In this document: positions 1-64,000 of the stretch, piece after piece
How the letters are laid out: every line of letters starts with the position of its first letter
Numbering within the stretch: the stretch's first letter is position 1
Source of the DNA: Parapedobacter luteus
GTDB taxonomy: Bacteria > Bacteroidota > Bacteroidia > Sphingobacteriales > Sphingobacteriaceae
Assembly: GCF_900168055.1 (NCBI RefSeq)
Contig: NZ_FUYS01000003.1
Location: forward strand, 372,001 to 436,000
Direction of reading: 5' to 3'
DNA length: 64,000 nt
Translations under genes and position numbers: made by a program
Notes under the pieces: generated by a model
Seen by the model: the letters and a program-made list of their open reading frames with translations, nothing else
The model's database searches: none
Told to the model about the DNA's origin: nothing

Positions 1-1352
1 AAGCGGTATCGGTCGGTACGGACAGCCCTCCCCAATCGGCCGCCCCTTGGGAAACTGTGGTAAGCATGATCGCGGATATGACTTCCGGGGTCTTTGAGCA
101 CGGGCACCATGCTGACTCCATCGATCGGCTGCCGGACATCCGGTGCTGGCAGTCCGGCGAGTTCCACCAATGTCGGGTAAATATCGACCGTTTCCGACAG
201 CTGATCGGTATGCGAGCCCGCACGGGTGACGCCCGGAGCCGATATGACCAGCGGAATACGGTTAGCCAATTCATAATTGACATGTTTGGTCCACATCCCC
301 ATCTCCCCAAGCATATAGCCATGGTCGCCCCAAAGCACTACGATCGTATTATCATCGAGCCCGAGCGCCGCCAGTTCATTCAACACCTTGCCAATTTGAG
401 CATCGACGTAGCTAACACCCGCGTAATAACCATGAATCAGCTTACGCGTGAGGCTATCCGGAAACGGTGCCTCAGTCACGGTCGTTGGGATCGGCACATA
501 CTGGTCGATTTCGTCGCCATATTTCACGGCATACGACGGCGCTCCCTCCGGCCGTACGTTGTGTTGCGGCAGAGGGAGCGCGCTTTCGTTATACATATCC
601 CAGTACTTTTTCGGCACCGAAAAAGGAAGGTGTGGCCGGGCAAAACCGACAGCAAGGAAAAAGGGGCGATCCGCATTCACTTTCCGGTCCCTAAGCCGCT
701 CGATGGCCCGATTCGCGATACGCCCATCCGCATAAGCATCATCGGCAACGTCCGGTGATTCCCAAGCCGATCCCCTGGGCAGCGATCGGGCGTATCCCCA
801 CTCCATATTGGAAAACAAGGCCTCTTCACGCGTAAACCCGTCTTTTTTACTGACCGAATCCACATACTCGATGACCAAATCCTTATGATGCGGCACACTC
901 CAGGAGGCGGTATCGTCATACGTATTGTGCCCCACATGAAACACCTTGCCCATTGATTCCGAGTGATAGCCGTGTTGCTTGAAATACTGCGGCAATGTCA
1001 CCGCATCGGGGTAATGGTCGCGACAATCACTCCCGAAGTTATAAATTCCTGATGAGGTAGATCGGCTACCGAGCAAGAGGTTGTACCGGGAAGGGCCGCA
1101 AACGGCTTGGTTGGCATACGCCCGTTCAAACAGCAGGCTTTTTGAAGCCAGCTTATCCATGTTGGGCGTAAAGGCGATGGTGTCTCCATAGGCTCCGAGC
1201 GCAGGGCGCAGGTCGTCAACGAGGATTAGCAGGATGTTGGGCTTTTCCGTTTTATGTGCCGCAGTACAGGAAATGCCAAGCCAAAAGCCGACAATGGCGC
1301 ATACCGTTATCCATTTGGCGTATCCGTGTCCTGGCTTATGATTACGTATCAT
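1..1352 (-). CDS. Sulfatase, iduronate-2-sulfatase-like (C-terminus off left edge)
   Basis: Predicted exported sulfatase that removes sulfate esters from a carbohydrate. The 450 visible codons start with a lipoprotein-like N-terminus (hydrophobic stretch ending GISC near residue 29), then VDDLRPALGAYGD, the metal-binding start of the alkaline phosphatase fold. The sulfatase signature CGPSR follows, with Cys85 as the residue normally converted to formylglycine. Later come MGKVFH, GFARPHLPF and WGDHGYMLGEMGMW. The set fits the iduronate-2-sulfatase branch better than arylsulfatases. The frame is still open at base 1 at the RAVRTDRYR block, so perhaps 30-60 residues are missing. It is the last visible gene of the SusC/SusD cluster but lies 317 bases beyond the DUF3823 gene, with a hairpin between. 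The family is clear; the substrate is not. Confidence 0.9.
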   Translation of the reverse strand, partial: MIRNHKPGHGYAKWITVCAIVGFWLGISCTAAHKTEKPNILLILVDDLRPALGAYGDTIAFTPNMDKLASKSLLFERAYANQAVCGPSRYNLLLGSRSTSSGIYNFGSDCRDHYPDAVTLPQYFKQHGYHSESMGKVFHVGHNTYDDTASWSVPHHKDLVIEYVDSVSKKDGFTREEALFSNMEWGYARSLPRGSAWESPDVADDAYADGRIANRAIERLRDRKVNADRPFFLAVGFARPHLPFSVPKKYWDMYNESALPLPQHNVRPEGAPSYAVKYGDEIDQYVPIPTTVTEAPFPDSLTRKLIHGYYAGVSYVDAQIGKVLNELAALGLDDNTIVVLWGDHGYMLGEMGMWTKHVNYELANRIPLVISAPGVTRAGSHTDQLSETVDIYPTLVELAGLPAPDVRQPIDGVSMVPVLKDPGSHIRDHAYHSFPRGGRLGRAVRTDRYR

Positions 1353-1429
1353 TATAGTAATTTGTTTTAGCTAAGTCTCCATGACGCGTGTTGTCTGTAA
1401 AGCTACAAAACATGAACGTTGTACCACGA

Positions 1430-1540
1430 CTAATTCAAGAGCTTCAGCAATTCCATTTCGAAGTTGCTCTCGCTAGGCCGGTAAAAATCGTCACCAAACA
1501 CCAGGGCAATAATCGGCAAGATAATGAAAATTACTTTCAT
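1430..1540 (-). CDS. Possible small protein, 36 residues
   Basis: An ATG-initiated 36-codon frame lies in the gap between the DUF3823 gene and the sulfatase, on the same strand. It begins with a hydrophobic segment (MKVIFIILPIIALVFGDDF) and ends with an acidic, leucine-rich tail (SNFEMELLKLLN). This could be a short membrane peptide, the relic of a longer gene, or chance. The ribosome-binding region is poor (only GAG near the start). I do not recognise it. Confidence 0.25.
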   Translation of the reverse strand: MKVIFIILPIIALVFGDDFYRPSESNFEMELLKLLN

Positions 1541-1618
1541 AGCTCATTATTTTTTGTATGTCAACAGGTGGGCATTTTTGCGCCGTACGTGCATATTCCA
1601 TCTGCCGATATAAAGGTA

Positions 1619-1649
1619 ACCGCTATCGCCCATTTTTGACGATAGCGGT
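1619..1649 (-). terminator. Hairpin after DUF3823 gene, possible terminator
   Basis: A perfect 10-bp inverted repeat (ACCGCTATCG / CGATAGCGGT) around an 11-base loop begins about 20 bases past the DUF3823 stop codon. Reading the minus strand, only a weak CTTTAT tract follows. It may terminate or attenuate transcription before the sulfatase, or act as a 3' stabilising end for the susC-susD-DUF3823 message. Confidence 0.5.
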
Positions 1650-1669
1650 AAAATCATAAGAACGAATAA

Positions 1670-2344
1670 TCATCGCAATTGAACCACCTGCGAATAAATC
1701 GCCTGATCCTTACCCGCAGGGCGCAATCCTACTCGGGCGAACAAGGCCCGGCCCGAATTGAAGTCGGCATTATTCGTCAGGTCAAGTGATCCGGTGATGG
1801 TGCTTCCCTCGGTCACGTCATTGATATCGAGCCGGGCAGTGTACGACACATCATCGACGAAGGACGTTTTGCCCACCAAAATCATCACATATTCAATGTC
1901 CCTGCCACCTGCTACTTCGTTGATTTGAAACGAAGCATTCGCGCTACTACCACTCAGCGACAGCTGTACATTGGACAAGGTATAAAACGGCGTAACCGGC
2001 ACATCCACGTTGGCCGTACCCCTTAAATTCACTATCGTCGTATCACGGTCATTCACCCACGGGCCGTTGTTATCCCGGGTAACCAGTTTGTATTCGCCAT
2101 CAAATACTCTTGCCTCAAAGGTACCATCTTGCCCCACGTAAACCGGAATAGGGTTGCGCAACTCGTATCCATCTTGGTATAGCTGAAGCTGGACCGCCTC
2201 ACCTGTACCACGTACCCCGATAGGCTCGCCATTGTAGACCACACGTCCATATATCGTCGACTCCGGCGCATCATAATTATCCAGTCCGCAACTGCTTACC
2301 GCAACGACCGCGGGAAACAGTAACATATTTAAATATCTTCTCAT
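1670..2344 (-). CDS. DUF3823-type outer-surface lipoprotein
   Basis: A 224-residue lipoprotein (lipobox near VAVSSC, Cys19). Its first half (residues 30-115) resembles a carboxypeptidase-regulatory beta-sandwich: YGRVVYNGEPIGVRGTGE, then DGTFEARVFDGEYKL. A second beta-rich half follows. This layout matches the DUF3823 proteins encoded directly after susD in many Bacteroidota, thought to be surface glycan-binding accessory proteins. It starts 17 bases after susD, so the two are almost certainly co-transcribed. It has no catalytic motif. A binding role is inferred from position. Confidence 0.8.
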   Translation of the reverse strand: MRRYLNMLLFPAVVAVSSCGLDNYDAPESTIYGRVVYNGEPIGVRGTGEAVQLQLYQDGYELRNPIPVYVGQDGTFEARVFDGEYKLVTRDNNGPWVNDRDTTIVNLRGTANVDVPVTPFYTLSNVQLSLSGSSANASFQINEVAGGRDIEYVMILVGKTSFVDDVSYTARLDINDVTEGSTITGSLDLTNNADFNSGRALFARVGLRPAGKDQAIYSQVVQLR

Positions 2345-2361
2345 TGTCTTTCAAATAAAAT

Positions 2362-4194
2362 TTACTGAAACGGATTTAATACAATCTTCGGGTTTGCGTT
2401 TTGCCACGCCAGGTCGATGAAGTTATAGTAATTTCTTAATTCAAAGAATCGTGGATGCAACGAGTTGCTAAACGTCAACCTGTCGAACACATATTTGCCA
2501 TCATTCGGTGTACCGGGAGCGACCACCAGGTAGGGAAACAATGCCCAATGCTGGGCCGTTGGGCTATTGACTACGCCATTCCATACAATATGGGCCCGGC
2601 GCCAACGCTTCAAATCCCAATACCGATGATCCTCGAATGCAAACTCCACCCGGCGCTCCTGTATGATATCATCCAACGTCACGGAGGTTAACGGCTGTAT
2701 GCCAGCACGCTCGCGTACTTGGTTGATGTAACCAACCGCTACTGGCTGCTGACCCAATTCCATCGCAGCTTCGGCAGCAATCAGCAACGCTTCGGCAAAA
2801 CGGAAGCGGGGGAACCACATCTCGCTGTTGCGTCCGCGGGTGGACGCCCCGGCCGCCTCGTCCAAGAATTTACGGAAGAAAAAGCCGGTTTTGTTGATGT
2901 ATTGCTCATTAGAGCGGTTGGGGCCATTGGATGAGGTAATCAAACGCCCTTGCCCATCACGTTCTCCAGGTTGTCCTGCAATGGTTTGCCAAGCACCATT
3001 GCTCCAGACTTTCTGACCTGCCTGCAACTCAACAGGCGTTCCTTTAAATACCGCATTGGGGGTGATAACAGAACCGCCCAACCTGGCGTCCTTATTTGCG
3101 AACGCATCAGCCGGATCGTCATAGAAAATATAGTTCCCTTGATTGTCCCGGATTTGGATCGAGCCATCCCTATTATTTACATATTCGAAATCCTCGACCA
3201 GATTGAGTATCGGGCCTGCAGCAGCACGATCGATATCCTCGGCGTGTGACCCTGGGATATTCTGTGTGGTAAAGCCAACGGTCTGTCCCGGATAACGGTA
3301 ATCTCTTGCCCAAATCACTTCCGTATTATTATCCTTGACACTTGTCGCCTCATAAAAATTGCGCTCCAAATCGTCAGGTTTGTTTAGTTGAAGCTGATAC
3401 GGGCTGTTGTTAATCACTTCTTGTGCCGCTGCTAATGCTTGTTGGTAATATCCTTCCGCGTGTTCAGCCGAAATCCCTACTTCGCCACCAGCTGTGCGAA
3501 TTGGGCTACTCATCTTATTGTTATAATTCGCTAATGATCCCGCATAGATGGCCGCACGGGCCTTTAACATCAAAGCAGTCCATTTATTTGCCCTTGCAGA
3601 ATTGATGGTCTTTTCCTCATCGAGCATGGCGGATACTGCGTCACATTCTTCAATGATGTAGTCATATATCCCCGCCTCAGTGGAACGCGGATATTGCAAC
3701 GTTGTGATGTCCATACCACCTTGATAGTCGAACACCTCATCACCTACGATCGGCATGCCTCCCAAACCACGAGCCATATTGAAATAGGTCCATGCCCGAA
3801 GAAACCTGACTTCTCCTTCGTATACCTGCTTCTCAGTATCAGTTATTACCGTAGTGGCGCGGAGGCTTTGAAGAAACTGGTTAATGTTACGGATTAACGT
3901 GTAATCATATACCCGCCATTGGGCATTATCGTAATTCTGAATATTATCTGGCCCACCATCGGACTTACCGGCTTCATCTAATACCGTGTACTGATACCAG
4001 TCGCCGATATGTTGGCTCCAGGTTACACGACCATAAAAGTTAGCCAACACCGATTCGATCATGATGGCATCACTAAATACCTGATCATCGGTAAGAATTT
4101 CGTCGGGTTCGCGTTCAAGGAAATCTGAACAGCTACTGACGCATGTCAGTCCCCCGGCCAACAACAATACGTTGAATATGCTTGACTTTTTCAT
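2362..4194 (-). CDS. SusD/RagB family glycan-binding lipoprotein
   Basis: A 610-residue SusD homologue that caps the SusC transporter on the outer membrane and captures oligosaccharide. It has a lipoprotein signal with Cys22 (TCVSSC), the conserved N-terminal region SDFLEREPDEILTDDQVF, TPR-like helices with FLRAWTYFNMARGLGGMPIV around residues 130-150, and the SusD C-terminal part with ERRVEFAFEDHRYWDLKRW. It lies 31 bases after susC and 17 before the DUF3823 gene. Length is at the upper end of the family. Ligand specificity cannot be read from sequence. Confidence 0.93.
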   Translation of the reverse strand: MKKSSIFNVLLLAGGLTCVSSCSDFLEREPDEILTDDQVFSDAIMIESVLANFYGRVTWSQHIGDWYQYTVLDEAGKSDGGPDNIQNYDNAQWRVYDYTLIRNINQFLQSLRATTVITDTEKQVYEGEVRFLRAWTYFNMARGLGGMPIVGDEVFDYQGGMDITTLQYPRSTEAGIYDYIIEECDAVSAMLDEEKTINSARANKWTALMLKARAAIYAGSLANYNNKMSSPIRTAGGEVGISAEHAEGYYQQALAAAQEVINNSPYQLQLNKPDDLERNFYEATSVKDNNTEVIWARDYRYPGQTVGFTTQNIPGSHAEDIDRAAAGPILNLVEDFEYVNNRDGSIQIRDNQGNYIFYDDPADAFANKDARLGGSVITPNAVFKGTPVELQAGQKVWSNGAWQTIAGQPGERDGQGRLITSSNGPNRSNEQYINKTGFFFRKFLDEAAGASTRGRNSEMWFPRFRFAEALLIAAEAAMELGQQPVAVGYINQVRERAGIQPLTSVTLDDIIQERRVEFAFEDHRYWDLKRWRRAHIVWNGVVNSPTAQHWALFPYLVVAPGTPNDGKYVFDRLTFSNSLHPRFFELRNYYNFIDLAWQNANPKIVLNPFQ

Positions 4195-4225
4195 AATGAT
4201 TGCTTTCTTAAAAAATGTTCAACTA

Positions 4226-7200
4226 CTAGAATCTGACATTAAGTCCAAAATTCAGAATCCGTAAAGTAGGATATCCCAATCCGTTAGTAGCATCCATTTC
4301 AGGGTCGATGCCAATCAGATTGGTTAATGTAAATAGGTTCTGGCCGGAAAAATACACCCGAACGCCCGTAAGGGAAAGTGGCTCTAAAACGCTCGACGGC
4401 AATGAATAACCGAAATCCAGATTGCGGAGTTTGATATACCGAATGCTCTGTTTCCAAAAATCGCTGTTCCAGTAATTGCTATGCGCACTATTGCCGATCA
4501 GGGGCATCGGGTACTTACCGGGAACCAACTCACTGTTGGCATCCCAGATATCGGACAGTTTCCATGCATCATCGAAGTAGTATTGCGGATTGTTTCCTCC
4601 ATCATGGAACGGGTTACGCATTTCCCATTCTTTATAATAGGTAAACATGCCACCACCCGAGAAATCTAGAGCCAAATCGAACCCTTTGTAAGTGAATGAA
4701 AAATTCAATCCGAAATTGAGGGCGGGTGTTTCGTTTTGGCGATAGCCAATTGGACGCTCGTCCAACCCGTTGATTACACCATCTCCGTTGAGATCTTTAT
4801 ACTTGATATCGCCGGGGCGCAAGGTACGGTTACCCTGCCGATCATTATCAATCGGCCAGCTGGCAATTTCCTCCCAGCTTTGAAATTGCCCATCAGACTG
4901 TAACCCCCAGTTCAGATGGCCAAAGCGCTGTACAATCGAGTTTCTATATACGTCCCACGAGTTGCTGAAACGCGGTTTGTAGCGATCCCAGTCATAAAAC
5001 CGGGAGTACGTAACGTTACCTCCCAATGAGTAAGTCAACTCACCTGCCCGATCGCTCCAGCGTACCATTGCTTCATAACCGCGGTGCATATCAGAGTTCA
5101 GGTTCTCGTTGGGTAACCCGAATCCAACTTCGTTTGGCAACAGCACATCATATCGTGCTGCTGGTAACCCGGTACGCTTACGTTGGAAAACTTCGACAGT
5201 AGTCGTCAATCGGTTACGGAGGAATGCGGCGTCGAAACCGATGTTGGCTATCTCCGCTCGCAACCAGGATAGCGTCGTTACTGGAAGTCCTCGAGGTTGT
5301 GTACCAACAACATAGCGCCCGTCAATGACCGATGAAGACACGTTCACCCAGTCGCCATTCGCATTCCTATATCGTTTATAATTGTAACCACTCATGTAGT
5401 CGAAGGGGTTATATCCAGGCGTGTTGTCATCGCCAACCAAACCAAATGACCCTCTCAATTTGAAATAGTTAACCACGCTCCCCAGCTTACTGTCTTTCCA
5501 AAATGACTCTTCGGAAGCCACCCAGCCACCCGTCACTCCAGGAAAGAAACCCCAGCGATCATTGGGCGGGAATTTCCAAGACCCGTCATAACGCCCGATA
5601 AACTCTATTAAGTATTTGCCTGCATAATCATAATTGACTTTTCCAATGTATCCGATTCGTGCCTGTGGATTCTCACCCACATCATCATAGGTATCCATGG
5701 TTTCATAGTCGATCAAATTCAATGCATTGGAAGTCGGTATCGAGTGTACCCATGTAGTCGGTTCCTTTCTTAGTATGGTCTCCACACCACCAACTACTGC
5801 GAGATTATGGTTGTTGAATGACTTGACATAGTTCAATTGCACGTTGGACGTCATTTCTTCCTTGTGGCCCATACGACGCTCGCGCCACGGGTTGTTGTTC
5901 TCGAATATTACAGGATACGTGTCAGTAGCTTCGTCATAGCCATATAGTTTATACGTATACTCGTGGTTATCCAACCGCTGATTTTCGAAAAAGTAACCGA
6001 CGAGCGCCCTTGCGGTTAGTCCATCGAGGATATCATATGAAGCATCAAAATTTAACTGAGCCACACGTTTTGTATCCTGGAACTTACCGGATAAGTCGTA
6101 GGTCAGCCAACCGAAATTAGTGCCTGGGTCATTCGACGTCAGTGTGGGATATTCGGGGTTATCGTTCGCAAATGGGCGCACCGTGGGCAAGTTGCGGAAT
6201 GTGCCGAAGCGGGGCAGCCACAGGTCGTCGCCTCCAGGCACACCAGGGTTTACTTTTTGTTGGTGCCGTGCATTGAAAGTCATCCCTACGCGAAAGCGTT
6301 CAGAAATATCTGATGTAATACCCATTTGGACATTTGTCCGTTTGAAACCACCGTAATTTACAATGACGTCGTTCTGATTAAGATGGCCCAAGCTGAAATA
6401 GTAGTTGATTTTGTCTGATCCACCTGAGACGTTAGCATTAAGATAAGCTTGCGGAGAGGTTTCCCAAATGTAATCATACCAGTCAAACGGCACATAACCT
6501 TTCTCCGTACCTTGGCGCCATTTCTCCAAATCCTCGGCATCATAACGATAATTAGTCGCCCCTTGTACGGTTTCGGATTGGATGTAATTCTCGACGTAGG
6601 TCACTGCATCCGCTGGCTTTGGAAATGTAGATAAATTCTGAAATCCATAGTTTGATGTCAAGCTGATGGTGTTTTTTGTGTTTTGTCTGCCCCGTTTAGT
6701 CGTCACAACAATAACGCCGTTGGCCGCTCGCACTCCATAAATCGCTGCGGAGGCATCTTTCAAAACAGAAATGGATTCAATATCATTGAAATCCAAGTTA
6801 TTGAATTGTTCGGCGTCTTTTTGCACGCCGTCGATAACGTATAGGGGGCTGCCCATGTTACGAATTTGGATGTTGGTGGTCGCACCGGGCCGTCCATCCG
6901 TTTGCCGGAAATTCAAACCAGGGATTTTGCCGACTAAGGCACCTGACGTAGTTGATGCCAGTGAACGACTGATGTCCTCCGCATTTATCGTTGATATTGA
7001 ACCTGTCAATGATGCCTTCTTCTGCGTCAAGCCGAACCCCGTCACCACCACTTCTTCCAGCGACTCGGACGATGACGTGAGCGCTATTGACACCGTGTTC
7101 TGCGAGGCTTCCACAGCAACCCGTGCTTCCTCATACCCGAGGAAGTAGACCAACAGGGAGTCGCTCCCCGAAGCCACTTCAATGGAAAAAGTCCCGTCCG

Positions 7201-7366
7201 CTCCCGAGGAAGTGGTTCGCTGGCTACTCTGCACCCGAATGGTCGCTCCGCCAATCGGTGATTGATCCGCCGCATCCCTTACCGTCCCCGTGATGGAGCG
7301 GGTTTGGGCCATTGCTATGGATAGTCCAACGCACCATAGCAACGATACAAGTAAAGCTTTACTCAT
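4226..7366 (-). CDS. SusC/RagA family TonB-dependent outer-membrane transporter
   Basis: A 1046-residue TonB-dependent receptor importing oligosaccharides across the outer membrane. A signal peptide (residues 1-20) is followed by a carboxypeptidase-regulatory-like domain (about 23-100, ITGTVRDAADQSPIGGATI). Next are the SusC signature SLEEVVVTGFG (about 103-113), the plug domain with IRNMGSPLYVIDGV and ISVLKDASAAIYGVRAANGV, and a 22-strand barrel ending ILNFGLNVRF with terminal aromatic Phe. It pairs with the SusD gene 31 bases downstream. Two hairpins and a 22-base motif shared with the GH2 gene leader lie just upstream. Confidence 0.95.
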   Translation of the reverse strand: MSKALLVSLLWCVGLSIAMAQTRSITGTVRDAADQSPIGGATIRVQSSQRTTSSGADGTFSIEVASGSDSLLVYFLGYEEARVAVEASQNTVSIALTSSSESLEEVVVTGFGLTQKKASLTGSISTINAEDISRSLASTTSGALVGKIPGLNFRQTDGRPGATTNIQIRNMGSPLYVIDGVQKDAEQFNNLDFNDIESISVLKDASAAIYGVRAANGVIVVTTKRGRQNTKNTISLTSNYGFQNLSTFPKPADAVTYVENYIQSETVQGATNYRYDAEDLEKWRQGTEKGYVPFDWYDYIWETSPQAYLNANVSGGSDKINYYFSLGHLNQNDVIVNYGGFKRTNVQMGITSDISERFRVGMTFNARHQQKVNPGVPGGDDLWLPRFGTFRNLPTVRPFANDNPEYPTLTSNDPGTNFGWLTYDLSGKFQDTKRVAQLNFDASYDILDGLTARALVGYFFENQRLDNHEYTYKLYGYDEATDTYPVIFENNNPWRERRMGHKEEMTSNVQLNYVKSFNNHNLAVVGGVETILRKEPTTWVHSIPTSNALNLIDYETMDTYDDVGENPQARIGYIGKVNYDYAGKYLIEFIGRYDGSWKFPPNDRWGFFPGVTGGWVASEESFWKDSKLGSVVNYFKLRGSFGLVGDDNTPGYNPFDYMSGYNYKRYRNANGDWVNVSSSVIDGRYVVGTQPRGLPVTTLSWLRAEIANIGFDAAFLRNRLTTTVEVFQRKRTGLPAARYDVLLPNEVGFGLPNENLNSDMHRGYEAMVRWSDRAGELTYSLGGNVTYSRFYDWDRYKPRFSNSWDVYRNSIVQRFGHLNWGLQSDGQFQSWEEIASWPIDNDRQGNRTLRPGDIKYKDLNGDGVINGLDERPIGYRQNETPALNFGLNFSFTYKGFDLALDFSGGGMFTYYKEWEMRNPFHDGGNNPQYYFDDAWKLSDIWDANSELVPGKYPMPLIGNSAHSNYWNSDFWKQSIRYIKLRNLDFGYSLPSSVLEPLSLTGVRVYFSGQNLFTLTNLIGIDPEMDATNGLGYPTLRILNFGLNVRF

Positions 7367-7376
7367 AATTGTTTTG

Positions 7377-7398
7377 TTTTAATTGTTTATAACTGTAT
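7377..7398 (-). promoter_or_regulatory. Leader motif shared with GH2 gene
   Basis: Read on the minus strand, ATACAGTTATAAACA followed by ATTAAAA lies 11-32 bases before the susC start codon. The same 22 positions, with a single difference, precede the GH2 gene (32755-32776). The match is too long for chance in two leaders, so a shared regulator site or translation-enhancing A-rich leader is likely. Confidence 0.5.
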
Positions 7399-7405
7399 TG
7401 GTCAA

Positions 7406-7434
7406 CCGGACTTCGAAACGCTATTTCAAGTCCG
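7406..7434 (-). promoter_or_regulatory. Hairpin in susC leader
   Basis: An inverted repeat (GGACTT-c-GAAA / TTTC-AAGTCC, ten pairs with one bulge) lies in the 130-base gap between the enolase-superfamily gene and susC. It is the second of two consecutive hairpins and may help separate susC translation from the upstream part of the message. Confidence 0.4.
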
Positions 7435-7440
7435 CAAAAT

Positions 7441-7476
7441 GGAACCTATTTCTCCCGGGTGGCAAAAACAGGTTCC
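7441..7476 (-). terminator. Hairpin after enolase-superfamily gene, possible terminator or attenuator
   Basis: A 7-bp stem (GGAACCT / AGGTTCC) with a long loop lies 20 bases after the stop codon of the enolase-superfamily gene. On the minus strand it is followed by ATTTTG. It could cause partial termination between the metabolic genes and the susC-susD genes. Confidence 0.4.
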
Positions 7477-7496
7477 TGAAAAGATTTTTAGCTACT

Positions 7497-8705
7497 TCAA
7501 CGCAGTAACGCCATGCCAAATCCAGGCGCAGCAGGTGGAATCAGCTCACCGTCTTTAATCGTATATCCACTGAGATCCACGTCATCTGATGTACTCGTGA
7601 CACCCTCGATTGTTACGGTATTCCCAAGGCCTCCAGCCAAATGGGCCGTATAGTAAGATTTCAACAACGAGCCCCAAGCATGGGGCGATGCTTGCACCTT
7701 ATATTGAACCAACTTCGGCATGAGCTTCCGCCAATTGGTGAATCCAAGCCCCTCGATATCGGTAAGGTGGACATCCATGAGCTTTTGCTGCATCAATTCG
7801 TCGAGCAGCGCTGGATCGGGGTCGGCTTCACCATCGGCAAGCAGGCTTTTGACATTTGCCCGGCTCATCCAGTCGCGCAATTTCCGGTAGTCGTCAACGG
7901 TTTCGTGAAAAGGCTCTTCGATCCAGAACAGTGGAATGTTACCGATTCCCTTGAGGTATTCGATAAACTCGTGAACGGTGAAGCCGTTGTTGCCGTCTAC
8001 CAAAATATCGCAGTCGGGAAACGCCGCCGCGACGGCCTTCGTCACCTCAACATCCCGTGCCAGTCCGTCTTTGTACGACATCCACCGGTGGCCGCGCCCG
8101 ATCTTCAGTTTGAACTGCCGGTAGCCGTAGTCGTAGTCGTAGCGGCAGTTAGCAAGCACCTGGTCGATTCCCCCCGGCGCGTGGGCGGGCTCCAGGTCGT
8201 CGAAGTAAATCATGCCGCTGTAATACTTCGTGGTAAACGGCTGCTCACGGCCCAACAAGGCGTATACGGGCTTATTAAGCACAACCCCGGCCAAATCGTG
8301 CAACGCCATATCGAATGGGAGATAACGCTCGTCCGTAATGCCCATGGCTACCTGAAACACATCCGAGAGTTTCTTTCCTACCAGCTCCGGCACGACACGT
8401 TGCGCCCCGCCACGGCCACCGCGAAGTGATGCCCAGCCCTTAGCACCCCGGTCTGTCGTGATGATGCAGATCTCATTTCTTATGCCATACCCATGTAGAT
8501 CGAGCCGGGCGTTCTTCCCGACAAGCCGGGGGTATTGCAACCGTACGTCGCCAAACGTGATCGATTGAATGGTGTGATAAGCAAGTTCATCCTGCATACG
8601 TGCAGATTGGCCGTCCATGAAGAGCGCTGCAAGTGATGGCTTTGCTACCAAGCTCAATGCAGCCCCCGCATTCAGTGCATGGATAAATTTTCTTCTGTTC
8701 ATCAT
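7497..8705 (-). CDS. Enolase-superfamily enzyme (mandelate racemase/muconate lactonizing type), exported
   Basis: A 402-residue enzyme of the enolase superfamily, which abstracts a proton next to a carboxylate (acid-sugar dehydratases, racemases, cycloisomerases). The N-terminus MNRRKFIHALNAGAALSLV looks like a Tat-type signal, so the protein is probably exported. Catalytic positions fit the superfamily: K199-x-K201, D237-x-N239 for Mg2+, E263 and E293 as further metal ligands, D316 and H342 (SPHAW) as acid/base. The His/Asp pair suggests an acid-sugar dehydratase or epimerase rather than a classical muconate enzyme. It lies between the MFS transporter and susC. Substrate unknown; a uronic or aldonic acid from the glycan is an inference. 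Confidence 0.8.
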   Translation of the reverse strand: MMNRRKFIHALNAGAALSLVAKPSLAALFMDGQSARMQDELAYHTIQSITFGDVRLQYPRLVGKNARLDLHGYGIRNEICIITTDRGAKGWASLRGGRGGAQRVVPELVGKKLSDVFQVAMGITDERYLPFDMALHDLAGVVLNKPVYALLGREQPFTTKYYSGMIYFDDLEPAHAPGGIDQVLANCRYDYDYGYRQFKLKIGRGHRWMSYKDGLARDVEVTKAVAAAFPDCDILVDGNNGFTVHEFIEYLKGIGNIPLFWIEEPFHETVDDYRKLRDWMSRANVKSLLADGEADPDPALLDELMQQKLMDVHLTDIEGLGFTNWRKLMPKLVQYKVQASPHAWGSLLKSYYTAHLAGGLGNTVTIEGVTSTSDDVDLSGYTIKDGELIPPAAPGFGMALLR

Positions 8706-8756
8706 AATCGGGTCGTTTTTAACAATTGGTTTATCACTTAATTTTCGTTACTCCGT

Positions 8757-10304
8757 TTAATGAAAACTTTCCGGTGGGTCTTCAAGGACGACGGGTTTAT
8801 ATCCTCCCTGCGCCCTGAAGTACAGGACAAGTCCGAGATAAAATAGAAACATAAACATCGGCAGTATCGACACGGTAGATAGTGCCGATTTTTTTGCTTC
8901 GTTCTCCACGCCGGCGATGATGTCCAGCGTCTCCGTGTCTGCCTGCGACAGTTTTTCTTGGTTTAAGGATTTATACTCGCCAAAGATGCTCCGCTTAACC
9001 TCCGTAACATACTCGCTGTAATAGGTGGTATGGTGCTCCAGGTCGTATGCCTGTAGTGTCGAATCGATTTCGCTATCCTGCACGGCTCCCAAAAAAACGG
9101 CGCCGATAATGCCTACGCCTAACTGCCCCACCGCACTGGTGATGTTCAGCGCCAAAGCACCGCCCCGGGGGAACTGCTCGGACACCACGCCCAACATGGT
9201 GCCCCACAGGTAAGTCTTGCCCACGGCGTAAAATCCCGCTGCCAGCAAAATAGTGGCTCCTGCCGAAAAAGATAGCCACTGTAAGCCTACCGCTGATACC
9301 AACGCGCTGATCGCAAGGATGCCTAAGGGCGACATACGCTTGGTGACCACCCCTGTATAGAGGCGGAGCACGGTCATGATGATCGCGGTAAACACCAATA
9401 CCCATCCACCCTGAAAACCGAGCTTCTGCATTTCCGGCGTCATGAGGTCTGTGATCCAGCTATCCGTACCCAATTCCATCGTAGCCAAGGGCACCATGAC
9501 AAGCAGCAGCACGACCAACAGCGGCCTGCCCAATGCTTTCAGGTAAAATCCCACAAACGCCACTACAACGACAATGACCAGCAAACTGACCGCCGTACCC
9601 CAACCCAGCAAATTACCCAATTCGAAGGCGCATAGGCTCGTAATGATGAGAAACCCCAATACGCCCACTTCCCGAAGCATGTCGATATATCTCACGCCCG
9701 CTTTTACACGCTCATTGACCGGAAAATGTGCATTGAATATCAATGCACCGTACGCCATTGTAGGCAACAGAATAAACAACATCATGATCCGCCAGTCGAC
9801 CTCGAGGTGGAGCAGCGTGATCCCAAACAGGCCGGCGATGGCGATGCCCATCGGCCACCCGGCATGCAGGATATTCAGCCATTTGGTCTTTTCCCGCGGA
9901 TACATACTGGCCACCACCGGATTGATGACAGCCTCGGCGGCTCCATTGCCCAGCGCAAACAGGAATGTACCGAAATAAAGCATCCAGTAACCGTTGGCGA
10001 AAATGGTCAGCAAGACGGAAGCTGCGTGGCAGATGAACGCAAAAATCATGGACTTTTTATAACCGATCTGATCAATCACTAGGCTGAACAAAACAATGCT
10101 CAACGCAAATGGCCAGAAACTGACCCCAAAAATCTGTCCCTGCTGGGTCTTGCTCAGGTCAAAGCGGATGCCCCACTCATGCATCAGGTATGAGCGGAAT
10201 ACAAACCCGAAGGCTGAAGCGACCAACACCATGAAGCATCCCCAGAAAAGTGTTTTGCTGGGTGTCTCCGGGTGCTGGGCGTTTTGTATGGTTGTAGGAC
10301 TCAT
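8757..10304 (-). CDS. MFS transporter, sugar-type
   Basis: A 515-residue inner-membrane permease with about 12 hydrophobic segments. The first half carries FGVSFWPFALSIVLFSLVID and YFGTFLFALGNGAAEAVINP, typical of Bacteroidota sugar:proton MFS carriers. A long soluble stretch (about residues 430-475) separates the last two helices. It begins 4 bases after the epimerase gene, so translation is likely coupled. It probably imports the mono- or disaccharide released in the periplasm. Confidence 0.85.
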   Translation of the reverse strand: MSPTTIQNAQHPETPSKTLFWGCFMVLVASAFGFVFRSYLMHEWGIRFDLSKTQQGQIFGVSFWPFALSIVLFSLVIDQIGYKKSMIFAFICHAASVLLTIFANGYWMLYFGTFLFALGNGAAEAVINPVVASMYPREKTKWLNILHAGWPMGIAIAGLFGITLLHLEVDWRIMMLFILLPTMAYGALIFNAHFPVNERVKAGVRYIDMLREVGVLGFLIITSLCAFELGNLLGWGTAVSLLVIVVVVAFVGFYLKALGRPLLVVLLLVMVPLATMELGTDSWITDLMTPEMQKLGFQGGWVLVFTAIIMTVLRLYTGVVTKRMSPLGILAISALVSAVGLQWLSFSAGATILLAAGFYAVGKTYLWGTMLGVVSEQFPRGGALALNITSAVGQLGVGIIGAVFLGAVQDSEIDSTLQAYDLEHHTTYYSEYVTEVKRSIFGEYKSLNQEKLSQADTETLDIIAGVENEAKKSALSTVSILPMFMFLFYLGLVLYFRAQGGYKPVVLEDPPESFH

Positions 10305-10308
10305 CAGG

Positions 10309-11157
10309 TTAAGCGGTAAATGTTTTCTTCAGGAAAGCAAATCCTTCTTCGGCCAGTTCGTCGGCACTGGCGGCCAACGGTCTCCATATGCTGGCCGCTC
10401 TCGCCAATTCTTTGGATGGCGCACCAAACGTTTCGATAACCAAGCTACCCTGGTAACCAATGGTCTGGAGTGCATCGCAGATACCGACCCAGTCGAGGTG
10501 GCCTGTGCCGGGTGTACCCCGGTCGTTTTCGTTGGCTTGGATATGGGCCAACCGGCTACCCAGTTTGATAATGCTTGCCGGAATATTTTTTTCTTCGATA
10601 TTGCTGTGGAAGGTGTCCAGGAGGATCTTCAGCTGGGCACTCCCCACCTCATCCACGAGCGCTATGGCTTGGTCAACCGTGTTAACCATATCGGTTTCAA
10701 ATCGATTTAGTGGCTCCAACGCCAAGGTCACACCGAGCGCCTCGGCACGCTGCACCGCTTGGTACAGGTTATCGAGGCACCACTGGCGTTCTTGCTGTTT
10801 CTGTCTCTCTGGAACCAACCGCGTCTTGCCCACGGCTGAGTATAATGGTCCGCCGAATAGCGGGCTTTCCAATTCGCTGGCGATTTCGAGGCAATCGATG
10901 ATATAGGAAAGCCCGTTGGCCCGGATCTCGGGCAGTTCATTGGAAATATCGCGGTCCATGCCAAACGCGCCGCTGACGGTGACGCTCAGGTCCATTTCCC
11001 GGCAGGTTTTCCTTAAAACAGCCCAATCGATCAATTCCCGATCTTCCACAGCAATCTCGATAACATCATAGCCGATGTCTTTGGCTTTGCGCAAGATGTC
11101 AAACGACGCCGTTGAAAACGGTGAAACCCAAACAAACGTGCTTATTCCTATATTCAT
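10309..11157 (-). CDS. TIM-barrel sugar isomerase/epimerase
   Basis: A 282-residue protein of the xylose-isomerase-like TIM-barrel family (AP endonuclease 2 fold), closest in look to D-tagatose/D-psicose 3-epimerases. The four metal-ligand blocks are visible: LALEPLNRFE (Glu), KILLDTFHSN (Asp), HIQANENDRGTPGTGHLDW (His and downstream residues) and LVIETFG (Glu). It is cytoplasmic with no signal peptide. Packed between the oxidoreductase (20 bases) and the MFS gene (4 bases), it probably epimerises or isomerises a keto-sugar intermediate. Confidence 0.85.
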   Translation of the reverse strand: MNIGISTFVWVSPFSTASFDILRKAKDIGYDVIEIAVEDRELIDWAVLRKTCREMDLSVTVSGAFGMDRDISNELPEIRANGLSYIIDCLEIASELESPLFGGPLYSAVGKTRLVPERQKQQERQWCLDNLYQAVQRAEALGVTLALEPLNRFETDMVNTVDQAIALVDEVGSAQLKILLDTFHSNIEEKNIPASIIKLGSRLAHIQANENDRGTPGTGHLDWVGICDALQTIGYQGSLVIETFGAPSKELARAASIWRPLAASADELAEEGFAFLKKTFTA

Positions 11158-11177
11158 CGTAACAAACCAACATTAGA

Positions 11178-12287
11178 TTATTCAAAACTTGGCACTTCAA
11201 TACGGACACCGCCCTTCATGGCCGACTCATGGGCGCATATTCCTGCGCAGGTGTAGTTGGCGGCCAATGCTGCATCCACGGCAGAATCCCGCCCTTCCAC
11301 GATAGCCGCTACAAACTCCTGCACCAGATGCGGATGCGAACCGCCATGACCTGCTCCCTGCAAAAAGGACACGTGGTTGGGGTCATCAATCCGCTCGCGC
11401 TTCGTGAAGTCCGCAATTTCCGGAATCAGCAGTTCATCCGTGTCGGGCACATCCAGCCGCTGGGCATTTTCACCGCCATCAAAGACCGCGTGGCCCTCGT
11501 CCTGGAGCTGTTCCCATTCAAAGGACATCTTGGTACCGTAAACATCGTAACTCTCCCGATACTGCCGCACCACGTCAAACAACGAACGGGTTGCCTCTGC
11601 CACTACATCGGAACCTTTCAGCTTGAACGTGGCAGTTTCCACGGCATAAGGTGCATTATACCGGCTGGCTAAATCATCGGAAAGTCGACCGGAACCATGG
11701 CAAACCACGGATTCCGCAATGGTGTTATTGATGCGCAGTAACGGGGATATCGCATGGGTACCGTTGAGCATCGGGGGATAGCCCTTCCAATATTCAGCCC
11801 ACCCTTCCATGCTCATGTCTTGGATGTGCGACCCGCGGACAAATTGGATTTTACCCAGCTGGCCGCTTTCCGCAAGTTTCAATCCGTAAAGAAATTCCCG
11901 GGTGTAAAGTGCTGTTTCCATCATCATGTACACCTTCCCTGCACGGCGCTTGGCTTCCACAATGGCTTTGCAGTCTTCCACGGTCATCGCCATCGGTATG
12001 GTACAGGCCGTGTGTTTATTTGCATTCAACGACGCCAGCGTCATCCGGGCATGTTCGGGCACAGGCGTAACAATATGGATGGCATCCACGTCTTCCCGTT
12101 TCACCACTTCTTCGAAATCAGTGAAAACAAGGTTTTCGTCTAAGTTAAACTTCGCTTTCAGCTCGTTGAGCGTGTTTTCATTTCGCGTACAGATTCCGAC
12201 AGCTTTAATATTCGGATGCTTCTGATAAATGGGAATGAACTCTTTTCCAAAACCCATACCAACGATAACGACAGTGATTTTTGACAT
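11178..12287 (-). CDS. Gfo/Idh/MocA family oxidoreductase
   Basis: A 369-residue NAD(P)-dependent sugar or cyclitol dehydrogenase. An N-terminal Rossmann fold (VGMGFGKEFIPIYQKHP, then IHIVTPVPEH around residue 75) is followed by the alpha/beta substrate domain. No Tat signal is present, so it acts in the cytoplasm. It sits between ThuA and epimerase genes; the same trio occurs in pathways that oxidise a sugar hydroxyl to a keto group (for example C3 of glucosides). That pathway assignment is inference. Confidence 0.85.
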   Translation of the reverse strand: MSKITVVIVGMGFGKEFIPIYQKHPNIKAVGICTRNENTLNELKAKFNLDENLVFTDFEEVVKREDVDAIHIVTPVPEHARMTLASLNANKHTACTIPMAMTVEDCKAIVEAKRRAGKVYMMMETALYTREFLYGLKLAESGQLGKIQFVRGSHIQDMSMEGWAEYWKGYPPMLNGTHAISPLLRINNTIAESVVCHGSGRLSDDLASRYNAPYAVETATFKLKGSDVVAEATRSLFDVVRQYRESYDVYGTKMSFEWEQLQDEGHAVFDGGENAQRLDVPDTDELLIPEIADFTKRERIDDPNHVSFLQGAGHGGSHPHLVQEFVAAIVEGRDSAVDAALAANYTCAGICAHESAMKGGVRIEVPSFE

Positions 12288-12317
12288 ATTTGATTTTTAT
12301 TTAGCTGGTTATACTTG

Positions 12318-13043
12318 TTATTTGCTAGAAACCCAATTGACCGCATTGATTAGCAAGGTTTTGTAAGCCTCATGCTGATGACTATGCTCGTCATGCCCTA
12401 ACGTGATTCCTACGATTTTCGCCTTGGGATGCTTTACGGTATATACCACCGGATAGACCGCATCCGTTTCTTTTGACTGGCCGATAACCAGTACTTCAAT
12501 CCCCCTTGCGGCCGGGTCGGGAACGTGGCGATACAGTTCGTCCTGAAACTCGAATTTTTGAGCAACGCCCTGCGTAACGGGATGCGCGGGATTGACGACA
12601 TAGTTTTTAAATTCCTGGAATTTTTCGTGGCTCTTGCTGCCGCCGCCCACGTAATTCAGGTTGTACGCTGGCCAATCCTCCCAGTTATACCACACGGCGG
12701 CATGGAGCAGCAATAACCCCTTCCCCTTTTCGACAAATTTGGTAATGGCAGTCTGCCCCGTTGCATCGATGGGTTGATTGTTGGCCAGAATAAGGATATC
12801 GGTGCTTTTCAGATAGGCCGGTATAGCGTCCACCTGCTCGGTGTATGTTACTTGGTAGGCTCCCGTCGATTCAATCGTTTTTGCATCTTCCTCGCCGTAC
12901 CAACGACTAAAATCATGTGATCCGCCGCCGCCCACCATCAGTATCCGGAGCGGTTTGGTTTGAGCGAGCGCTGTGCCAACAGCCATCGCCATTAAGGTGA
13001 GGACTGCGAATAGCTTCATTGTGTGTTTCATCTTGATATACAT
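12318..13043 (-). CDS. ThuA-domain protein, secreted
   Basis: A 241-residue ThuA-like protein (glutamine amidotransferase-like fold). The signal peptide ends near GTALAQ. ILMVGGGGSHDF opens the fold, TDILILANNQPI and GKGLLLLHAAVWYN form the core, and IVGITLGHDEHSH ends it. ThuA proteins are linked to trehalose and other keto-sugar metabolism, although the reaction is not settled. It starts 14 bases after the large ThuA/PVC fusion. Starts at in-frame Met5 or Met9 are equally possible and leave the signal peptide intact. Confidence 0.85.
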   Translation of the reverse strand: MYIKMKHTMKLFAVLTLMAMAVGTALAQTKPLRILMVGGGGSHDFSRWYGEEDAKTIESTGAYQVTYTEQVDAIPAYLKSTDILILANNQPIDATGQTAITKFVEKGKGLLLLHAAVWYNWEDWPAYNLNYVGGGSKSHEKFQEFKNYVVNPAHPVTQGVAQKFEFQDELYRHVPDPAARGIEVLVIGQSKETDAVYPVVYTVKHPKAKIVGITLGHDEHSHQHEAYKTLLINAVNWVSSK

Positions 13044-13057
13044 TTTGTGTTCCTGAT

Positions 13058-16000
13058 TTACTTAATAACGCGCATAATCCCATTCATCCCCCGCCAGTGA
13101 CCCGGAAAGGTGCAGACATACGGGTAATCGCCGGGCTCCCTGGGTGCGGTAAATTCCAGCGTGAAGCTCTCGCCGGGATTTACCAATGGGGTATGGTGCA
13201 ATACTTCAGGAATCGCTGGCACGTACTGCCTGTCAAATGCTTCTGATGACCGCAGCATGTCGTCCGCCGCCTTGCCGACAATGTCCAACGTTCCGGGCCG
13301 GATGATTAACAGGTTATGCTGCATACCATCGGGATTTTCAAATACCAACGTGATTCGCTTACCCGCGGGAACCGTAATTAATTTCTTATCATACTGCATG
13401 ATGTCTTTGACCGCTTTTAGCTCGACACGCTCGGAGGGTATATGAGTGGCTGGGTCTACAGTCGCTGACATCCCCCGCTGAGCGTGTACAGCAGATTGTC
13501 GCGCTTTTGACAGTCTCAAGGAGATGTTATTGATATCACCTGTAAAACCCGATGGACCGCCGTAATCCGCAAAGGCATAAGCTTCATCAAAATCTTCGCC
13601 CGAGCGCAGGTTGAGCTGCAACGGCTCGGTAAACAAATGCATAACTTGCTGCTTGCCTTGGGTAGCCCCATTTACGGATAACTCAATCGAGGCATCTGCC
13701 GCCATCCGTGCCTCGGCCACAAACTTATCAGGCAGGAGGCCCCGTGAAGAAACGGTGGCCGTCTGGCCATGTTGATAGACCTCAAAAAACAGCCGGTTGT
13801 TTTTGACATAAAGCGCGTATCCCGCCGCCTTGTCTCCTTGTCCGACAATCAGCCCATTATAGGCTTGGTTATCACGCCTATGGATATCTGCTTGGATCTG
13901 GATTTCCTTATTTGAAACATCCGGCGAGAACGGGAAACGACTACGGCGCCCCAGCATGTACTGCTCATTGGCCAGCGATTCGAGGATTCGGTTGGCGAAA
14001 CTGCTGCCGGCTTGTGCAGGCGCCAGCTTAAAGAATGCATCTTCGTGCCGGGCAATCGCCGCAAACAGGGCTTGCGATAACCATCGGTCTGCTTCGTTGG
14101 CGGGATCATCTGTCGCTTCAAGCAGGGCCCTGGCAACGGCCTCCGAAGCAGGATATTCGGCCAGTTTTACAAACGCTGCCATGCGGGTATTCAGGTTGGT
14201 GTCTGCTAAGATCCCGCTATTCAGTAGTGCGTCGCGGGATCGATAGGCTACGGGAAGTACCTGGGCAGCCGCCTTCCGTACCCCCGCCGAAGGGTGTTTC
14301 AAGGCCTCCACTACGATATTGAATACGTCTTGCCGCTTATCAATAAGGTGTAATCCCTGCAACGTCCAAAGCGCATGGATAGCGGGGGCGTTCAGTCCGA
14401 TTTGGTCTACTTTTTGGTCGGACACAATCCGGATCAGTTCACCTGTTACGTCGTCGCGCTGCCGTTCCACCAATAGCCGCTGGGCATGCGTCCGCCAGAA
14501 TTTGTTGTCGCTCTTCAGTGCCTTCAGCAGGCCGCCCGTATCATCTTTCGAAAGCTTATGGAGAGCTTTATGTTTGCCGTCTTTATGCACCAACCGGTAA
14601 ACACGGCCGTATTTCTTATCGCGCAGGTCGCTTTCAAACGCATTTCCGGGACCATGCGGCTGCTCGACAAACGGCAACACCTTGTCTGAAGGCGCCTGCG
14701 CCGGCACGAATACATTATGTTGGATGATAAAGTTATACCAATCAAGTATCCAAACTGCACCGTCCGGGCCTACTTCTGCGTGAATAGGGCCAAACCATTC
14801 GTCCGAGCTGGCCACTAAGTTCCACCCATCGTGCTCTTTAAAACCGGCACCATCAGGCTCAATGAGAGCGTTGTGTACCAAGCGTACCGTCGGCTCTGTT
14901 ACAAAGGCAACCTTATTCCAGTATTTCTGAGGATAATCGCGCGCCGTGTAAAGCTGGTGCCCCGCAGCAGATGTGAAGCCACCGACTACATCCACCTGCC
15001 GAAGATTGGGTTGCATAGCATGCACATCATAATGCCCGTCGATTTTCTGCACCGCATTGACAGTAACCCTCCTACCGTCGTCCGTAAGCTGGCGCTGCAC
15101 CAGTTGTTCAGGCATGGAATAATATGCGCTATGTGTGTTGTTTGCGGTAGAAATAAATATGTTGTTGTCTTCAGTCATACCTAACCCCCATGTATTGTTG
15201 CTGGTGGTTGCCAGGTATTCGAAATCGGTACCGTCCGGTCTAAAGTGATACACGCCTTGGCCGAAGGCAAGCCGCCGACCATTGATATGGCCATCGAAGC
15301 CTGCATAGCCCGTGACACCCCAAATCTTATTATCAAACCCATACTGCAAGTTTGAAGGCCCGGCATGTGTGTCATTCTTATTCCAACCGGTCATGATGGT
15401 GTCCCGTAAGTCAACCACATCGTCTCCATCCGTGTCTTTCATGAAGATGAAGTGTGGGGCCATGGCCACAATCACACCATCGTTGGCAAACGTAAGGCTC
15501 GTGGCAATATTTAACCCATCAGCAAACACCGTAAACTTGTCGGCGATGCCATCGCCGTCCGTATCTTCGCATATTTTGATCCGGTCATTTGCTTCCCCTT
15601 TGAGCTCGACGAAATTATTGGGGTAATCGACAGTCTCAATGATCCATAACCGCCCTTTTTCATCCCAGCTCATTGCAATGGGATTTACGATATCCGGCTC
15701 TGCGGCAAATAGTTTTAGTTCGAAACCTACGGGGACCTGTATCAGTTTTTTCGATTCTTCAGGCGACAACGGTTCCTGCATTTTCGGCACAAAATGCCGA
15801 GCAGTGAAATCGGCAATTGTATCTTCATAGATGCTGACATCGGGAATCTGCAATTGTGCAACCAATCCCATTACCCGATCTCCTATCGCCCATTGCACGC
15901 CTTTGTTAACGGACCGGAGGAAATCCAGGCTTTTCCAGGTCTGCTCGTCATGGCCGCTGACTGTACAGTATACACGACCTTTTCCTTTATTAAACCGGTA

Positions 16001-16444
16001 TAGGGAATCAGTGGATACCTCCCTTGAGCCTGTATCGGCAACAGGTGCACTGCCATCAAGTGCCTTGGCGACCCATCGCGGTTGATTGGCACCAAGAAAC
16101 TGCCCACCAAGCACAACCAACCCCTTGCCACTATCTACGAACTTTTCCAGTGCGCGCTCCTGATCGGAAGAAATGGAATCCGGGAGCGTAAATAAAATTA
16201 CACCGTCATACAAATGCAGGTTTTCATCGTTTAAGTCTGCACGATCCGTTGTATAAGTAAGGTTAATGCCACTCTTGAAAAGTTCGATGGCCAACCAAGA
16301 CGCGTATTTGCCCGATACATCGGGCGCATCGGCGCTTTCCAAAAACAAGACTTCGGCTCTCCGTGGATAATTACGGTTGTCATGCGTACATTGGAAAAAA
16401 AACAGGCAGAAAAAGACAATATACAAGTAGGAAATTATTCTCAT
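13058..16444 (-). CDS. ThuA / PVC-type propeller / LamG-like / cupredoxin fusion lipoprotein
   Basis: A 1128-residue exported lipoprotein (FFFQC near residue 19). Domains in order: ThuA-like (about 28-200, GKGLVVLGG); a PVC-type dehydrogenase beta-propeller (about 235-610, GRLWIIETVDYPNNF, CEDTDGDGIADKFTVFADGL); a HEAT-like helical part (about 625-790); a LamG-like beta sandwich (about 800-975); and a C-terminal azurin-like cupredoxin. Apparent copper ligands are His1043, Cys1111, His1116 and Met1120, with azurin spacing C-x4-H-x3-M. Many PVC-propeller proteins end in a CxxCH haem c domain; none is present here, so copper may carry the electrons. It is the first gene of the minus-strand cluster and its promoter faces the AraC gene. 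An extracytoplasmic sugar dehydrogenase is the likely role, not proven. Confidence 0.8.
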   Translation of the reverse strand: MRIISYLYIVFFCLFFFQCTHDNRNYPRRAEVLFLESADAPDVSGKYASWLAIELFKSGINLTYTTDRADLNDENLHLYDGVILFTLPDSISSDQERALEKFVDSGKGLVVLGGQFLGANQPRWVAKALDGSAPVADTGSREVSTDSLYRFNKGKGRVYCTVSGHDEQTWKSLDFLRSVNKGVQWAIGDRVMGLVAQLQIPDVSIYEDTIADFTARHFVPKMQEPLSPEESKKLIQVPVGFELKLFAAEPDIVNPIAMSWDEKGRLWIIETVDYPNNFVELKGEANDRIKICEDTDGDGIADKFTVFADGLNIATSLTFANDGVIVAMAPHFIFMKDTDGDDVVDLRDTIMTGWNKNDTHAGPSNLQYGFDNKIWGVTGYAGFDGHINGRRLAFGQGVYHFRPDGTDFEYLATTSNNTWGLGMTEDNNIFISTANNTHSAYYSMPEQLVQRQLTDDGRRVTVNAVQKIDGHYDVHAMQPNLRQVDVVGGFTSAAGHQLYTARDYPQKYWNKVAFVTEPTVRLVHNALIEPDGAGFKEHDGWNLVASSDEWFGPIHAEVGPDGAVWILDWYNFIIQHNVFVPAQAPSDKVLPFVEQPHGPGNAFESDLRDKKYGRVYRLVHKDGKHKALHKLSKDDTGGLLKALKSDNKFWRTHAQRLLVERQRDDVTGELIRIVSDQKVDQIGLNAPAIHALWTLQGLHLIDKRQDVFNIVVEALKHPSAGVRKAAAQVLPVAYRSRDALLNSGILADTNLNTRMAAFVKLAEYPASEAVARALLEATDDPANEADRWLSQALFAAIARHEDAFFKLAPAQAGSSFANRILESLANEQYMLGRRSRFPFSPDVSNKEIQIQADIHRRDNQAYNGLIVGQGDKAAGYALYVKNNRLFFEVYQHGQTATVSSRGLLPDKFVAEARMAADASIELSVNGATQGKQQVMHLFTEPLQLNLRSGEDFDEAYAFADYGGPSGFTGDINNISLRLSKARQSAVHAQRGMSATVDPATHIPSERVELKAVKDIMQYDKKLITVPAGKRITLVFENPDGMQHNLLIIRPGTLDIVGKAADDMLRSSEAFDRQYVPAIPEVLHHTPLVNPGESFTLEFTAPREPGDYPYVCTFPGHWRGMNGIMRVIK

Positions 16445-16473
16445 AAAATATAGCTCTATAACCGTTGGTCATA

Positions 16474-16481
16474 CAAAAGTA
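16474..16481 (-). promoter_or_regulatory. -7 box for the ThuA/PVC-led cluster
   Basis: TACTTTTG on the minus strand matches the Bacteroidota -7 consensus TAnnTTTG and lies 30 bases before the start codon at 16444. That gives a leader of about 23 bases. No good -33 TTTG is seen, consistent with an activator-dependent promoter. Confidence 0.5.
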
Positions 16482-16529
16482 GGCCGCAAAATCACAGGAA
16501 AACCGCATTATGTTATCCCTTTATAGTCA

Positions 16530-16544
16530 AATTATATCATAATT
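16530..16544. promoter_or_regulatory. Palindrome in divergent AraC/cluster promoter region
   Basis: AATTAT-ATC-ATAATT is a perfect 15-base inverted repeat midway between the AraC-type gene and the minus-strand cluster. It may be an operator for the AraC protein or another regulator; its AT-only composition also makes chance possible. Confidence 0.3.
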
Positions 16545-16575
16545 GCGTATATTTATGGGCAACCAAAGATAAATC

Positions 16576-17478
16576 ATGAAGAAAAGCCACATCATACCGA
16601 AAGCACTTATCCCGGAAAACAAGTCGTTTGTCGTGCGAAAACAGGTTGAACCATACTTCGATCCCACTTTTCATTTGCATCCCGAATTCCAGCTGTCATA
16701 TGTCGTAGAAGGTGAAGGGAACCGGTTCGTGGGGGACAGTATCAAGCCCTTCAAAGCAAATGATCTGGTATTAATCGGCCCCAACTTGCCGCATGTTTGG
16801 CGTAACCATAATGCCTATTTTGAAAAAGACAGTCGATTAAGCACAACCGTGGTCGTCATCTATTTCCATGATCATTTTTTAGGCGAGACCATCCATAATA
16901 AGGAAGAATTTGAAAGCATCAAACACTTGTTTCTGCGTTCCCAATGCGGTATTGAGATCAAAGGCGATACACAAGTACAGGTAAGCCAGCTGATGGTAGA
17001 ATTACTGGACTTGAAAGGTGCGGACAGTATTATCCAACTATTGCGAATATTGAATACCATTGCCCTATCCGATGAATGCCAGCTCATCACGGACACCCAT
17101 TCCAAGGCTTACAACACCGAGGCGGAGACAGACCGGATGAATAAGGTCTATGCGTTTATCATGAAAAATTTCCACCGCAAAATCCATCTGGAAGAAGTCG
17201 CCTCCATCGCCAGTATGACCAGCACATCATTCAGCAGGTATTTCAAATCACGTGTCAACCAATCCTTTTCGGACTTTTTGAAAGAAATCCGCATTGAATA
17301 CGCATGCAAACTCCTCAAAGAAGACAAAATGAACATTGACCGTATCGGTTATAAGTGCGGCTTCCAGTCACTCACCAACTTCAATAAGCAATTCAAGATG
17401 GTTACCGGGAAGCAGCCACACCAATACCGAAATGAATACCAAAAAATGGCGATCGAATCTTATCATCACTATCACTGA
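16576..17478 (+). CDS. AraC family transcriptional regulator with cupin sensor domain
   Basis: A 300-residue regulator. Residues about 20-90 form a cupin-like ligand domain (FHLHPEFQLSYVVEGEGNRF, then LVLIGPNLPHVW). The C-terminal 100 residues form the double helix-turn-helix (IHLEEVASIASMTSTSFSRY and IDRIGYKCGFQSLTNFNKQF). It is divergent from the 16444-1 cluster across 131 bases and is its probable activator, sensing a soluble sugar in the cytoplasm. Its 3' end overlaps the end of the convergent GH43 gene by 7 bases. Confidence 0.88.
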   Translation: MKKSHIIPKALIPENKSFVVRKQVEPYFDPTFHLHPEFQLSYVVEGEGNRFVGDSIKPFKANDLVLIGPNLPHVWRNHNAYFEKDSRLSTTVVVIYFHDHFLGETIHNKEEFESIKHLFLRSQCGIEIKGDTQVQVSQLMVELLDLKGADSIIQLLRILNTIALSDECQLITDTHSKAYNTEAETDRMNKVYAFIMKNFHRKIHLEEVASIASMTSTSFSRYFKSRVNQSFSDFLKEIRIEYACKLLKEDKMNIDRIGYKCGFQSLTNFNKQFKMVTGKQPHQYRNEYQKMAIESYHHYH

Positions 17479-18548
17479 AAGAAAGGCACCCGCTGCGGGG
17501 TTGTGCTGGGCGCCTCACCGGCGATCTCCGGCCAACCGTTGCGCCAGATGACCTTATCGAGCATCAGCATCCTCCGGCTTGCCCCACTTGAAACCTTGCC
17601 TTGCGTTCGATCGATACCATGATAGATGAACCAATCTGTTCCTGCATCATCGGTAATGAGCCGCGCATTGTGTCCAGGGCCGGCGAACTTGTCGTTGCCT
17701 TTCAGGAACAACGTCCCATTGCCGCGGGCTGTGATCGGATTCCCAGCTTTATCGAGATAAGGTCCCATCAGGCGCTCAGACCGGGCGACCAGCACATGAT
17801 ACTGACTGTTGGCTCCATCGCAACAACTTCCCTTGGAACCGAAGAAATAATAGTATCCATCCCGCTTATGGATCAGGACGGCCTCAAAATCGCCTGCTGC
17901 CAGCTTGATTTTTCGGCTAAGATCAGGTACGGACAGGCCGTCGTCTGCCAACTCCACAACATAGGTGCCCTGGGTAGGCGCATCACTGAAACTGCCCCAA
18001 AACAGGTACTTTTTCCCTGCTTCTTCATAATAAAATGGATCGATGGAGTTGGGTACATCCACTTCTTCGCTGGTAAATAGTTTGCCGTGGTCGACAAAAG
18101 GCCCTGTAGGTTTCGTTGCGATGGCTACGCCGACACCGGGATTGGGGTCGCCCCATGTGGAATATGCATAATAGAGGTAATACTTGCCGTCTACATAGTT
18201 TACATCTGGCGCCCAAAGGCCGCCATTGCTTTTCCACGTAGGCTTACTGGAAAACGCCTGCCCTACGACTTGCCAATCGACCAAATTGGCTGATTGCAAA
18301 ACGGGAATCAACCGGCTGCCTTGGCCATCACCCCAATTATCTTGGGTACCATAGGCGTAAAAGTATCCCGAGTGTGGATCACGGATAACCGATGGGTCAG
18401 CGAGGATAGGTTCAAAAACGGGGTTGATATAGGTGCTGTCTTGACGGACAGGGGCATGCTGACTATCCGGATGCGGGCTGGCGACCATGGTGCCGCATCC
18501 GGCAACAGCTGCTGTAAGTAGCTGGGAAAAAAATACAGGTAATATCAT
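17472..18548 (-). CDS. Glycoside hydrolase family 43 lipoprotein (copy A)
   Basis: A 358-residue five-bladed propeller enzyme of GH43, probably an arabinanase or alpha-L-arabinofuranosidase. The lipobox VAGC lies near residue 18. Catalytic residues are visible: Asp in ILADPSV (base), Asp in PNSIDPFYYEE (pKa modulator) and Glu in AAGDFEAVLIHKRDG (acid). An unusual CysCys pair occurs in GSKGSCCDGANSQY. The protein is closely similar along its whole length to the GH43 at 19648-20745, implying tandem duplication. It is last in the GH5-SusC-SusD-GH43 operon and convergent with the AraC gene. Confidence 0.9.
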   Translation of the reverse strand: MILPVFFSQLLTAAVAGCGTMVASPHPDSQHAPVRQDSTYINPVFEPILADPSVIRDPHSGYFYAYGTQDNWGDGQGSRLIPVLQSANLVDWQVVGQAFSSKPTWKSNGGLWAPDVNYVDGKYYLYYAYSTWGDPNPGVGVAIATKPTGPFVDHGKLFTSEEVDVPNSIDPFYYEEAGKKYLFWGSFSDAPTQGTYVVELADDGLSVPDLSRKIKLAAGDFEAVLIHKRDGYYYFFGSKGSCCDGANSQYHVLVARSERLMGPYLDKAGNPITARGNGTLFLKGNDKFAGPGHNARLITDDAGTDWFIYHGIDRTQGKVSSGASRRMLMLDKVIWRNGWPEIAGEAPSTTPQRVPFFQ

Positions 18549-18622
18549 TGCTTATTATTTTTTGTGTTTCAATCCACCGCAAACACTTCGGAAGGATATC
18601 GATGTATGCACCATTGAAAAGT

Positions 18623-19624
18623 TCAATTTTTTTTGGCCAGCACGGGTTCAATGACCGCGTCGCTATTTATACTAAACGTGTATAGGCCGGCCTCAGCGTC
18701 CCATTGTTTGATGACAGGGACTATCCGCGTCTTCCGGGGGCTTACCTGCTGTTGATTAAAATGCACGTGATATACATAATACAATTGGCCGTCTAATCCT
18801 TCGAACAAATCACCGTGCCCAGCGCCGTTTTCGCTTACGACAGAACGGTGCAGGATGGGGCTATCATGGTGCTTGACCCAAGGGCCGTATGGCGAATCCG
18901 ATACGGCATATCCGACAGCATAATCAACGCTTTTGTAATGGTTGGCCGAATAGAACAGGTAGTATTTGCCCTTCAGTTTGACAACGGTTGGACCTTCCAT
19001 GATGGGCGACGCCCCATAAGCCGGAGTGGCTTCCCAGGGTTCGGTCTGGCCAAAGCATTTTGTCAGCGTTTCCGGCTTAATCGTGCCCTTTGCTAAATCA
19101 AACTCGGCTACCCACAGGTAATTACCGTCATCAAACCGCACATGGTAAAGGTAGTATTTATCGTCGTCATCCTTGAAAATATAAGAGTCGATATTTTTTT
19201 CGGAGCTGTCAATGGCGACGACTTCTTTTTGCCGGTATGGCCCAAACAAAGTCGTTGACTGTGCCAATACGGTTTGTTCATTGGCTGTATACGTGAGGTA
19301 ATACGTGTCCGTTGCCTTGAATAGCTGTGGCGCCCAAAAGCCTTCTGTACCATACGTTTGGTCTCCTTGGGTCAGAATCATGTGTACAGCATCATTTGCT
19401 CCGGTAGGCGGAGCCCAGGTTTTCAAGTCATCAGATTCCAACATGGAAAACCCCGGTGCCCCACCGGCACTGCCTCCGGTTCCGGTCAAGTAGTATTTAC
19501 CATTGTCTACATATATCGTCGGATCTGCAAAAAACAAATCTTGCTCTTCCTGGGCTGATAGCCGCATTGCAGAAAATGACAAGACATGGATGAGCATGAC
19601 GGCATAACGAATAAGCATTTTCAT
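18623..19624 (-). CDS. Glycoside hydrolase family 43 (copy B, divergent)
   Basis: A 333-residue exported GH43 enzyme with a signal peptide ending near RLSAQ. Catalytic Asp is in FFADPTIY, the modulator Asp in KNIDSYIFKD and the acid Glu in PIMEGPTVV. It is only distantly related to the two flanking GH43 genes, so it likely attacks a different linkage of the same glycan, such as arabinofuranosyl or xylosyl side chains. It lies 23 bases after copy C and 74 before copy A in one operon. Confidence 0.88.
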   Translation of the reverse strand: MKMLIRYAVMLIHVLSFSAMRLSAQEEQDLFFADPTIYVDNGKYYLTGTGGSAGGAPGFSMLESDDLKTWAPPTGANDAVHMILTQGDQTYGTEGFWAPQLFKATDTYYLTYTANEQTVLAQSTTLFGPYRQKEVVAIDSSEKNIDSYIFKDDDDKYYLYHVRFDDGNYLWVAEFDLAKGTIKPETLTKCFGQTEPWEATPAYGASPIMEGPTVVKLKGKYYLFYSANHYKSVDYAVGYAVSDSPYGPWVKHHDSPILHRSVVSENGAGHGDLFEGLDGQLYYVYHVHFNQQQVSPRKTRIVPVIKQWDAEAGLYTFSINSDAVIEPVLAKKN

Positions 19625-19647
19625 TTTTTATCTTTTATACTCCCCTT

Positions 19648-20745
19648 TTATTGAAACACCGGCGCTTCTTGCGGAGAAGTACTAGGTGTACCGCCGGCAA
19701 TCGCCGGCCAGCCGTCACGCCAGGTTATGCGATCAAGCATGAGCATCCGACGGCTGGCGCCGCTGCTCACGGTTCCCCGGCTTCTATCGATACCATGATA
19801 AATAAACCAATCTGTACTATTGTCGTCGGTGATTAACCGCGCATTATGCCCGGGCCCTACGAACACATTATTACCTTCGATGAGCAGCGTTCCTTTGCCT
19901 CGTTCTGAAATATCATCTCCGTTTTTATCCAAGTAAGGTCCGGCCAAATCCGTTGATCGCGCAACCAATACGTGATATTGACTATTGGCTCCCTCACAGC
20001 AGCTGCCCTTTGAACCGAAAAAATAGTAGAAACCTTCCCGTTTATGAATCATCACTGCCTCGAAATCCCCTGCGGCGATCTTGAATTTCCGGCTGAAGTC
20101 CGGTACGGATAAACCATCGTCGGCCAACAGCACGCCATAAGTACCTTGCGTGGGCGCGTCGCTGAAACTACCCCAAAACAGATACTTTTGCCCATCTTCT
20201 TCAAAATAGAATGGATCAATTGAATTAGGCACGTCTATCTCCTGGCTGGTAAATAGCTTGCCATGATCGACGAAGGGCCCGGTAGGATTTTCAGCCAATG
20301 CCACACCGATCCCCGGGTTGGGATCACCCCAAGTGGAATAAGCATAATACATGTAATACCGGCCATTCACGTGAACGACCTCCGGCGCCCATAGCCATCC
20401 ATTGTCCTTCCATGTTGGCTTGGCGGTGAACGCATTGCCCATTACCGTCCAGTTCACAAGATCTGCGGATCGCAGAATAGGTATCAGGCGACTGCCTTGT
20501 CCGTCTCCCCAATTATCTTCGGTACCATAGGCGTAGAAAAAACCGGTCTGTGGATCGCGTACAACCGATGGATCCGCCAAGATGGGCTCAAATACCGGGT
20601 TGGTGTACCGAGTCACCTCCGGCTCAGGCCCAGGCACCTCCGGCCCATCGTTGTTACTTGACTTGCTGCAAGCGATGGCAACCAGTATAAGTACAACCAA
20701 AACGGAAGAGCGAACGGTTGTTGTTTTCATCGATATCTTCATCAT
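19648..20745 (-). CDS. Glycoside hydrolase family 43 lipoprotein (copy C)
   Basis: A 365-residue GH43 lipoprotein (lipobox near LVAIAC) with a short proline- and glutamate-rich linker (PEVPGPEPEV) lifting the domain from the membrane. Catalytic Asp lies in ILADPSV, Asp in PNSIDPFYFEE and Glu in AAGDFEAVMIHKREG. It is the near-duplicate of copy A but has a longer linker. Its start is 5 bases after susD, so it is translated with the import system and is likely surface exposed. Endo-arabinanase activity is the most likely role. Confidence 0.9.
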   Translation of the reverse strand: MMKISMKTTTVRSSVLVVLILVAIACSKSSNNDGPEVPGPEPEVTRYTNPVFEPILADPSVVRDPQTGFFYAYGTEDNWGDGQGSRLIPILRSADLVNWTVMGNAFTAKPTWKDNGWLWAPEVVHVNGRYYMYYAYSTWGDPNPGIGVALAENPTGPFVDHGKLFTSQEIDVPNSIDPFYFEEDGQKYLFWGSFSDAPTQGTYGVLLADDGLSVPDFSRKFKIAAGDFEAVMIHKREGFYYFFGSKGSCCEGANSQYHVLVARSTDLAGPYLDKNGDDISERGKGTLLIEGNNVFVGPGHNARLITDDNSTDWFIYHGIDRSRGTVSSGASRRMLMLDRITWRDGWPAIAGGTPSTSPQEAPVFQ

Positions 20746-20750
20746 TAACG

Positions 20751-22286
20751 CTAATAATTTTGGTTCTGCGATAAGTTGGGGTTCAAATCGATATCGGTCT
20801 GCGGAATGGGATAATACTCGTGACGTCCCTCCACAAAGTTAGTAAATTCGGGATCACGGTCGGCAAGATGGGGGCCAAGATCTCCCCAACGCAGCAAATC
20901 TGCCCACCGCCAGCCCTCACCAGCCAGTTCCACCAATCGCTCATGCTTAATCTGTTCGTGGAAAGCCTGCTGGTTCAGCCCCGGCCGAGCCTCGCTCAGC
21001 GGCTGCAGCCCAGCACGTACACGCACGCGGTCCACATATGGATAGGCCTCAGCGGTACGATTCATACCATTAAGGCATTCAGCATACATAAGCAAGACAT
21101 CTGCATACCGGATCATCCGATAGTTGTTGGGCGAACGAAATCCCTCCTGATTTTTCCAATGGTCATTCAAAAATTTCCTAAACCAAACGCCATTGGCCTG
21201 AGGCCCCGATCCATACCGCTCGGCGAACGTCTGTCCGTACACCATGGTAGCCGCTGGCCCGGCCGGATCCGTATAGTCGAAGATAAATGAAGCCGCTAGC
21301 CGTGGATCGCGTTCGCCGTCTACCGTCTGCTCTTGCAGGAACTCATCGACTACCCATCGACGGGCAGCACCATCGCTGAAGCCCACGCCCGGCGGCGCAT
21401 AGAACTGGGCTATCGACGTACCAGTGTTATTGATCTGGCTTTCGTTCACGTCGTCATCCGTGGTTTCCGCCAAGTTTTCGCTAAATTGAATTTCAAACAC
21501 CGATTCGATATTATTTTCAGTGGTTACCAAAAAATTATCCCTGTAATCTTGTGTCAAGTCATACACATTACGCCCCTCTCCGGTGACCAACCACTCAAAT
21601 GCTTGGGCGGCCTGTTCATACAGGTTTTGTTGCAGGTAGGTTTTGCCGAGCAGCGCATACGCAGCTCCTCTTGTAGCCCGCCCGACATTATTACCGGTAT
21701 AGGAAATGGGCAGGTCGGGAATCGCCTCGGTCAGGTCGGCCGCAACCTGCGCATATGCTTCGGCCGTAGTGGCATTCGGTGGCATATCATCCACTTGTGA
21801 TGGCTCGAGCATAAGCGGCGGACGCCCGAAGTAAAGGGTCAGGTTGAAATAAAATAACCCCCTAAGAAACTTCGCCTCAGCGATCAGCCTTCTTTTCAGG
21901 TTGTCGTCCATCGTTATCTCAGGTACATTGGCCAATACTTGGTTTGCCCTGAATACCCCGACATACAACGTGTGCCATGTAGAAGCTGTCAATCCCAGGT
22001 TGTAGTCCGTTTGGTTGAAACTCATCAGGTTGTTGAGCCCGCCGTCACCGCCGGAGCCAAAACCCTCGTCCGATTTGAGCGTACCGTGGTAGTAAATCCA
22101 TCTCGAATACAGTGCAGGGGTCCGGTAGAACGTGCTATATACTGCGTTCACTCCCCTTTCGGCGTCATCAGCGGTCGCCCAAAAACTGGCGATGGTAGCC
22201 GCATTGGGATTTATCTCGTTGAAATCGCGCGTACATGAACCTGCTATCAACAGCACCGACAATACTATCGTTCCTAATTTTTTCAT
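20751..22286 (-). CDS. SusD/RagB family glycan-binding lipoprotein
   Basis: A 511-residue SusD homologue, with lipobox ending at Cys18 (LIAGSC). It carries RDFNEINPNAATIASFWATA, the helical motif AEAKFLRGLFYFNLTLYFGRPPLM and the C-terminal VRVRAGLQPLSE with HERLVELAGEGWRWADLLRW. It lies 33 bases after its SusC partner and 5 before GH43 copy C. It binds the target oligosaccharide at the cell surface. Typical length for the family. Confidence 0.93.
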   Translation of the reverse strand: MKKLGTIVLSVLLIAGSCTRDFNEINPNAATIASFWATADDAERGVNAVYSTFYRTPALYSRWIYYHGTLKSDEGFGSGGDGGLNNLMSFNQTDYNLGLTASTWHTLYVGVFRANQVLANVPEITMDDNLKRRLIAEAKFLRGLFYFNLTLYFGRPPLMLEPSQVDDMPPNATTAEAYAQVAADLTEAIPDLPISYTGNNVGRATRGAAYALLGKTYLQQNLYEQAAQAFEWLVTGEGRNVYDLTQDYRDNFLVTTENNIESVFEIQFSENLAETTDDDVNESQINNTGTSIAQFYAPPGVGFSDGAARRWVVDEFLQEQTVDGERDPRLAASFIFDYTDPAGPAATMVYGQTFAERYGSGPQANGVWFRKFLNDHWKNQEGFRSPNNYRMIRYADVLLMYAECLNGMNRTAEAYPYVDRVRVRAGLQPLSEARPGLNQQAFHEQIKHERLVELAGEGWRWADLLRWGDLGPHLADRDPEFTNFVEGRHEYYPIPQTDIDLNPNLSQNQNY

Positions 22287-22319
22287 GTCGTAGTTTCTTA
22301 ATTAGCTAACTTATTTACA

Positions 22320-25300
22320 TCAAAATCCAAAACCCAATCCGAATGAAATAATCCTGGATGCAGGGTAATTTCCGTTGTCAACCCCCGGTTGGAGGTTGGC
22401 GTTGGCGCCTGTCACATCGGGATCGAGCCCCGTATAACCGGTAAGCGTGAACAGGTTTTGTCCGCTCACATAAACGCGGGTATTGGTAATACCTATTCTG
22501 CCCAGGAGGCGATCAGGAATGGTATACCCCAATTCAACGTTGCGCAGTCTCAGGAACGATCCGTCTTCCAGCCAACGGTCGGAGTTTGCTCTGGCATTCG
22601 AAATAATACCCCGGTCGGCTATTTCTCCTGCGGGGAGTTCACTCACGCCCAAGCGCGGGAAACTGGTGTTGGTATTCTCCGGGGTCCATGGGTTGATTGC
22701 CCGGCGGTAGTTGGAATTGCCATAGCTATCCAAATCGCGGCGGACATCGTTGTAGAGCATATGACCAAACACTCCGTGAAGCTGGATTCCCAACGTAAAG
22801 TTCTTATACGCCGCGTTAAACTGCATGCCTGCGGTGAATTTCGGCCAAGGCGATCCGGCAAACGTCCTATCGTTGTCATTGATATCATCGCCAGTGCCTC
22901 CGTCAACCAAGTTGACATACCGGATGTCGCCGGGCTGAGCAATGTCTGCCTGCGCCCTGTGTTCGGCGATCTCTTCGGCGGATTGGAACAAGCCGTCGGT
23001 GCGTATCAGGAAATACTCACCTACCGAGCGGCCTACTTGTGTACGCGTATGGCCTGAGGTAATGTAGTTGCGTTGAAGCCCCGTTTCCGGATCGACGCCC
23101 AAGCTCCCTAGTTCGAGTACCTTATTCCGGATAAAGCTGACGTTAGCCATGACATCCCATTTGAATTCGCCGCCGATCTGGGGCCGATAACCGAGATCAA
23201 TCTCAATACCTTTGTTTTCAATCGATCCGATATTGACCAACGGATCCCCCTGCAAGTTGCCCAAATACATTGGCAGCGGCTGCCCAACCAATACATCTTT
23301 TGAAACCGACCGGAAAATATCGAATCCGACCATCACTTGATTATCCAGCACGGTGGCGTCGAAACCTATGTTCGTGGTAGCTTTTGATTCCCACCGGAGA
23401 TCTTCATATACGAGACGGGCTTGTATGGCGCCGGGGAACGTTTCCTGCCCAGGTCCCAGGACAACGTTGGGGCCTTGGTTGAGATATCCAATGTATTCAT
23501 AAGCACTGAGGTTTGCCGCACCAAGTACCCCGTAGGATCCGCGTACTTTAAAGTCGTTTACCCAGGGTATGTCGAAAAATTCCTCATTGCTGAGCCGCCA
23601 GCCCAAGGCTACGGAAGGAAAATTACCTACGCGGTAATCGGGTGAGAAACGCGAATCTTTGTCCGAGCGAAAGGTAAACGTAGCCAAGTACCTGTCGTCA
23701 TACGTATAGTTGATCCGGCCCAGATAGGAATCGATGTAATAGCGCTGCAGGCTGCCTGCTGCCGCCATATCGCCTGTTGCCGAGTTGATCGTGGTAAAAT
23801 ACTCACCGCCAAACCGTGCCAGCTGCAAACGCGAAGCATTGACATTGTCCGTCTGCACAGTCTGCTGCGTGAATCCGACCACTCCATTCAAGTGATGTTT
23901 GCCAAAGTTATAGTCGTAATTGACCGTATGTTCAAAAAGGTAACTCAAAAACTGGGACCGGTTTTCCCCGACGGAGCTAAATTCGGGTGATTGGTTTTGA
24001 TACCATGAGCCGTCCTTACGGATCGATCTGCTCTTGTCGAAGCTGGTTTCCAGTCCGGCATTGAACCGGTAGCTCAAACCATTGATGATATCGACGTCCA
24101 CATAGGCGTTACCGATGATTTTTGCAAAGTTATTCCTCGTCGAAGTGATATCAGCGATGGCTACCTGGTTGCGGGAAAAGGTATTGATAAACGATGCCGA
24201 CCCGTAACCCCATCCTCCAGGGTTGGCGCCGCTGATCAGGTCGTCGCTCCGCACGGGGAGAATTGGGACGCTCGTCCACATATCATACCAAGGATTACCA
24301 GCGAATGCCCCACCTTGGAACGGCGTATTCCTCGTCGAGTTGGTAATCGCAATATTTTCACCTATTTTGACCCGGCCTTTTCGAAGCTCGCCATTTACGC
24401 GAAGGGACATCCGTTCGAAATCGCGGGCAATAAGTGTACCCTTGTCCTTGAAATAGCCAGCAGATATCAGGTAGTTGGTGTTTTCGCTTCCGCCGGATAT
24501 AGACGCGTTCAGGTCGCTTACCGCTCCGGTACGCAACAGTTCATCGGCCCAATTGGTATTCACATCCCCCTGGTAGTTGGCAATGCCCGGTTGAATAGCG
24601 TAACCAGCCATTTCATAGGCCCTTCTGTTGGTTGCAGCATATTCCGGGCCGTCCATCATGTCATACCGGCGCGGTACGGTGGATACGCTTTGCCGGGCTG
24701 AAACCTCGAATTTCGGTTCGCCGGGACGACCCTTTTTGGTGGTGATAATGACCACGCCGTTCGCCGCACGGGAGCCATAGATGGCTGCCGCGGACGCATC
24801 TTTCAACACCTGCACGCTTTCAATATCAGCGGGGTTTACGGTCGTGTTGGGATCGGCAAACATGCCGTCGATAACATACAATGGATTGGCGTTGCCGTAA
24901 AAAGTGCTGAGGCCGCGTATATTCACCACGGCCTCCTGCCCGGGCGCCCCACCATTCCGCACCGTGATGCCGGAAGACAGTCCCTGCAAGGATTCGGGCA
25001 GCGACCGCGCTACGGTCCTTTGTGCTTCGGCGGTATTGACAATCCCTGTGGCGCCGGTAAGGTCTTTACGGCGAACGGCCTGATATCCGATAACCACTAC
25101 CTCATCCAATGTAGCCTGCGCTTCATCTACCTGAAGCGTAAATACCTGATCCAGCTCATTGCCCACCACCGCCTCAAGAGGCAGGTATCCCTGGTAAGTA
25201 ATCACAATGACGGCATTGCCATCGGCTACCTCAAGCTTGAACCGTCCTTGCTCATCCGCCGCTGTGCCACGGCTAGTCCCTTTGACCACAATGGTTGCAT

Positions 25301-25415
25301 TGGGCAGCGGTTGCCCACCCTCGTCCACTACTTGCCCGTTCAATACCTGTTGCGCAAACGCCATGGTATGAACACTGACAAAAAAGAAAAAACATATAAA
25401 AATCCTGTGTATCAT
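22320..25415 (-). CDS. SusC/RagA family TonB-dependent outer-membrane transporter
   Basis: A 1031-residue transporter. A signal peptide (to AFAQ near residue 22) is followed by a carboxypeptidase-regulatory-like domain (LNGQVVDEGGQPLPNATIVV), then ATLDEVVVIGY, the SusC signature. The plug has VNIRGLSTFYGNANPLYVID and VQVLKDASAAAIYGSRAANG, and the barrel ends IISFGLGFGF. It lies 26 bases after the GH5 gene and 33 before susD. It imports oligosaccharides made by the surface enzymes of the same operon. Confidence 0.95.
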   Translation of the reverse strand: MIHRIFICFFFFVSVHTMAFAQQVLNGQVVDEGGQPLPNATIVVKGTSRGTAADEQGRFKLEVADGNAVIVITYQGYLPLEAVVGNELDQVFTLQVDEAQATLDEVVVIGYQAVRRKDLTGATGIVNTAEAQRTVARSLPESLQGLSSGITVRNGGAPGQEAVVNIRGLSTFYGNANPLYVIDGMFADPNTTVNPADIESVQVLKDASAAAIYGSRAANGVVIITTKKGRPGEPKFEVSARQSVSTVPRRYDMMDGPEYAATNRRAYEMAGYAIQPGIANYQGDVNTNWADELLRTGAVSDLNASISGGSENTNYLISAGYFKDKGTLIARDFERMSLRVNGELRKGRVKIGENIAITNSTRNTPFQGGAFAGNPWYDMWTSVPILPVRSDDLISGANPGGWGYGSASFINTFSRNQVAIADITSTRNNFAKIIGNAYVDVDIINGLSYRFNAGLETSFDKSRSIRKDGSWYQNQSPEFSSVGENRSQFLSYLFEHTVNYDYNFGKHHLNGVVGFTQQTVQTDNVNASRLQLARFGGEYFTTINSATGDMAAAGSLQRYYIDSYLGRINYTYDDRYLATFTFRSDKDSRFSPDYRVGNFPSVALGWRLSNEEFFDIPWVNDFKVRGSYGVLGAANLSAYEYIGYLNQGPNVVLGPGQETFPGAIQARLVYEDLRWESKATTNIGFDATVLDNQVMVGFDIFRSVSKDVLVGQPLPMYLGNLQGDPLVNIGSIENKGIEIDLGYRPQIGGEFKWDVMANVSFIRNKVLELGSLGVDPETGLQRNYITSGHTRTQVGRSVGEYFLIRTDGLFQSAEEIAEHRAQADIAQPGDIRYVNLVDGGTGDDINDNDRTFAGSPWPKFTAGMQFNAAYKNFTLGIQLHGVFGHMLYNDVRRDLDSYGNSNYRRAINPWTPENTNTSFPRLGVSELPAGEIADRGIISNARANSDRWLEDGSFLRLRNVELGYTIPDRLLGRIGITNTRVYVSGQNLFTLTGYTGLDPDVTGANANLQPGVDNGNYPASRIISFGLGFGF

Positions 25416-25441
25416 AAAAATAAGTTTAGCTACGTTTGAAT

Positions 25442-26611
25442 CTACTCAGCATTCGTGAGCGTTTTGATCACGTCCACTTCTCCTTGTTTGTACGGCGTGC
25501 CATCGCCGCGGAAAATATCATGAAACCACAATGGAGGCTCCGCCGTGTACGATTTTGTCCAACTGTCCCACGGGTAAATAGTCTGTGTCTTGCCATCGAC
25601 AAATCCCCAGTTGAACATGGCTACATTGTATTTTTTGGCGATGGGCAGAAACCCTTCGAATGTACTGCCGTTGGGACGTGCCATGTATTCGGTGCACCAA
25701 AGCGGCTTGCCATAGCGTTGAAGCTGCTGGATGCGTTTTTCAAAATCTTCTGGCGTATCATAATTGTGAAAACTGATAATATCAGACTGCTCGATTTGCA
25801 AACGCTCAATTGGCTTCAAGGTACTATCCGATGACCAATCCCCTGCCCACACTCCAGACGTCAGTGGTTGGGATGGATTGGCTGACCGCGCCCATTCGAA
25901 AGCTTGTTCCAACAGGGGCAACACGTACGATACTTTATCCTTGATTTCAACCGCTTCGTAAGATGGCCCGGTCATGTTATCCGGCTCATTCCAGACATCC
26001 CAACCCAAAATCCGGGGGTCATCAGCAAAATGGCCAATCACTCCCTTCACATAACGCTCCAGCCGCGGGTACTGGGTGCTGTCTTTCAGCGCATGCTGTC
26101 CAGGACTCTGTACCCACCCCGAATTGTGTACATGGGGCTTGGGATCGCGCTGCTTTCCGGCGACAGGGAAGGGATCCCAACAGGAATCAAAAAAAACGAA
26201 CAACGGCCGGATACCATGCTTATCAGTCAATTGCAGAAAGTGGTCAATTCGGGCAATAAACCCTACCGAGTCGTGCTCATACGGCAAATCGTGCAGGTAA
26301 ACACGTGCCGTATTCATGCCAAGATCCGCGGCCCAACCCAGCTCTTTGTCGATGGTCTCGGGGTCAAACGTATCTTCCTGCCACATCTCAAGCTGATTGA
26401 TAGCTGTCGCCGGGGTATAATTGGGCCCGACCAGCCATCCCTGCCCCGCTTGCCAAGCATTAGCTTCCTCGGCCGTCCAGATCTTTCGGTTTGGGTCAAC
26501 ATCCCCTGTTTCTGTTTTTCGATGGTTATCGCAGCCACACCATAAAAAAAGGACACATAACGGAATAAAAAGGGAAGATGTGCTAAAAATTCGCATAGTG
26601 TTTGGTTTCAT
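25442..26611 (-). CDS. GH5-like (clan GH-A) glycoside hydrolase lipoprotein
   Basis: A 389-residue surface lipoprotein (lipobox WCGC, Cys27) with a TIM-barrel cellulase-like fold. The acid/base is Glu209 in WDVWNEPDN and the nucleophile is Glu308 in LWCTEYMARP, the clan GH-A strand 4 and 7 arrangement. It heads the operon that contains SusC, SusD and three GH43 enzymes. Similar proteins are often labelled 1,4-beta-xylanase or cellulase, but linkage specificity cannot be told from sequence. An alternative start is Met6 (26596), which keeps the lipobox. Confidence 0.82.
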   Translation of the reverse strand: MKPNTMRIFSTSSLFIPLCVLFLWCGCDNHRKTETGDVDPNRKIWTAEEANAWQAGQGWLVGPNYTPATAINQLEMWQEDTFDPETIDKELGWAADLGMNTARVYLHDLPYEHDSVGFIARIDHFLQLTDKHGIRPLFVFFDSCWDPFPVAGKQRDPKPHVHNSGWVQSPGQHALKDSTQYPRLERYVKGVIGHFADDPRILGWDVWNEPDNMTGPSYEAVEIKDKVSYVLPLLEQAFEWARSANPSQPLTSGVWAGDWSSDSTLKPIERLQIEQSDIISFHNYDTPEDFEKRIQQLQRYGKPLWCTEYMARPNGSTFEGFLPIAKKYNVAMFNWGFVDGKTQTIYPWDSWTKSYTAEPPLWFHDIFRGDGTPYKQGEVDVIKTLTNAE

Positions 26612-26640
26612 TATTGGTTATTAAATCGGCGCTTGGCCTT

Positions 26641-26657
26641 CGTCATTACAAATGACG
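26641..26657 (-). promoter_or_regulatory. Short hairpin upstream of GH5 gene
   Basis: CGTCAT-tacaa-ATGACG is a 6-bp inverted repeat between the GH5 start and the possible 38-residue small gene. It could be an operator half-site pair for the nearby regulator or a weak terminator of the small gene. Confidence 0.25.
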
Positions 26658-26737
26658 GCATTACGCACGCAGCTCACGATATCATTTTGTTTCAATTTTT
26701 CACTATTTTGTCTCATTGACGCGGCATAGGCTTTCAG

Positions 26738-26854
26738 TTACTTGCCGATCAGTTCGGATCCGCTGCCGTCGACGACTTGCTTCATGGTGATAACCGTGCA
26801 AATCAGCGCGCCCGTTATCTGAAACAAAGCACATATAATAGACTTCCAATTCAA
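26738..26854 (-). CDS. Possible small membrane protein, 38 residues
   Basis: A TTG-initiated frame preceded by a good Shine-Dalgarno sequence (AGGAG, six bases upstream). It encodes 38 residues with one hydrophobic segment (residues 5-24: SIICALFQITGALICTVIT) and a polar tail ending SELIGK. It lies on the minus strand between the divergent HTCS gene and the GH5 gene, almost touching the HTCS promoter box. The TTG start and absence of a clear promoter keep this tentative. I do not recognise a family. Confidence 0.3.
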   Translation of the reverse strand: MNWKSIICALFQITGALICTVITMKQVVDGSGSELIGK

Positions 26855-26864
26855 TTTTTACTCC

Positions 26865-26872
26865 TATCTTTG
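26865..26872 (+). promoter_or_regulatory. -7 box for HTCS sensor gene
   Basis: TATCTTTG matches the Bacteroidota -7 consensus TAnnTTTG, 25 bases before the GTG start at 26897. The predicted leader is about 18 bases. No clear -33 element is present. Confidence 0.5.
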
Positions 26873-26896
26873 ACTTAAACCACAAGGCCTTTTGAT

Positions 26897-29800
26897 GTGA
26901 GATTGCTCCTGCTGAAATATTTTTTATGCGTGTTGGTATCCCTGGAATGTGCTTATGGCCAACCCTACTACTTCACGCACTATCAGGTCGAAAACGGCTT
27001 GTCGAACAACGCCGTACTGTGCAGTGTACAAGATAGGATGGGGTTTATCTGGTTTGGCACCAAAGATGGACTTAACCGCTTTGATGGGTATTCATTCAAG
27101 GTGTTCCACAGCGACCCTGACAACTCAAACGGTTTGGGAAGTAATTTCATCCGGGCGCTATTTGTGGATGAAACAGCGCGTGTTTGGGTGGGTACCGATC
27201 AAGGTATCTACATCTTCGACCCGAAATCCGAAAAATTTTCGTTGTTTCACCCAACCATCATAAATGAAATTCTCCATATAGCGGGCGACGACGCTGGCAA
27301 TGTCTGGTTTATTGATAACCTGACACTATATCGATATTCCGCTACAACGGCGCAATTGACGCAAATCGCCGAAGCAAAATCTTCAGTGAGCTCATTTGGA
27401 ATAGGTGCAAACGGAGACATTTGGATAGGCACCGCCGGCGGCGACCTGCTCCATTACCACCCCACCCAGGGCATAAAAGGCCGATATTCGTTATTCGACC
27501 ATTCCCCATCCGTGGTCTCTGAATGGATTGAATCCATACATTGCAGTGACAAGGGATTTTTTCTGGTGGGTACCTCCAAGCAAGGTGTAAAACTATTCGA
27601 TCCAACCACGGGCACGTATCGCGATCTATTGACCCATGACGAATATGGGACGAACATCTTCGTGCGGGACATCCTGGAGAACGAACATAATGAGTACTGG
27701 TTTGCCACTGAATCCGGTATTTTCATTTACCACCACGATACCGGCGAATGCATAAACCTCCGGAAGCAACTGGGCAGTCCCTGGGCGTTATCTGACAATG
27801 CTGTCTACACCCTTTGCAAAGACACCGAAGACAACATCTGGGCGGGCACCTATTTCGGTGGAGTGAACCATTATGCGTTGAACAATACGTTTTTTGAAAA
27901 ATTTTTCCCCCAAGGCGAAGGCACCAACACCATTTCGGGTAACGCGGTAAGGGAGATTTGTGCGGATGAGCAAGGCTTTTTATGGATTGGAACCGAGGAT
28001 GCCGGACTGAATAAGATGGATATTTCCTCCGGCAGAATGACCAATTATCAACCCGCCGGCCATCGGGGTAGCCTTGCCTATTCAAATATCCACGGCCTGC
28101 TGGTCACCGGTGATACCCTCTGGGTAGGCACATTCGATCATGGACTTGATTTGTTGGACGTCAACACCGGAAAGGTTATCTGCCATTACACGGCAGAAAA
28201 TAAAAAAGGGGCATTAGGAAACAATTTCATATTCAACAGCTACCGAACCAGCGCTGGAAGGATATTACTGGCCTCAGGCCGGGGCATATATGAATATCTT
28301 GACGTAAACAAAGGTTTCCATCTCGTTTCCGGATTTCCTGCACATATCTTTTATACCACATTGTTTGAGGATAGCAGGGGAACGATATGGGCAGGCACCT
28401 GGCGTGACGGCCTGTACTATTTTAACCCCAAGACAGGTGACAAGGGCCTATTTACCCATCGGGCTGACGAACCAACCTCTATCGGGAGCAATCGGGTCAA
28501 TCGGATATTCGAAGACAGCCGCGGAACCATCTGGATAGCCACCGAAGGCGGACTATGTCGCCTCAACCCCGCCAGCGGCACCTTCAGGCGGTTTGGCACC
28601 GCTGACGGAATGCCGAGCAACCTGATATTGGCCATGCTCGAAGATTCGGACAATAAGCTTTGGGTCACCACTTCCAGGGGACTTGTACGTTTTGATATCG
28701 CAACAGAAGAAATCAAGGTGTTTACGCAAGCCAATGGGTTGCTGAGCGACCAGTTCAATTACAACTCGGCTTATAAAGCTCCCGACGGGACACTTTATTT
28801 TGGCAGCGTAAAGGGATTGGTGAGATTCAATCCGGCCAACTATCGGGAAAGTACCTTCCAGCCACCAGTTTATATCACCGGGTTACAAGTGTATAACCGC
28901 GAACTGGAAATAAATAAAAAAGGGTCGCCCCTGCGCCAATCGATTACTTTTACGGATCATATTGAGCTCAAATATAACCAATCATCTTTCAGCATCGACT
29001 TTGCCGCACTGAGCTTTGTTTCGCCCCGCATGACGGAGTATGCTTATAAGATGGAAGGACTGGATAAGGCGTGGACACACATCCGCACTAATCGTAAAGC
29101 GTATTTTACCGAACTGCCTCCCGGGGATTACCTTTTCCGGGTAAATGTGGCAGATAGCCGAGGTGGGTTCATTGGCAAGGAAACCCAATTGCGCATCACC
29201 ATCCTCCCCCCATTATGGGCAAGCCTCCCTGCCTATCTTGTGTATATAATGTTAGCACTTGCCGTTACTTGGTATGGCATTCACAGTTACCATCGCCGCA
29301 TGAAGGAAAAAAATAAGCAAAAACTGGAATTGATGCGGCACCGCAAAGAGGAAGAACTTTACCGAGCCAAAATTGACTTTTTTACCAACGTGACACACGA
29401 AATCCGGACGCCACTCACGCTCATCAAGGCGCCGTTGGAAAAAGTAATGAAAAAAGCGGAAGAACTGCCGACCGTGAAAAGGCACCTGCAGACCATGGAA
29501 CGTAATACCGAGCGCTTGCTGGCACTCACCAACCAATTGCTTGATTTCCGGAAAGCGGAGGTAACCGGCTATCAACTGTGCTTCACGCCAGTGGACATCA
29601 ACGCCCTGATTCGCGAAAACCTACTTGGCTTTAAATTATTGACAGCGCAGAAGAACATCCGGCTCCGTTATTCGCTTCCCGATACACCGTTCATCGCGAC
29701 GGTGGATAAGGAGGCCGTCACACAGATCATCAGCAACTTACTAGGCAATGCGCTCAAATATGCCAAGCGGCATATAGCGGTGTCGTTGGTGGTACATCCA

Positions 29801-30082
29801 TCCGATGATCGTGTGTTTATGATATCGGTCAAAAACGATGGCTACCTTATTCCTGTAGCGATGCGGGAAAAGGTTTTCGAGACGTTTGTCCGGCTAAAGG
29901 CGACAGACACGCAGCAAGGAACGGGACTGGGTCTGGCGCTCGCGCGAACATTAGCGCTGCTGCACGACGGCAACCTTCATTTGGCTGCTCCCGAAAATGG
30001 GATGAATGTATTTGTACTGACGATGCCCCTCGAACAACAAACCCAACAATCTTTTTATGGCACAGGAATTACCAAGAACTGA
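26897..30082 (+). CDS. HTCS-type sensor histidine kinase (receiver/AraC part split off)
   Basis: A 1061-residue membrane sensor. A GTG start and signal peptide (to AYG, about residue 21) precede two seven-bladed Reg_prop propellers in the periplasm (repeats such as IWFGTKDGLNRFDG and VWVGTDQGIYIFDP, about 25-640). A Y_Y_Y domain (about 690-770), a membrane helix (about 778-800) and the kinase follow. The H box is THEIRTPLTL with His834, the N box SNLLGNALKY and the G box GTGLGLALA. HTCS sensors are normally fused to a receiver and AraC domain. Here the frame ends with an eight-residue tail after a T5 run, and the missing part is encoded in the next frame. It is divergent from the GH5-SusC operon and probably controls it. 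Confidence 0.9.
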   Translation: MRLLLLKYFLCVLVSLECAYGQPYYFTHYQVENGLSNNAVLCSVQDRMGFIWFGTKDGLNRFDGYSFKVFHSDPDNSNGLGSNFIRALFVDETARVWVGTDQGIYIFDPKSEKFSLFHPTIINEILHIAGDDAGNVWFIDNLTLYRYSATTAQLTQIAEAKSSVSSFGIGANGDIWIGTAGGDLLHYHPTQGIKGRYSLFDHSPSVVSEWIESIHCSDKGFFLVGTSKQGVKLFDPTTGTYRDLLTHDEYGTNIFVRDILENEHNEYWFATESGIFIYHHDTGECINLRKQLGSPWALSDNAVYTLCKDTEDNIWAGTYFGGVNHYALNNTFFEKFFPQGEGTNTISGNAVREICADEQGFLWIGTEDAGLNKMDISSGRMTNYQPAGHRGSLAYSNIHGLLVTGDTLWVGTFDHGLDLLDVNTGKVICHYTAENKKGALGNNFIFNSYRTSAGRILLASGRGIYEYLDVNKGFHLVSGFPAHIFYTTLFEDSRGTIWAGTWRDGLYYFNPKTGDKGLFTHRADEPTSIGSNRVNRIFEDSRGTIWIATEGGLCRLNPASGTFRRFGTADGMPSNLILAMLEDSDNKLWVTTSRGLVRFDIATEEIKVFTQANGLLSDQFNYNSAYKAPDGTLYFGSVKGLVRFNPANYRESTFQPPVYITGLQVYNRELEINKKGSPLRQSITFTDHIELKYNQSSFSIDFAALSFVSPRMTEYAYKMEGLDKAWTHIRTNRKAYFTELPPGDYLFRVNVADSRGGFIGKETQLRITILPPLWASLPAYLVYIMLALAVTWYGIHSYHRRMKEKNKQKLELMRHRKEEELYRAKIDFFTNVTHEIRTPLTLIKAPLEKVMKKAEELPTVKRHLQTMERNTERLLALTNQLLDFRKAEVTGYQLCFTPVDINALIRENLLGFKLLTAQKNIRLRYSLPDTPFIATVDKEAVTQIISNLLGNALKYAKRHIAVSLVVHPSDDRVFMISVKNDGYLIPVAMREKVFETFVRLKATDTQQGTGLGLALARTLALLHDGNLHLAAPENGMNVFVLTMPLEQQTQQSFYGTGITKN

Positions 30083-30842
30083 AAGACCGGTGATATTGGT
30101 GGTCGATGACCACCCGGAGATTCTCGAGTTTATCGCGGACGATTTGAGTGACGATTATGAGGTTTTAAAGGCCGAAAACGGCCAGCTTGCGCTCGAAGCC
30201 CTTGCTAACAACCCCGTGCAGCTTATTGTGAGTGATATCATGATGCCCTACATAGACGGATATGAGCTTTGCCAACGTATTAAATCGGATGAAGAGCATA
30301 GTCATATACCAGTCATTTTGCTGACGGCCAAAAACACGCTACAGTCCAAAATCCAAGGGCTGGAACAAGGTGCCGATGCTTATATCGAGAAGCCGTTTTC
30401 GCCGGCGCATTTACACGCGCAAATCAATAGCCTATTATCCAACAGGAATAAGGTACGTGCCTATTTTGCCAGCTCACCCCTGGCGCACATCAAAACGATG
30501 GCGCACACCAGGGCAGACGAACGTTTTCTTGAGCGCCTGAATGACATTATCCAACAGCATATGGCCGAAGTACACTTTGATGTAGAGCATTTGGCCGAGA
30601 AGATGAACATGAGTCGCCCGACATTATACCGGAAAATTAAGGCGATATCGGATTTGACACCCAACGACCTCATCAACGTGGCACGCTTGAAGAAAGCTGC
30701 CGAGCTACTCAGCGAAGGCCAACTTAAAATCTACGAGGTATCTGATCTGGTGGGATATAGTTCGCAAACGCATTTCGGGCGGAATTTCCAGAAACAGTTT
30801 GGCATGTCACCAAGCGAGTACCTTGCGCAGCATAAGCAATAA
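30057..30842 (+). CDS. Response regulator with receiver and AraC DNA-binding domains (C-terminal half of split HTCS)
   Basis: A 261-residue protein overlapping the end of the kinase gene by 26 bases in the +1 frame. Residues 11-125 form a receiver: Asp17-Asp18, phospho-acceptor Asp60 (VSDIMMP), Lys112 (EKPF). Residues about 155-258 are the AraC helix-turn-helix (VEHLAEKMNMSRPTLYRKI, YEVSDLVGYSSQTHFGRNF). Order and linker length are those of an ordinary single-chain HTCS. Removing one T from the run at 30052-30056 would restore a polypeptide of about 1313 residues. It may be translated by coupling from the overlapping ATG, or the split may be a mutation or read error. Confidence 0.9.
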   Translation: MAQELPRTERPVILVVDDHPEILEFIADDLSDDYEVLKAENGQLALEALANNPVQLIVSDIMMPYIDGYELCQRIKSDEEHSHIPVILLTAKNTLQSKIQGLEQGADAYIEKPFSPAHLHAQINSLLSNRNKVRAYFASSPLAHIKTMAHTRADERFLERLNDIIQQHMAEVHFDVEHLAEKMNMSRPTLYRKIKAISDLTPNDLINVARLKKAAELLSEGQLKIYEVSDLVGYSSQTHFGRNFQKQFGMSPSEYLAQHKQ

Positions 30843-30868
30843 AAAAGGGGCTATAAAAGCCCCTCTTT
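30843..30868. terminator. Bidirectional terminator between regulator and GH2 gene
   Basis: AGGGGCT-ataaa-AGCCCCT is a 7-bp GC-rich stem flanked by an A-run upstream and CTTT downstream. It lies between the stop of the response regulator and the stop of the convergent GH2 gene, so it serves both. Confidence 0.8.
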
Positions 30869-30874
30869 AAAGAT

Positions 30875-32746
30875 TTATTGATCTATTCGGATGTCATATA
30901 AACGTTGATGCCACCCTTTTAATTCGGTTTCGGGCATTTTCACCACCTTCCTGTCGTAGGTCATCAATCCATTGGTTTCCACTTCTACATCGGTCGTTTG
31001 CGTGTATACTGCCGCAGACAACCCCAACGGGATCAACCGTGCGAGATCATTGACCATTCCCCGGTAGCGATTTTTCAGTTCGTCTACGTTCTTGAAACTT
31101 TGGTATCCCCAATTATCCTTATTTTGCCAGGTGTGTCCTTCAATAGGCAAGCCTAATCCACCAAACTCCCCAAGCACCAAGATTTGCTTCTCGCCAAACA
31201 ATTCCGGCCTTGGCATTACCGCATCGGGGTAGTTATGTATATCAAGAATGTGTCCAACAGGGAAAAAATTTCCCCCACTGGCGCTGTTGACCAGTCTCGA
31301 CTGATCGTAATCCACCGTCCATTGCGTGATTTCTTTTGTTTTGAACTGTCCCCAAGCCTCGTTGAACGGCACCCAGACCACAATGCTGGGGAAGTTATAC
31401 AGGGCATCGATAATCGCTTTCCACTCTTTGCGGTAGATGGCTTCCGACTCAGCAGAGCGATCTTTGTCATGTTGTTTCCCAGAAGTGATTCCCGGCCGCA
31501 TATCCCAGTGGTTGCCTCCCAAATCGCCGCTCGGCATATCCTGCCACACCAAAACGCCAATACTATCGCAATAGTAGTACCAGCGAGCAGGTTCGACTTT
31601 GATGTGTTTACGGATCATGTTAAAGCCCATGTCCTTGGTTTTTTCCACATCAAAGCGCAATGCCTCATCTGTCGGCGCGGTATAAAGCCCGTCAGGCCAC
31701 CAACCTTGGTCGAGCGGTCCGTATTGGAAAACAAATTCATTATTTAGCAGCATCCGCTGGATTCCTTTTTTGTCTTTTTCCATCGAAATTTTGCGCATGG
31801 CAAAATAGGATGATACTTCATCTACCGCTTTTCCTTTCCGGATTACCGCGACTTTTAGATCGTACAGGAACGGATTGGTGGGCGACCACAATTGGGGATT
31901 ATTCAGTTGCAGCGTGATAGCCGATTTGCCGTCGCCCGCCGCTTCCGCGACTTTTTCGCTGCCATTCCATGCTGAAATACGCACTTCATCCCCCTGCCTA
32001 AGCCCCTCGATAGTGGCCTCGACAGCTAACGAGCTCCGATCAATATCAGGCGTGTGCTTGGTTGACCGGATATAGGTTTCGGGCACACCTTCCAGCCACA
32101 CGGTCTGCCATATGCCCGTCACGGGAGTATACCATATACCATGGGGCCGCACGACCTGCTTACCGTTGGGCTGAGGGCCTTCGTCTGTGGGATCCCACAC
32201 GCCAACGACAATCTCCTGATTGGCACCTTTCGCCAGATAAGGAGTAATGTCAATAGTAAACGGATCGAAACCACCTTCGTGTGAACCAGCCTGCTGGCCG
32301 TTGACATACACTTCGCATTGCCAATCTACGGCGCCGAAATGGAGAAGCACACGCTGATTCCGCATCTTTTTATCAATGGCTACCGTTCTGCGGTACCATA
32401 AGGAACTATCTTTTCCAACGGTCTTTCCAACACCTGAAAGCGCTGATTCCACGGCAAACGGCACGAGTATCTCTCCGCTGTACGCGGTCGGCACCTCCGT
32501 TAACTTACCGGGCACAATCGCATAGTCCCAAAGTCCGTTGAGGTTTTGCCAGCCCTCACGTACCAGCTGCGGCCGTGGATATTCAGGAAGTGGGCTTGCG
32601 GTGGTTAGTTCTTCGGCCCAAGGAGACATGATCTTATCCCCAGCGGGATGCCATGCCGTCGCCTCCTGCGCAACAAGCTGTCCAGCTTGCAACCCACATA
32701 AACATAATAAAACCAATGCATTTTTCATTCTTTTTGACTTATCCAT
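30875..32746 (-). CDS. Glycoside hydrolase family 2 enzyme, exported
   Basis: A 623-residue GH2 enzyme with a signal peptide ending near QLVAQ. A sugar-binding jelly roll (about 55-225, QNLNGLWDYAI, LHFGAVDWQCEVYVNGQ) and an immunoglobulin-like domain (about 226-320) precede a TIM barrel. The acid/base is Glu463 (VPFNEAWG) and the nucleophile Glu527 (VLGEFGG). It could be a beta-galactosidase, glucuronidase, mannosidase or arabinosidase-type enzyme; the short length and the FNEAWG motif do not decide. Its leader carries the 22-base motif also found before susC of the left cluster. Met7 (32728) is an alternative start. Confidence 0.85.
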   Translation of the reverse strand: MDKSKRMKNALVLLCLCGLQAGQLVAQEATAWHPAGDKIMSPWAEELTTASPLPEYPRPQLVREGWQNLNGLWDYAIVPGKLTEVPTAYSGEILVPFAVESALSGVGKTVGKDSSLWYRRTVAIDKKMRNQRVLLHFGAVDWQCEVYVNGQQAGSHEGGFDPFTIDITPYLAKGANQEIVVGVWDPTDEGPQPNGKQVVRPHGIWYTPVTGIWQTVWLEGVPETYIRSTKHTPDIDRSSLAVEATIEGLRQGDEVRISAWNGSEKVAEAAGDGKSAITLQLNNPQLWSPTNPFLYDLKVAVIRKGKAVDEVSSYFAMRKISMEKDKKGIQRMLLNNEFVFQYGPLDQGWWPDGLYTAPTDEALRFDVEKTKDMGFNMIRKHIKVEPARWYYYCDSIGVLVWQDMPSGDLGGNHWDMRPGITSGKQHDKDRSAESEAIYRKEWKAIIDALYNFPSIVVWVPFNEAWGQFKTKEITQWTVDYDQSRLVNSASGGNFFPVGHILDIHNYPDAVMPRPELFGEKQILVLGEFGGLGLPIEGHTWQNKDNWGYQSFKNVDELKNRYRGMVNDLARLIPLGLSAAVYTQTTDVEVETNGLMTYDRKVVKMPETELKGWHQRLYDIRIDQ

Positions 32747-32754
32747 ACGGTATT

Positions 32755-32776
32755 TTTTAAATGTTTATAACTGTAT
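32755..32776 (-). promoter_or_regulatory. Leader motif shared with left-cluster susC
   Basis: Minus-strand ATACAGTTATAAACA followed by TTTAAAA, 21 of 22 positions identical to the segment before susC (7377-7398), here 9-30 bases before the GH2 start. It suggests common control or a conserved A-rich translation leader. Confidence 0.5.
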
Positions 32777-33005
32777 CTGTTTTATGGTAGAGCCTTCGCC
32801 GAACACTCCAGCCATTGAGCAAAACAACTGAATAATAACCGGGTTTGGTTCGCCTTTTTGTCTCATTATTTCTTCATATTGTCTTATCGGCTGTCGACCG
32901 GCACCTTTAATCATCAAAATGTCAATTTGTTAACGCAGCCTTTTATCGCATACCGTTTTTGTAACATTTTCAATCAATGTTTACAATTTCACACAAATTT
33001 TTACA

Positions 33006-33013
33006 TATTTTTG
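33006..33013 (+). promoter_or_regulatory. -7 box upstream of small membrane protein/SulP cluster
   Basis: TATTTTTG fits TAnnTTTG and lies 28 bases before the ATG at 33034. No convincing -33 box is seen. It would drive the small protein and perhaps the SulP and carbonic anhydrase genes. Confidence 0.45.
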
Positions 33014-33033
33014 TGCAGAGCAGTAGATACTAT

Positions 33034-33366
33034 ATGTCGACCAAGATAAAAAGGGAAATATACGCAAAATTGTTTTTTGCCATCTTTTTTTCAAAGATGG
33101 TCATTTCTACTGCGCCAATTTTCATGCATGGGTTTGATCGACAGGCGCTGCTACAAGTGGTCCTTCAGATCGAGATTGAAAATAACAACGGCAAATCCGG
33201 TCTTGGCGATCAAGATTTCTTTGCCAAAGATTACGCTAAGTCTATTAGCTGTTTCATGCTCCAGCCGCCTGCCGAATCTACGATAAAAACAAACTATATT
33301 GCGGACGATGAGCGGCACATCCGCGCATTTTATCCAGCAGTACCTACCCCGCCTCCTAATTGTTAG
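33034..33366 (+). CDS. Small membrane-anchored protein upstream of SulP transporter
   Basis: A 110-residue protein with one hydrophobic segment (residues 11-30, AKLFFAIFFSKMVISTAPIF), then a hydrophilic part that ends with a proline-rich tail (YPAVPTPPPNC). No domain is recognised. The ATG is preceded by a -7 box at 33006-33013, which also excludes an in-frame ATG at 32977 as start. It lies 162 bases before the SulP transporter on the same strand, so a link with anion/bicarbonate transport is possible. Confidence 0.6.
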   Translation: MSTKIKREIYAKLFFAIFFSKMVISTAPIFMHGFDRQALLQVVLQIEIENNNGKSGLGDQDFFAKDYAKSISCFMLQPPAESTIKTNYIADDERHIRAFYPAVPTPPPNC

Positions 33367-33384
33367 CTTACTGAATATTCTCAT

Positions 33385-33403
33385 GCCAATAGCTTTTATT
33401 GGC
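33385..33403 (+). terminator. Hairpin after small membrane protein gene
   Basis: GCCAATA-gcttt-TATTGGC is a 7-bp perfect stem 18 bases after the stop codon. It lacks a T-tract, so it is a weak terminator or an RNA 3' end rather than a firm boundary before the SulP gene. Confidence 0.35.
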
Positions 33404-33528
33404 CCTAGTCATTCCATTGCTGATTAATTATTAGCCACCAAGTGAACATGATGCACGTTGAGTTGTTAATGTTAATAGTACAGTGGCGAATGAATTAAAC
33501 AACACAATCAGTTAATAACATTTACAAC

Positions 33529-35175
33529 ATGTTTGGTACACGAGTATCTGCGTTTTTGAAGTTATCAAAACGGGATTTGAAATATGATTTACCGGCAAGT
33601 GTGGTGGTTTTTCTTGTCGCCTTGCCGTTATGTTTGGGAATTGCGATGGCTTCGGGAGCCCCCTTATTCGCAGGATTATTGACCGGAATTATCGGTGGCA
33701 TTGTCGTAGCCTCATTCAGTGGTTCGCAATTAAGTGTAAGTGGGCCCGCAGCTGGGCTTACGGTCATTGTGCTGGGCGCTATCGAGCAGCTTGGCGCGTA
33801 TGAAACTTTCTTATTGGCTGTCGTAATTGCCGGTTTGATGCAATTGGTACTCGGAATTATCAAAGCAGGGATGATTGGCAATTATTTTCCTTCGTCCGTT
33901 ATCATTGGTATGTTAGCGGCCATCGGGATCACAATCATCCTCAAACAGCTTCCTCATGCAGTGGGATATGACTCGGCATTCTTTGGCGAAGAGAGCTTTA
34001 CGCAGAGCGATAATGAAAATACGTTTTCTGCTTTGCAGAATGCGTTCAACGCGATCAACTATGGGGCGTTCATCATTTGTGCGGTTTCGCTTGCCATTCT
34101 CATTCTATGGCCAAAACTAAAAAAAGTGAAGCTGATACCCGCACCCTTGGTGGTCGTCGTCTTAGGGGTAGCGTTAAGCCAAGCGTTTTTAGGTTCCGAT
34201 TTAGCGCTGGGAAGCGATCATTTAGTAACCATCCCGGTGGTTCAATCGTTCGGCGAATTCGTGGGCTTATTTACGTTTCCTGACTTTACGCAGATTTTAA
34301 ACAAAGACGTTTGGATAGTTGCCTTTACAATTGCCATCATTGCCAGCCTGGAAACCTTGCTGAGCATTGAAGCGGTTGACAAAATAGATCCATTTAAACG
34401 GAACTCTCCCACCAACCGCGAATTGTTGGCCCAGGGTATCGGCAATACGACCAGTGGTCTTCTGGGAGGTATCCCGATGACTTCCGTCATTGTCCGCTCA
34501 TCTGCCAACGTCAATTCGGGTGGCAGGACCCGGCAAAGTGCCATCTTACACGGTATATGGTTATTGCTGGCGGTCATTACTATCCCTAAAATTATCAATT
34601 TAATTCCCTTGTCCTGTTTGGCTGCCATCCTGCTTCACACCGGCTATAAGTTGGCAAAAGGTGAAATTTTCAAGCAAATGTGGCATAAAGGGTTCGATCA
34701 ATTTATTCCCTTCATTGTTACTATTATTGCCGTGGTGTTCACCGATTTGCTTACCGGTGTAGGTGTAGGCTTGTTAGTGGCCATGTTCTATATTCTTAGA
34801 AACAATCTTTCTAACGCTTTTGAATATGACGTAGAAGACAATGAGGATGGAGCCAAAATAACGTTTACCTTAGCAGAAGAAGTGACGTTTCTCAATAAAG
34901 CGGCCATACAGAAAGCGCTCTATAGCCTTCCGCGGCGCATCAATGAAATCATTATTGATGGCTCGCATAGCCGATACATTGATAAAGACGTGATCGAAGT
35001 CATCAAGGATTTCGAGCAACATGCGGTGAGCAAGGGAAAAACCGTTGAACTGGTAGGAATCATAAACAAAAAGAATGTACCGAATATTAAGCGTTTTACA
35101 CAAAGTATTTTGAAGAACGACTCATTAAATCGGAAACCCGTAAAACAATCATCATCTGAAACAATAGCAAAATAA
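33529..35175 (+). CDS. SulP family anion/bicarbonate transporter with STAS domain
   Basis: A 548-residue inner-membrane SulP carrier. An N-terminal motif LPASVVVFLVALPLCLGIAM starts a 10-14 helix transport domain (about 15-425) with SGPAAGLTVIVLGAI. A C-terminal STAS domain follows (about 440-530, EIIIDGSHSRYIDKDVIEVI). The gene is 8 bases upstream of a beta-carbonic anhydrase, a pairing that points to bicarbonate or CO2 handling (BicA-like) rather than sulfate uptake. The substrate remains inference. Confidence 0.9.
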   Translation: MFGTRVSAFLKLSKRDLKYDLPASVVVFLVALPLCLGIAMASGAPLFAGLLTGIIGGIVVASFSGSQLSVSGPAAGLTVIVLGAIEQLGAYETFLLAVVIAGLMQLVLGIIKAGMIGNYFPSSVIIGMLAAIGITIILKQLPHAVGYDSAFFGEESFTQSDNENTFSALQNAFNAINYGAFIICAVSLAILILWPKLKKVKLIPAPLVVVVLGVALSQAFLGSDLALGSDHLVTIPVVQSFGEFVGLFTFPDFTQILNKDVWIVAFTIAIIASLETLLSIEAVDKIDPFKRNSPTNRELLAQGIGNTTSGLLGGIPMTSVIVRSSANVNSGGRTRQSAILHGIWLLLAVITIPKIINLIPLSCLAAILLHTGYKLAKGEIFKQMWHKGFDQFIPFIVTIIAVVFTDLLTGVGVGLLVAMFYILRNNLSNAFEYDVEDNEDGAKITFTLAEEVTFLNKAAIQKALYSLPRRINEIIIDGSHSRYIDKDVIEVIKDFEQHAVSKGKTVELVGIINKKNVPNIKRFTQSILKNDSLNRKPVKQSSSETIAK

Positions 35176-35183
35176 AATAGCAT

Positions 35184-35846
35184 ATGTACAAAAAACACAT
35201 TGAAAGTCCGGAATTACAAGCAGGATTCGAGAAAATCCTAGAAGGAAACAAACAATGGATGAAGCTGGTTGCGGAAGATACCACCGGCAGGTACCAGCAA
35301 CTTGCCAAGGGACAAAGCCCTGAGATTTTGTGGATCGGCTGCGCCGACAGCCGCGTACCGGCCAACCAGATCACCAACACGTTGCCTGGCGAAGTGTTTG
35401 TACACCGCAACATCGCTAACATGTGCGTACACTCGGATATGAATATGCTCAGCGTGTTGGACTACGCCGTTAACGTATTAAAGGTAAAACATGTCATCGT
35501 AGCCGGCCACTATGGATGCGGCGGTGTCGCAGCTTCCCTGAGCCGTAAGCAATTTGGGATCATCGACAACTGGCTATGCCACATCAAAGACGTATACCGT
35601 CTCCATTCGGAAGAGATCGATGCGATTCAAGATGAGGAAAAGAAGGTAAACAGGCTCGTTGAACTCAACGTAGCTGAACAGGTATCTAATCTTTGTTCGA
35701 CATCGATCATCCAAAATGCATGGAAGGAACGCGATGATTTGGCTGTTCACGGTGTTGTTATTGATATCGCTACCGGCAAGATTGTCGATCTTGACATCAC
35801 CTTCACCAACTCGGAAGGGTTAGGGAAAGTTTTGGCATTCGCGTAG
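35184..35846 (+). CDS. can: Beta-class carbonic anhydrase
   Basis: A 220-residue cytoplasmic zinc enzyme that interconverts CO2 and bicarbonate. Zinc ligands are visible: Cys and the Asp-Arg dyad in IGCADSRVPA, and His/Cys in AGHYGCGG. HRNIANM is also conserved. It is co-transcribed with the SulP transporter (8-base gap), forming a bicarbonate supply or pH module. A strong hairpin ends the unit. Confidence 0.93.
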   Translation: MYKKHIESPELQAGFEKILEGNKQWMKLVAEDTTGRYQQLAKGQSPEILWIGCADSRVPANQITNTLPGEVFVHRNIANMCVHSDMNMLSVLDYAVNVLKVKHVIVAGHYGCGGVAASLSRKQFGIIDNWLCHIKDVYRLHSEEIDAIQDEEKKVNRLVELNVAEQVSNLCSTSIIQNAWKERDDLAVHGVVIDIATGKIVDLDITFTNSEGLGKVLAFA

Positions 35847-35863
35847 AATACCTCTCAGACGAG

Positions 35864-35915
35864 CCATAAAAGCAAAAAGCCGTTTTCATTTTGAAACGGC
35901 TTTTTGCTTTTATGG
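35864..35915. terminator. Very strong bidirectional terminator
   Basis: A perfect 22-bp inverted repeat (CCATAAAAGCAAAAAGCCG... around TTTCATTTTG) begins 18 bases after the carbonic anhydrase stop. Each arm ends in an A/T run, so it works in either direction. Confidence 0.92.
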
Positions 35916-35964
35916 TGCATATCCATGCGTTCCTTCAACTTAACGAAGGATTAACCTGCGGTTC

Positions 35965-35990
35965 ATATTGCGCAGATAGCTTCGCAATAT
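35965..35990 (+). promoter_or_regulatory. Inverted repeat before sigma-factor-like remnant
   Basis: ATATTGCG-(10 bases)-CGCAATAT is an 8-bp perfect stem whose right arm overlaps the ATG at 35989. It could be an old operator or a scar of the rearrangement that truncated the sigma-factor-like frame. Confidence 0.35.
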
Positions 35991-36093
35991 GGAAGATGTG
36001 GAGTTGCTCAAACGCATGCAGAAAGGTGACGAGCGAGCTTTTGCCGGCGCGAAAGCCGCTGCCAACTCACGGGCGGATGGATGTATGGGAAGG
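35989..36093 (+). pseudogene. Remnant of ECF sigma factor N-terminus
   Basis: The first 19 codons (MEDVELLKRMQKGDERAFA) closely resemble the start of ECF sigma factors (region 2 usually continues with E-L-Y or similar). After that the sequence becomes GAKAAANSRADG and runs in frame into the GDPD gene without sigma domains. This looks like a deletion junction. It could be translated as an N-terminal extension of GDPD, but an internal signal peptide makes that unlikely. Confidence 0.45.
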
Positions 36094-36888
36094 ATGGTAA
36101 AGCTACATAACCGTTACGTGTCCCTGGCACTGTTGCTGCTGGGGACACTTCGGTTGCAAGCGCAAGCACGTATTGAACCCCAAGGTTACGGCCTCATCGC
36201 CCACCGTGGCGGAGTGGTGGATAATACCACGGCCGAAAATAGTCTTGAAGCATTGAAAAAAGCCATCGAACGGGGTTATGACCGTGTAGAGATCGATGTG
36301 CGCATGAGCAAGGATAGTGTCTTCATCGTACACCACGACCGCAATTTTATCCGTTACTATGGCCTCGACAAGCCCGTAGACCAGCTGACATGGTCAGCGA
36401 TGCAAAAGTTGAAAGGCAACCTCGGCAATCGTGTGCATAGCCTGGAGGAGATCCTCTCGGCGGCACGGGGGCACATCAAGGTGATGGTAGACCTCAAAAT
36501 ACCCGGCAATGATACGCTTCTGCACGCCAGGCTCATACACATGCTCGCACAATATGGGATGTTGGCCGACGGGATGATGATCGGCACCGAAGCTTCGACC
36601 GACTTTTACCGGGGCAAAATCGCCTTAAGTTGTACACGGCAGCAGTTGGAGGATAACATGCTACGGCCGGATTACCACCCATCACATTATTACCTGTTTT
36701 CTGGTCAGATTACTGCCGATGACGTGAAATGGGCTGCAAGGCATGGCATTCCTGTAGTGGGTGTCATCAATGCATGGGCACAGCGAGGAGACGCCATGAC
36801 CAAGGGGGCGGATGCCGCCAAAGCGCTTCTGGCGGCGGGTGTTCGAACGTTCCAGATCGACAGTATGTTTGACGTATTTTTTCTGTAG
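36094..36888 (+). CDS. Glycerophosphodiester phosphodiesterase, exported
   Basis: A 264-residue GDPD that hydrolyses glycerophosphodiesters to glycerol-3-phosphate and alcohol. The start at 36094 is chosen because it gives a clean signal peptide (MVKLHNRYVSLALLLLG to LQAQA); the same frame is open upstream into a sigma-factor-like remnant. Catalytic and metal residues are present in IAHRGG, TAENSLEAL, VEIDVRMSKD and HHDRNF. It is periplasmic or surface located and monocistronic, between two strong terminators. Confidence 0.87.
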   Translation: MVKLHNRYVSLALLLLGTLRLQAQARIEPQGYGLIAHRGGVVDNTTAENSLEALKKAIERGYDRVEIDVRMSKDSVFIVHHDRNFIRYYGLDKPVDQLTWSAMQKLKGNLGNRVHSLEEILSAARGHIKVMVDLKIPGNDTLLHARLIHMLAQYGMLADGMMIGTEASTDFYRGKIALSCTRQQLEDNMLRPDYHPSHYYLFSGQITADDVKWAARHGIPVVGVINAWAQRGDAMTKGADAAKALLAAGVRTFQIDSMFDVFFL

Positions 36889-36904
36889 TAATAAACCAGC
36901 GGCG

Positions 36905-36947
36905 TAAAAGAAAAGCCGTTTCGAATAATGAAACGGCCTTTCTTTTA
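36905..36947. terminator. Bidirectional terminator between GDPD and pruA
   Basis: A stem of 17 pairs with one mismatch (TAAAAGAAAAGCCGTTTC / GAAACGGCCTTTCTTTTA, loop gaataat), flanked by A and T runs, lies between the convergent GDPD and pruA genes. It overlaps the pruA stop codon. Confidence 0.88.
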
Positions 36948-38579
36948 TTCTTGCTCCAAAAACGGATACCTGTAATCCGTTGGTGGGTCGAAGGTCTCCT
37001 TAATCGTTCGCGGAGATACCCAGCGCAACAGGTTGATCATCGAGCCCGCTTTGTCATTCGTACCCGATCCCCTAGCTCCTCCGAATGGTTGTTGGCCCAC
37101 CACCGCGCCTGTGCATTTGTCGTTGATGTAGAAATTGCCTGCGGCATGGCGTAGGGAGTGCGTGGCCTGACTGATTGCGTAACGATCCTGTGCGATAACC
37201 GCGCCAGTAAGTGCGTAAATGGACGTCTTATCAATTACCTCAAACATTTCTTCCCATTGCTCATCATCGTATACGTACACCGTAAGCACCGGTCCGAAAA
37301 GCTCCTCGCACATCGTTACATAGTCCGGGCGCTTAGCTACAATGACCGTCGGGTAAATAAAATAGCCTTTGCTCTTGTCGTATGTGCCGCCAGCGATAAT
37401 TTCGGCATCGGGATCAGCCTTCGCCCCATCGATGTAGTTCGCTAATTTATCAAATGATTTTTCGTCTATCACGGCATTGACGAAATTACTGAAATCCTCT
37501 ACCGGGCCTACCTTGAAGGAGGCAATATCCTGCAGCATGCGATCTTTAATCTCCGGCCACAATGAGCGGGGAATATATACCCTGGATGCCGCGGAGCATT
37601 TTTGCCCCTGGTACTCAAACGCTCCGCGTACAATAGCCGTGCTGGCAGCTTTCACATCGGCCGAAGCGTGTACCAAGATAAAATCTTTGCCTCCCGTCTC
37701 ACCCACAATACGTGGGTAAGAACGGTAACGATGAATGTTTTCCCCGATTGTCTTCCAGATGTTCTGGAATACCGCCGTCGAGCCAGTGAAATGAATGCCC
37801 GCAAAATCCGGGTGTTTAAAAATAACGTCCCCAGCTTCGGGCCCGTCCACGTAAACCAAATTGATAACACCATCCGGAACCCCGGCTTCGCGGAAGACTT
37901 CCATCAATACATGAGCCGAATAAACCTGTGTATTGGCCGGCTTCCACACGACGACATTGCCCATCATCGCCGCTGATGTCGGGAGGTTCCCGGCAATCGC
38001 CGTAAAATTAAATGGCGTCAAAGCAAACACAAATCCTTCCAGCGGACGCTGCTCCACACGATTCCAGCTGCCCCTCGGTGAAACCGGCGGTTGTTGACTG
38101 TAAATTTCGGCCATATATTTTACATTGAAACGAAGGAAGTCCACAATCTCGCACGCCGAATCAATCTCTGCCTGATAGGCATTTTTCGATTGCCCCAGCA
38201 TGGTCGCTGCATTAAGCCGATAGCGATATGGCCCCGCTATCAGGTCCGCCGCCTTCAAAAATATTGCCGCGCGTTGCTCCCATGGCAAGTCCTCCCATGC
38301 TGACTTCGCCGCAAGGGCCGCATCTATGGCAGCCTGGACGTGGCTTTTATCCCCGTAATGGTAGTATCCCAGCACATGGCCGTGATTGTGGGGCGGGCGT
38401 ACTGCGAAACGGTTCCCCGTACGTATTTCTTTCCCTCCGATGTACATCGGGATATCAGCTTCCGTAGAAAGTGCGGATTGCAGAGCTTGCTGAAGTAATT
38501 TCCGCTCCGCGCTCCCGGCGGCGTATGATAAAACCGGCTCGTTCACCGGAACAGGTACATTGAAAAATCCTTTTGACAT
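36945..38579 (-). CDS. pruA: 1-pyrroline-5-carboxylate dehydrogenase (L-glutamate gamma-semialdehyde dehydrogenase)
   Basis: A 544-residue NAD-dependent aldehyde dehydrogenase, the second step of proline breakdown to glutamate. The N-terminus GFFNVPVPVNEPVLSYAAGS is typical of the Bacteroidota PruA group. Catalytic Cys is in EYQGQKCSAASR, general-base Glu in VGETGGKDF, and the C-terminal region has GQQPFGGARGSGTNDKAG. Start at 38579 is chosen because a promoter (-7 box 38604-38611) lies between it and a possible upstream start at 38624. No putA neighbour is present. Confidence 0.93.
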   Translation of the reverse strand: MSKGFFNVPVPVNEPVLSYAAGSAERKLLQQALQSALSTEADIPMYIGGKEIRTGNRFAVRPPHNHGHVLGYYHYGDKSHVQAAIDAALAAKSAWEDLPWEQRAAIFLKAADLIAGPYRYRLNAATMLGQSKNAYQAEIDSACEIVDFLRFNVKYMAEIYSQQPPVSPRGSWNRVEQRPLEGFVFALTPFNFTAIAGNLPTSAAMMGNVVVWKPANTQVYSAHVLMEVFREAGVPDGVINLVYVDGPEAGDVIFKHPDFAGIHFTGSTAVFQNIWKTIGENIHRYRSYPRIVGETGGKDFILVHASADVKAASTAIVRGAFEYQGQKCSAASRVYIPRSLWPEIKDRMLQDIASFKVGPVEDFSNFVNAVIDEKSFDKLANYIDGAKADPDAEIIAGGTYDKSKGYFIYPTVIVAKRPDYVTMCEELFGPVLTVYVYDDEQWEEMFEVIDKTSIYALTGAVIAQDRYAISQATHSLRHAAGNFYINDKCTGAVVGQQPFGGARGSGTNDKAGSMINLLRWVSPRTIKETFDPPTDYRYPFLEQE

Positions 38580-38603
38580 AGTGTTGTTTCTTTCTTGAGT
38601 GTA

Positions 38604-38634
38604 CAAAACTACCAAAACCCACACGGCTCTGCAA
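38604..38634 (-). promoter_or_regulatory. pruA promoter
   Basis: TAGTTTTG (38611 down to 38604) is a -7 box, with TTG 20 bases upstream at 38634-38632 as the -33 element. The start codon follows 25 bases later at 38579. This placement rules out the longer reading frame. Confidence 0.6.
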
Positions 38635-38888
38635 TTTATTTCGCCTGAAAAACAACGGTTAAGTGTCGCAATTTATGCTACTATTCCATATTTTAACCGA
38701 TTTTGACCGAATATTAACCAACCATAAGTCGCCGCCCCAGTCATCGTCAGTTCGCGAGGCCGTAAAACGAACGCAGTGAACAACATCGGAAAAAAACAGT
38801 GATGAAGGCCTCATCAACACGTATGACATCCGTAAGCTAAACGGTTGTCCTCAAAATTATTTAACTTGCAGTTGTTGTATTGCCAAGA
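38635..38888. other. Non-coding stretch between pruA and SDR
   Basis: Roughly 250 bases between two divergent promoters with no credible reading frame, no RNA-gene fold and only weak short inverted repeats (for example GATGA/TCATC near 38800). Nothing further can be supported. Confidence 0.6.
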
Positions 38889-38896
38889 TATTTTTG
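38866..38896 (+). promoter_or_regulatory. Promoter of SDR-DinB operon
   Basis: TTG at 38866-38868 and TATTTTTG at 38889-38896, separated by 20 bases, match the Bacteroidota -33/-7 pattern. The ATG at 38956 follows after a leader of about 52 bases. Confidence 0.55.
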
Positions 38897-38955
38897 CACA
38901 AATTGGTACGGATAAGTGATTAGTTTAAAAACGCACTAAAAACCAAATCGCATAT

Positions 38956-39699
38956 ATGAAGACCATCCTCATCACAGGGGCGAGCCGTGGCATCGGAGCC
39001 GCCACAGCACTATTGGCGGCAAGCGAAGGATATGCAGTGGCAGTAAACTATCGCAGTGACAAAGCTGCTGCCGACACCATTGTCTCCCGAATTATCGAGG
39101 AAGGCGGCACTGCCGTCGCGATACAAGCTGATATTTCGCGGGAAAATGACGTGATAAAATTGTTCGCTGAGACAGATAAGCGACTTGGGTCGCTATATGG
39201 CTTGGTGAACAACGCGGGAATTCTTGAAACGCAAATGCGCTTGGAAACCATGGACAGCGAGCGCCTTCATCGCATGTTTGCAGCAAACGTTATTGGGCAA
39301 TTTCTCTGCGCCCGGGAAGCGGTCAAGCGCCTGTCGGCCAACAATGGCGGCAACGGCGGTGCAATCGTGAATGTGTCTTCCCTTGCGGCAAGAACGGGCG
39401 CGCCAAATGAATACATAGACTATGCCGCATCAAAGGGTGCGTTGGACACCTTCACTATCGGGCTTTCCAAGGAGGTGGCCGCTGAAGGCATCCGCGTTAA
39501 TGCCGTACGCCCCGCGTTCATTTATACAGCGATACATGCCGACGGCGGCGAACCGAATCGTGTAGATCGCCTAAAAGAAAGTATACCCATGCGCCGGGGC
39601 GGACTTGCCGAGGAAGTGGCGGAAGCTATCATGTGGCTGATTTCCGAAAAATCATCGTATTCAACAGGAACATTTATCGATATAAGCGGGGGAAAATAA
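38956..39699 (+). CDS. Short-chain dehydrogenase/reductase, FabG-like
   Basis: A 247-residue classical SDR. NAD(P) binding is shown by ITGASRGIGAATAL, with NNAG, the catalytic Ser in IVNVSSLAA and Tyr/Lys in YIDYAASKG. The C-terminus SYSTGTFIDISGGK is usual for the family. Arg in NYRSDKA after strand 2 suggests NADPH preference. It overlaps the following DinB gene by one base (TAATG). Substrate unknown. Confidence 0.88.
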   Translation: MKTILITGASRGIGAATALLAASEGYAVAVNYRSDKAAADTIVSRIIEEGGTAVAIQADISRENDVIKLFAETDKRLGSLYGLVNNAGILETQMRLETMDSERLHRMFAANVIGQFLCAREAVKRLSANNGGNGGAIVNVSSLAARTGAPNEYIDYAASKGALDTFTIGLSKEVAAEGIRVNAVRPAFIYTAIHADGGEPNRVDRLKESIPMRRGGLAEEVAEAIMWLISEKSSYSTGTFIDISGGK

Positions 39700-40142
39700 T
39701 GAAAGCGCTTTTTAATGAATTATTTGCTTATAATTTTCATTGCAATCAGCAATTGGCAGCGGTGCTGATGGATCATGCGGCCGCAGTTGACGCGAAATCC
39801 ATGGATCTGTTCAGCCATATGCTGAACGCCCATCACATATGGAATCATCGGATATTAAACCAGCCAACCCAGCATAGCGTATGGGAAAAGCACCCCAGCA
39901 ATATATTGGCTGTGTTAGATAGGCGTAATTATGACCAGACGTTGACTATCTTGGAAACCTCAATCGTAGGTGATGAAGTGAATTATAAGACCAGCAAAGG
40001 AATTCCGTTTACCAATACGGTTGGGGATGTCCTGTTTCATATTATCAACCATTCCACTTATCACCGTGGACAAATTGCCTTGTTATTCAGGCAAAACGGC
40101 ATGGAGCCGCTACAGACGGATTATATTTTTCGTAAAAGGTAA
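39699..40142 (+). CDS. DinB family four-helix protein
   Basis: A 147-residue DinB/YfiT-like metal-binding helical bundle. Histidines in HMLNAHHIWNHRI and HIINHSTYHRGQIALLF fit the usual three-His metal site. These proteins act as thiol-dependent transferases or have unknown roles. The start at 39699 is chosen because its ATG overlaps the SDR stop (TAATG), giving translational coupling. A role together with the SDR, perhaps in detoxification, is inference. Confidence 0.85.
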   Translation: MKALFNELFAYNFHCNQQLAAVLMDHAAAVDAKSMDLFSHMLNAHHIWNHRILNQPTQHSVWEKHPSNILAVLDRRNYDQTLTILETSIVGDEVNYKTSKGIPFTNTVGDVLFHIINHSTYHRGQIALLFRQNGMEPLQTDYIFRKR

Positions 40143-40171
40143 GCGGCATAGCGTTTACCGCTTAAGCCGCT
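40142..40171. terminator. Compact convergent terminator DinB/msrA
   Basis: AGCGGC...GCCGCT encloses a second inverted pair (AGCG/GCTT region) and spans the stop codons of both convergent genes, which lie 12 bases apart. Confidence 0.5.
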
Positions 40172-40802
40172 CCTTGAATACCGCCTTAAACTTTTCCAGT
40201 TTCGGCACGATGACATATTGGCAATAAGCCTGCTTGGGGTTCAGATTAAAATAATTCTGGTGATAATCCTCAGCCACGTAGAAGACCGTATACGGCTCCA
40301 AAGTGGTTACGATTGGCTGATTATACACCCGCTCTTCATTCAACCGCTGGATGTAATATTCAGCTTTTTTGCGTTCTTCCTCATCGTGATAGAAAATGGA
40401 TGAACGATATTGCGGACCGATATCATTACCTTGCCGATTGAGCTGGGTAGGATCATGGGCAATAAAAAACGCTTCAAGCAATTCATCATAGCTGATCACA
40501 TCCGGCCGATATACCACATTCACCGCTTCTGCATGGCCTGTGCGTCCGGTTGTCACCTGTTTATAGCTGGGATTCGCCACCGTTCCTCCAGTGTATCCGG
40601 AAATAACCGTATCGACACCCGCCAACTGCTGGAATTGGGCCTCCGTGCACCAGAAACATCCACCGGCGAATGTGGCCGTATCCGTCCCCACGGAACCGCC
40701 CCCATCATGCCGCTGTACCTGCGCCTGCGACGTATTGGTATTTGCCGTCTGCAAACAGGCTGTACACAACATTGCGGCACTAATAACGAGTAATATCCTC
40801 AT
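40155..40802 (-). CDS. msrA: Peptide-methionine (S)-S-oxide reductase, lipoprotein form
   Basis: A 215-residue MsrA that repairs oxidised methionine. The catalytic motif is GGCFWCTEAQF, followed by GYTGG, GRTGHAEAV and YHQNYF, all MsrA hallmarks. The N-terminus MRILLVISAAMLCTAC is a lipoprotein signal (Cys16), so it protects periplasmic or surface proteins. ATG at 40802 is preferred over GTG at 40823 because that GTG falls inside the -7 promoter box. Confidence 0.93.
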   Translation of the reverse strand: MRILLVISAAMLCTACLQTANTNTSQAQVQRHDGGGSVGTDTATFAGGCFWCTEAQFQQLAGVDTVISGYTGGTVANPSYKQVTTGRTGHAEAVNVVYRPDVISYDELLEAFFIAHDPTQLNRQGNDIGPQYRSSIFYHDEEERKKAEYYIQRLNEERVYNQPIVTTLEPYTVFYVAEDYHQNYFNLNPKQAYCQYVIVPKLEKFKAVFKERLKR

Positions 40803-40822
40803 AATCTGATTCCATTTCAACA

Positions 40823-40830
40823 CAAAAATA
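40823..40830 (-). promoter_or_regulatory. msrA -7 box
   Basis: TATTTTTG on the minus strand, about 21 bases before the ATG at 40802. It overlaps a GTG that would otherwise be a possible start and so decides the start codon. No clear -33 box. Confidence 0.55.
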
Positions 40831-40916
40831 CAAAGGGTCCACTGCTTTTCCTTGAATAATCCCGAAAATACACCAAAATAGGTATTCCAAAGCAGGTGCT
40901 CCTCGCCGCGAAAAAA

Positions 40917-41927
40917 CTACTCCAGCTTTAATACAATTTTGCCGAATTGCGATGACTCGGTCATTTTTCTTATCGCCTCCTCAGCTTCTTGTATGGGATG
41001 GACGCTATCGATAACCGGCTTGATTTGATGGTGCTCAACAAATTCCAGCATGTTGCGGAAATCTGTCGGTGAGCCCATCGTCGTACCCAGTAAGGATAGC
41101 TGTTTCCAAAAAATCTGGCGTCCGTTGAGTTCGGGGATATTCCCCGCCGTACCCCCGAAAAAAACAATCCTGCCGCCTGGATTCGCCAAATCGAGATAAT
41201 GAGCAAAGCCATCGCCCAGCGCGCTGTCTACAATGACATCAAAGCCGCCCACTTTTTCTTTCAACGTTTCACTCCAGCCGTCATCTGTATACCGTACGCC
41301 TCCTTTAGCTCCCAAGGCCATCGCCCGCTCTATCTTTGAAACCTTGCTGGACGTAACATATGCGTCTGCTCCCGCATGCACCGCCAATTGCAGTGCAAAT
41401 GTCGCAACGCCACCGCCCACCCCAACGACCAGCACCTTGTCGCCGGCCTTCAGCTCTGCTCGCCTAAACAGTGCACGGTAGGCCGTCAGGCCGCCAAGGG
41501 GTAATGCCGCGGCTTCCTCAAACGTGAGATGACGCGGTTTTTCGTGTAAATTTTCGACCGGTACACGTACGTATTGTGCAAATGTGCCGTCCTGGGGCAA
41601 TCCCAGTATATGAAATGCCTTTTGTTGGACAGCTTCGCGATCGCCCCATGCGATAGATGGGTTGATAATTACTTCCTTGCCGATCCACGCCTGGCCAGCG
41701 TCCCCGGCGACGGCCTCTACAATGCCCGCCCCATCCGAGCCCAATATGATGGGAAATTTCAGGCCTGCATACTGGCCTTGCTGTATCCACCAGTCGCGCC
41801 TATTGAAAGCCGCGGCTTTCGTACGCACCAACGCCTCTCCCTTCTCCAACTTAGGGATGGGAACTTCCATCCATACGAGGGTTTTTTTGATGCCGTCAAG
41901 TACAATAGCCTTCATCGTCTGTGCCAT
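40917..41927 (-). CDS. Zinc-independent MDR-type quinone oxidoreductase
   Basis: A 336-residue medium-chain dehydrogenase/reductase. The GroES-like N-half contains AAAFNRRDWWIQQGQYAGLKFP and LGSDGAGIVEAV, and the Rossmann domain has VLVVGVGGGVATFALQLA. Zinc-binding cysteines are absent, as in quinone oxidoreductases and enoyl reductases rather than alcohol dehydrogenases. Likely an NADPH-dependent reductase of quinones or reactive enals. It follows the superoxide dismutase gene but is separated from it by a terminator. Confidence 0.85.
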   Translation of the reverse strand: MAQTMKAIVLDGIKKTLVWMEVPIPKLEKGEALVRTKAAAFNRRDWWIQQGQYAGLKFPIILGSDGAGIVEAVAGDAGQAWIGKEVIINPSIAWGDREAVQQKAFHILGLPQDGTFAQYVRVPVENLHEKPRHLTFEEAAALPLGGLTAYRALFRRAELKAGDKVLVVGVGGGVATFALQLAVHAGADAYVTSSKVSKIERAMALGAKGGVRYTDDGWSETLKEKVGGFDVIVDSALGDGFAHYLDLANPGGRIVFFGGTAGNIPELNGRQIFWKQLSLLGTTMGSPTDFRNMLEFVEHHQIKPVIDSVHPIQEAEEAIRKMTESSQFGKIVLKLE

Positions 41928-41947
41928 AACAGTACATTAATAGACAG

Positions 41948-41982
41948 AAAAAGCGACCCATGCATATCGCATCAGGCCGCTT
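41948..41982 (-). terminator. Terminator after superoxide dismutase gene
   Basis: On the minus strand AAGCGGCC ... GGGTCGCTTTTT, with an inner ATGC/GCAT stem, starts 30 bases after the sod stop and ends in a T5 tract. Imperfect but thermally plausible. Confidence 0.65.
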
Positions 41983-42012
41983 CGAATTCCAGTAATATTT
42001 CGTAATCAATTT

Positions 42013-42621
42013 TTATTTCGCGTCCGCATAGCGCTTAGCCACGGCGTCCCAATCGATAACATTGAAAACAGCGTCCAAATATGCGGGACGTTTATTTTGA
42101 TATTTCAGGTAGTATGCATGCTCCCACACATCAATCCCCAGGATGGGTGTGCCCTTAACCTCGGCAATGTCGAACAATGGGTTATCCTGATTGGGCGTTG
42201 AGGTCACCTGAAGTTTACCCGTTCCGTCTACCACCAACCAGGACCATCCCGATCCAAAACGGGTTGCCCCGGCTTCCTGTAATTTCTTTTTCAGTTCGTC
42301 AAAGGAGCCAAACGCTTCATCAATGGCAGCGGCCAAATCACCTGAAGGAGCTCCACCGCCATTTGACGAAAGGATGGTCCAAAACAAGGAGTGATTGTAA
42401 TGCCCACCGCCGTTATTGCGCACCGCAGCGGGATATTTTGAAATGTTTTTGCAAATCTCTTCAATGGTTAGGTTTTCTGCATCTGTGCCCGCGATGGCTT
42501 TATTCAGGTTATCTACATAAGCTTGATGGTGTTTTCCATGGTGGATTTCCATGGTTTCCTTATCAATATGAGGTTCCAATGCATCAGTGGCGTAAGGTAA
42601 CGCCGGTAATTCAAAAGCCAT
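42013..42621 (-). CDS. Superoxide dismutase, Fe/Mn type
   Basis: A 202-residue SOD. Metal ligands are His in [13 protein letters not shown], His in HYNHSLFW, and Asp/His in [15 protein letters not shown]. The [11 protein letters not shown] and WEHAYY blocks are standard. Sequence alone does not separate Fe from Mn use. Cytoplasmic. It has its own promoter (-7 box 42662-42669) and terminator, so it is monocistronic. Confidence 0.95.
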
Positions 42622-42661
42622 AATATATTGTTTTAAATTAAAAATTAGTTAATGTGTTGGA

Positions 42662-42669
42662 CAAATATA
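42662..42669 (-). promoter_or_regulatory. sod -7 box
   Basis: TATATTTG on the minus strand, 40 bases before the start codon, giving a leader of about 33 bases. No clear -33 box. Confidence 0.5.
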
Positions 42670-42713
42670 ACGATTATCAAACCAATTTTGTTTACCGAAA
42701 TATTAACGCTTGA

Positions 42714-43187
42714 TTACTTGTTCCGTTTATTACGGAAAAATGACGTTACCAATGCCGCGCATTCATTTCCCAGGACACCGCTTATAACAGTCGTTTTCGG
42801 ATGCAGCAGGTCCCGGCCAAACCCTGAAAAGCCTCGTTTTTTATCAATCGCACCGAACACGATGCGTGTAATCTGCGTCCAATAGGCGGCTCCGGCACAC
42901 ATCACACAAGGTTCAATGGTCACGTAGAGCGTACAATCCAGCAGGTATTTTCCACCAAGGTAATTGGCTGCAGCGGTGAAGGCTTGCATTTCAGCATGCG
43001 CTGTTACGTCATTCAACCGTTCGGTCAGGTTATGCCCCCGTCCGATGATTTTGCCATTGCATACAATCACTGCACCGATAGGCACTTCGTCTTGCTCTAA
43101 CGCCTTCTGTGCCTCCTTCAACGCTTCCCTCATATAGATTTCATCGGAGACAGCATCACCGGCATCTTCAAAGTTGATGTATTTCAT
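42714..43187 (-). CDS. tadA: tRNA-specific adenosine deaminase-like protein
   Basis: A 157-residue zinc deaminase. The active site is TAHAEMQAF (His ligand and catalytic Glu) and EPCVMCAGA (two Cys ligands). EVPIGAVIV near the N-terminus is typical of TadA, which converts A34 to inosine in tRNA-Arg. It starts 2 bases after the CsaA-like gene, so the two share a message. A guanine or nucleoside deaminase cannot be excluded, but size and motifs favour TadA. Confidence 0.85.
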   Translation of the reverse strand: MKYINFEDAGDAVSDEIYMREALKEAQKALEQDEVPIGAVIVCNGKIIGRGHNLTERLNDVTAHAEMQAFTAAANYLGGKYLLDCTLYVTIEPCVMCAGAAYWTQITRIVFGAIDKKRGFSGFGRDLLHPKTTVISGVLGNECAALVTSFFRNKRNK

Positions 43188-43189
43188 GG

Positions 43190-43528
43190 CTAAAATAATC
43201 TCGCCCCATTAGGCACCGGACGTTCAACAGCGCTAAGCACAATATCACCGTTTTCATCAGCAAAACCGGTGATTAAACATTCCGACATAAAGTCTGCAAT
43301 CTGTTTTTTCGGAAAATTGACTACTCCGATTACTTGCTTACCTATCAGCTGATCTTTGCGGTAGTGCTTGGTAATCTGGGCGCTGCTCCGGCGAATGCCG
43401 ATATCCTCGCCGAAATCTATCAGCAGTTTGTACGCCGGTTTTCTAGCTTTCGGAAAGTCTTCGGCACCGACGATCGTTCCTACGCGCAGCTCCACTTTTT
43501 CGAAGTCAGACCAAGCAATTTCCTCCAT
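43190..43528 (-). CDS. tRNA-binding domain protein, CsaA-like
   Basis: A 112-residue OB-fold protein: [33 protein letters not shown], here recognised as the CsaA / EMAP-II tRNA-binding type, with RRSSAQIT and [17 protein letters not shown]. CsaA is a tRNA-binding, chaperone-like protein. It is co-transcribed with tadA (2 bases apart), consistent with tRNA work. Confidence 0.85.
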
Positions 43529-43544
43529 ATCTTGATAGCCTTAT

Positions 43545-43760
43545 TTATAACCGGTTGCTTTCCAAGTCCGCCAGCCCCTTCTGGAGGGTGAACAAAACGT
43601 AATCTCTCGTGCGCCGCACACGGCGGGCCAGTCGATCGACTAATTCATCTTCCTTACCCTCTTCGAAAGCAAGGTCTTCATCCGAAAGGTGGTTGTACTT
43701 ACGAAGAAACTTCTTTTTCAGCACATCCCATTCTGCTTGCGTGATTTTGATAGCTGCCAT
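43545..43760 (-). CDS. CsbD-like small stress protein
   Basis: A 71-residue charged protein. EWDVLKKKFLRKYNHLSDEDL followed by GKEDELVDRLARR follows the CsbD pattern (W-x2-LK-x-K, LTDDDL, G-x2-D-x-L). CsbD proteins are general stress proteins of unknown mechanism. It is the first gene of the csbD-csaA-tadA unit and has a -7 box at 43780-43787. Confidence 0.65.
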   Translation of the reverse strand: MAAIKITQAEWDVLKKKFLRKYNHLSDEDLAFEEGKEDELVDRLARRVRRTRDYVLFTLQKGLADLESNRL

Positions 43761-43779
43761 ACTCCTTAGTTGTTTTCGA

Positions 43780-43787
43780 CAAAAGTA
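43780..43787 (-). promoter_or_regulatory. -7 box for CsbD-like/CsaA-like/tadA unit
   Basis: TACTTTTG on the minus strand, 20 bases before the ATG at 43760, leaving a leader of about 13 bases that contains GGAG next to the start. Confidence 0.5.
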
Positions 43788-43975
43788 GGGATTCCGTCCG
43801 TCCTGACCAAGTTTGTGAGGTACGAATCATTTTCGGCTTGAATTTTGCTTAGCAAATCATGGACCGTATTTTAATGCTACGTACAAAAATTTAACTGATG
43901 AAACCCGCATGAATTGCCTTCGTAAACAAACAAGAGCGATTCATGCAAGCTATTGCTACTAAAAACACTATTCAA

Positions 43976-44581
43976 ATGAAAAAGTATTTTATTATTGCAT
44001 TATTGTCTACCTTTACTGCTGTTGGCGCTAACGCGCAATTACTGCCCACCTTCCAATTAGGTTTAAAAGGGGCTTTAAACTTTTCCACCTTGAGAACAGA
44101 TGATGGTAATTGGCTCGACGGAAGCACCCGCACAGGGTACCAGGCTGGTATCTGGGCGCGGATAGGTGGTGCTGGGGTACATTTCCAACCTGAGCTCTAT
44201 TTTACCGGAAAAAGCTCAAAAGCTGAATTTGACAATCCTGAAGGAGGCAATGTAACGGCAAACGTAACGTTTACCAGCCTTGATTTGCCTTTACTTTTAG
44301 GTACTCGGATAGGGTTAGGGCCATTAGGTGTACGGGTACAAGCTGGCCCTGTGGTTTCATTTGTCGTTGACGAAGGTATTGGCCAAGCGCTGCAAGACGT
44401 CGCCGATTTTAACAGTTATAAAAGCCAGGCTTGGGCAGTAACGGGTGGCATCGGAGTAGACATTAGCAAATTCCGGGCTGACCTGCGTTATGAACACGGC
44501 TTGAGCAACTTGAGCGAGAACAGCAATCGGTCACAAAAGATCAATCTTTGGTCGCTGGGTGTTGGCTATCGATTGTTCTAA
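43976..44581 (+). CDS. Outer-membrane beta-barrel protein, porin-like
   Basis: A 201-residue exported protein. The signal peptide MKKYFIIALLSTFTAVGANAQ fixes the start at 43976 rather than an earlier in-frame ATG at 43943. The mature part is built of short amphipathic strands (LGLKGALNFSTL, VHFQPELYFTGKS, DLRYEHGLSNLS) and ends in WSLGVGYRLF with a terminal Phe, as BAM substrates do. It fits the PorT/OmpA-beta-barrel class of eight-stranded proteins. Function unknown. Monocistronic, ended by a strong terminator. Confidence 0.8.
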   Translation: MKKYFIIALLSTFTAVGANAQLLPTFQLGLKGALNFSTLRTDDGNWLDGSTRTGYQAGIWARIGGAGVHFQPELYFTGKSSKAEFDNPEGGNVTANVTFTSLDLPLLLGTRIGLGPLGVRVQAGPVVSFVVDEGIGQALQDVADFNSYKSQAWAVTGGIGVDISKFRADLRYEHGLSNLSENSNRSQKINLWSLGVGYRLF

Positions 44582-44606
44582 CAAACCATAACGAAGGTCC
44601 TCCATT

Positions 44607-44640
44607 AACGCCATGCTGCCGATCAGCATGGCGTTTTTTA
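44607..44640 (+). terminator. Terminator after porin-like gene
   Basis: AACGCCATGCTG-ccgat-CAGCATGGCGTT is a perfect 12-bp stem followed by a T-run (TTTTTT). Confidence 0.92.
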
Positions 44641-44655
44641 TTTACGCAACCAAAA

Positions 44656-44670
44656 TTAGAACAGTTCTAA
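44656..44670. promoter_or_regulatory. Palindrome upstream of sdhC
   Basis: TTAGAAC-A-GTTCTAA is a perfect 15-base inverted repeat 47 bases before the sdhC -7 box. It is a plausible operator for control of succinate dehydrogenase. Confidence 0.4.
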
Positions 44671-44716
44671 ATTGCCGATTTTCCTTGTTTGTTTTCACCG
44701 GTATTAAATCAATTGG

Positions 44717-44724
44717 TAGATTTG
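44717..44724 (+). promoter_or_regulatory. sdhCAB -7 box
   Basis: TAGATTTG matches TAnnTTTG, 36 bases before the sdhC ATG. TTTG at 44688-44691 is a possible -33 element but the 25-base spacing is long. Confidence 0.45.
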
Positions 44725-44752
44725 CTTACCAAAAATAAAATAATCGAGGAGA

Positions 44753-45526
44753 ATGAGCAAGTCCACACATCTGTTTTCTTCATCATTGGGGAAGAAGCTG
44801 ATAATGAGTTTAACGGGTCTATTTTTATGTACGTTTTTAATTGTCCATCTGATTGGCAATTTGCAGTTATTTTACGATGACCAGGGCAAGGCATTCAATG
44901 ATTACGCCCATTTTATGACGCATTTTACCCCGATTAGAATCGTCTCTTATTTGTTGTACGCTTCCATCGTTATACATGCCGTTTACGCCTTGGTGCTCAC
45001 CATAAACAACCGAAAGGCTCGGCCTGTTCGGTACGCGGCATACGAAGGCTCGGCAAACAGTGCTTGGAGTTCACGGAACATGGGCCTTTTAGGTACGGTA
45101 CTGTTGGTATTCATTGTGACGCACATGAGCAACTTCTGGTGGAAATACCATAACGACGGCGTACCGTACATTGAATACCGCACCGATTTAACGACCCAGG
45201 AGACGACCGCAACGGAATTAGTAGGTGAGGAATATACGGACTATGTGAAATACGTAGATAATGACATTGAGATACTTAAGGCGAAAGACCTTTATAAACA
45301 AGTGCAGTTTACCTTTCAAAACTGGGTTTTGGTAGCTTTTTATGTGATTGCTATGGCTGCCTTGTCATTTCACCTTATCCATGGATTTAAGAGCGCATTC
45401 CAAACCCTGGGCTTTGACCATCAAAAGTATGCGCCTATCATCCGGTTTATTGGCATATGGCTGTTTGGCGTGGCTATTCCCATCGGATTTGCCGCCATGC
45501 CCATTTATTTCTATTTTTTCAACTAA
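44753..45526 (+). CDS. sdhC: Succinate dehydrogenase/fumarate reductase cytochrome b subunit
   Basis: A 257-residue diheme-type membrane anchor with five hydrophobic segments. Candidate haem-ligand histidines lie in FLIVHLIGNLQ, ASIVIHAVYAL, FIVTHMSNFWW and SFHLIHGFKSAF. The single large subunit, without a separate sdhD, is the Bacteroidota arrangement. It anchors SdhAB to the inner membrane and passes electrons to menaquinone. First gene of sdhCAB, preceded by GGAG next to the ATG. Confidence 0.94.
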   Translation: MSKSTHLFSSSLGKKLIMSLTGLFLCTFLIVHLIGNLQLFYDDQGKAFNDYAHFMTHFTPIRIVSYLLYASIVIHAVYALVLTINNRKARPVRYAAYEGSANSAWSSRNMGLLGTVLLVFIVTHMSNFWWKYHNDGVPYIEYRTDLTTQETTATELVGEEYTDYVKYVDNDIEILKAKDLYKQVQFTFQNWVLVAFYVIAMAALSFHLIHGFKSAFQTLGFDHQKYAPIIRFIGIWLFGVAIPIGFAAMPIYFYFFN

Positions 45527-45586
45527 GCTATTTACGATGTAGTCGCCATGGTTGCGGCACATCCTGATATAAGAGAGATTTATCAT

Positions 45587-47518
45587 ATGTTAGATTCAAA
45601 AGTACCAGCAGGGCCGTTGGCCGAAAAGTGGTCGAAACATAAGTTCAACCTCAAATTGGTCAACCCCGCTAATAAGCGGAAATACACCATCATCGTGGTC
45701 GGCACGGGATTAGCCGGATCGTCCGCCGCTGCATCGCTTGCGGAGTTGGGCTATAACGTCAAGGCGTTTTGTTATCAAGACAGTCCGAGACGGGCGCATT
45801 CCATTGCCGCCCAAGGGGGCATCAACGCTGCGAAGAATTACCAAAACGACGGAGATAGTGTATACCGCCTATTCTATGACACCATCAAAGGAGGCGATTA
45901 TCGTGCCCGCGAGGCAAATGTATACCGTTTGGCCGAAGTGTCGGTAAACATTATCGATCAATGTGTTGCGCAAGGAGTTCCCTTTGCGCGTGAGTATGGG
46001 GGATTGCTTGACAACCGCTCATTTGGTGGCGCACAGGTTTCACGTACATTCTATGCACGCGGGCAAACGGGACAGCAATTGCTTCTGGGCGCGTATTCAG
46101 CATTGAATCGCCAAATCAACAAGGGAAAGGTAACGATGTACAACCGGCACGAAATGCTGGATCTGGTGACCATCGACGGCCATGCACGTGGCATCATTAC
46201 CCGTAATATGGTTACCGGTGCCATCGAATCGCACGAAGGCCACGCAGTGCTACTCTGCACGGGCGGTTATGGCAACGTCTTTTTCCTCTCCACCAACGCT
46301 ATGGGGTGCAACGTGACAGCCGCCTGGCGTGCACATAAACGGGGCGCTTTCTTCGGCAACCCTTGCTACACGCAGATCCACCCTACCTGCATCCCTGTAA
46401 CGGGCGACCATCAGTCAAAGTTGACACTGATGTCGGAATCACTTCGCAACGATGGGCGTGTATGGGTACCCAAGACCGTCGAGCTCGCTCAAAAGTTGCG
46501 CAAAGGGGAAATAAAAATCTCCGATATTAAGGAAGCAGACCGTGACTATTACCTGGAACGCAAATACCCTTCATTTGGTAACCTCGTGCCTCGCGACGTA
46601 GCATCAAGAAATGCTAAAGAAGTCGTAGACGAAGGCCGCGGTGTGGGCGCTTCAGGTATCGCTGTTTTCCTTGATTTCGAAGACGCCATCAAACGGTTGG
46701 GTGAGGATACCGTACGCGCGAAATATGGTAACCTCTTTGATATGTATTATCAGATCACCGACGAGAACCCCTACAAACAACCGATGCGCATCTATCCTGC
46801 GGTGCATTATACTATGGGTGGTTTATGGGTAGATTATAACCTGATGACCACTGTGCCTGGATTGTACGCGTTGGGCGAATGTAACTTTTCCGATCACGGA
46901 GCGAACCGCCTCGGAGCGTCCGCATTGATGCAGGGACTCGCCGATGGGTATTTTGTCATCCCCTATACCGTGGGAGATTACTTGGCCGGCTTAGGCTTTG
47001 ACCCCGTAGACAAAAACCACCCTAACTTTGAAAAGACACGCAAAGAGGTGGAAGATAACGTGCGCAAATTGCTTTCGCTTAAAGGGAGTAAAACCGTGGA
47101 CGATATTCATAAAAAACTGGGGCACATCATGTGGGAATACTGTGGCATGGCGCGCAACGAGGTTGGATTGACAAAGGCCAAAGGGCTTATTCAAGAATTG
47201 CGAAAAGAATTTTGGAGCGACGTGACCGTTCTTGGAGAAAACGAGGAAATGAACCAATCGCTCGAAAAAGCTGGCCGTGTAGCTGACTTCCTTGAATTGG
47301 GCGAGTTGATGGTCGACGATGCACTTAACCGACGGGAATCTTGCGGTGGGCATTTCCGCGAAGAAAGCCAAACAGAGGAAGGCGAAGCAAAGCGTGATGA
47401 TAAGAATTTCCGTTATGTGGCCGCATGGGAATACAAAGGCGAAAATCAGCCCGAGGTGCTCCATAAAGAACCCTTGGAATTCGAAAACGTGAAATTGACA
47501 CAACGAAGCTATAAGTAA
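45587..47518 (+). CDS. sdhA: Succinate dehydrogenase/fumarate reductase flavoprotein subunit
   Basis: A 643-residue catalytic subunit with covalent FAD. The FAD-binding [19 protein letters not shown] starts near residue 37, and the flavinylation block [15 protein letters not shown] follows. [15 protein letters not shown] and [20 protein letters not shown] are standard. Start at 45587 is chosen because [15 protein letters not shown] is the usual N-terminus in this group. It lies 60 bases after sdhC. Confidence 0.95.
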
Positions 47519-47534
47519 AATAAGCAATAAGCTC

Positions 47535-47576
47535 TAAGCCTGAAGCTATAGCCGTAAGCATAAAGCCTCAGGCTTA
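47535..47576. repeat. Degenerate TAAGC repeats with inverted copy between sdhA and sdhB
   Basis: The 77-base spacer holds repeated (T)AAGC units every 7-10 bases and an inverted pair TAAGCCTGA (47535-47543) / TCAGGCTTA (47568-47576), plus an inner AAGCCTcAGGCTT hairpin. It may be a small dispersed repeat family or an RNA-processing site setting the sdhA:sdhB ratio. Confidence 0.55.
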
Positions 47577-47595
47577 CAGCATAAAGCACTGTAAT

Positions 47596-48366
47596 ATGAG
47601 TGGAAACATGAATCTGACGCTGAAAGTATGGCGTCAAAAGAATGACAAAACCAGGGGTAAATTTATTACCTATCAAGCCAACAATATATCGCCGGATATG
47701 TCTTTTCTGGAGATGCTGGATGTTGTCAACGAAGAATTGGTGCGTAAGGGGGAAGATCCAATCCACTTCGATCACGATTGCCGCGAAGGTATCTGCGGCA
47801 TGTGCTCGCTGCATATCAACGGAAGGCCCCATGGCCCCAAGCAAGGCACGACAACGTGCCAATTGCATATGCGCAGTTTCCACGATGGACAAACCATCGT
47901 CATTGAACCATGGCGGGCGGCGGCCTTCCCGGTGATTAAAGACCTGGCTGTAGATCGCTCCGCATTTGATCGGATCCAACAAGCGGGCGGATATATCAAT
48001 GTAAATACCGGTGGGGTACCGGATGCCAACAGTATTCCGATTCCCAAAGTGATAGCAGATGAAGCGTTTGAATCAGCAACTTGCATCAGCTGCGGTGCCT
48101 GCGTTGCGGCGTGCAAAAATGCGTCAGCCATGTTGTTCGTTTCAGCTAAGATCTCGCAATATGCCTTGTTGCCTCAAGGGCAGACGGAGCGGTACAGCCG
48201 TGCGCAGGCCATGGTTGCCCAAATGGATGCGGAAGGGTTTGGTAGCTGCACCAACACCGGCGCGTGCGAAGCAGAGTGTCCGGTGGGCATCAAGCTGACC
48301 AATATCGCACGGATGAACCGCGAATATTTAACCGCCAAGCTCTTCAAAGAAGAGGAGCCTCACTAA
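47596..48366 (+). CDS. sdhB: Succinate dehydrogenase/fumarate reductase iron-sulfur subunit
   Basis: A 256-residue electron-transfer subunit. The [2Fe-2S] ligands are in [16 protein letters not shown] plus a downstream Cys (TTCQLH). The [4Fe-4S] and [3Fe-4S] motifs are [13 protein letters not shown] and [17 protein letters not shown]. It passes electrons from SdhA to the membrane subunit. It ends the sdhCAB operon before a strong terminator. Confidence 0.95.
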
Positions 48367-48396
48367 AATTATTACGATTAACCCAATACCCTTGTG

Positions 48397-48425
48397 CTCC
48401 CGCAACCTTATTGCGGGAGTTTTTT
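48397..48425 (+). terminator. sdhCAB terminator
   Basis: CTCCCGCAA-cctta-TTGCGGGAG is a perfect 9-bp stem followed by T6, 30 bases after the sdhB stop. Confidence 0.92.
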
Positions 48426-48476
48426 ATGTTATGTAGGGATATTTTTTAATTTTACGTGGAATCATCATTGTAGATT

Positions 48477-51400
48477 GTGAGCACGGTTGTTAAAATAAGG
48501 CTATTATTACTGGTGTTGACCCTATGCTTTATAGGTACGGCCGTCACCATCAATCTTACGTTCAATGATGAAGAAATCCTTCTCCTTGATGCACGTACCA
48601 TCCAAAACAACCTACATAAAAAAGAGGAGATTGTCTATGATTTCCTTAATGACTCCAGTCTTTTCAATGTGCTTAAGACCTTGGAGAATGACGTCGAACG
48701 TACCGAGGAGATTCTCGACTACTTCGTCAATAAACATGAAATTTATCCCTTCGTCTATGTAAACAGTGAATTGGTTATTTGGGGAACGGATAAATTTGTT
48801 CCTAAAACAGATGCTGGCATCCGCAATGGTGTCGACATCATACAAACCGGAAATGGCTGGTATGAGTCGATTAAAAAAAATATTGGCAATTTTTCAGCAT
48901 TATTTTTGATTCCTATCAAGTCAGACTTTCAAAAGAACAATGAGTACTTGCAGAATACGTTTTCGAGAGACCTCATCGAAACCAACAACCTGGAGATAGC
49001 CGAATACGATGACCAACTGATTTACAACATCAGAAGCATGACCGGCGAATATTTGCTTTCCGTCAAACTACGTGACGGGCAGCACGACACGTTTTTTTCC
49101 AAATTGGAGTTGGCCATGTGGATGCTCGCAGGGTTTTCGGTCATACTTTTGTTCAACATCATCTGTGTGTGGCTAGCCAGACGGGGATGGGTATGGTCTT
49201 CCGTGCTGTTGTTTGCATGCTGTCTTGTTGGCATACGTTATTTGGATCTGCATTACGGTCTGTTGGCTTCTCACTTTTACACGGGGCTTTTTGACCCACG
49301 AAATTTTGCTTCAAGCTTTCTCTTTCCACATTTGGGTGGTTTCTTCCTGAATATCGTTGCCTTTACTTGGTTCGTCGGTTACTTATATTCTTTCCGGCGT
49401 CGGCTGAAAATCCCCGCTTTTGGCTATACCAAAGTAGGGAGTTGCATGTTGATTTTTCTATTCAGCGTGCTGATTTATTTTGTAAGCCATGGCATATCGG
49501 TGGTATTTGCGGGGCTTGTCACGAACTCGGGCATCAACTTTGACGTGACGAACATCCTGAATCTTAGCGCATACAGCTGGGTTGGAATATTCGCCCTGTG
49601 CCTGAGCATCATGTCGCTTCTCCTGCTCATCGATTTGCTGGTAGAACTCGCCCAAACTTTGATCCCTGATCCGCACAGGCTACTTACTATTGGAACGGTA
49701 ATTATCTTTTGTGCGGCAGTACTACTTATTTACTTCGGCGATTTTCAGCTCCGGGATTTTCCTGTAACGTTCATTTTACTGAGCACGCTCATAGGGCTGC
49801 GCGCTTGGTATGTCAAACGTAAGGGCCAGTTTGATCTAGCCATCTTTATCTCCACCTTACTCCTACTGGCTGCAATCACATCGATAAAACATGGCCAGTT
49901 CCAACGCTATAAGAAAGAGGAGGAACAAAAGATGGAGATTTCTAAACTGGAAGCCGTAGATGACGCCAATGCCATTGCATTATTTCATGATTTAGAGAAG
50001 GAAATAGTAAAAGATCCAGTCCTTATTGACTACTTTAAGCGGCCAAAAGACGGAAATCAAGAACTACTCAACGAACATCTGAAACGAACCTACCTAAGTG
50101 GCTATCTATCCCGATATGAATTTGTTGCAAATGAATTTGACACCAACTGGGTTCCGATTGGTAACAGCTCGGCAAGCAAACGGGAAGCTTACCGGGATAA
50201 GGTAATATCCGGTGCGATTAAAGTGTCGGAAAATTTTTACCGTGGCAGTAGTCGGTTCGGCAATTTTGAATATTTCGCCCAGCTTCCTGTAGAAGAGGAC
50301 GGAAATCCTTTAGGCATTTTGCTTATTGAGATGCAGAACCGATCATTCAGCCAGTTGGCCGCCTATCCCGACATTCTTGCAGACAGCAGAATAGGCCAGC
50401 AACAAACAGAATTATCAACCCGCTATGCATACGCTTTCTACCGAGATGGCAACTTGGTAAGCCAATACGGCGATTATGTATATCCGCTGTCCGAAGCGAC
50501 TTATCCAGCAGAGCAGCGCAAATACATACCGCTGGGCGTCGAAGGCGGCTTTGAGCATATGATGTACCGTCCAAATAGCAGGACACTGATATTACTCAGC
50601 CAGCGTCAGCAGAGCAGTTGGATGCAACTGGCAGCATTGTCGTTTATTTTCCTTGTTTTTTTGTTGTTCGCCATACTTGCCTTCATCTGCCAATGGCTGG
50701 TCTTGACGTTAAACAGTAATGACTTCAGTTTGCGAAATCTCCGATGGAGCTTCCTGATCCTCACCAATAAAGTACTTTACAGTACACGCATTCAAACGTT
50801 TATTGTCGTAGCGGTTGTGTTCACGTTGATCGTTGTCGGTATCATCACCTTCTTCAGCATCAGCAGTCAATTTAGAAAACAACAGGAAAACGGTGTTTTG
50901 AAATATGTCGTGGATATTGCCGGAAGGTATGAATCGCGGATACTCAAGGAATCCAACACCAACCGCGGAATATCCACGGACGAGCAATTCAACATCATTG
51001 CCGAGTCCATAGCGTCCGACTTAAATCTTTACGGCACCGATGGCCAGCTAATATACTCTACACAACCTAGGATCTACGACCTCCAATTAACGTCTCGTTA
51101 CATGAATCCCCAGGCTTGGCTGCACATGGCCCGATATCAGCGGTCGGAATTTCTTCAACATGAACATATTGGCGGCTTAAACTTCATTGCCGCTTATGCG
51201 CCCATCCGGGATGATGAATATCAGCCGGTAGCCTTTTTAAGTTTACCTCATTACAGCTACCAAAAGGAATTTGACCAAAACGTTGGGTTGCTCCTTAATA
51301 CGCTCGTTAACATTTACGCATTGATTATTCTGGTATTGGGATTGTTTGCGGTATTCGTCGCAAACAAAATTACCGCTCCGCTGGCGTTAGTACAACGCAG

Positions 51401-52247
51401 CCTTGCCAAAACCAGCATCGGTAAGCAGAATGAGCCTATCTTTTGGAAAAGGCACGATGAGATCGGTAGCCTTATCAAGGAATACAACCTTATGATTGCC
51501 GCGCTTGAACAAAGTGCCAATACCATCATGCGATCCGAGCGGGAATCCGCTTGGCGCGAGATGGCTAAGCAAGTGGCGCATGAGATCAAAAACCCGTTAA
51601 CACCTCTTAAGCTTGGTATCCAACAGCTGGAGCGATCTTGGAAAGAAAAGGATCCCCGGTTTGACGAACGCTTCGCGAGGTTCAGCGAATCGTTTATTGA
51701 GCAAATCGATAGCCTTTCGCTCATCGCATCAGAGTTTTCAGAGTTTGCAAAGATGCCCGACACACAGCTTAAGGAAGTGGATGTGCTGGACATTATCAAT
51801 AAAGCAGTAGAGGTATTCAGCAATAATGTAGGAGTAAAAATACAAGTAATCAATCAATGCGGCGACGGCCCAATAAACATCCTGGGGGATCGGGACCAAC
51901 TGCTGCGATCATTCAACAACCTGATAAAAAACTCGATAGAAGCCGCCATAACCAAACGCAGATGCCATATCCATATTACGATAAGTTATGACATGGATAA
52001 TTATCTTTCGATAGCTGTACGGGACAACGGCCATGGCATCAGCCCCGAAGCGAGGGAAAAGCTATTCCAACCCAATTTTACGACCAAAAGCTCCGGCACC
52101 GGACTTGGCCTTGCATTTGTGAAACAAGCAGTAGAAGGTATGGGCGGAAATATCCAATACGAAACAACTGTGGGAAAGGGCACCACTTTCTTGCTGCGTA
52201 TTCCATCGATAAGCATCCGGAAAACACAGCAGCAAGAGGTTATCTGA
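48477..52247 (+). CDS. NtrY-like multi-pass sensor histidine kinase
   Basis: A 1256-residue membrane kinase starting with GTG; an in-frame TAG six bases upstream fixes it. A first helix (about 8-26), a periplasmic region, a block of about eight helices (roughly 215-460), a second extracytoplasmic domain, two more helices (near 720 and 770), a third sensor region, a last helix (near 950) and a HAMP-like segment lead to the kinase. His1035 lies in QVAHEIKNPLTPLKL; the N box is NNLIKNSIEAA and the G box GTGLGLAFVKQ. NtrY-type kinases usually have an NtrX partner next door; none is visible. The stimulus is unknown. Confidence 0.85.
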   Translation: MSTVVKIRLLLLVLTLCFIGTAVTINLTFNDEEILLLDARTIQNNLHKKEEIVYDFLNDSSLFNVLKTLENDVERTEEILDYFVNKHEIYPFVYVNSELVIWGTDKFVPKTDAGIRNGVDIIQTGNGWYESIKKNIGNFSALFLIPIKSDFQKNNEYLQNTFSRDLIETNNLEIAEYDDQLIYNIRSMTGEYLLSVKLRDGQHDTFFSKLELAMWMLAGFSVILLFNIICVWLARRGWVWSSVLLFACCLVGIRYLDLHYGLLASHFYTGLFDPRNFASSFLFPHLGGFFLNIVAFTWFVGYLYSFRRRLKIPAFGYTKVGSCMLIFLFSVLIYFVSHGISVVFAGLVTNSGINFDVTNILNLSAYSWVGIFALCLSIMSLLLLIDLLVELAQTLIPDPHRLLTIGTVIIFCAAVLLIYFGDFQLRDFPVTFILLSTLIGLRAWYVKRKGQFDLAIFISTLLLLAAITSIKHGQFQRYKKEEEQKMEISKLEAVDDANAIALFHDLEKEIVKDPVLIDYFKRPKDGNQELLNEHLKRTYLSGYLSRYEFVANEFDTNWVPIGNSSASKREAYRDKVISGAIKVSENFYRGSSRFGNFEYFAQLPVEEDGNPLGILLIEMQNRSFSQLAAYPDILADSRIGQQQTELSTRYAYAFYRDGNLVSQYGDYVYPLSEATYPAEQRKYIPLGVEGGFEHMMYRPNSRTLILLSQRQQSSWMQLAALSFIFLVFLLFAILAFICQWLVLTLNSNDFSLRNLRWSFLILTNKVLYSTRIQTFIVVAVVFTLIVVGIITFFSISSQFRKQQENGVLKYVVDIAGRYESRILKESNTNRGISTDEQFNIIAESIASDLNLYGTDGQLIYSTQPRIYDLQLTSRYMNPQAWLHMARYQRSEFLQHEHIGGLNFIAAYAPIRDDEYQPVAFLSLPHYSYQKEFDQNVGLLLNTLVNIYALIILVLGLFAVFVANKITAPLALVQRSLAKTSIGKQNEPIFWKRHDEIGSLIKEYNLMIAALEQSANTIMRSERESAWREMAKQVAHEIKNPLTPLKLGIQQLERSWKEKDPRFDERFARFSESFIEQIDSLSLIASEFSEFAKMPDTQLKEVDVLDIINKAVEVFSNNVGVKIQVINQCGDGPINILGDRDQLLRSFNNLIKNSIEAAITKRRCHIHITISYDMDNYLSIAVRDNGHGISPEAREKLFQPNFTTKSSGTGLGLAFVKQAVEGMGGNIQYETTVGKGTTFLLRIPSISIRKTQQQEVI

Positions 52248-52260
52248 GAAACGGGGGATT

Positions 52261-53199
52261 TTATTTCAACACAACGCTGCTTTGGCCCATGACCGTATTA
52301 TCCGCATACAGCAATATGGTGTACGTACCTTTCTGAAAGCCCTTTGTGTCCGTCCACTCAATGACATAGTCTGCGCCATCATTCACAAAATTGATGGCCG
52401 TCTTATAGGTGTACTGGATTTGGTTGCCGTCAACTTCAAAAAGGCCATTATCCGTTGTCCGTAAATTGCCATTCGGGTCAATTACACGCAGGTAGACGTC
52501 ATGCATACCCACTTGTGCCAAGGGATTGTCTGCTATTGTAAAGTGAATCTGGAATTTATCTATCCGGCGTGCCCGTGTCTCCACACTTTGCTTATTATTG
52601 CTGCGTTCGCGAACGCCGTTTATCGAGATGTTTGAAACTTTGAGGGTTGAAGCCAGCCTGACCTTATCGGTCAGGTCGGTATTTTCCTCTTCAAGTGCAG
52701 CTACTCGGTCGGAGGAAGAAGAAATCTCCTGTTTCAATTCATCCCGCTCAGATCGGAGCTGCTCGTTTTGGACTCGAAGATTTTCCACTTCGGTTACGTA
52801 TTTGGAGACTTGCTGCTTTAATTGGTTGATTTCGTGTTGGGCGCTAACCAGTTGTTCGCGTGTCAGGTTGTTTTGTGTTAATTGGTTGCGCAATGCTGCA
52901 ATCGTGGTGCGGACACTATCCTGAGCGGCTTTCAAGGAGGTGCTAAGCGTCAGATTCTCGTCTGTTAACCGATCAAGCTCGGCTTCAATCCGATCGATCT
53001 CCGCCTGCATACTTATCCGTTCATCCGTTAGCTCGTAGACCCTGTCTCCAGTATTTTTATACTTGATATAAAAATATACATTGGTGGCAAGCAGAGCCAA
53101 AATAGCTACTACAAAGAAGTAAATCTTTGTGGAGTCCTTTCTTATTTCGCCAGGTTTGGACTCCATACCTGTTTCTTGCATCGTATGTATTTCTTGCAT
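52261..53199 (-). CDS. Membrane-anchored coiled-coil protein
   Basis: A 312-residue protein with one membrane helix (about 27-45, IYFFVVAILALLATNVYFYI), then a long coiled coil (about 50-180, rich in heptad leucine with ELTDERISMQAEIDRIEAEL and RVAALEEENTDLTDKV). A C-terminal beta-rich domain (about 190-312) resembles an immunoglobulin-like fold and ends TILLYADNTVMGQSSVVLK. It is probably in the cell envelope facing the periplasm. Function not recognised. Met7 and Met12 are alternative starts. It is convergent with the NtrY-like kinase (13-base gap). Confidence 0.75.
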   Translation of the reverse strand: MQEIHTMQETGMESKPGEIRKDSTKIYFFVVAILALLATNVYFYIKYKNTGDRVYELTDERISMQAEIDRIEAELDRLTDENLTLSTSLKAAQDSVRTTIAALRNQLTQNNLTREQLVSAQHEINQLKQQVSKYVTEVENLRVQNEQLRSERDELKQEISSSSDRVAALEEENTDLTDKVRLASTLKVSNISINGVRERSNNKQSVETRARRIDKFQIHFTIADNPLAQVGMHDVYLRVIDPNGNLRTTDNGLFEVDGNQIQYTYKTAINFVNDGADYVIEWTDTKGFQKGTYTILLYADNTVMGQSSVVLK

Positions 53200-53342
53200 G
53201 GTCTATACATCAAAACGCTATCCTAACACACGGCAACCAGTATGCAAAAATTGTTCCAACATCCTTTCGAAAGAAGGATTGATGTAGCTCGATAACTACA
53301 ATACGCGAAATAAATTAAATGTCTGACGTCAGGCTTCAGTAC

Positions 53343-53382
53343 GCGGTAAGTCTGCCCTCACACCGAGGGGCATCCTTACCGC
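53343..53382. other. Nested inverted repeat downstream of rfbA
   Basis: GCGGTAAG (53343-53350) / CTTACCGC (53375-53382) encloses GCCCTC / GAGGGGC, forming an almost continuous stem. It lies 14 bases past the rfbA stop, probably its transcription end. No T-tract follows. The nearby CTGACGTCAG is a 10-base palindrome. Confidence 0.55.
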
Positions 53383-53395
53383 TTCGTATCGAAAG

Positions 53396-54265
53396 TTAGC
53401 GCTTTCGCAATACGGATTTCAGGAGATATTGCCCGTATCCACTTTTCAGCAAAGGCTGTGCTATAGCCTCAAGCTGTTGGGCATCAATGAAGCCCATCCG
53501 GTAGGCCACCTCTTCAATGCAGCCAATCTTCAGGCCCTGCCGCTCCTCGATGACCTGCACAAATTGGCCTGCCTGCATGAGGGAAGTAAATGTCCCTGTG
53601 TCCAACCAGGCCGTACCCCGGCTGAATACGCCTACTTTCAACCGTCCCTGTTCAAGATAAGCTTTATTGACATCGGTGATTTCATATTCACCACGTGCCG
53701 AGGGCTGGATACTTTTTGCAATCCCAATCACCGAATTATCGTAAAAATACAAGCCCGGAACCGCATAATTAGATTTTGGATGGGCAGGCTTTTCTTCAAT
53801 GGAAACCACATTGCGTTGTTCGTCAAACTCGACTACGCCATATCGTTCAGGGTCGGACACCGGATACGCGAACACAACGCCACCATCCGGATCGGCGCTT
53901 TGCTGCAGCAAACGCGACAGTCCCTCGCCATGAAAGATATTGTCGCCCAATATCAATGCAACCTTGTCATTCCCTACAAATTGCTCGCCTAGTACAAAAG
54001 CTTGCGCCAGCCCATTGGGAACTTCCTGCACCGCATAGGTAAATGAACACCCCAACTGCGAACCATCGCCCAATAATTTGCGGAAAGCAGGCAGATCATG
54101 GGGTGTAGAAATGATCAGTACATCACGGATTCCCGATAATAGCAATGTCGATAAAGGATAATAAATCATTGGCTTGTCGTAAACCGGCATCAACTGTTTA
54201 CTCACTGCCAATGTTAAGGGGTGCAGCCGCGTACCGGAACCCCCGGCTAAAATAATACCTTTCAC
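53396..54265 (-). CDS. rfbA: Glucose-1-phosphate thymidylyltransferase
   Basis: A 289-residue nucleotidyltransferase making dTDP-glucose from dTTP and glucose-1-phosphate, the first step to dTDP-L-rhamnose. [20 protein letters not shown] is the signature, followed by [26 protein letters not shown] and the Asp in WLDTGTF. Length matches RfbA. No rfbB, rfbC or rfbD is nearby, so the remaining steps are encoded elsewhere. Confidence 0.93.
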
Positions 54266-54293
54266 TTCGTCCGTTAATAATTAGCCCGACACT

Positions 54294-54818
54294 CTATTTT
54301 GCAGCCTTCACCGTAAACGGCACACGCCAAGTTCCCCAAAGTAACGCAACCGTCCCAGTTTTATCAGCGGTGATGGTAAACTGCTCCCTAGACTCATCGC
54401 TGTTTGTCGGGGTGGCGGCCACACGCAGGACATCTGCTGACTCGTCATATCGCGTGCCCCATTGATCCCACACCTTATTGAAGATAAGGGTTGTGCTATA
54501 TTGATCCGGAATGGAGCTAAGCCCATATTTGCCCGCAGGCAACAGCTGCCCCTGAATCAACACGTCTTTGTCTACTTCGAACGTGGTGGTTTCGTTGGCA
54601 CCTGTGCGCCATCTTTTACCAAGCGGCACAAAATCCGCTGAACCCAGTTGCCGTCCATTGAGCGATGGTTTGCTGTAATGGATTTTTATTGTGACGCCGT
54701 CATCGGTGGTGACGTTGACACTATCCGGCGGACTAGCCCGCTGGCTTTTGTCTTGTTGAGCGAAGGAGCTTACCGACAGGGTTGCTACAAACAGCAACGA
54801 CAATACACTTGCTTTCAT
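54294..54818 (-). CDS. DUF2911 protein, exported
   Basis: A 174-residue secreted protein with a signal peptide ending VSSFAQ. The mature part contains VTIKIHYSKPSLNGRQLG, PLGKRWRTGANETTTFEV and LPAGKYGLSSIP, hallmarks of DUF2911, a beta-sandwich family common in Bacteroidota with no known activity. A 12-base palindrome (TATAACGTTATA, 54823-54834) lies just before the start codon. Confidence 0.85.
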   Translation of the reverse strand: MKASVLSLLFVATLSVSSFAQQDKSQRASPPDSVNVTTDDGVTIKIHYSKPSLNGRQLGSADFVPLGKRWRTGANETTTFEVDKDVLIQGQLLPAGKYGLSSIPDQYSTTLIFNKVWDQWGTRYDESADVLRVAATPTNSDESREQFTITADKTGTVALLWGTWRVPFTVKAAK

Positions 54819-54822
54819 GAGT

Positions 54823-54834
54823 TATAACGTTATA
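54823..54834. promoter_or_regulatory. Palindrome before DUF2911 gene
   Basis: TATAACGTTATA is a perfect 12-base palindrome starting 5 bases upstream of the start codon. Possible operator; short and AT-rich. Confidence 0.3.
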
Positions 54835-54877
54835 GTTTCACAATATTATCGTAGCAAACGGCTGGGATAGCCATCTC

Positions 54878-55399
54878 TTAAAACCGTTCGAAATTAAACA
54901 CCAGATACCCCGTCTGGCCTTCCATATCAACAGGCATCCGCAAGGTGAGTTGATCGGCATCCGCGTAGGCCAAATCCAATCGGTAACCGGCCGTTACATT
55001 GCTGGCTTTGTCTCCCGGGTAAATCTTCTTAAATTGAAATTGGGGCTCTCCCCCACTCTTTCCCGGATTATAAATTGACCAAACGATATTACGCACGGCG
55101 CCGGGAGCACAAAGCTTACCCTCTGCATCAAAAGTGATGCTTCCCTTGCCGTTGTTTGGCAAATTCCATATGCTCCCAATGAAACATTCTGCCGGAGCTT
55201 CTTCAAAAATTGTTTTGACAGCGTAAGCGGACGGAAAGGCCTCTTTATCAATGGAGTGCAATACCCATTGACCTTTCACACCATTACGCCATGCTGAGGC
55301 CGAGGGCGCCCCCCCTGTCGTGCCTTGCTGTGACGAGCAAGCGGTTGCACCAATAAAAACAGCTATCAATGCGGCAAACAGAAATGGTAATCTATTCAT
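54878..55399 (-). CDS. Lipocalin-like lipoprotein
   Basis: A 173-residue lipoprotein (lipobox IGATAC, Cys21). The mature domain opens with KGQWVLHSIDKEAFPS, the G-x-W block of lipocalins, and shows alternating strands up to GYLVFNFERF. It is probably a ligand-binding or stress lipoprotein in the outer membrane. The lipocalin call rests on fold-like pattern only. Confidence 0.6.
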   Translation of the reverse strand: MNRLPFLFAALIAVFIGATACSSQQGTTGGAPSASAWRNGVKGQWVLHSIDKEAFPSAYAVKTIFEEAPAECFIGSIWNLPNNGKGSITFDAEGKLCAPGAVRNIVWSIYNPGKSGGEPQFQFKKIYPGDKASNVTAGYRLDLAYADADQLTLRMPVDMEGQTGYLVFNFERF

Positions 55400-55478
55400 A
55401 GTGTTTAAAAGAAATTGTAAAGATAGTAGATTCTTCTATAAAATATCGTTTTTTTATGCGTGATGTTGAATATTCACG

Positions 55479-55486
55479 TATGTTTG
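55479..55486 (+). promoter_or_regulatory. -7 box for small membrane protein gene
   Basis: TATGTTTG matches TAnnTTTG, 36 bases before the ATG at 55515. Confidence 0.45.
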
Positions 55487-55514
55487 TTTTTTTAAGGCTA
55501 AGAAAGCAATTTAC

Positions 55515-55847
55515 ATGACTCCTTCCAAAAACCATACCATCAGTAAATTTGCCGCCAAACTGCTGGTGCGGTTATTTATTTTGTTGCTTTTATTCGCTTT
55601 TGCTCCCGCAATTCTCGAGCAAGAGACCGTAAGACCGTTAGGGCAAACGTTCGTATACATTGAGCATAAATGGGCTTTTATATTCCCTGGGTTGCTTTTT
55701 CTTTGTTTCCTGGCCTTACTCATTCTCACGCTTCGTCATCGTTATCAAAAAACGGACCTCAACTGGATGCTTTCGCTTAATACCCTTCTGTTGATCATCT
55801 ATGTCATTATGTTGTATGCCAGGCTCTATCCACTTATCTTCGGATAA
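55515..55847 (+). CDS. Small membrane protein, three helices
   Basis: A 110-residue protein with three hydrophobic segments (about 15-35, 52-70 and 83-103) and a conserved-looking polar loop (LEQETVRPLGQTFVYIEHKW). No family is recognised. It has its own -7 box and lies 56 bases upstream of the UPF0104 gene, which has its own promoter. Confidence 0.65.
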   Translation: MTPSKNHTISKFAAKLLVRLFILLLLFAFAPAILEQETVRPLGQTFVYIEHKWAFIFPGLLFLCFLALLILTLRHRYQKTDLNWMLSLNTLLLIIYVIMLYARLYPLIFG

Positions 55848-55872
55848 GGCCGGATAGTCATCCCATTTTTTT

Positions 55873-55880
55873 TATCTTTG
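55873..55880 (+). promoter_or_regulatory. -7 box for UPF0104/SDR/lipoprotein unit
   Basis: TATCTTTG matches TAnnTTTG, 31 bases before the ATG at 55904. No strong -33 element. Confidence 0.5.
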
Positions 55881-55903
55881 GGATCTTTATCAACGACGTA
55901 TGT

Positions 55904-56824
55904 ATGGCTCAAAATAAAATTTGGCGTGCAACCAAAACAGTGCTTAAGATTGCGATCACCGCCGCTGCACTGTATTGGGTGTTCAACAAAGTGGAGCCAA
56001 AGGATTTGAAAGAAGCCTTGGCTGGCTCCAATCCGCTGTTTTTGGCGCTGGCTTTTGTGGCTTATACCTGTTCAATTATGATTGCTTCCACACGCCTGAA
56101 CGGCTTTTTCCGCAATATCGGGCTGGAATTAACCGAAAGGTATAACTTCAAACTTTATCTTTTAGGCTTATTCTATAACCTGTTTTTGCCTGGCGGCGTA
56201 GGCGGCGACGGTTACAAAATTTTCTTCCTGCGGCGCAAATTCAAAGTCAAGGGCCGCCATCTCTTGTCTGCGGTTTTTTTTGACCGTCTCAGTGGGCTTT
56301 GGGCACTGTGCCTGATAACTTCAGCGTTGATCATCTTCATACCCCGGCTGCAAATTCCAAACGAAGTTCCCATCATAGCTGTCGCGCTGGGCACAGTAGC
56401 TTATTATGCGGTGCTCCGCCGATATTTTACTGTATATAGCCGGCATTTCGTGACTACCCATATCAAAGCAATAGGCGTACAGTCAATGCAGGTTGTATGT
56501 GCCATCTTCCTACTGTATGCGCTTGGTTTTGAAGGCAAATTTTCGCCTTATTTGTTTATGTTCTTGCTTTCATCGTTAGTGGCGGTGATCCCTTTTACGG
56601 TAGGCGGGCTCGGTGCGCGCGAAATGGTCAACGTTTATGGAGCGCAATATTTTCAGCTGGATGAGCATCTGGCTCTGTTAATCAGTTTACTGTTCTACCT
56701 AACCTCAGCTACTTTGGCTGCCTCAGGCGCTTATTTTATTTTCCGGCCCCGGAAATTGGGTGAAGATAAGCTGCCCACTTCCGAGGAGGCGGCAATGAGC
56801 AATGATGATGAAGACAATAATTAA
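55904..56824 (+). CDS. UPF0104 / lysylphosphatidylglycerol synthase-type membrane protein
   Basis: A 306-residue inner-membrane protein with seven or eight helices. NLFLPGGVGGDGYKIFFLRR and PFTVGGLGAREMVNVYG are the family signatures (MprF-like flippase domain). The MprF synthase domain is absent, so it probably moves or remodels lipids or lipid-linked sugars. It is followed 11 bases later by an SDR gene, suggesting one operon. Confidence 0.82.
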   Translation: MAQNKIWRATKTVLKIAITAAALYWVFNKVEPKDLKEALAGSNPLFLALAFVAYTCSIMIASTRLNGFFRNIGLELTERYNFKLYLLGLFYNLFLPGGVGGDGYKIFFLRRKFKVKGRHLLSAVFFDRLSGLWALCLITSALIIFIPRLQIPNEVPIIAVALGTVAYYAVLRRYFTVYSRHFVTTHIKAIGVQSMQVVCAIFLLYALGFEGKFSPYLFMFLLSSLVAVIPFTVGGLGAREMVNVYGAQYFQLDEHLALLISLLFYLTSATLAASGAYFIFRPRKLGEDKLPTSEEAAMSNDDEDNN

Positions 56825-56835
56825 CAAAATAAGCC

Positions 56836-57540
56836 ATGGCAACGATTGTAATCACAGGAGCAAGCAGCGGCATCGGATTTGAAACCGCCTTAGCCTTAGC
56901 GGCGACCGGGCATTCGATTGTAGCCGTTGCACGTTCGCAAAGCGGCTTAGGCAACTTACAGCAGGCTTCCGTTCAAAACATTGTCCAATCCAACATACAT
57001 ATTCTGCCGTTTGACATCATACACGGTGATTATGAAAACTCCCTGTTGCCGTTTGTGACGACGCAACTCGGGCATGTAGACATACTGATCAATAACGCGG
57101 GTGCACTCATCAACCAGCCCTTCGAAAAGACTTCAATTGATGCATTTTCTGACATGCTTCAGAGCAACTTCATAGGGCCTGTGCACATGATTCAACACCT
57201 ATTACCTCTGATGCGTCCAGGTAGCCATATTATCAACATTGGCAGTATGGGCGGATTCCAGGGCAGCGTGAAATTTCCCGGCTTAGCTGCTTATTCGGCC
57301 AGCAAGGCAGCGTTGCACGCGCTGACCGAGTGCCTTGCTTTGGAATTTGAGGCTAAAGAAATCAAAATAAATTGCTTAGCTTTGGGTTCGGCGCAAACAG
57401 AAATGCTTAGAAAAGCGTTTCCACAATATGAGTCGCCTGTGACTGCGTCGGAGATGGGTGCTTATGTTGCGCATTTCGCACTTACCGGTCACCGGCTGTT
57501 CAACGGTAAGGTATTGCCTGTAGCGGTTACCACACCATGA
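56836..57540 (+). CDS. Short-chain dehydrogenase/reductase
   Basis: A 234-residue SDR with ITGASSGIGFETALALAAT for NAD(P), NNAG, the catalytic Ser in INIGSMGG (Ser in GS) and Tyr/Lys in YSASKAALHAL. It lies between the UPF0104 gene (11 bases) and a lipoprotein gene whose ATG overlaps its stop (ATGA). Substrate unknown. Confidence 0.88.
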   Translation: MATIVITGASSGIGFETALALAATGHSIVAVARSQSGLGNLQQASVQNIVQSNIHILPFDIIHGDYENSLLPFVTTQLGHVDILINNAGALINQPFEKTSIDAFSDMLQSNFIGPVHMIQHLLPLMRPGSHIINIGSMGGFQGSVKFPGLAAYSASKAALHALTECLALEFEAKEIKINCLALGSAQTEMLRKAFPQYESPVTASEMGAYVAHFALTGHRLFNGKVLPVAVTTP

Positions 57541-58088
57541 ATTACAGAAGCATGAATAAAAACAAGATGAAAACGTCAGGTTTATATCAATTAACGTTAT
57601 TGCTATGCGCCATCGTCGTAACGCTTTCTTGCCGAAATGAATCAAGGGACAGTGCTGAAAATGCAGGCAGTGATGCGGCTGCTGAAATCGCCGAGGAGAA
57701 TCAAGCACCGCTGCCGTCACTACCCTACATCGCCGTTTTTGATGAAGCGTCGGAGCAACTTGGGGCCGAGAAAAATCCCGATTTTGATGGTTCGCCACTA
57801 ACCATTGAAGCGCTGACCCAAGCACTAATCACTAACTATCCCGAGATCACCATAGTGGTACGAAACGTATCTAACGACACGCTTTACCTACAGATTCCGG
57901 ATGCTCAATACCTTACCCAGCAGATGGGATCTTCCGGATCGCAGATGTACTTACTGGAAGCCACGTACGCATATACGGAGCTCCCCGGCATTAATGCCGT
58001 CAACTTCGGATTTGAAGAGGGTGATCATGCCATTCCGGGAACATATACCAGAAAGCACTTTGAAGAGCTCCGTGCGCTCCCCAAATAA
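57537..58088 (+). CDS. Hypothetical lipoprotein
   Basis: A 183-residue lipoprotein (lipobox TLSC, near residue 32). A short acidic linker rich in Ala/Glu follows, then a domain with LPSLPYIAVFDEASEQLG and NVSNDTLYLQIPDAQYLTQQ. No family is recognised. Its ATG overlaps the SDR stop (ATGA), so translation is coupled. Met6 (57552) or Met11 (57567) would give a more usual signal length. Confidence 0.7.
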   Translation: MNYRSMNKNKMKTSGLYQLTLLLCAIVVTLSCRNESRDSAENAGSDAAAEIAEENQAPLPSLPYIAVFDEASEQLGAEKNPDFDGSPLTIEALTQALITNYPEITIVVRNVSNDTLYLQIPDAQYLTQQMGSSGSQMYLLEATYAYTELPGINAVNFGFEEGDHAIPGTYTRKHFEELRALPK

Positions 58089-58169
58089 CTCCGTTGGCAG
58101 CCCAACTCAGGCTGGTACCGCGGAATATTAGCATGCGATAAATGCGGTCCTGTCGTATTTCATCCTGTA

Positions 58170-58200
58170 TTTGGTAATAGCTGTTTAAATAATATCTTTG
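58170..58200 (+). promoter_or_regulatory. Promoter of acyltransferase gene
   Basis: TTTG (58170-58173), a 19-base spacer and TATCTTTG (58193-58200) form the clearest Bacteroidota promoter in the window. The predicted start of transcription is near 58207, so an in-frame TTG at 58198 cannot be the start codon and ATG 58234 is used. Confidence 0.75.
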
Positions 58201-58233
58201 CAACCGAGACCGGTTGGTCCTATCGTGTTGCTA

Positions 58234-58971
58234 ATGAGAAAGTTTTTTGGTTATATCCTTTCCCCTGTTTTCTATTTGCTTTTTGGTATCGTCATCACCG
58301 TGTTTCATCCTGTCCAATGGCTGTGCCTTAAGCTTGGCGGTTATCAGGCACATAAGAAATCGGTTGATACGCTCAATTGGTGCCTGGTAGCTTGTTATTA
58401 TGTATTAGGCAATACTGTGAAATTCGTAAATAAGCAACCGTTGCCTACAGACAGGCCGATCCTTTTTGTGGCCAACCATCAAAGCATGTATGATATCCCT
58501 CCCTTAATTTTTTTCCTGCGCAAACATCATGGCAAATTCATTTCTAAGATAGAGCTTGCCAAGGGTATTCCCAGCATCTCGTTTAACCTCCGCCATGGCG
58601 GGGCAGCCAACATCGATCGCAAAGATCCCAAGCAGTCTATAGCCGAAATCCTCAAGCTGGCCAATCATATGAAGACAAAAAAGTGGTCGGCCTTTATTTT
58701 CCCGGAAGGCACCCGCTCAAAAACCGGCAAAGTAAAACCGTTTAATGTGGGCGGCATTGCAACGATACTGAAAAAAGTCCCTGACGTGCTGGTCGTTCCC
58801 GTGGTTATAAATCGTTCCTGGGAAATGGTGCGCTATGGTTTTTTTCCACTGAATACATTTACGCGGATGTCCTGGGAAGTGCTCCCTCCCATCGAGCCCC
58901 AAGGACTCAGCGCAGAAGAGGTTGTTGCGCAAGCCGAAGCCCGTATCAAGACAAAGATTTTGGTTAATTGA
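58234..58971 (+). CDS. plsC: 1-acyl-sn-glycerol-3-phosphate acyltransferase
   Basis: A 245-residue membrane acyltransferase making phosphatidic acid. An N-terminal hydrophobic segment (about 5-25) is followed by NHQSMYDIP (H-x4-D catalytic motif), GKFISKIELAKGIPSISF and FPEGTRSKTG (glycerol-phosphate binding). Start at 58234 is supported by the promoter at 58170-58200. The 3' end overlaps the convergent glycosyltransferase by 8 bases. Confidence 0.9.
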   Translation: MRKFFGYILSPVFYLLFGIVITVFHPVQWLCLKLGGYQAHKKSVDTLNWCLVACYYVLGNTVKFVNKQPLPTDRPILFVANHQSMYDIPPLIFFLRKHHGKFISKIELAKGIPSISFNLRHGGAANIDRKDPKQSIAEILKLANHMKTKKWSAFIFPEGTRSKTGKVKPFNVGGIATILKKVPDVLVVPVVINRSWEMVRYGFFPLNTFTRMSWEVLPPIEPQGLSAEEVVAQAEARIKTKILVN

Positions 58972-60097
58972 CGCGCCTTCCCTTCCATTGATATTTACCT
59001 ATGTTGCCCGCCATACCAATATACACCATATACACAATGTGTAAAACAGTGAGCAACGGCAGATAGGCCAATAGGCCCATTCGCTTAGCAAACCGGCACA
59101 GGGGATACAAAAAGCAGCATTCCACCATCAGTTTCATGGCAAGGGCCAACGTGAACATTGGCCACAGGACAGTGTCGCAACATAGCACCGCGATGCCCGT
59201 AAACAGCAATAAACAATTGAACAACCAAATGGCTACACCCAACGCGACGAGCCCTTTATTTTTATAATGCGTGCTTTTGGATGCCCATCGCTTTCGCTGA
59301 TGAAGGAATCCACGTAAGTTTGCCTTGGCATCGGTATATACAATGGCGTCCCTCGATTTGCAAAACCCAACCTTATCGGGATACTTAGCCGCTACTTTAT
59401 GCAAAAATAACTCATCGTCACCCGATGCCAAGTGATCAATTCCGTTGAAGCCGCCCATTTCATGAAACACATCGCGACGATAAGCCAGATTCGCCCCATT
59501 GCAAGTGGACGGGCGCCGGTGCCCTATGCCCGCGGCACCGAGCCCGATCAGATATAGAAACTCCAGCGTCTGCAATTCTTCAAAAAAACTTCGCTGCTCC
59601 GAATATATCACCGGGGCAGAGACTAAAAAGCTATGATGTTGTTCTACATAACTCACTATTGTAGCCAGCCAATTCTTACCCATCCGGCAATCGGCGTCTG
59701 TGGTGACGATAAGTTCGCCGGTCGCAACGGCGATAGCCGTAGATATCGCCTTCTTCTTATAAGAGTTCAGCGGTTCAGACTCGTTTAACTTCAGCAGCTT
59801 AACCCCTAAAGGGGCAAACGTCTGTACAATAGCCGACGTATTGTCCGTAGAATGGTCGTCTACCACGATGACCTCCAACAGATCCGCTGGAAAATCCTGC
59901 GCCAGGATATCACTAAGCGTGCGCCCGATATTGGCTTCTTCGTTACGTGCCGCTATAAGCACACTGACCTTGGTCACAGGTCTTGTTTTTTTTGAGAAAA
60001 CGGGGAGCGCCAGCCAGCCAGCGCGCATATACCATACCAATACCGCGTATATTCCTGTAAATACCGCTAAAAAGACGTTAATTAGCTGTGTCGCCAA
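58964..60097 (-). CDS. Family 2 glycosyltransferase, membrane-bound
   Basis: A 377-residue GT2 enzyme. A leading hydrophobic segment is followed by the GT-A fold: SVLIAARNEEANIGRTL, VIVVDDHSTDNTS and the metal motif TTDADCRMG. QRKRWASKSTHY resembles the QxxRW acceptor motif of processive enzymes. Three C-terminal helices follow. It overlaps the upstream UPF0104-type gene by 20 bases, so they probably work together, one building and one moving a glycolipid. Confidence 0.87.
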   Translation of the reverse strand: MATQLINVFLAVFTGIYAVLVWYMRAGWLALPVFSKKTRPVTKVSVLIAARNEEANIGRTLSDILAQDFPADLLEVIVVDDHSTDNTSAIVQTFAPLGVKLLKLNESEPLNSYKKKAISTAIAVATGELIVTTDADCRMGKNWLATIVSYVEQHHSFLVSAPVIYSEQRSFFEELQTLEFLYLIGLGAAGIGHRRPSTCNGANLAYRRDVFHEMGGFNGIDHLASGDDELFLHKVAAKYPDKVGFCKSRDAIVYTDAKANLRGFLHQRKRWASKSTHYKNKGLVALGVAIWLFNCLLLFTGIAVLCCDTVLWPMFTLALAMKLMVECCFLYPLCRFAKRMGLLAYLPLLTVLHIVYMVYIGMAGNIGKYQWKGRRVN

Positions 60098-61052
60098 AGA
60101 AATTAATTTTTAGAACAAACACCGAACCTAAAATGGCGGGCAATATAAGGTTTATAAACCAAACGCAAGAAGCTATCGCCATTACCGCAATATCTTGATC
60201 AGTAATGTGCGCATATAAATAGCTTGCGGTAACGCTTCTAATCCCAAAATCAAAAAGGTCAAGTGTCGGTAATGCCGACTGGACAAAGAAGAGAATGAAT
60301 ATCATCAACAACATGGGCAGAAATTCAATACCCGGGATAATAACCAGCATCAAGATACAATACTGCGACGTAAAAATAACAAACCTTGCCAACGAGTTGA
60401 GAAACACCAACGCCAATTCACGACGACTGTAACGGGTCAAAATTTCAAAGAAACGATGAAACCGGCGAAGGAACCCAATCCGCTTTATCCAGCCGTTAAT
60501 CAATTTGACATTGAAATAGAGTACGACAAAAAAACCTGCGTACAATACAGCCAATAACCAAAGGGCAGCCCCATAAATAAAGCTAATATCAAAAAACCGG
60601 TTGACAAACCACGCAATACTTAGCGAACCCGCGACACTCGTCAGCACCAGCTGAGCCAATGCACCTATCCCCATGGCCACTACACCAAAAATACGTTTAC
60701 GCGGCGGAAGGAACATAACCCGCCCCCCATATTCACCTATTCGATTGGGCGTAAATACCGCCCATGTTAATCCGCAAAAAACAGACTGCACGGACGCCCA
60801 CAAACTTATCCGTTCGATATACCGGCAAAGGTATCGCCACTTTACCGCTTCTAAAAACCAGTTGACAAACATCAGTGCCGCCACTACCGATAGCGTGGCA
60901 GTTACGCCATCTGCGCCTAACTCACGCATCAGCCGTCCGAACTCCCGTAAATTTTTGTGATTGTTGAGCTTGTGATACAGCACCCAGACCACCAGCAGCA
61001 AAATGGCGATTTTAAGGACTGCACTTAATATCTTTTTTGTTCTATTGCTCAA
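60078..61052 (-). CDS. UPF0104-type membrane protein, flippase-like
   Basis: A 324-residue inner-membrane protein with seven or eight helices. FCGLTWAVFTPNRIGEYGGR is the family signature (lysylphosphatidylglycerol synthase TM domain). It is the first gene of a two-gene unit with the overlapping GT2 gene. It is a second, divergent member of the family found at 55904-56824. Probably flips a lipid-linked product. Confidence 0.78.
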   Translation of the reverse strand: MSNRTKKILSAVLKIAILLLVVWVLYHKLNNHKNLREFGRLMRELGADGVTATLSVVAALMFVNWFLEAVKWRYLCRYIERISLWASVQSVFCGLTWAVFTPNRIGEYGGRVMFLPPRKRIFGVVAMGIGALAQLVLTSVAGSLSIAWFVNRFFDISFIYGAALWLLAVLYAGFFVVLYFNVKLINGWIKRIGFLRRFHRFFEILTRYSRRELALVFLNSLARFVIFTSQYCILMLVIIPGIEFLPMLLMIFILFFVQSALPTLDLFDFGIRSVTASYLYAHITDQDIAVMAIASCVWFINLILPAILGSVFVLKINFFGDTAN

Positions 61053-61152
61053 ACCAGATGATTTGCGTGCAATGTTACTAAAATTTACGAGCCAAACCTA
61101 ACGGGATGATTTATGGCCGGTTTATTCGAACGAAAAGCCGTAATATTGCATC

Positions 61153-61719
61153 ATGCAACAACCCGCTAACAAGGAGCGAATCATATTGGGCATTGATCCC
61201 GGCACGACGGTACTGGGATATGGGATCATCAAAGAAACCGGCAGGATGCTCTCTCTTGTCAGCCTTGGCGTAGTCAAACTGGATCATCTGGATGACCACG
61301 GTCTAAAGTTACAACGCATCTTCCAAAAAACCAGCAACCTTATCGAACAGTATCAGCCCGATTGCGTAGCTCTTGAAGCGCCTTTCTATGGCAAAAATAT
61401 TCAAGTGATGCTCAAGCTCGGCCGCGCACAAGGAGTGGCCATGGCAGCGGCGTTGAATAAGGACATCCCCATCTTTGAATACGCCCCTCGCAAAATTAAA
61501 CAATCCGTCACCGGCAACGGCAACGCGGCGAAAGAGCAAGTAGCGGCAATGCTTAAGACCCTGCTAAGGTTTGAAGAAACCCCGCAGTTTTTGGATGCTA
61601 CGGATGGATTGGCTGTAGCCGTCTGTCATGCATTCCAAAACAGGCCATCGACTTCGAAAAAAGGGAACTATTCAAGCTGGGAAGCGTTTGTACGCAACAA
61701 CGCAGACCGTTTAAAGTAA
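61153..61719 (+). CDS. ruvC: Crossover junction endodeoxyribonuclease RuvC
   Basis: A 188-residue Holliday-junction resolvase. The four acidic active-site residues are Asp15 (LGIDPGTTVLGYGI), Glu75 (VALEAPFYGKN), Asp148 and Asp151 (FLDATDGLAVAVCH). It cuts recombination intermediates with RuvAB, not present in the window. Its stop lies 4 bases before the end of the convergent 347-residue gene. Confidence 0.95.
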   Translation: MQQPANKERIILGIDPGTTVLGYGIIKETGRMLSLVSLGVVKLDHLDDHGLKLQRIFQKTSNLIEQYQPDCVALEAPFYGKNIQVMLKLGRAQGVAMAAALNKDIPIFEYAPRKIKQSVTGNGNAAKEQVAAMLKTLLRFEETPQFLDATDGLAVAVCHAFQNRPSTSKKGNYSSWEAFVRNNADRLK

Positions 61720-61723
61720 ATCA

Positions 61724-62767
61724 TCATAATTTTACCTGCCGAATTACATTTTTTACATTCAATTCGATTATATCGGTCATCGTACGGCATTTCAGGTAGT
61801 GATGATTTTGATAATAATGAGCGTACCCCTCCCTAAGCTGCTTGACGTTGGCAGACGTAGACAATTCTTCGGTGTTGGAAACATCACGTAAGGCTGCAAT
61901 TCGATGACGTTCGCTACGCACACGGTGCACAATGGATGAACGCTCTTCCTGCTGGTATTGCAATACCGTGCGGTCGGTCAGGTGCTCCATGCAAAGCCTG
62001 ACATACGGTAAATTGTCTTTGAAAAACTGAGGCATGTACACCTTCGGATTGCCCTCGTAAAATTGCTGGTCAAAATCAATCGCACGAATACGGAATTGGA
62101 AATCATCAAAGTCGGGCGTAATCTGCATAACAAAATTATACGCCCGCATATCACCCAAAAGCGTGATAATACACCGCTCATTGAATTTTACAAATTCCTT
62201 TGCAATCCGTTTTGGATTATAGTCGGTATTATACATCAACGATTTAGCGAATACATCTCCAGGAATCCCCACAATATGTTCCTCCACGAGTGTCTGCCCA
62301 TCTACCATGTAATTCACCGGATTAGGAGATATTATCTGTTCCAGTTCCAAGCCATATATCCGAGATGCATCTGCCTGCTTCACATAGAAATAATCATATA
62401 CATCATTCAATCGGTTTACAATGCGTATCCGAAAAGGATGTGTATTGCCGAAAGCACAATATTCCACCCTATCAATGTATTTATGCTCCACAATCCGAGT
62501 GTTACCGGAAGCTTTAAGCTGTGCATAAATAATTTTCAATCCATTGTAGAGATTTTCTTGAATATGTGGTGGATAAAGCGGCGTTTCCCATAAGGTATCC
62601 TTCCCATTTTTGTCGATAACCGGTACAGTTTCATAGAAATCCAACAAATTTTTATAGCTGATGGGCATCCGGGCATCGCGCTGATAGGTACGCAGGTACT
62701 TCTGCAGCGCAGGGGCCACCGGATATACCGGCTTCTTACGAGAAATTCTTACATCTTCAGCTTCCAT
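61724..62767 (-). CDS. Unrecognised protein with kinase-like motifs
   Basis: A 347-residue soluble protein without signal peptide. I recognise no named family. Several blocks resemble an aminoglycoside-phosphotransferase or protein-kinase fold in the right order: Lys130 (YFYVKQAD), a hinge-like LVEEHIVGIPGD (160-171), LLGDMRAYNFVM (203-214, Asp206 and Asn211) and RAIDFDQQ (228-235, Asp231/Asp233). A helical C-terminus follows. This suggests ATP-dependent phosphotransfer, as inference only. It lies downstream of the possible peptide gene on the same strand, beyond a terminator. Confidence 0.6.
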   Translation of the reverse strand: MEAEDVRISRKKPVYPVAPALQKYLRTYQRDARMPISYKNLLDFYETVPVIDKNGKDTLWETPLYPPHIQENLYNGLKIIYAQLKASGNTRIVEHKYIDRVEYCAFGNTHPFRIRIVNRLNDVYDYFYVKQADASRIYGLELEQIISPNPVNYMVDGQTLVEEHIVGIPGDVFAKSLMYNTDYNPKRIAKEFVKFNERCIITLLGDMRAYNFVMQITPDFDDFQFRIRAIDFDQQFYEGNPKVYMPQFFKDNLPYVRLCMEHLTDRTVLQYQQEERSSIVHRVRSERHRIAALRDVSNTEELSTSANVKQLREGYAHYYQNHHYLKCRTMTDIIELNVKNVIRQVKL

Positions 62768-62942
62768 ACATTCATACCGAACTAGTAGGTAAAAATACGC
62801 TTTTTAATATATACATCAGAAAATTAAAAAGTCTTCATAAATAACTGTAATTTAGCCTAAATTTTTAAAGAATTGGCAATAAATACGGGTTTAATCTATC
62901 AATTGAACAAAGAACCGACAAACAATATCAGATATAAAAGGA

Positions 62943-62969
62943 AGAAGCTCCTTTGGGAGAGGAGCTTCT
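62943..62969 (-). terminator. Terminator of the possible peptide gene
   Basis: On the minus strand AGAAGCTCCT-(7 bases)-AGGAGCTTCT is a perfect 10-bp stem followed by TCCTTTT, starting 11 bases after the 17-codon frame stop. A standard intrinsic terminator. Confidence 0.8.
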
Positions 62970-62980
62970 ACGCTAACCAA

Positions 62981-63034
62981 TTATAAACCTATATTAAATT
63001 GAGGGAGGGCAATACCAAAATCAGCAGTCGTCAT
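62981..63034 (-). CDS. Possible 17-residue peptide gene
   Basis: An ATG frame encoding MTTADFGIALPQFNIGL, 17 residues, bounded by a -7 box (63058-63065) 24 bases upstream and a strong terminator 11 bases downstream. The whole transcript would be about 110 bases. The start codon sits in the loop of a 7-bp hairpin (ATCAGCA/TGCTGAT, 63020-63048). It could be a small peptide, a leader or a non-coding RNA carrying a chance frame. It is divergent from the Lrp/AsnC regulator gene. Confidence 0.4.
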   Translation of the reverse strand: MTTADFGIALPQFNIGL

Positions 63035-63057
63035 TGTTTTTTGCTGATCGATTGATA

Positions 63058-63065
63058 CAAAAGTA
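63058..63065 (-). promoter_or_regulatory. -7 box for small transcript
   Basis: TACTTTTG on the minus strand matches TAnnTTTG. The predicted transcript start is near 63051, giving a 17-base leader before the possible peptide ATG. Confidence 0.5.
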
Positions 63066-63129
63066 ATAATAATATTGATTTATTAAAGTTTTTTTATCAA
63101 AAAAATTCAATTTTTACGTTTTTTATAAT

Positions 63130-63137
63130 TAAATTTG
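63130..63137 (+). promoter_or_regulatory. -7 box for Lrp/AsnC regulator gene
   Basis: TAAATTTG matches TAnnTTTG, 29 bases before the ATG at 63166. The transcript start near 63144 excludes an in-frame TTG at 63145 as start codon. Confidence 0.5.
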
Positions 63138-63165
63138 AGATAATTTGAAAAAAACATCAATTTTT

Positions 63166-63639
63166 ATGGAAAAAAAGCACGAAAATTTAGACCTTGACAA
63201 CTTAGATATCCAAATTTTATCTATTTTAATGAACGATGCCTCCATACCTTACACCGAAATTGCAAAAAAACTGATTGTATCGGGAGGAACCATACATGTC
63301 AGGATGAAAAAAATGGAAGAATTAGGCATCATAAGAGGATCAAGCCTAATTATTAATCCACAAAAGGTTGGATTTGACATCACAGCCTTTCTTGGCATCT
63401 ATTTAGAGAAGGGCTCTCAATACAACAATGCCGTTGAACAGCTAAAACAGGTAAAGGAAGTTGTAGAATTGCATTACTGTACCGGGACGTACAGCATGTT
63501 CGCCAAGATCATTTGCCGGGATACGACACATCTGCGAAAAGTACTAAACGAAGATATTCAGTCAGTGAAAGGCATACAACGAACAGAAACCATCATTTCG
63601 CTTGAGGAAAGTATCAAACGGCAGATCAGTTTGGTATAG
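63166..63639 (+). CDS. Lrp/AsnC family transcriptional regulator
   Basis: A 157-residue feast/famine regulator. The winged helix (about residues 10-65, LDIQILSILMNDASIPYTEIAK, VSGGTIHVRMKKMEELGII) is followed by a RAM ligand-binding domain (about 75-150, ITAFLGIYLEKGSQYNNAV). These proteins bind amino acids and often control the divergent neighbour. Here that neighbour would be the small transcript at 62981-63034, about 130 bases away. Confidence 0.9.
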   Translation: MEKKHENLDLDNLDIQILSILMNDASIPYTEIAKKLIVSGGTIHVRMKKMEELGIIRGSSLIINPQKVGFDITAFLGIYLEKGSQYNNAVEQLKQVKEVVELHYCTGTYSMFAKIICRDTTHLRKVLNEDIQSVKGIQRTETIISLEESIKRQISLV

Positions 63640-63680
63640 GCCAAAACTCAATAGCCTAAACCCAAGCATCAATCGGGAAG

Positions 63681-63711
63681 CATTGCTCCGTAAGCCATAG
63701 ACGGAGCAATG
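63681..63711. terminator. Hairpin between AsnC-type gene and right-edge gene
   Basis: CATTGCTCCGT-(9 bases)-ACGGAGCAATG is a perfect 11-bp stem between the two convergent stop codons. No T-tract is clear on either side, but its position fits a shared transcription end. Confidence 0.65.
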
Positions 63712-63742
63712 TAAAATCCATTCGGAAAGCAAAGCTGACCAA

Positions 63743-64000
63743 CTACCGCTGGAGGACCCCATCCAGGCCCACCTTCACATCAAACGGTTTACAATATGCA
63801 TCCAGCAATACCGCGGTAAGCCTCCGGGTCAGCGGTATGTTTTCGTCATATTCACCATCCAACTGGAAGCGGCGTTTCCAGTATTTTTGCACCTGCCCTT
63901 CCAATTCGTTTCCGCGCTGCCCCACAAATTTGATATAGCTAAACAAGTCGGTTAGCGTTAATGTATCGACATCGGGATGATCGACAAACCAAATCTGGCT
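63743..64000 (-). CDS. C-terminal part of an unrecognised protein (right edge)
   Basis: The minus frame is open from the right edge and ends at 63743, giving 85 residues: QIWFVDHPDVDTLTLTDLFS, then KFVGQRGNELEGQVQKYWKR and a terminal part DAYCKPFDVKVGLDGVLQR. Soluble and mixed charge; no domain is recognised. The start lies outside the window. Confidence 0.6.
   Translation of the reverse strand, partial: SQIWFVDHPDVDTLTLTDLFSYIKFVGQRGNELEGQVQKYWKRRFQLDGEYDENIPLTRRLTAVLLDAYCKPFDVKVGLDGVLQR

Follow-up and report, generated by a model that had tools for sequence, protein, structure and literature searches.

The trehalose utilization (Thu) genes combine ThuA with a Gfo/Idh protein, and a 2024 Nature paper is said to deal with the breakdown of glycans by 3-keto chemistry. 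The glycoside deglycosylation operon of Agrobacterium encodes GlycDH, OGE, HYD, and Gfo and is described as proceeding by oxidation, elimination, hydration, and reduction (PMC10628242). A LacABC/DUF1080 route through 3-keto-lactose has been proposed for Caulobacter, and a Pedobacter is mentioned as having a putative dehydrogenase (PMC9007349). We analyzed a 64,000-nucleotide stretch (the window) of the 4.83-Mb genome of Parapedobacter luteus, in which a ThuA-DUF7133-cupredoxin fusion protein (FUS) is encoded together with a TIM-barrel protein (TIM) and a Gfo/Idh/MocA protein (GFO). No study of a ThuA-DUF7133-cupredoxin unit was found among the literature matches listed, as judged from titles and the starts of abstracts. 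The reading that we favor, with a probability of about 0.5, is that of a mixed glycan locus, wherein ordinary glycan-degrading parts are combined with a conserved redox cassette that would process one released sugar or side chain.

Analysis of open reading frames together with Pfam and NCBIfam matches bears out the ten minus-strand genes between positions 1 and 16,444 and the families that the initial annotation had assigned to them. The leftmost is an S1-type sulfatase gene (1..1352) that is open at the window edge and whose full-length product has 513 amino acids (L009:2311-3852), followed by genes for a DUF3823 protein (1670..2344; PF12866, PF18003), SusD (2362..4194; PF07980), and SusC (4226..7366; TIGR04056, 736 bits, above the cut-off). 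The initial annotation had seen no recognizable glycoside hydrolase, had proposed that oxidation takes the place of hydrolysis, and had named hydrolases just left of the window as a finding that would speak against this idea. The first statement holds for all ten window proteins scanned but not for the contig, where the gene run continues beyond the left edge with a full-length BD-FAE-like esterase (L009:1388-2239; PF20434, E 9.2e-27) and a GH43 protein (L009:285-1391; PF04616, E 9.9e-53, profile positions 1-287 of 288), both encoded on the same strand as the sulfatase. The esterase gene starts 71 bp past the end of the sulfatase gene, the GH43 gene overlaps the esterase gene by 4 bp, and a HerA-like helicase gene comes next. 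Precisely the hydrolases named beforehand are therefore present, and the contrast of oxidation instead of hydrolases is wrong for this genome.

On the right side, beyond a divergent AraC-family regulator gene (16576..17478, plus strand; PF12833, PF07883), lie three GH43 genes (17472..20745, minus strand) that belong to an adjoining SusC/D locus, with a further SusD gene and a further SusC gene. By gene content, the locus thus unites a SusC/SusD pair with CAZymes, as a hydrolytic PUL does. Because GH43, esterase, and sulfatase genes stand at its ends, the description that fits is that of a putatively hydrolytic locus with a built-in redox cassette, in which oxidation would occur alongside hydrolases.

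Comparison with related loci revealed both constant and variable parts of this arrangement. The end of a GH43-like gene adjoins the end of the AraC gene in all seven Parapedobacter-type clusters (the window, L011, and L013-L017), and an MFS gene is found in three of them (the window, L011, and L016). The tail that follows DUF3823 comprises sulfatase, esterase, and GH43 genes in this genome; in L011 the locus stops after sulfatase and esterase genes. In L013-L017 (five of the seven clusters), the 3.7-4.3 kb examined beyond DUF3823 contain no GH43-like gene; sulfatase-like genes occur in this tail on the same strand in L015 and L017, and one lies on the opposite strand in L013. In P. composti (L012), enolase, sulfatase, esterase, and GH43 genes are found together and the redox genes are absent from that place. 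DUF3823 and the sulfatase-esterase-GH43 tail, between which lie 317 bp with a hairpin, may or may not be transcribed jointly. Counts of promoter-like sites (19 observed versus 22.0 in shuffled sequences) and terminator-like sites (19 observed versus 17.2) were uninformative.

The main object of interest is, in our view, the redox unit, which is real and more widely spread than the window locus. At E ≤ 1e-60, GFO is found in seven of 295 genomes of the class, and the DUF7133 propeller of FUS is found in the identical seven, which span five genera and four families; the chance of such identical sets is 2.8e-14 when kinship is ignored. GFO lies within 3 kb of the propeller at all eight propeller places and at eight of nine GFO places. 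TIM is present in each of these eight units, and a divergent AraC gene in seven, the eighth unit running into a contig end. The ninth GFO place, a paralogous MFS plus Gfo/Idh pair in this genome, adjoins its MFS gene and clusters with genes for a SusC-like protein, a PQQ-type propeller-cytochrome c, and a tandem 3-keto-disaccharide hydrolase. One GFO copy is 17 kb away from the nearest DUF7133 gene. BLAST searches with the window proteins (9-20 kb per unit) revealed no relatives of SusC, SusD, the enolase-superfamily protein, or MFS in six of the seven other units; in the seventh, which is this genome's second copy (L124), SusC-like genes lie beyond AraC. The conserved unit proper, as neighbors were compared with the window's proteins, consists of AraC, FUS, TIM, and GFO only.

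A further 10 genomes were chosen by way of their enolase loci (seven Parapedobacter and three Sphingobacteriaceae, one of the latter already known to carry FUS). GFO and the propeller are both present in eight of these and both missing from two (the genomes of L018 and L025). Every GFO match (14/14) adjoins a propeller match, and three of the 17 propeller matches have no GFO match nearby. A window-like pair occurs in six of the seven Parapedobacter genomes and a more distant pair (about 50% and 63% identity) in all seven. The earlier proposal that the redox and epimerase genes belong together is therefore upheld, since they are conserved together elsewhere in the class and since, in this genome, the paralogous MFS and Gfo/Idh pair clusters with a SusC-like gene and a tandem 3-keto-disaccharide hydrolase gene. 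The instinct that they form a module of the keto-sugar kind was partly right. The redox cassette appears to have been recruited into the glycan locus.

The MFS transporter gene (8757..10304; PF07690) is preceded on the left by that of the enolase-superfamily dehydratase-like protein (7497..8705; PF13378), which has a twin-arginine-like leader. Its best PDB match is 3n4f (E 5.3e-47), and the nearest solved structures, 3n4f and 3v5c, are presumably galacturonate dehydratases. The KxK, Asp/Glu/Glu, and His positions, which we take to be functional residues of uronate dehydratases of this superfamily, align with 3n4f and are invariant in all 65 sequences compared, which come from the window and from 64 of the 77 loci; no NCBIfam equivalog cut-off is reached. 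Since this protein was found at E ≤ 1e-60 in only this one of the 295 class genomes, a wider scan of genome contigs was used; its nearest relatives are in seven Parapedobacter species (80-85% identity). We had considered this enzyme as a core member of the cassette and rejected it, because FUS lies near it in only two of 38 non-Parapedobacter Sphingobacteriaceae loci (L041 and L042) within the stretch examined and because the L018 and L025 genomes lack GFO and the propeller. PMC6353982 mentions galacturonate dehydratases from Geobacillus and Microscilla. The sulfatase has as its nearest solved relative 6hhm, listed as an endo-2-sulfo-D-xylose sulfatase in PMC9096561. These two kinships make the sulfated or acidic substrate proposed in the initial annotation plausible.

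TIM (10309..11157; PF01261, E 7.7e-40) has its nearest kin among the D-tagatose/D-psicose 3-epimerases, with the D-tagatose 3-epimerase 7erm as its best PDB match (E 1e-39), and scores 181.7 bits against a cut-off of 300 for the NCBIfam psicose 3-epimerase equivalog. A Glu/Asp/His/Glu site, which we take to be the metal site of ketose 3-epimerases, is complete in 15 of 16 TIM proteins including that of the window; L152 has F for H.

It is possible, though unlikely, that the locus is a hydrolytic one for a sulfated, acylated, xylose/arabinose-rich glycan, whose redox genes would only recover a monosaccharide by oxidizing an aldose to an aldonate that is then dehydrated, as happens in oxidative sugar-acid pathways. 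The GH43 and esterase genes at the left and the three GH43 genes at the right would suit this, as would the nearest relatives of the sulfatase and of the enolase-superfamily protein, the latter presumably being galacturonate dehydratases. A DUF7133-cytochrome c gene elsewhere in this genome, which speaks for the favored mixed-locus reading as well, stands beside genes for a KDPG aldolase, a DGOK kinase, and a sugar-acid-dehydratase-type (MR_MLE) protein. However, monosaccharide salvage fits poorly with a conserved unit that, by comparison of its neighbors with the window's proteins, holds AraC, FUS, TIM, and GFO only, and the ketose epimerase kinship of TIM is better matched by keto-sugars than by aldonates.

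GFO (11178..12287) has as its best PDB matches DgpA1 and DgpA, presumably glycoside 3-oxidases. Its EKP motif, whose lysine we take to be catalytic in Gfo/Idh/MocA dehydrogenases, is replaced by TIP, and all 17 unit-type GFO proteins read TIP or TVP. Among 10 other Gfo/Idh proteins compared, nine have (E/Q)KP; the exception, at 32% identity, reads AVP. GFO stays below the cut-off for the BT_2159-type Gfo/Idh disaccharide 3-dehydrogenase (24.9 versus 650 bits), and none of the window proteins reaches the NCBIfam cut-off of a 3-keto-glycoside family. The DUF1080/3-keto-disaccharide hydrolase domain (PF06439) has 10 matches in the genome and none in the window or its contig. Keto formation and elimination are steps that we infer, because no such cut-off is reached and DUF1080 is missing from the window; judged by the features tested, the locus does not belong to the DUF1080 type.

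The model of the initial annotation, in which oxidation to a keto-sugar and elimination would open the glycosidic bond itself, is improbable. It draws on the likeness of GFO to DgpA1 and DgpA, presumably glycoside 3-oxidases, on the clustering of GFO and MFS paralogues with DUF1080, and on clusters L013-L017, with no GH43-like gene in the 3.7-4.3 kb after DUF3823. The gene kinds are likewise similar to those of the Agrobacterium operon (PMC10628242). Nevertheless, hydrolases stand at both ends of the locus, the window is devoid of DUF1080, and TIM and GFO have no export signal, so that only imported pieces could be their targets.

FUS (13058..16444), a probable lipoprotein whose Cys19 is invariant (9/9), comprises a decayed ThuA domain (Pfam 57-117), a DUF7133 propeller (227-622), HEAT-like helices (about 630-830), a beta-rich region with no Pfam match (about 840-990), and a C-terminal cupredoxin (1007-1126; PF00127, E 1.1e-11) that the initial annotation had not reported. 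Two relatives have a CARDB match. Pfam scans of four other units show a near-complete fused ThuA in each (e.g. 4-209 of 209), with no stand-alone ThuA relative seen alongside. Of the ThuA profile, the window FUS retains only positions 29-90 and 174-209; among seven window-like copies, the middle block of ThuA is missing in six and the HxA motif in all seven, and a full ThuA gene adjoins FUS in every one (in the window, a stand-alone ThuA at 12318..13043; PF06283, E 4.7e-28; best PDB match 4jqs). Because the fused domain has decayed while a full gene sits next door, it looks as if ThuA function was handed over from the fused domain to the separate gene. The leaders of the proteins, as read by eye from their starts, are lipoprotein-like for FUS and the sulfatase and of an exported kind for ThuA, the esterase, and GH43; none was seen on TIM or GFO. 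The compartments assigned below are predicted from these readings.

The propeller is named DUF7133 (unknown function) in Pfam and Piru_Ver_Nterm ('PVC-type heme-binding') in NCBIfam, and DUF7133, as the latter name suggests, is presumably common in PVC bacteria. We selected 26 multidomain DUF7133 proteins whose match to the propeller spans at least 250 residues. Each carries an electron-carrier motif, either cupredoxin copper (16) or CXXCH heme c (10), none having both or neither; since seven of the 16 copper-type proteins are close orthologues, the copper cases are not independent events. L148 and L149 are DUF7133 proteins with CXXCH that fall below the 250-residue selection. A scan of five proteins with a single domain gave matches to both DUF7133 and GSDH in four (L092, L094, L100, and L103), which show no carrier domain in Pfam, and no match in the fifth. 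For L147, a DUF7133-cytochrome c protein, the GSDH match (2.3e-5) narrowly misses the cut-off. The copper-type profile (A6) matches the GSDH-like profile (A5) with a probability of 99.5% (E 1.4e-22, 321 columns), and A5 in turn matches soluble quinoprotein GDH entries (E 6e-18). FUS itself has no PF07995 match, and searching profile A1 against PDB gave repeat-propeller matches only, none to a sugar dehydrogenase.

Since the model of full-length FUS was of too low quality for a structure search, the propeller was modeled by itself, giving a middling model (pLDDT 60, pTM 0.67). With VIA-align, the best 13 rows (six proteins) are all PQQ or glucose dehydrogenases, led by the AA12 protein 6h7t (Z 20.2, rmsd 3.4, 265 aligned), and HHIP, which we take to be a non-enzyme, is among the near matches (Z 17.9). 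With Foldseek, PQQ/glucose dehydrogenases fill the first four rows and megalin the fifth, with TM-scores below 0.5. DUF7133 is thus related to GSDH/AA12 through sequence intermediates, and the likeness in fold is that predicted by a middling model.

In the copper-type propellers (four rows of alignment A3), two features of the GSDH-like proteins are replaced: the 'RN' motif arginine and the loop HGSWNR, whose arginines are presumably PQQ-site residues. The 'RN' arginine is kept in four of six heme-type rows. A histidine, which we take to be the active-site His of GSDH-like enzymes, stands at that position or one column off in all 14 rows of A3 and is also aligned in the A6-A5 comparison. PQQ binding by the copper-type propellers is doubtful because the arginines of the PQQ site are absent. 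A PqqE search of this genome reached 46 bits (cut-off 381), and weak matches were also obtained in all 14 control genomes. That the propeller has no catalytic role and FUS is a lipoprotein for binding or scaffolding whose copper domain handles metal could be argued from the missing arginines, the HHIP match, and the CARDB matches, but is very improbable given a copper or heme carrier motif in 26 of 26 proteins and the conserved position of the active-site His.

The gene content, the co-conservation, the homology of DUF7133 to GSDH/AA12, and the tethered carrier motifs are the observations on which the mixed-locus reading builds, and from them we infer an electron flow, a substrate, a cofactor, and an order of steps. 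The GH43 proteins, the esterase, and the sulfatase would strip and cut the glycan, with SusC/D binding and importing it. The cassette of AraC, FUS, ThuA, TIM, and GFO would then process one released sugar or side chain. The FUS propeller would oxidize a sugar or glycoside in the periplasm and hand the electrons to the fused cupredoxin, from which they would enter respiration. Exported ThuA and, at this locus, the exported enolase-superfamily enzyme may isomerize or dehydrate the product, which MFS would import. In the cytosol, TIM may epimerize or eliminate, and an NAD(H) step by GFO would yield a normal sugar. We therefore read FUS as a putative periplasmic sugar dehydrogenase that would feed cytosolic epimerase and Gfo/Idh steps.

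This simple dehydrogenase reading is weakened by the lack of the PQQ-site arginines in the copper type and of the EKP lysine in GFO. A tentative and rather unlikely extension is that the locus encodes a new keto-sugar pathway, with an extracytosolic, blue-copper-wired propeller that binds its cofactor in a non-classical manner and with the EKP-less GFO acting with TIM as an NAD-dependent eliminase or epimerizing enzyme. If this were true, DUF7133 would constitute a large, so far unassigned class of respiratory sugar oxidases, adding a respiratory, copper-wired route to the known oxidative sugar pathways. The GSDH/AA12 link, the interchangeable copper and heme carriers, and the co-conserved epimerase and Gfo/Idh partners make the anonymous DUF7133 a testable oxidoreductase.

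Several known systems share parts of this arrangement, the Agrobacterium operon and the LacABC/DUF1080 route being the closest that have been worked out. FUS is like the PQQ sugar dehydrogenases of AA12 and GSDH in its propeller fold, in its sequence kinship through intermediates, and in the position of the active-site His, but differs in having no PF07995 match and, as a copper-type protein, no PQQ arginines. In gene content, the combination of ThuA with a Gfo/Idh protein resembles the Thu genes, whereas the ThuA encoded here has a signal peptide and is accompanied by a decayed, fused copy. As in the LacABC/DUF1080 route, sugar oxidation is proposed to take place outside the cytosol, there too in a member of the Bacteroidota; in contrast, neither DUF1080 nor a LacABC-like match turned up in the Pfam scan of the ten window proteins. 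By gene kinds, an oxidase, TIM-barrel isomerase-like protein(s), and a Gfo/Idh reductase occur together both here and in the Agrobacterium operon, whose isomerase-like proteins we take to have the TIM-barrel fold. This locus differs from that operon in that it encodes one TIM barrel only, its GFO lacks EKP, and its genes stand in a SusC/D context; the place of the operon's oxidase, GlycDH, is taken by a DUF7133 propeller fused to a cupredoxin.

The interval between the DUF3823 gene and the sulfatase gene of the window holds two small features. The first is a minus-strand frame of ~36 codons (window positions 1431-1540), the start of which resembles that of a thioredoxin-like gene of 517 amino acids found at the matching place (L011:17091-18644) in a Parapedobacter-type cluster that carries a sulfatase and an esterase after DUF3823. 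The short frame looks like the remnant of a deletion. The second, located after the DUF3823 stop, is a perfect hairpin of 10 bp (1619-1649) that is possibly a terminator or attenuator ahead of the sulfatase and the genes following it, and it was absent from the output of a terminator scan.

A sulfatase relative was found near the enolase gene (range L062-L080) in 12 of the 32 enolase loci from outside the Sphingobacteriaceae, as judged from the DNA stretch around each locus, and the one in L063 exhibits 54% identity to the window sulfatase. For the Gfo/Idh/MocA family, the protein of locus L121 (32% identity) carries AVP at the EKP position and perhaps represents an intermediate subfamily.

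Three further clusters reside elsewhere in this genome. One (L126:4459-18305) comprises an MFS gene, a paralogue of the window Gfo/Idh/MocA protein, and a SusC-like gene, plus genes for a PQQ propeller-cytochrome c dehydrogenase and a tandem 3-keto-disaccharide hydrolase. Another (L125:289-12091) encodes two FAD oxidoreductases, CstA, a DUF7133-cytochrome c protein, KDPG aldolase, an MR_MLE protein, 2-keto-3-deoxygalactonate kinase, and a Gfo/Idh protein, a gene content resembling that of an oxidative sugar-acid route whose dehydrogenase is of the DUF7133 type. The third (L141:216-8000) contains DUF7133-cytochrome c, whose GDSL match falls below the GDSL cut-off, together with ThuA, a relative (42%) of the window TIM-barrel protein, MFS, and a SusC-like gene, and resembles the window cluster as its haem counterpart.
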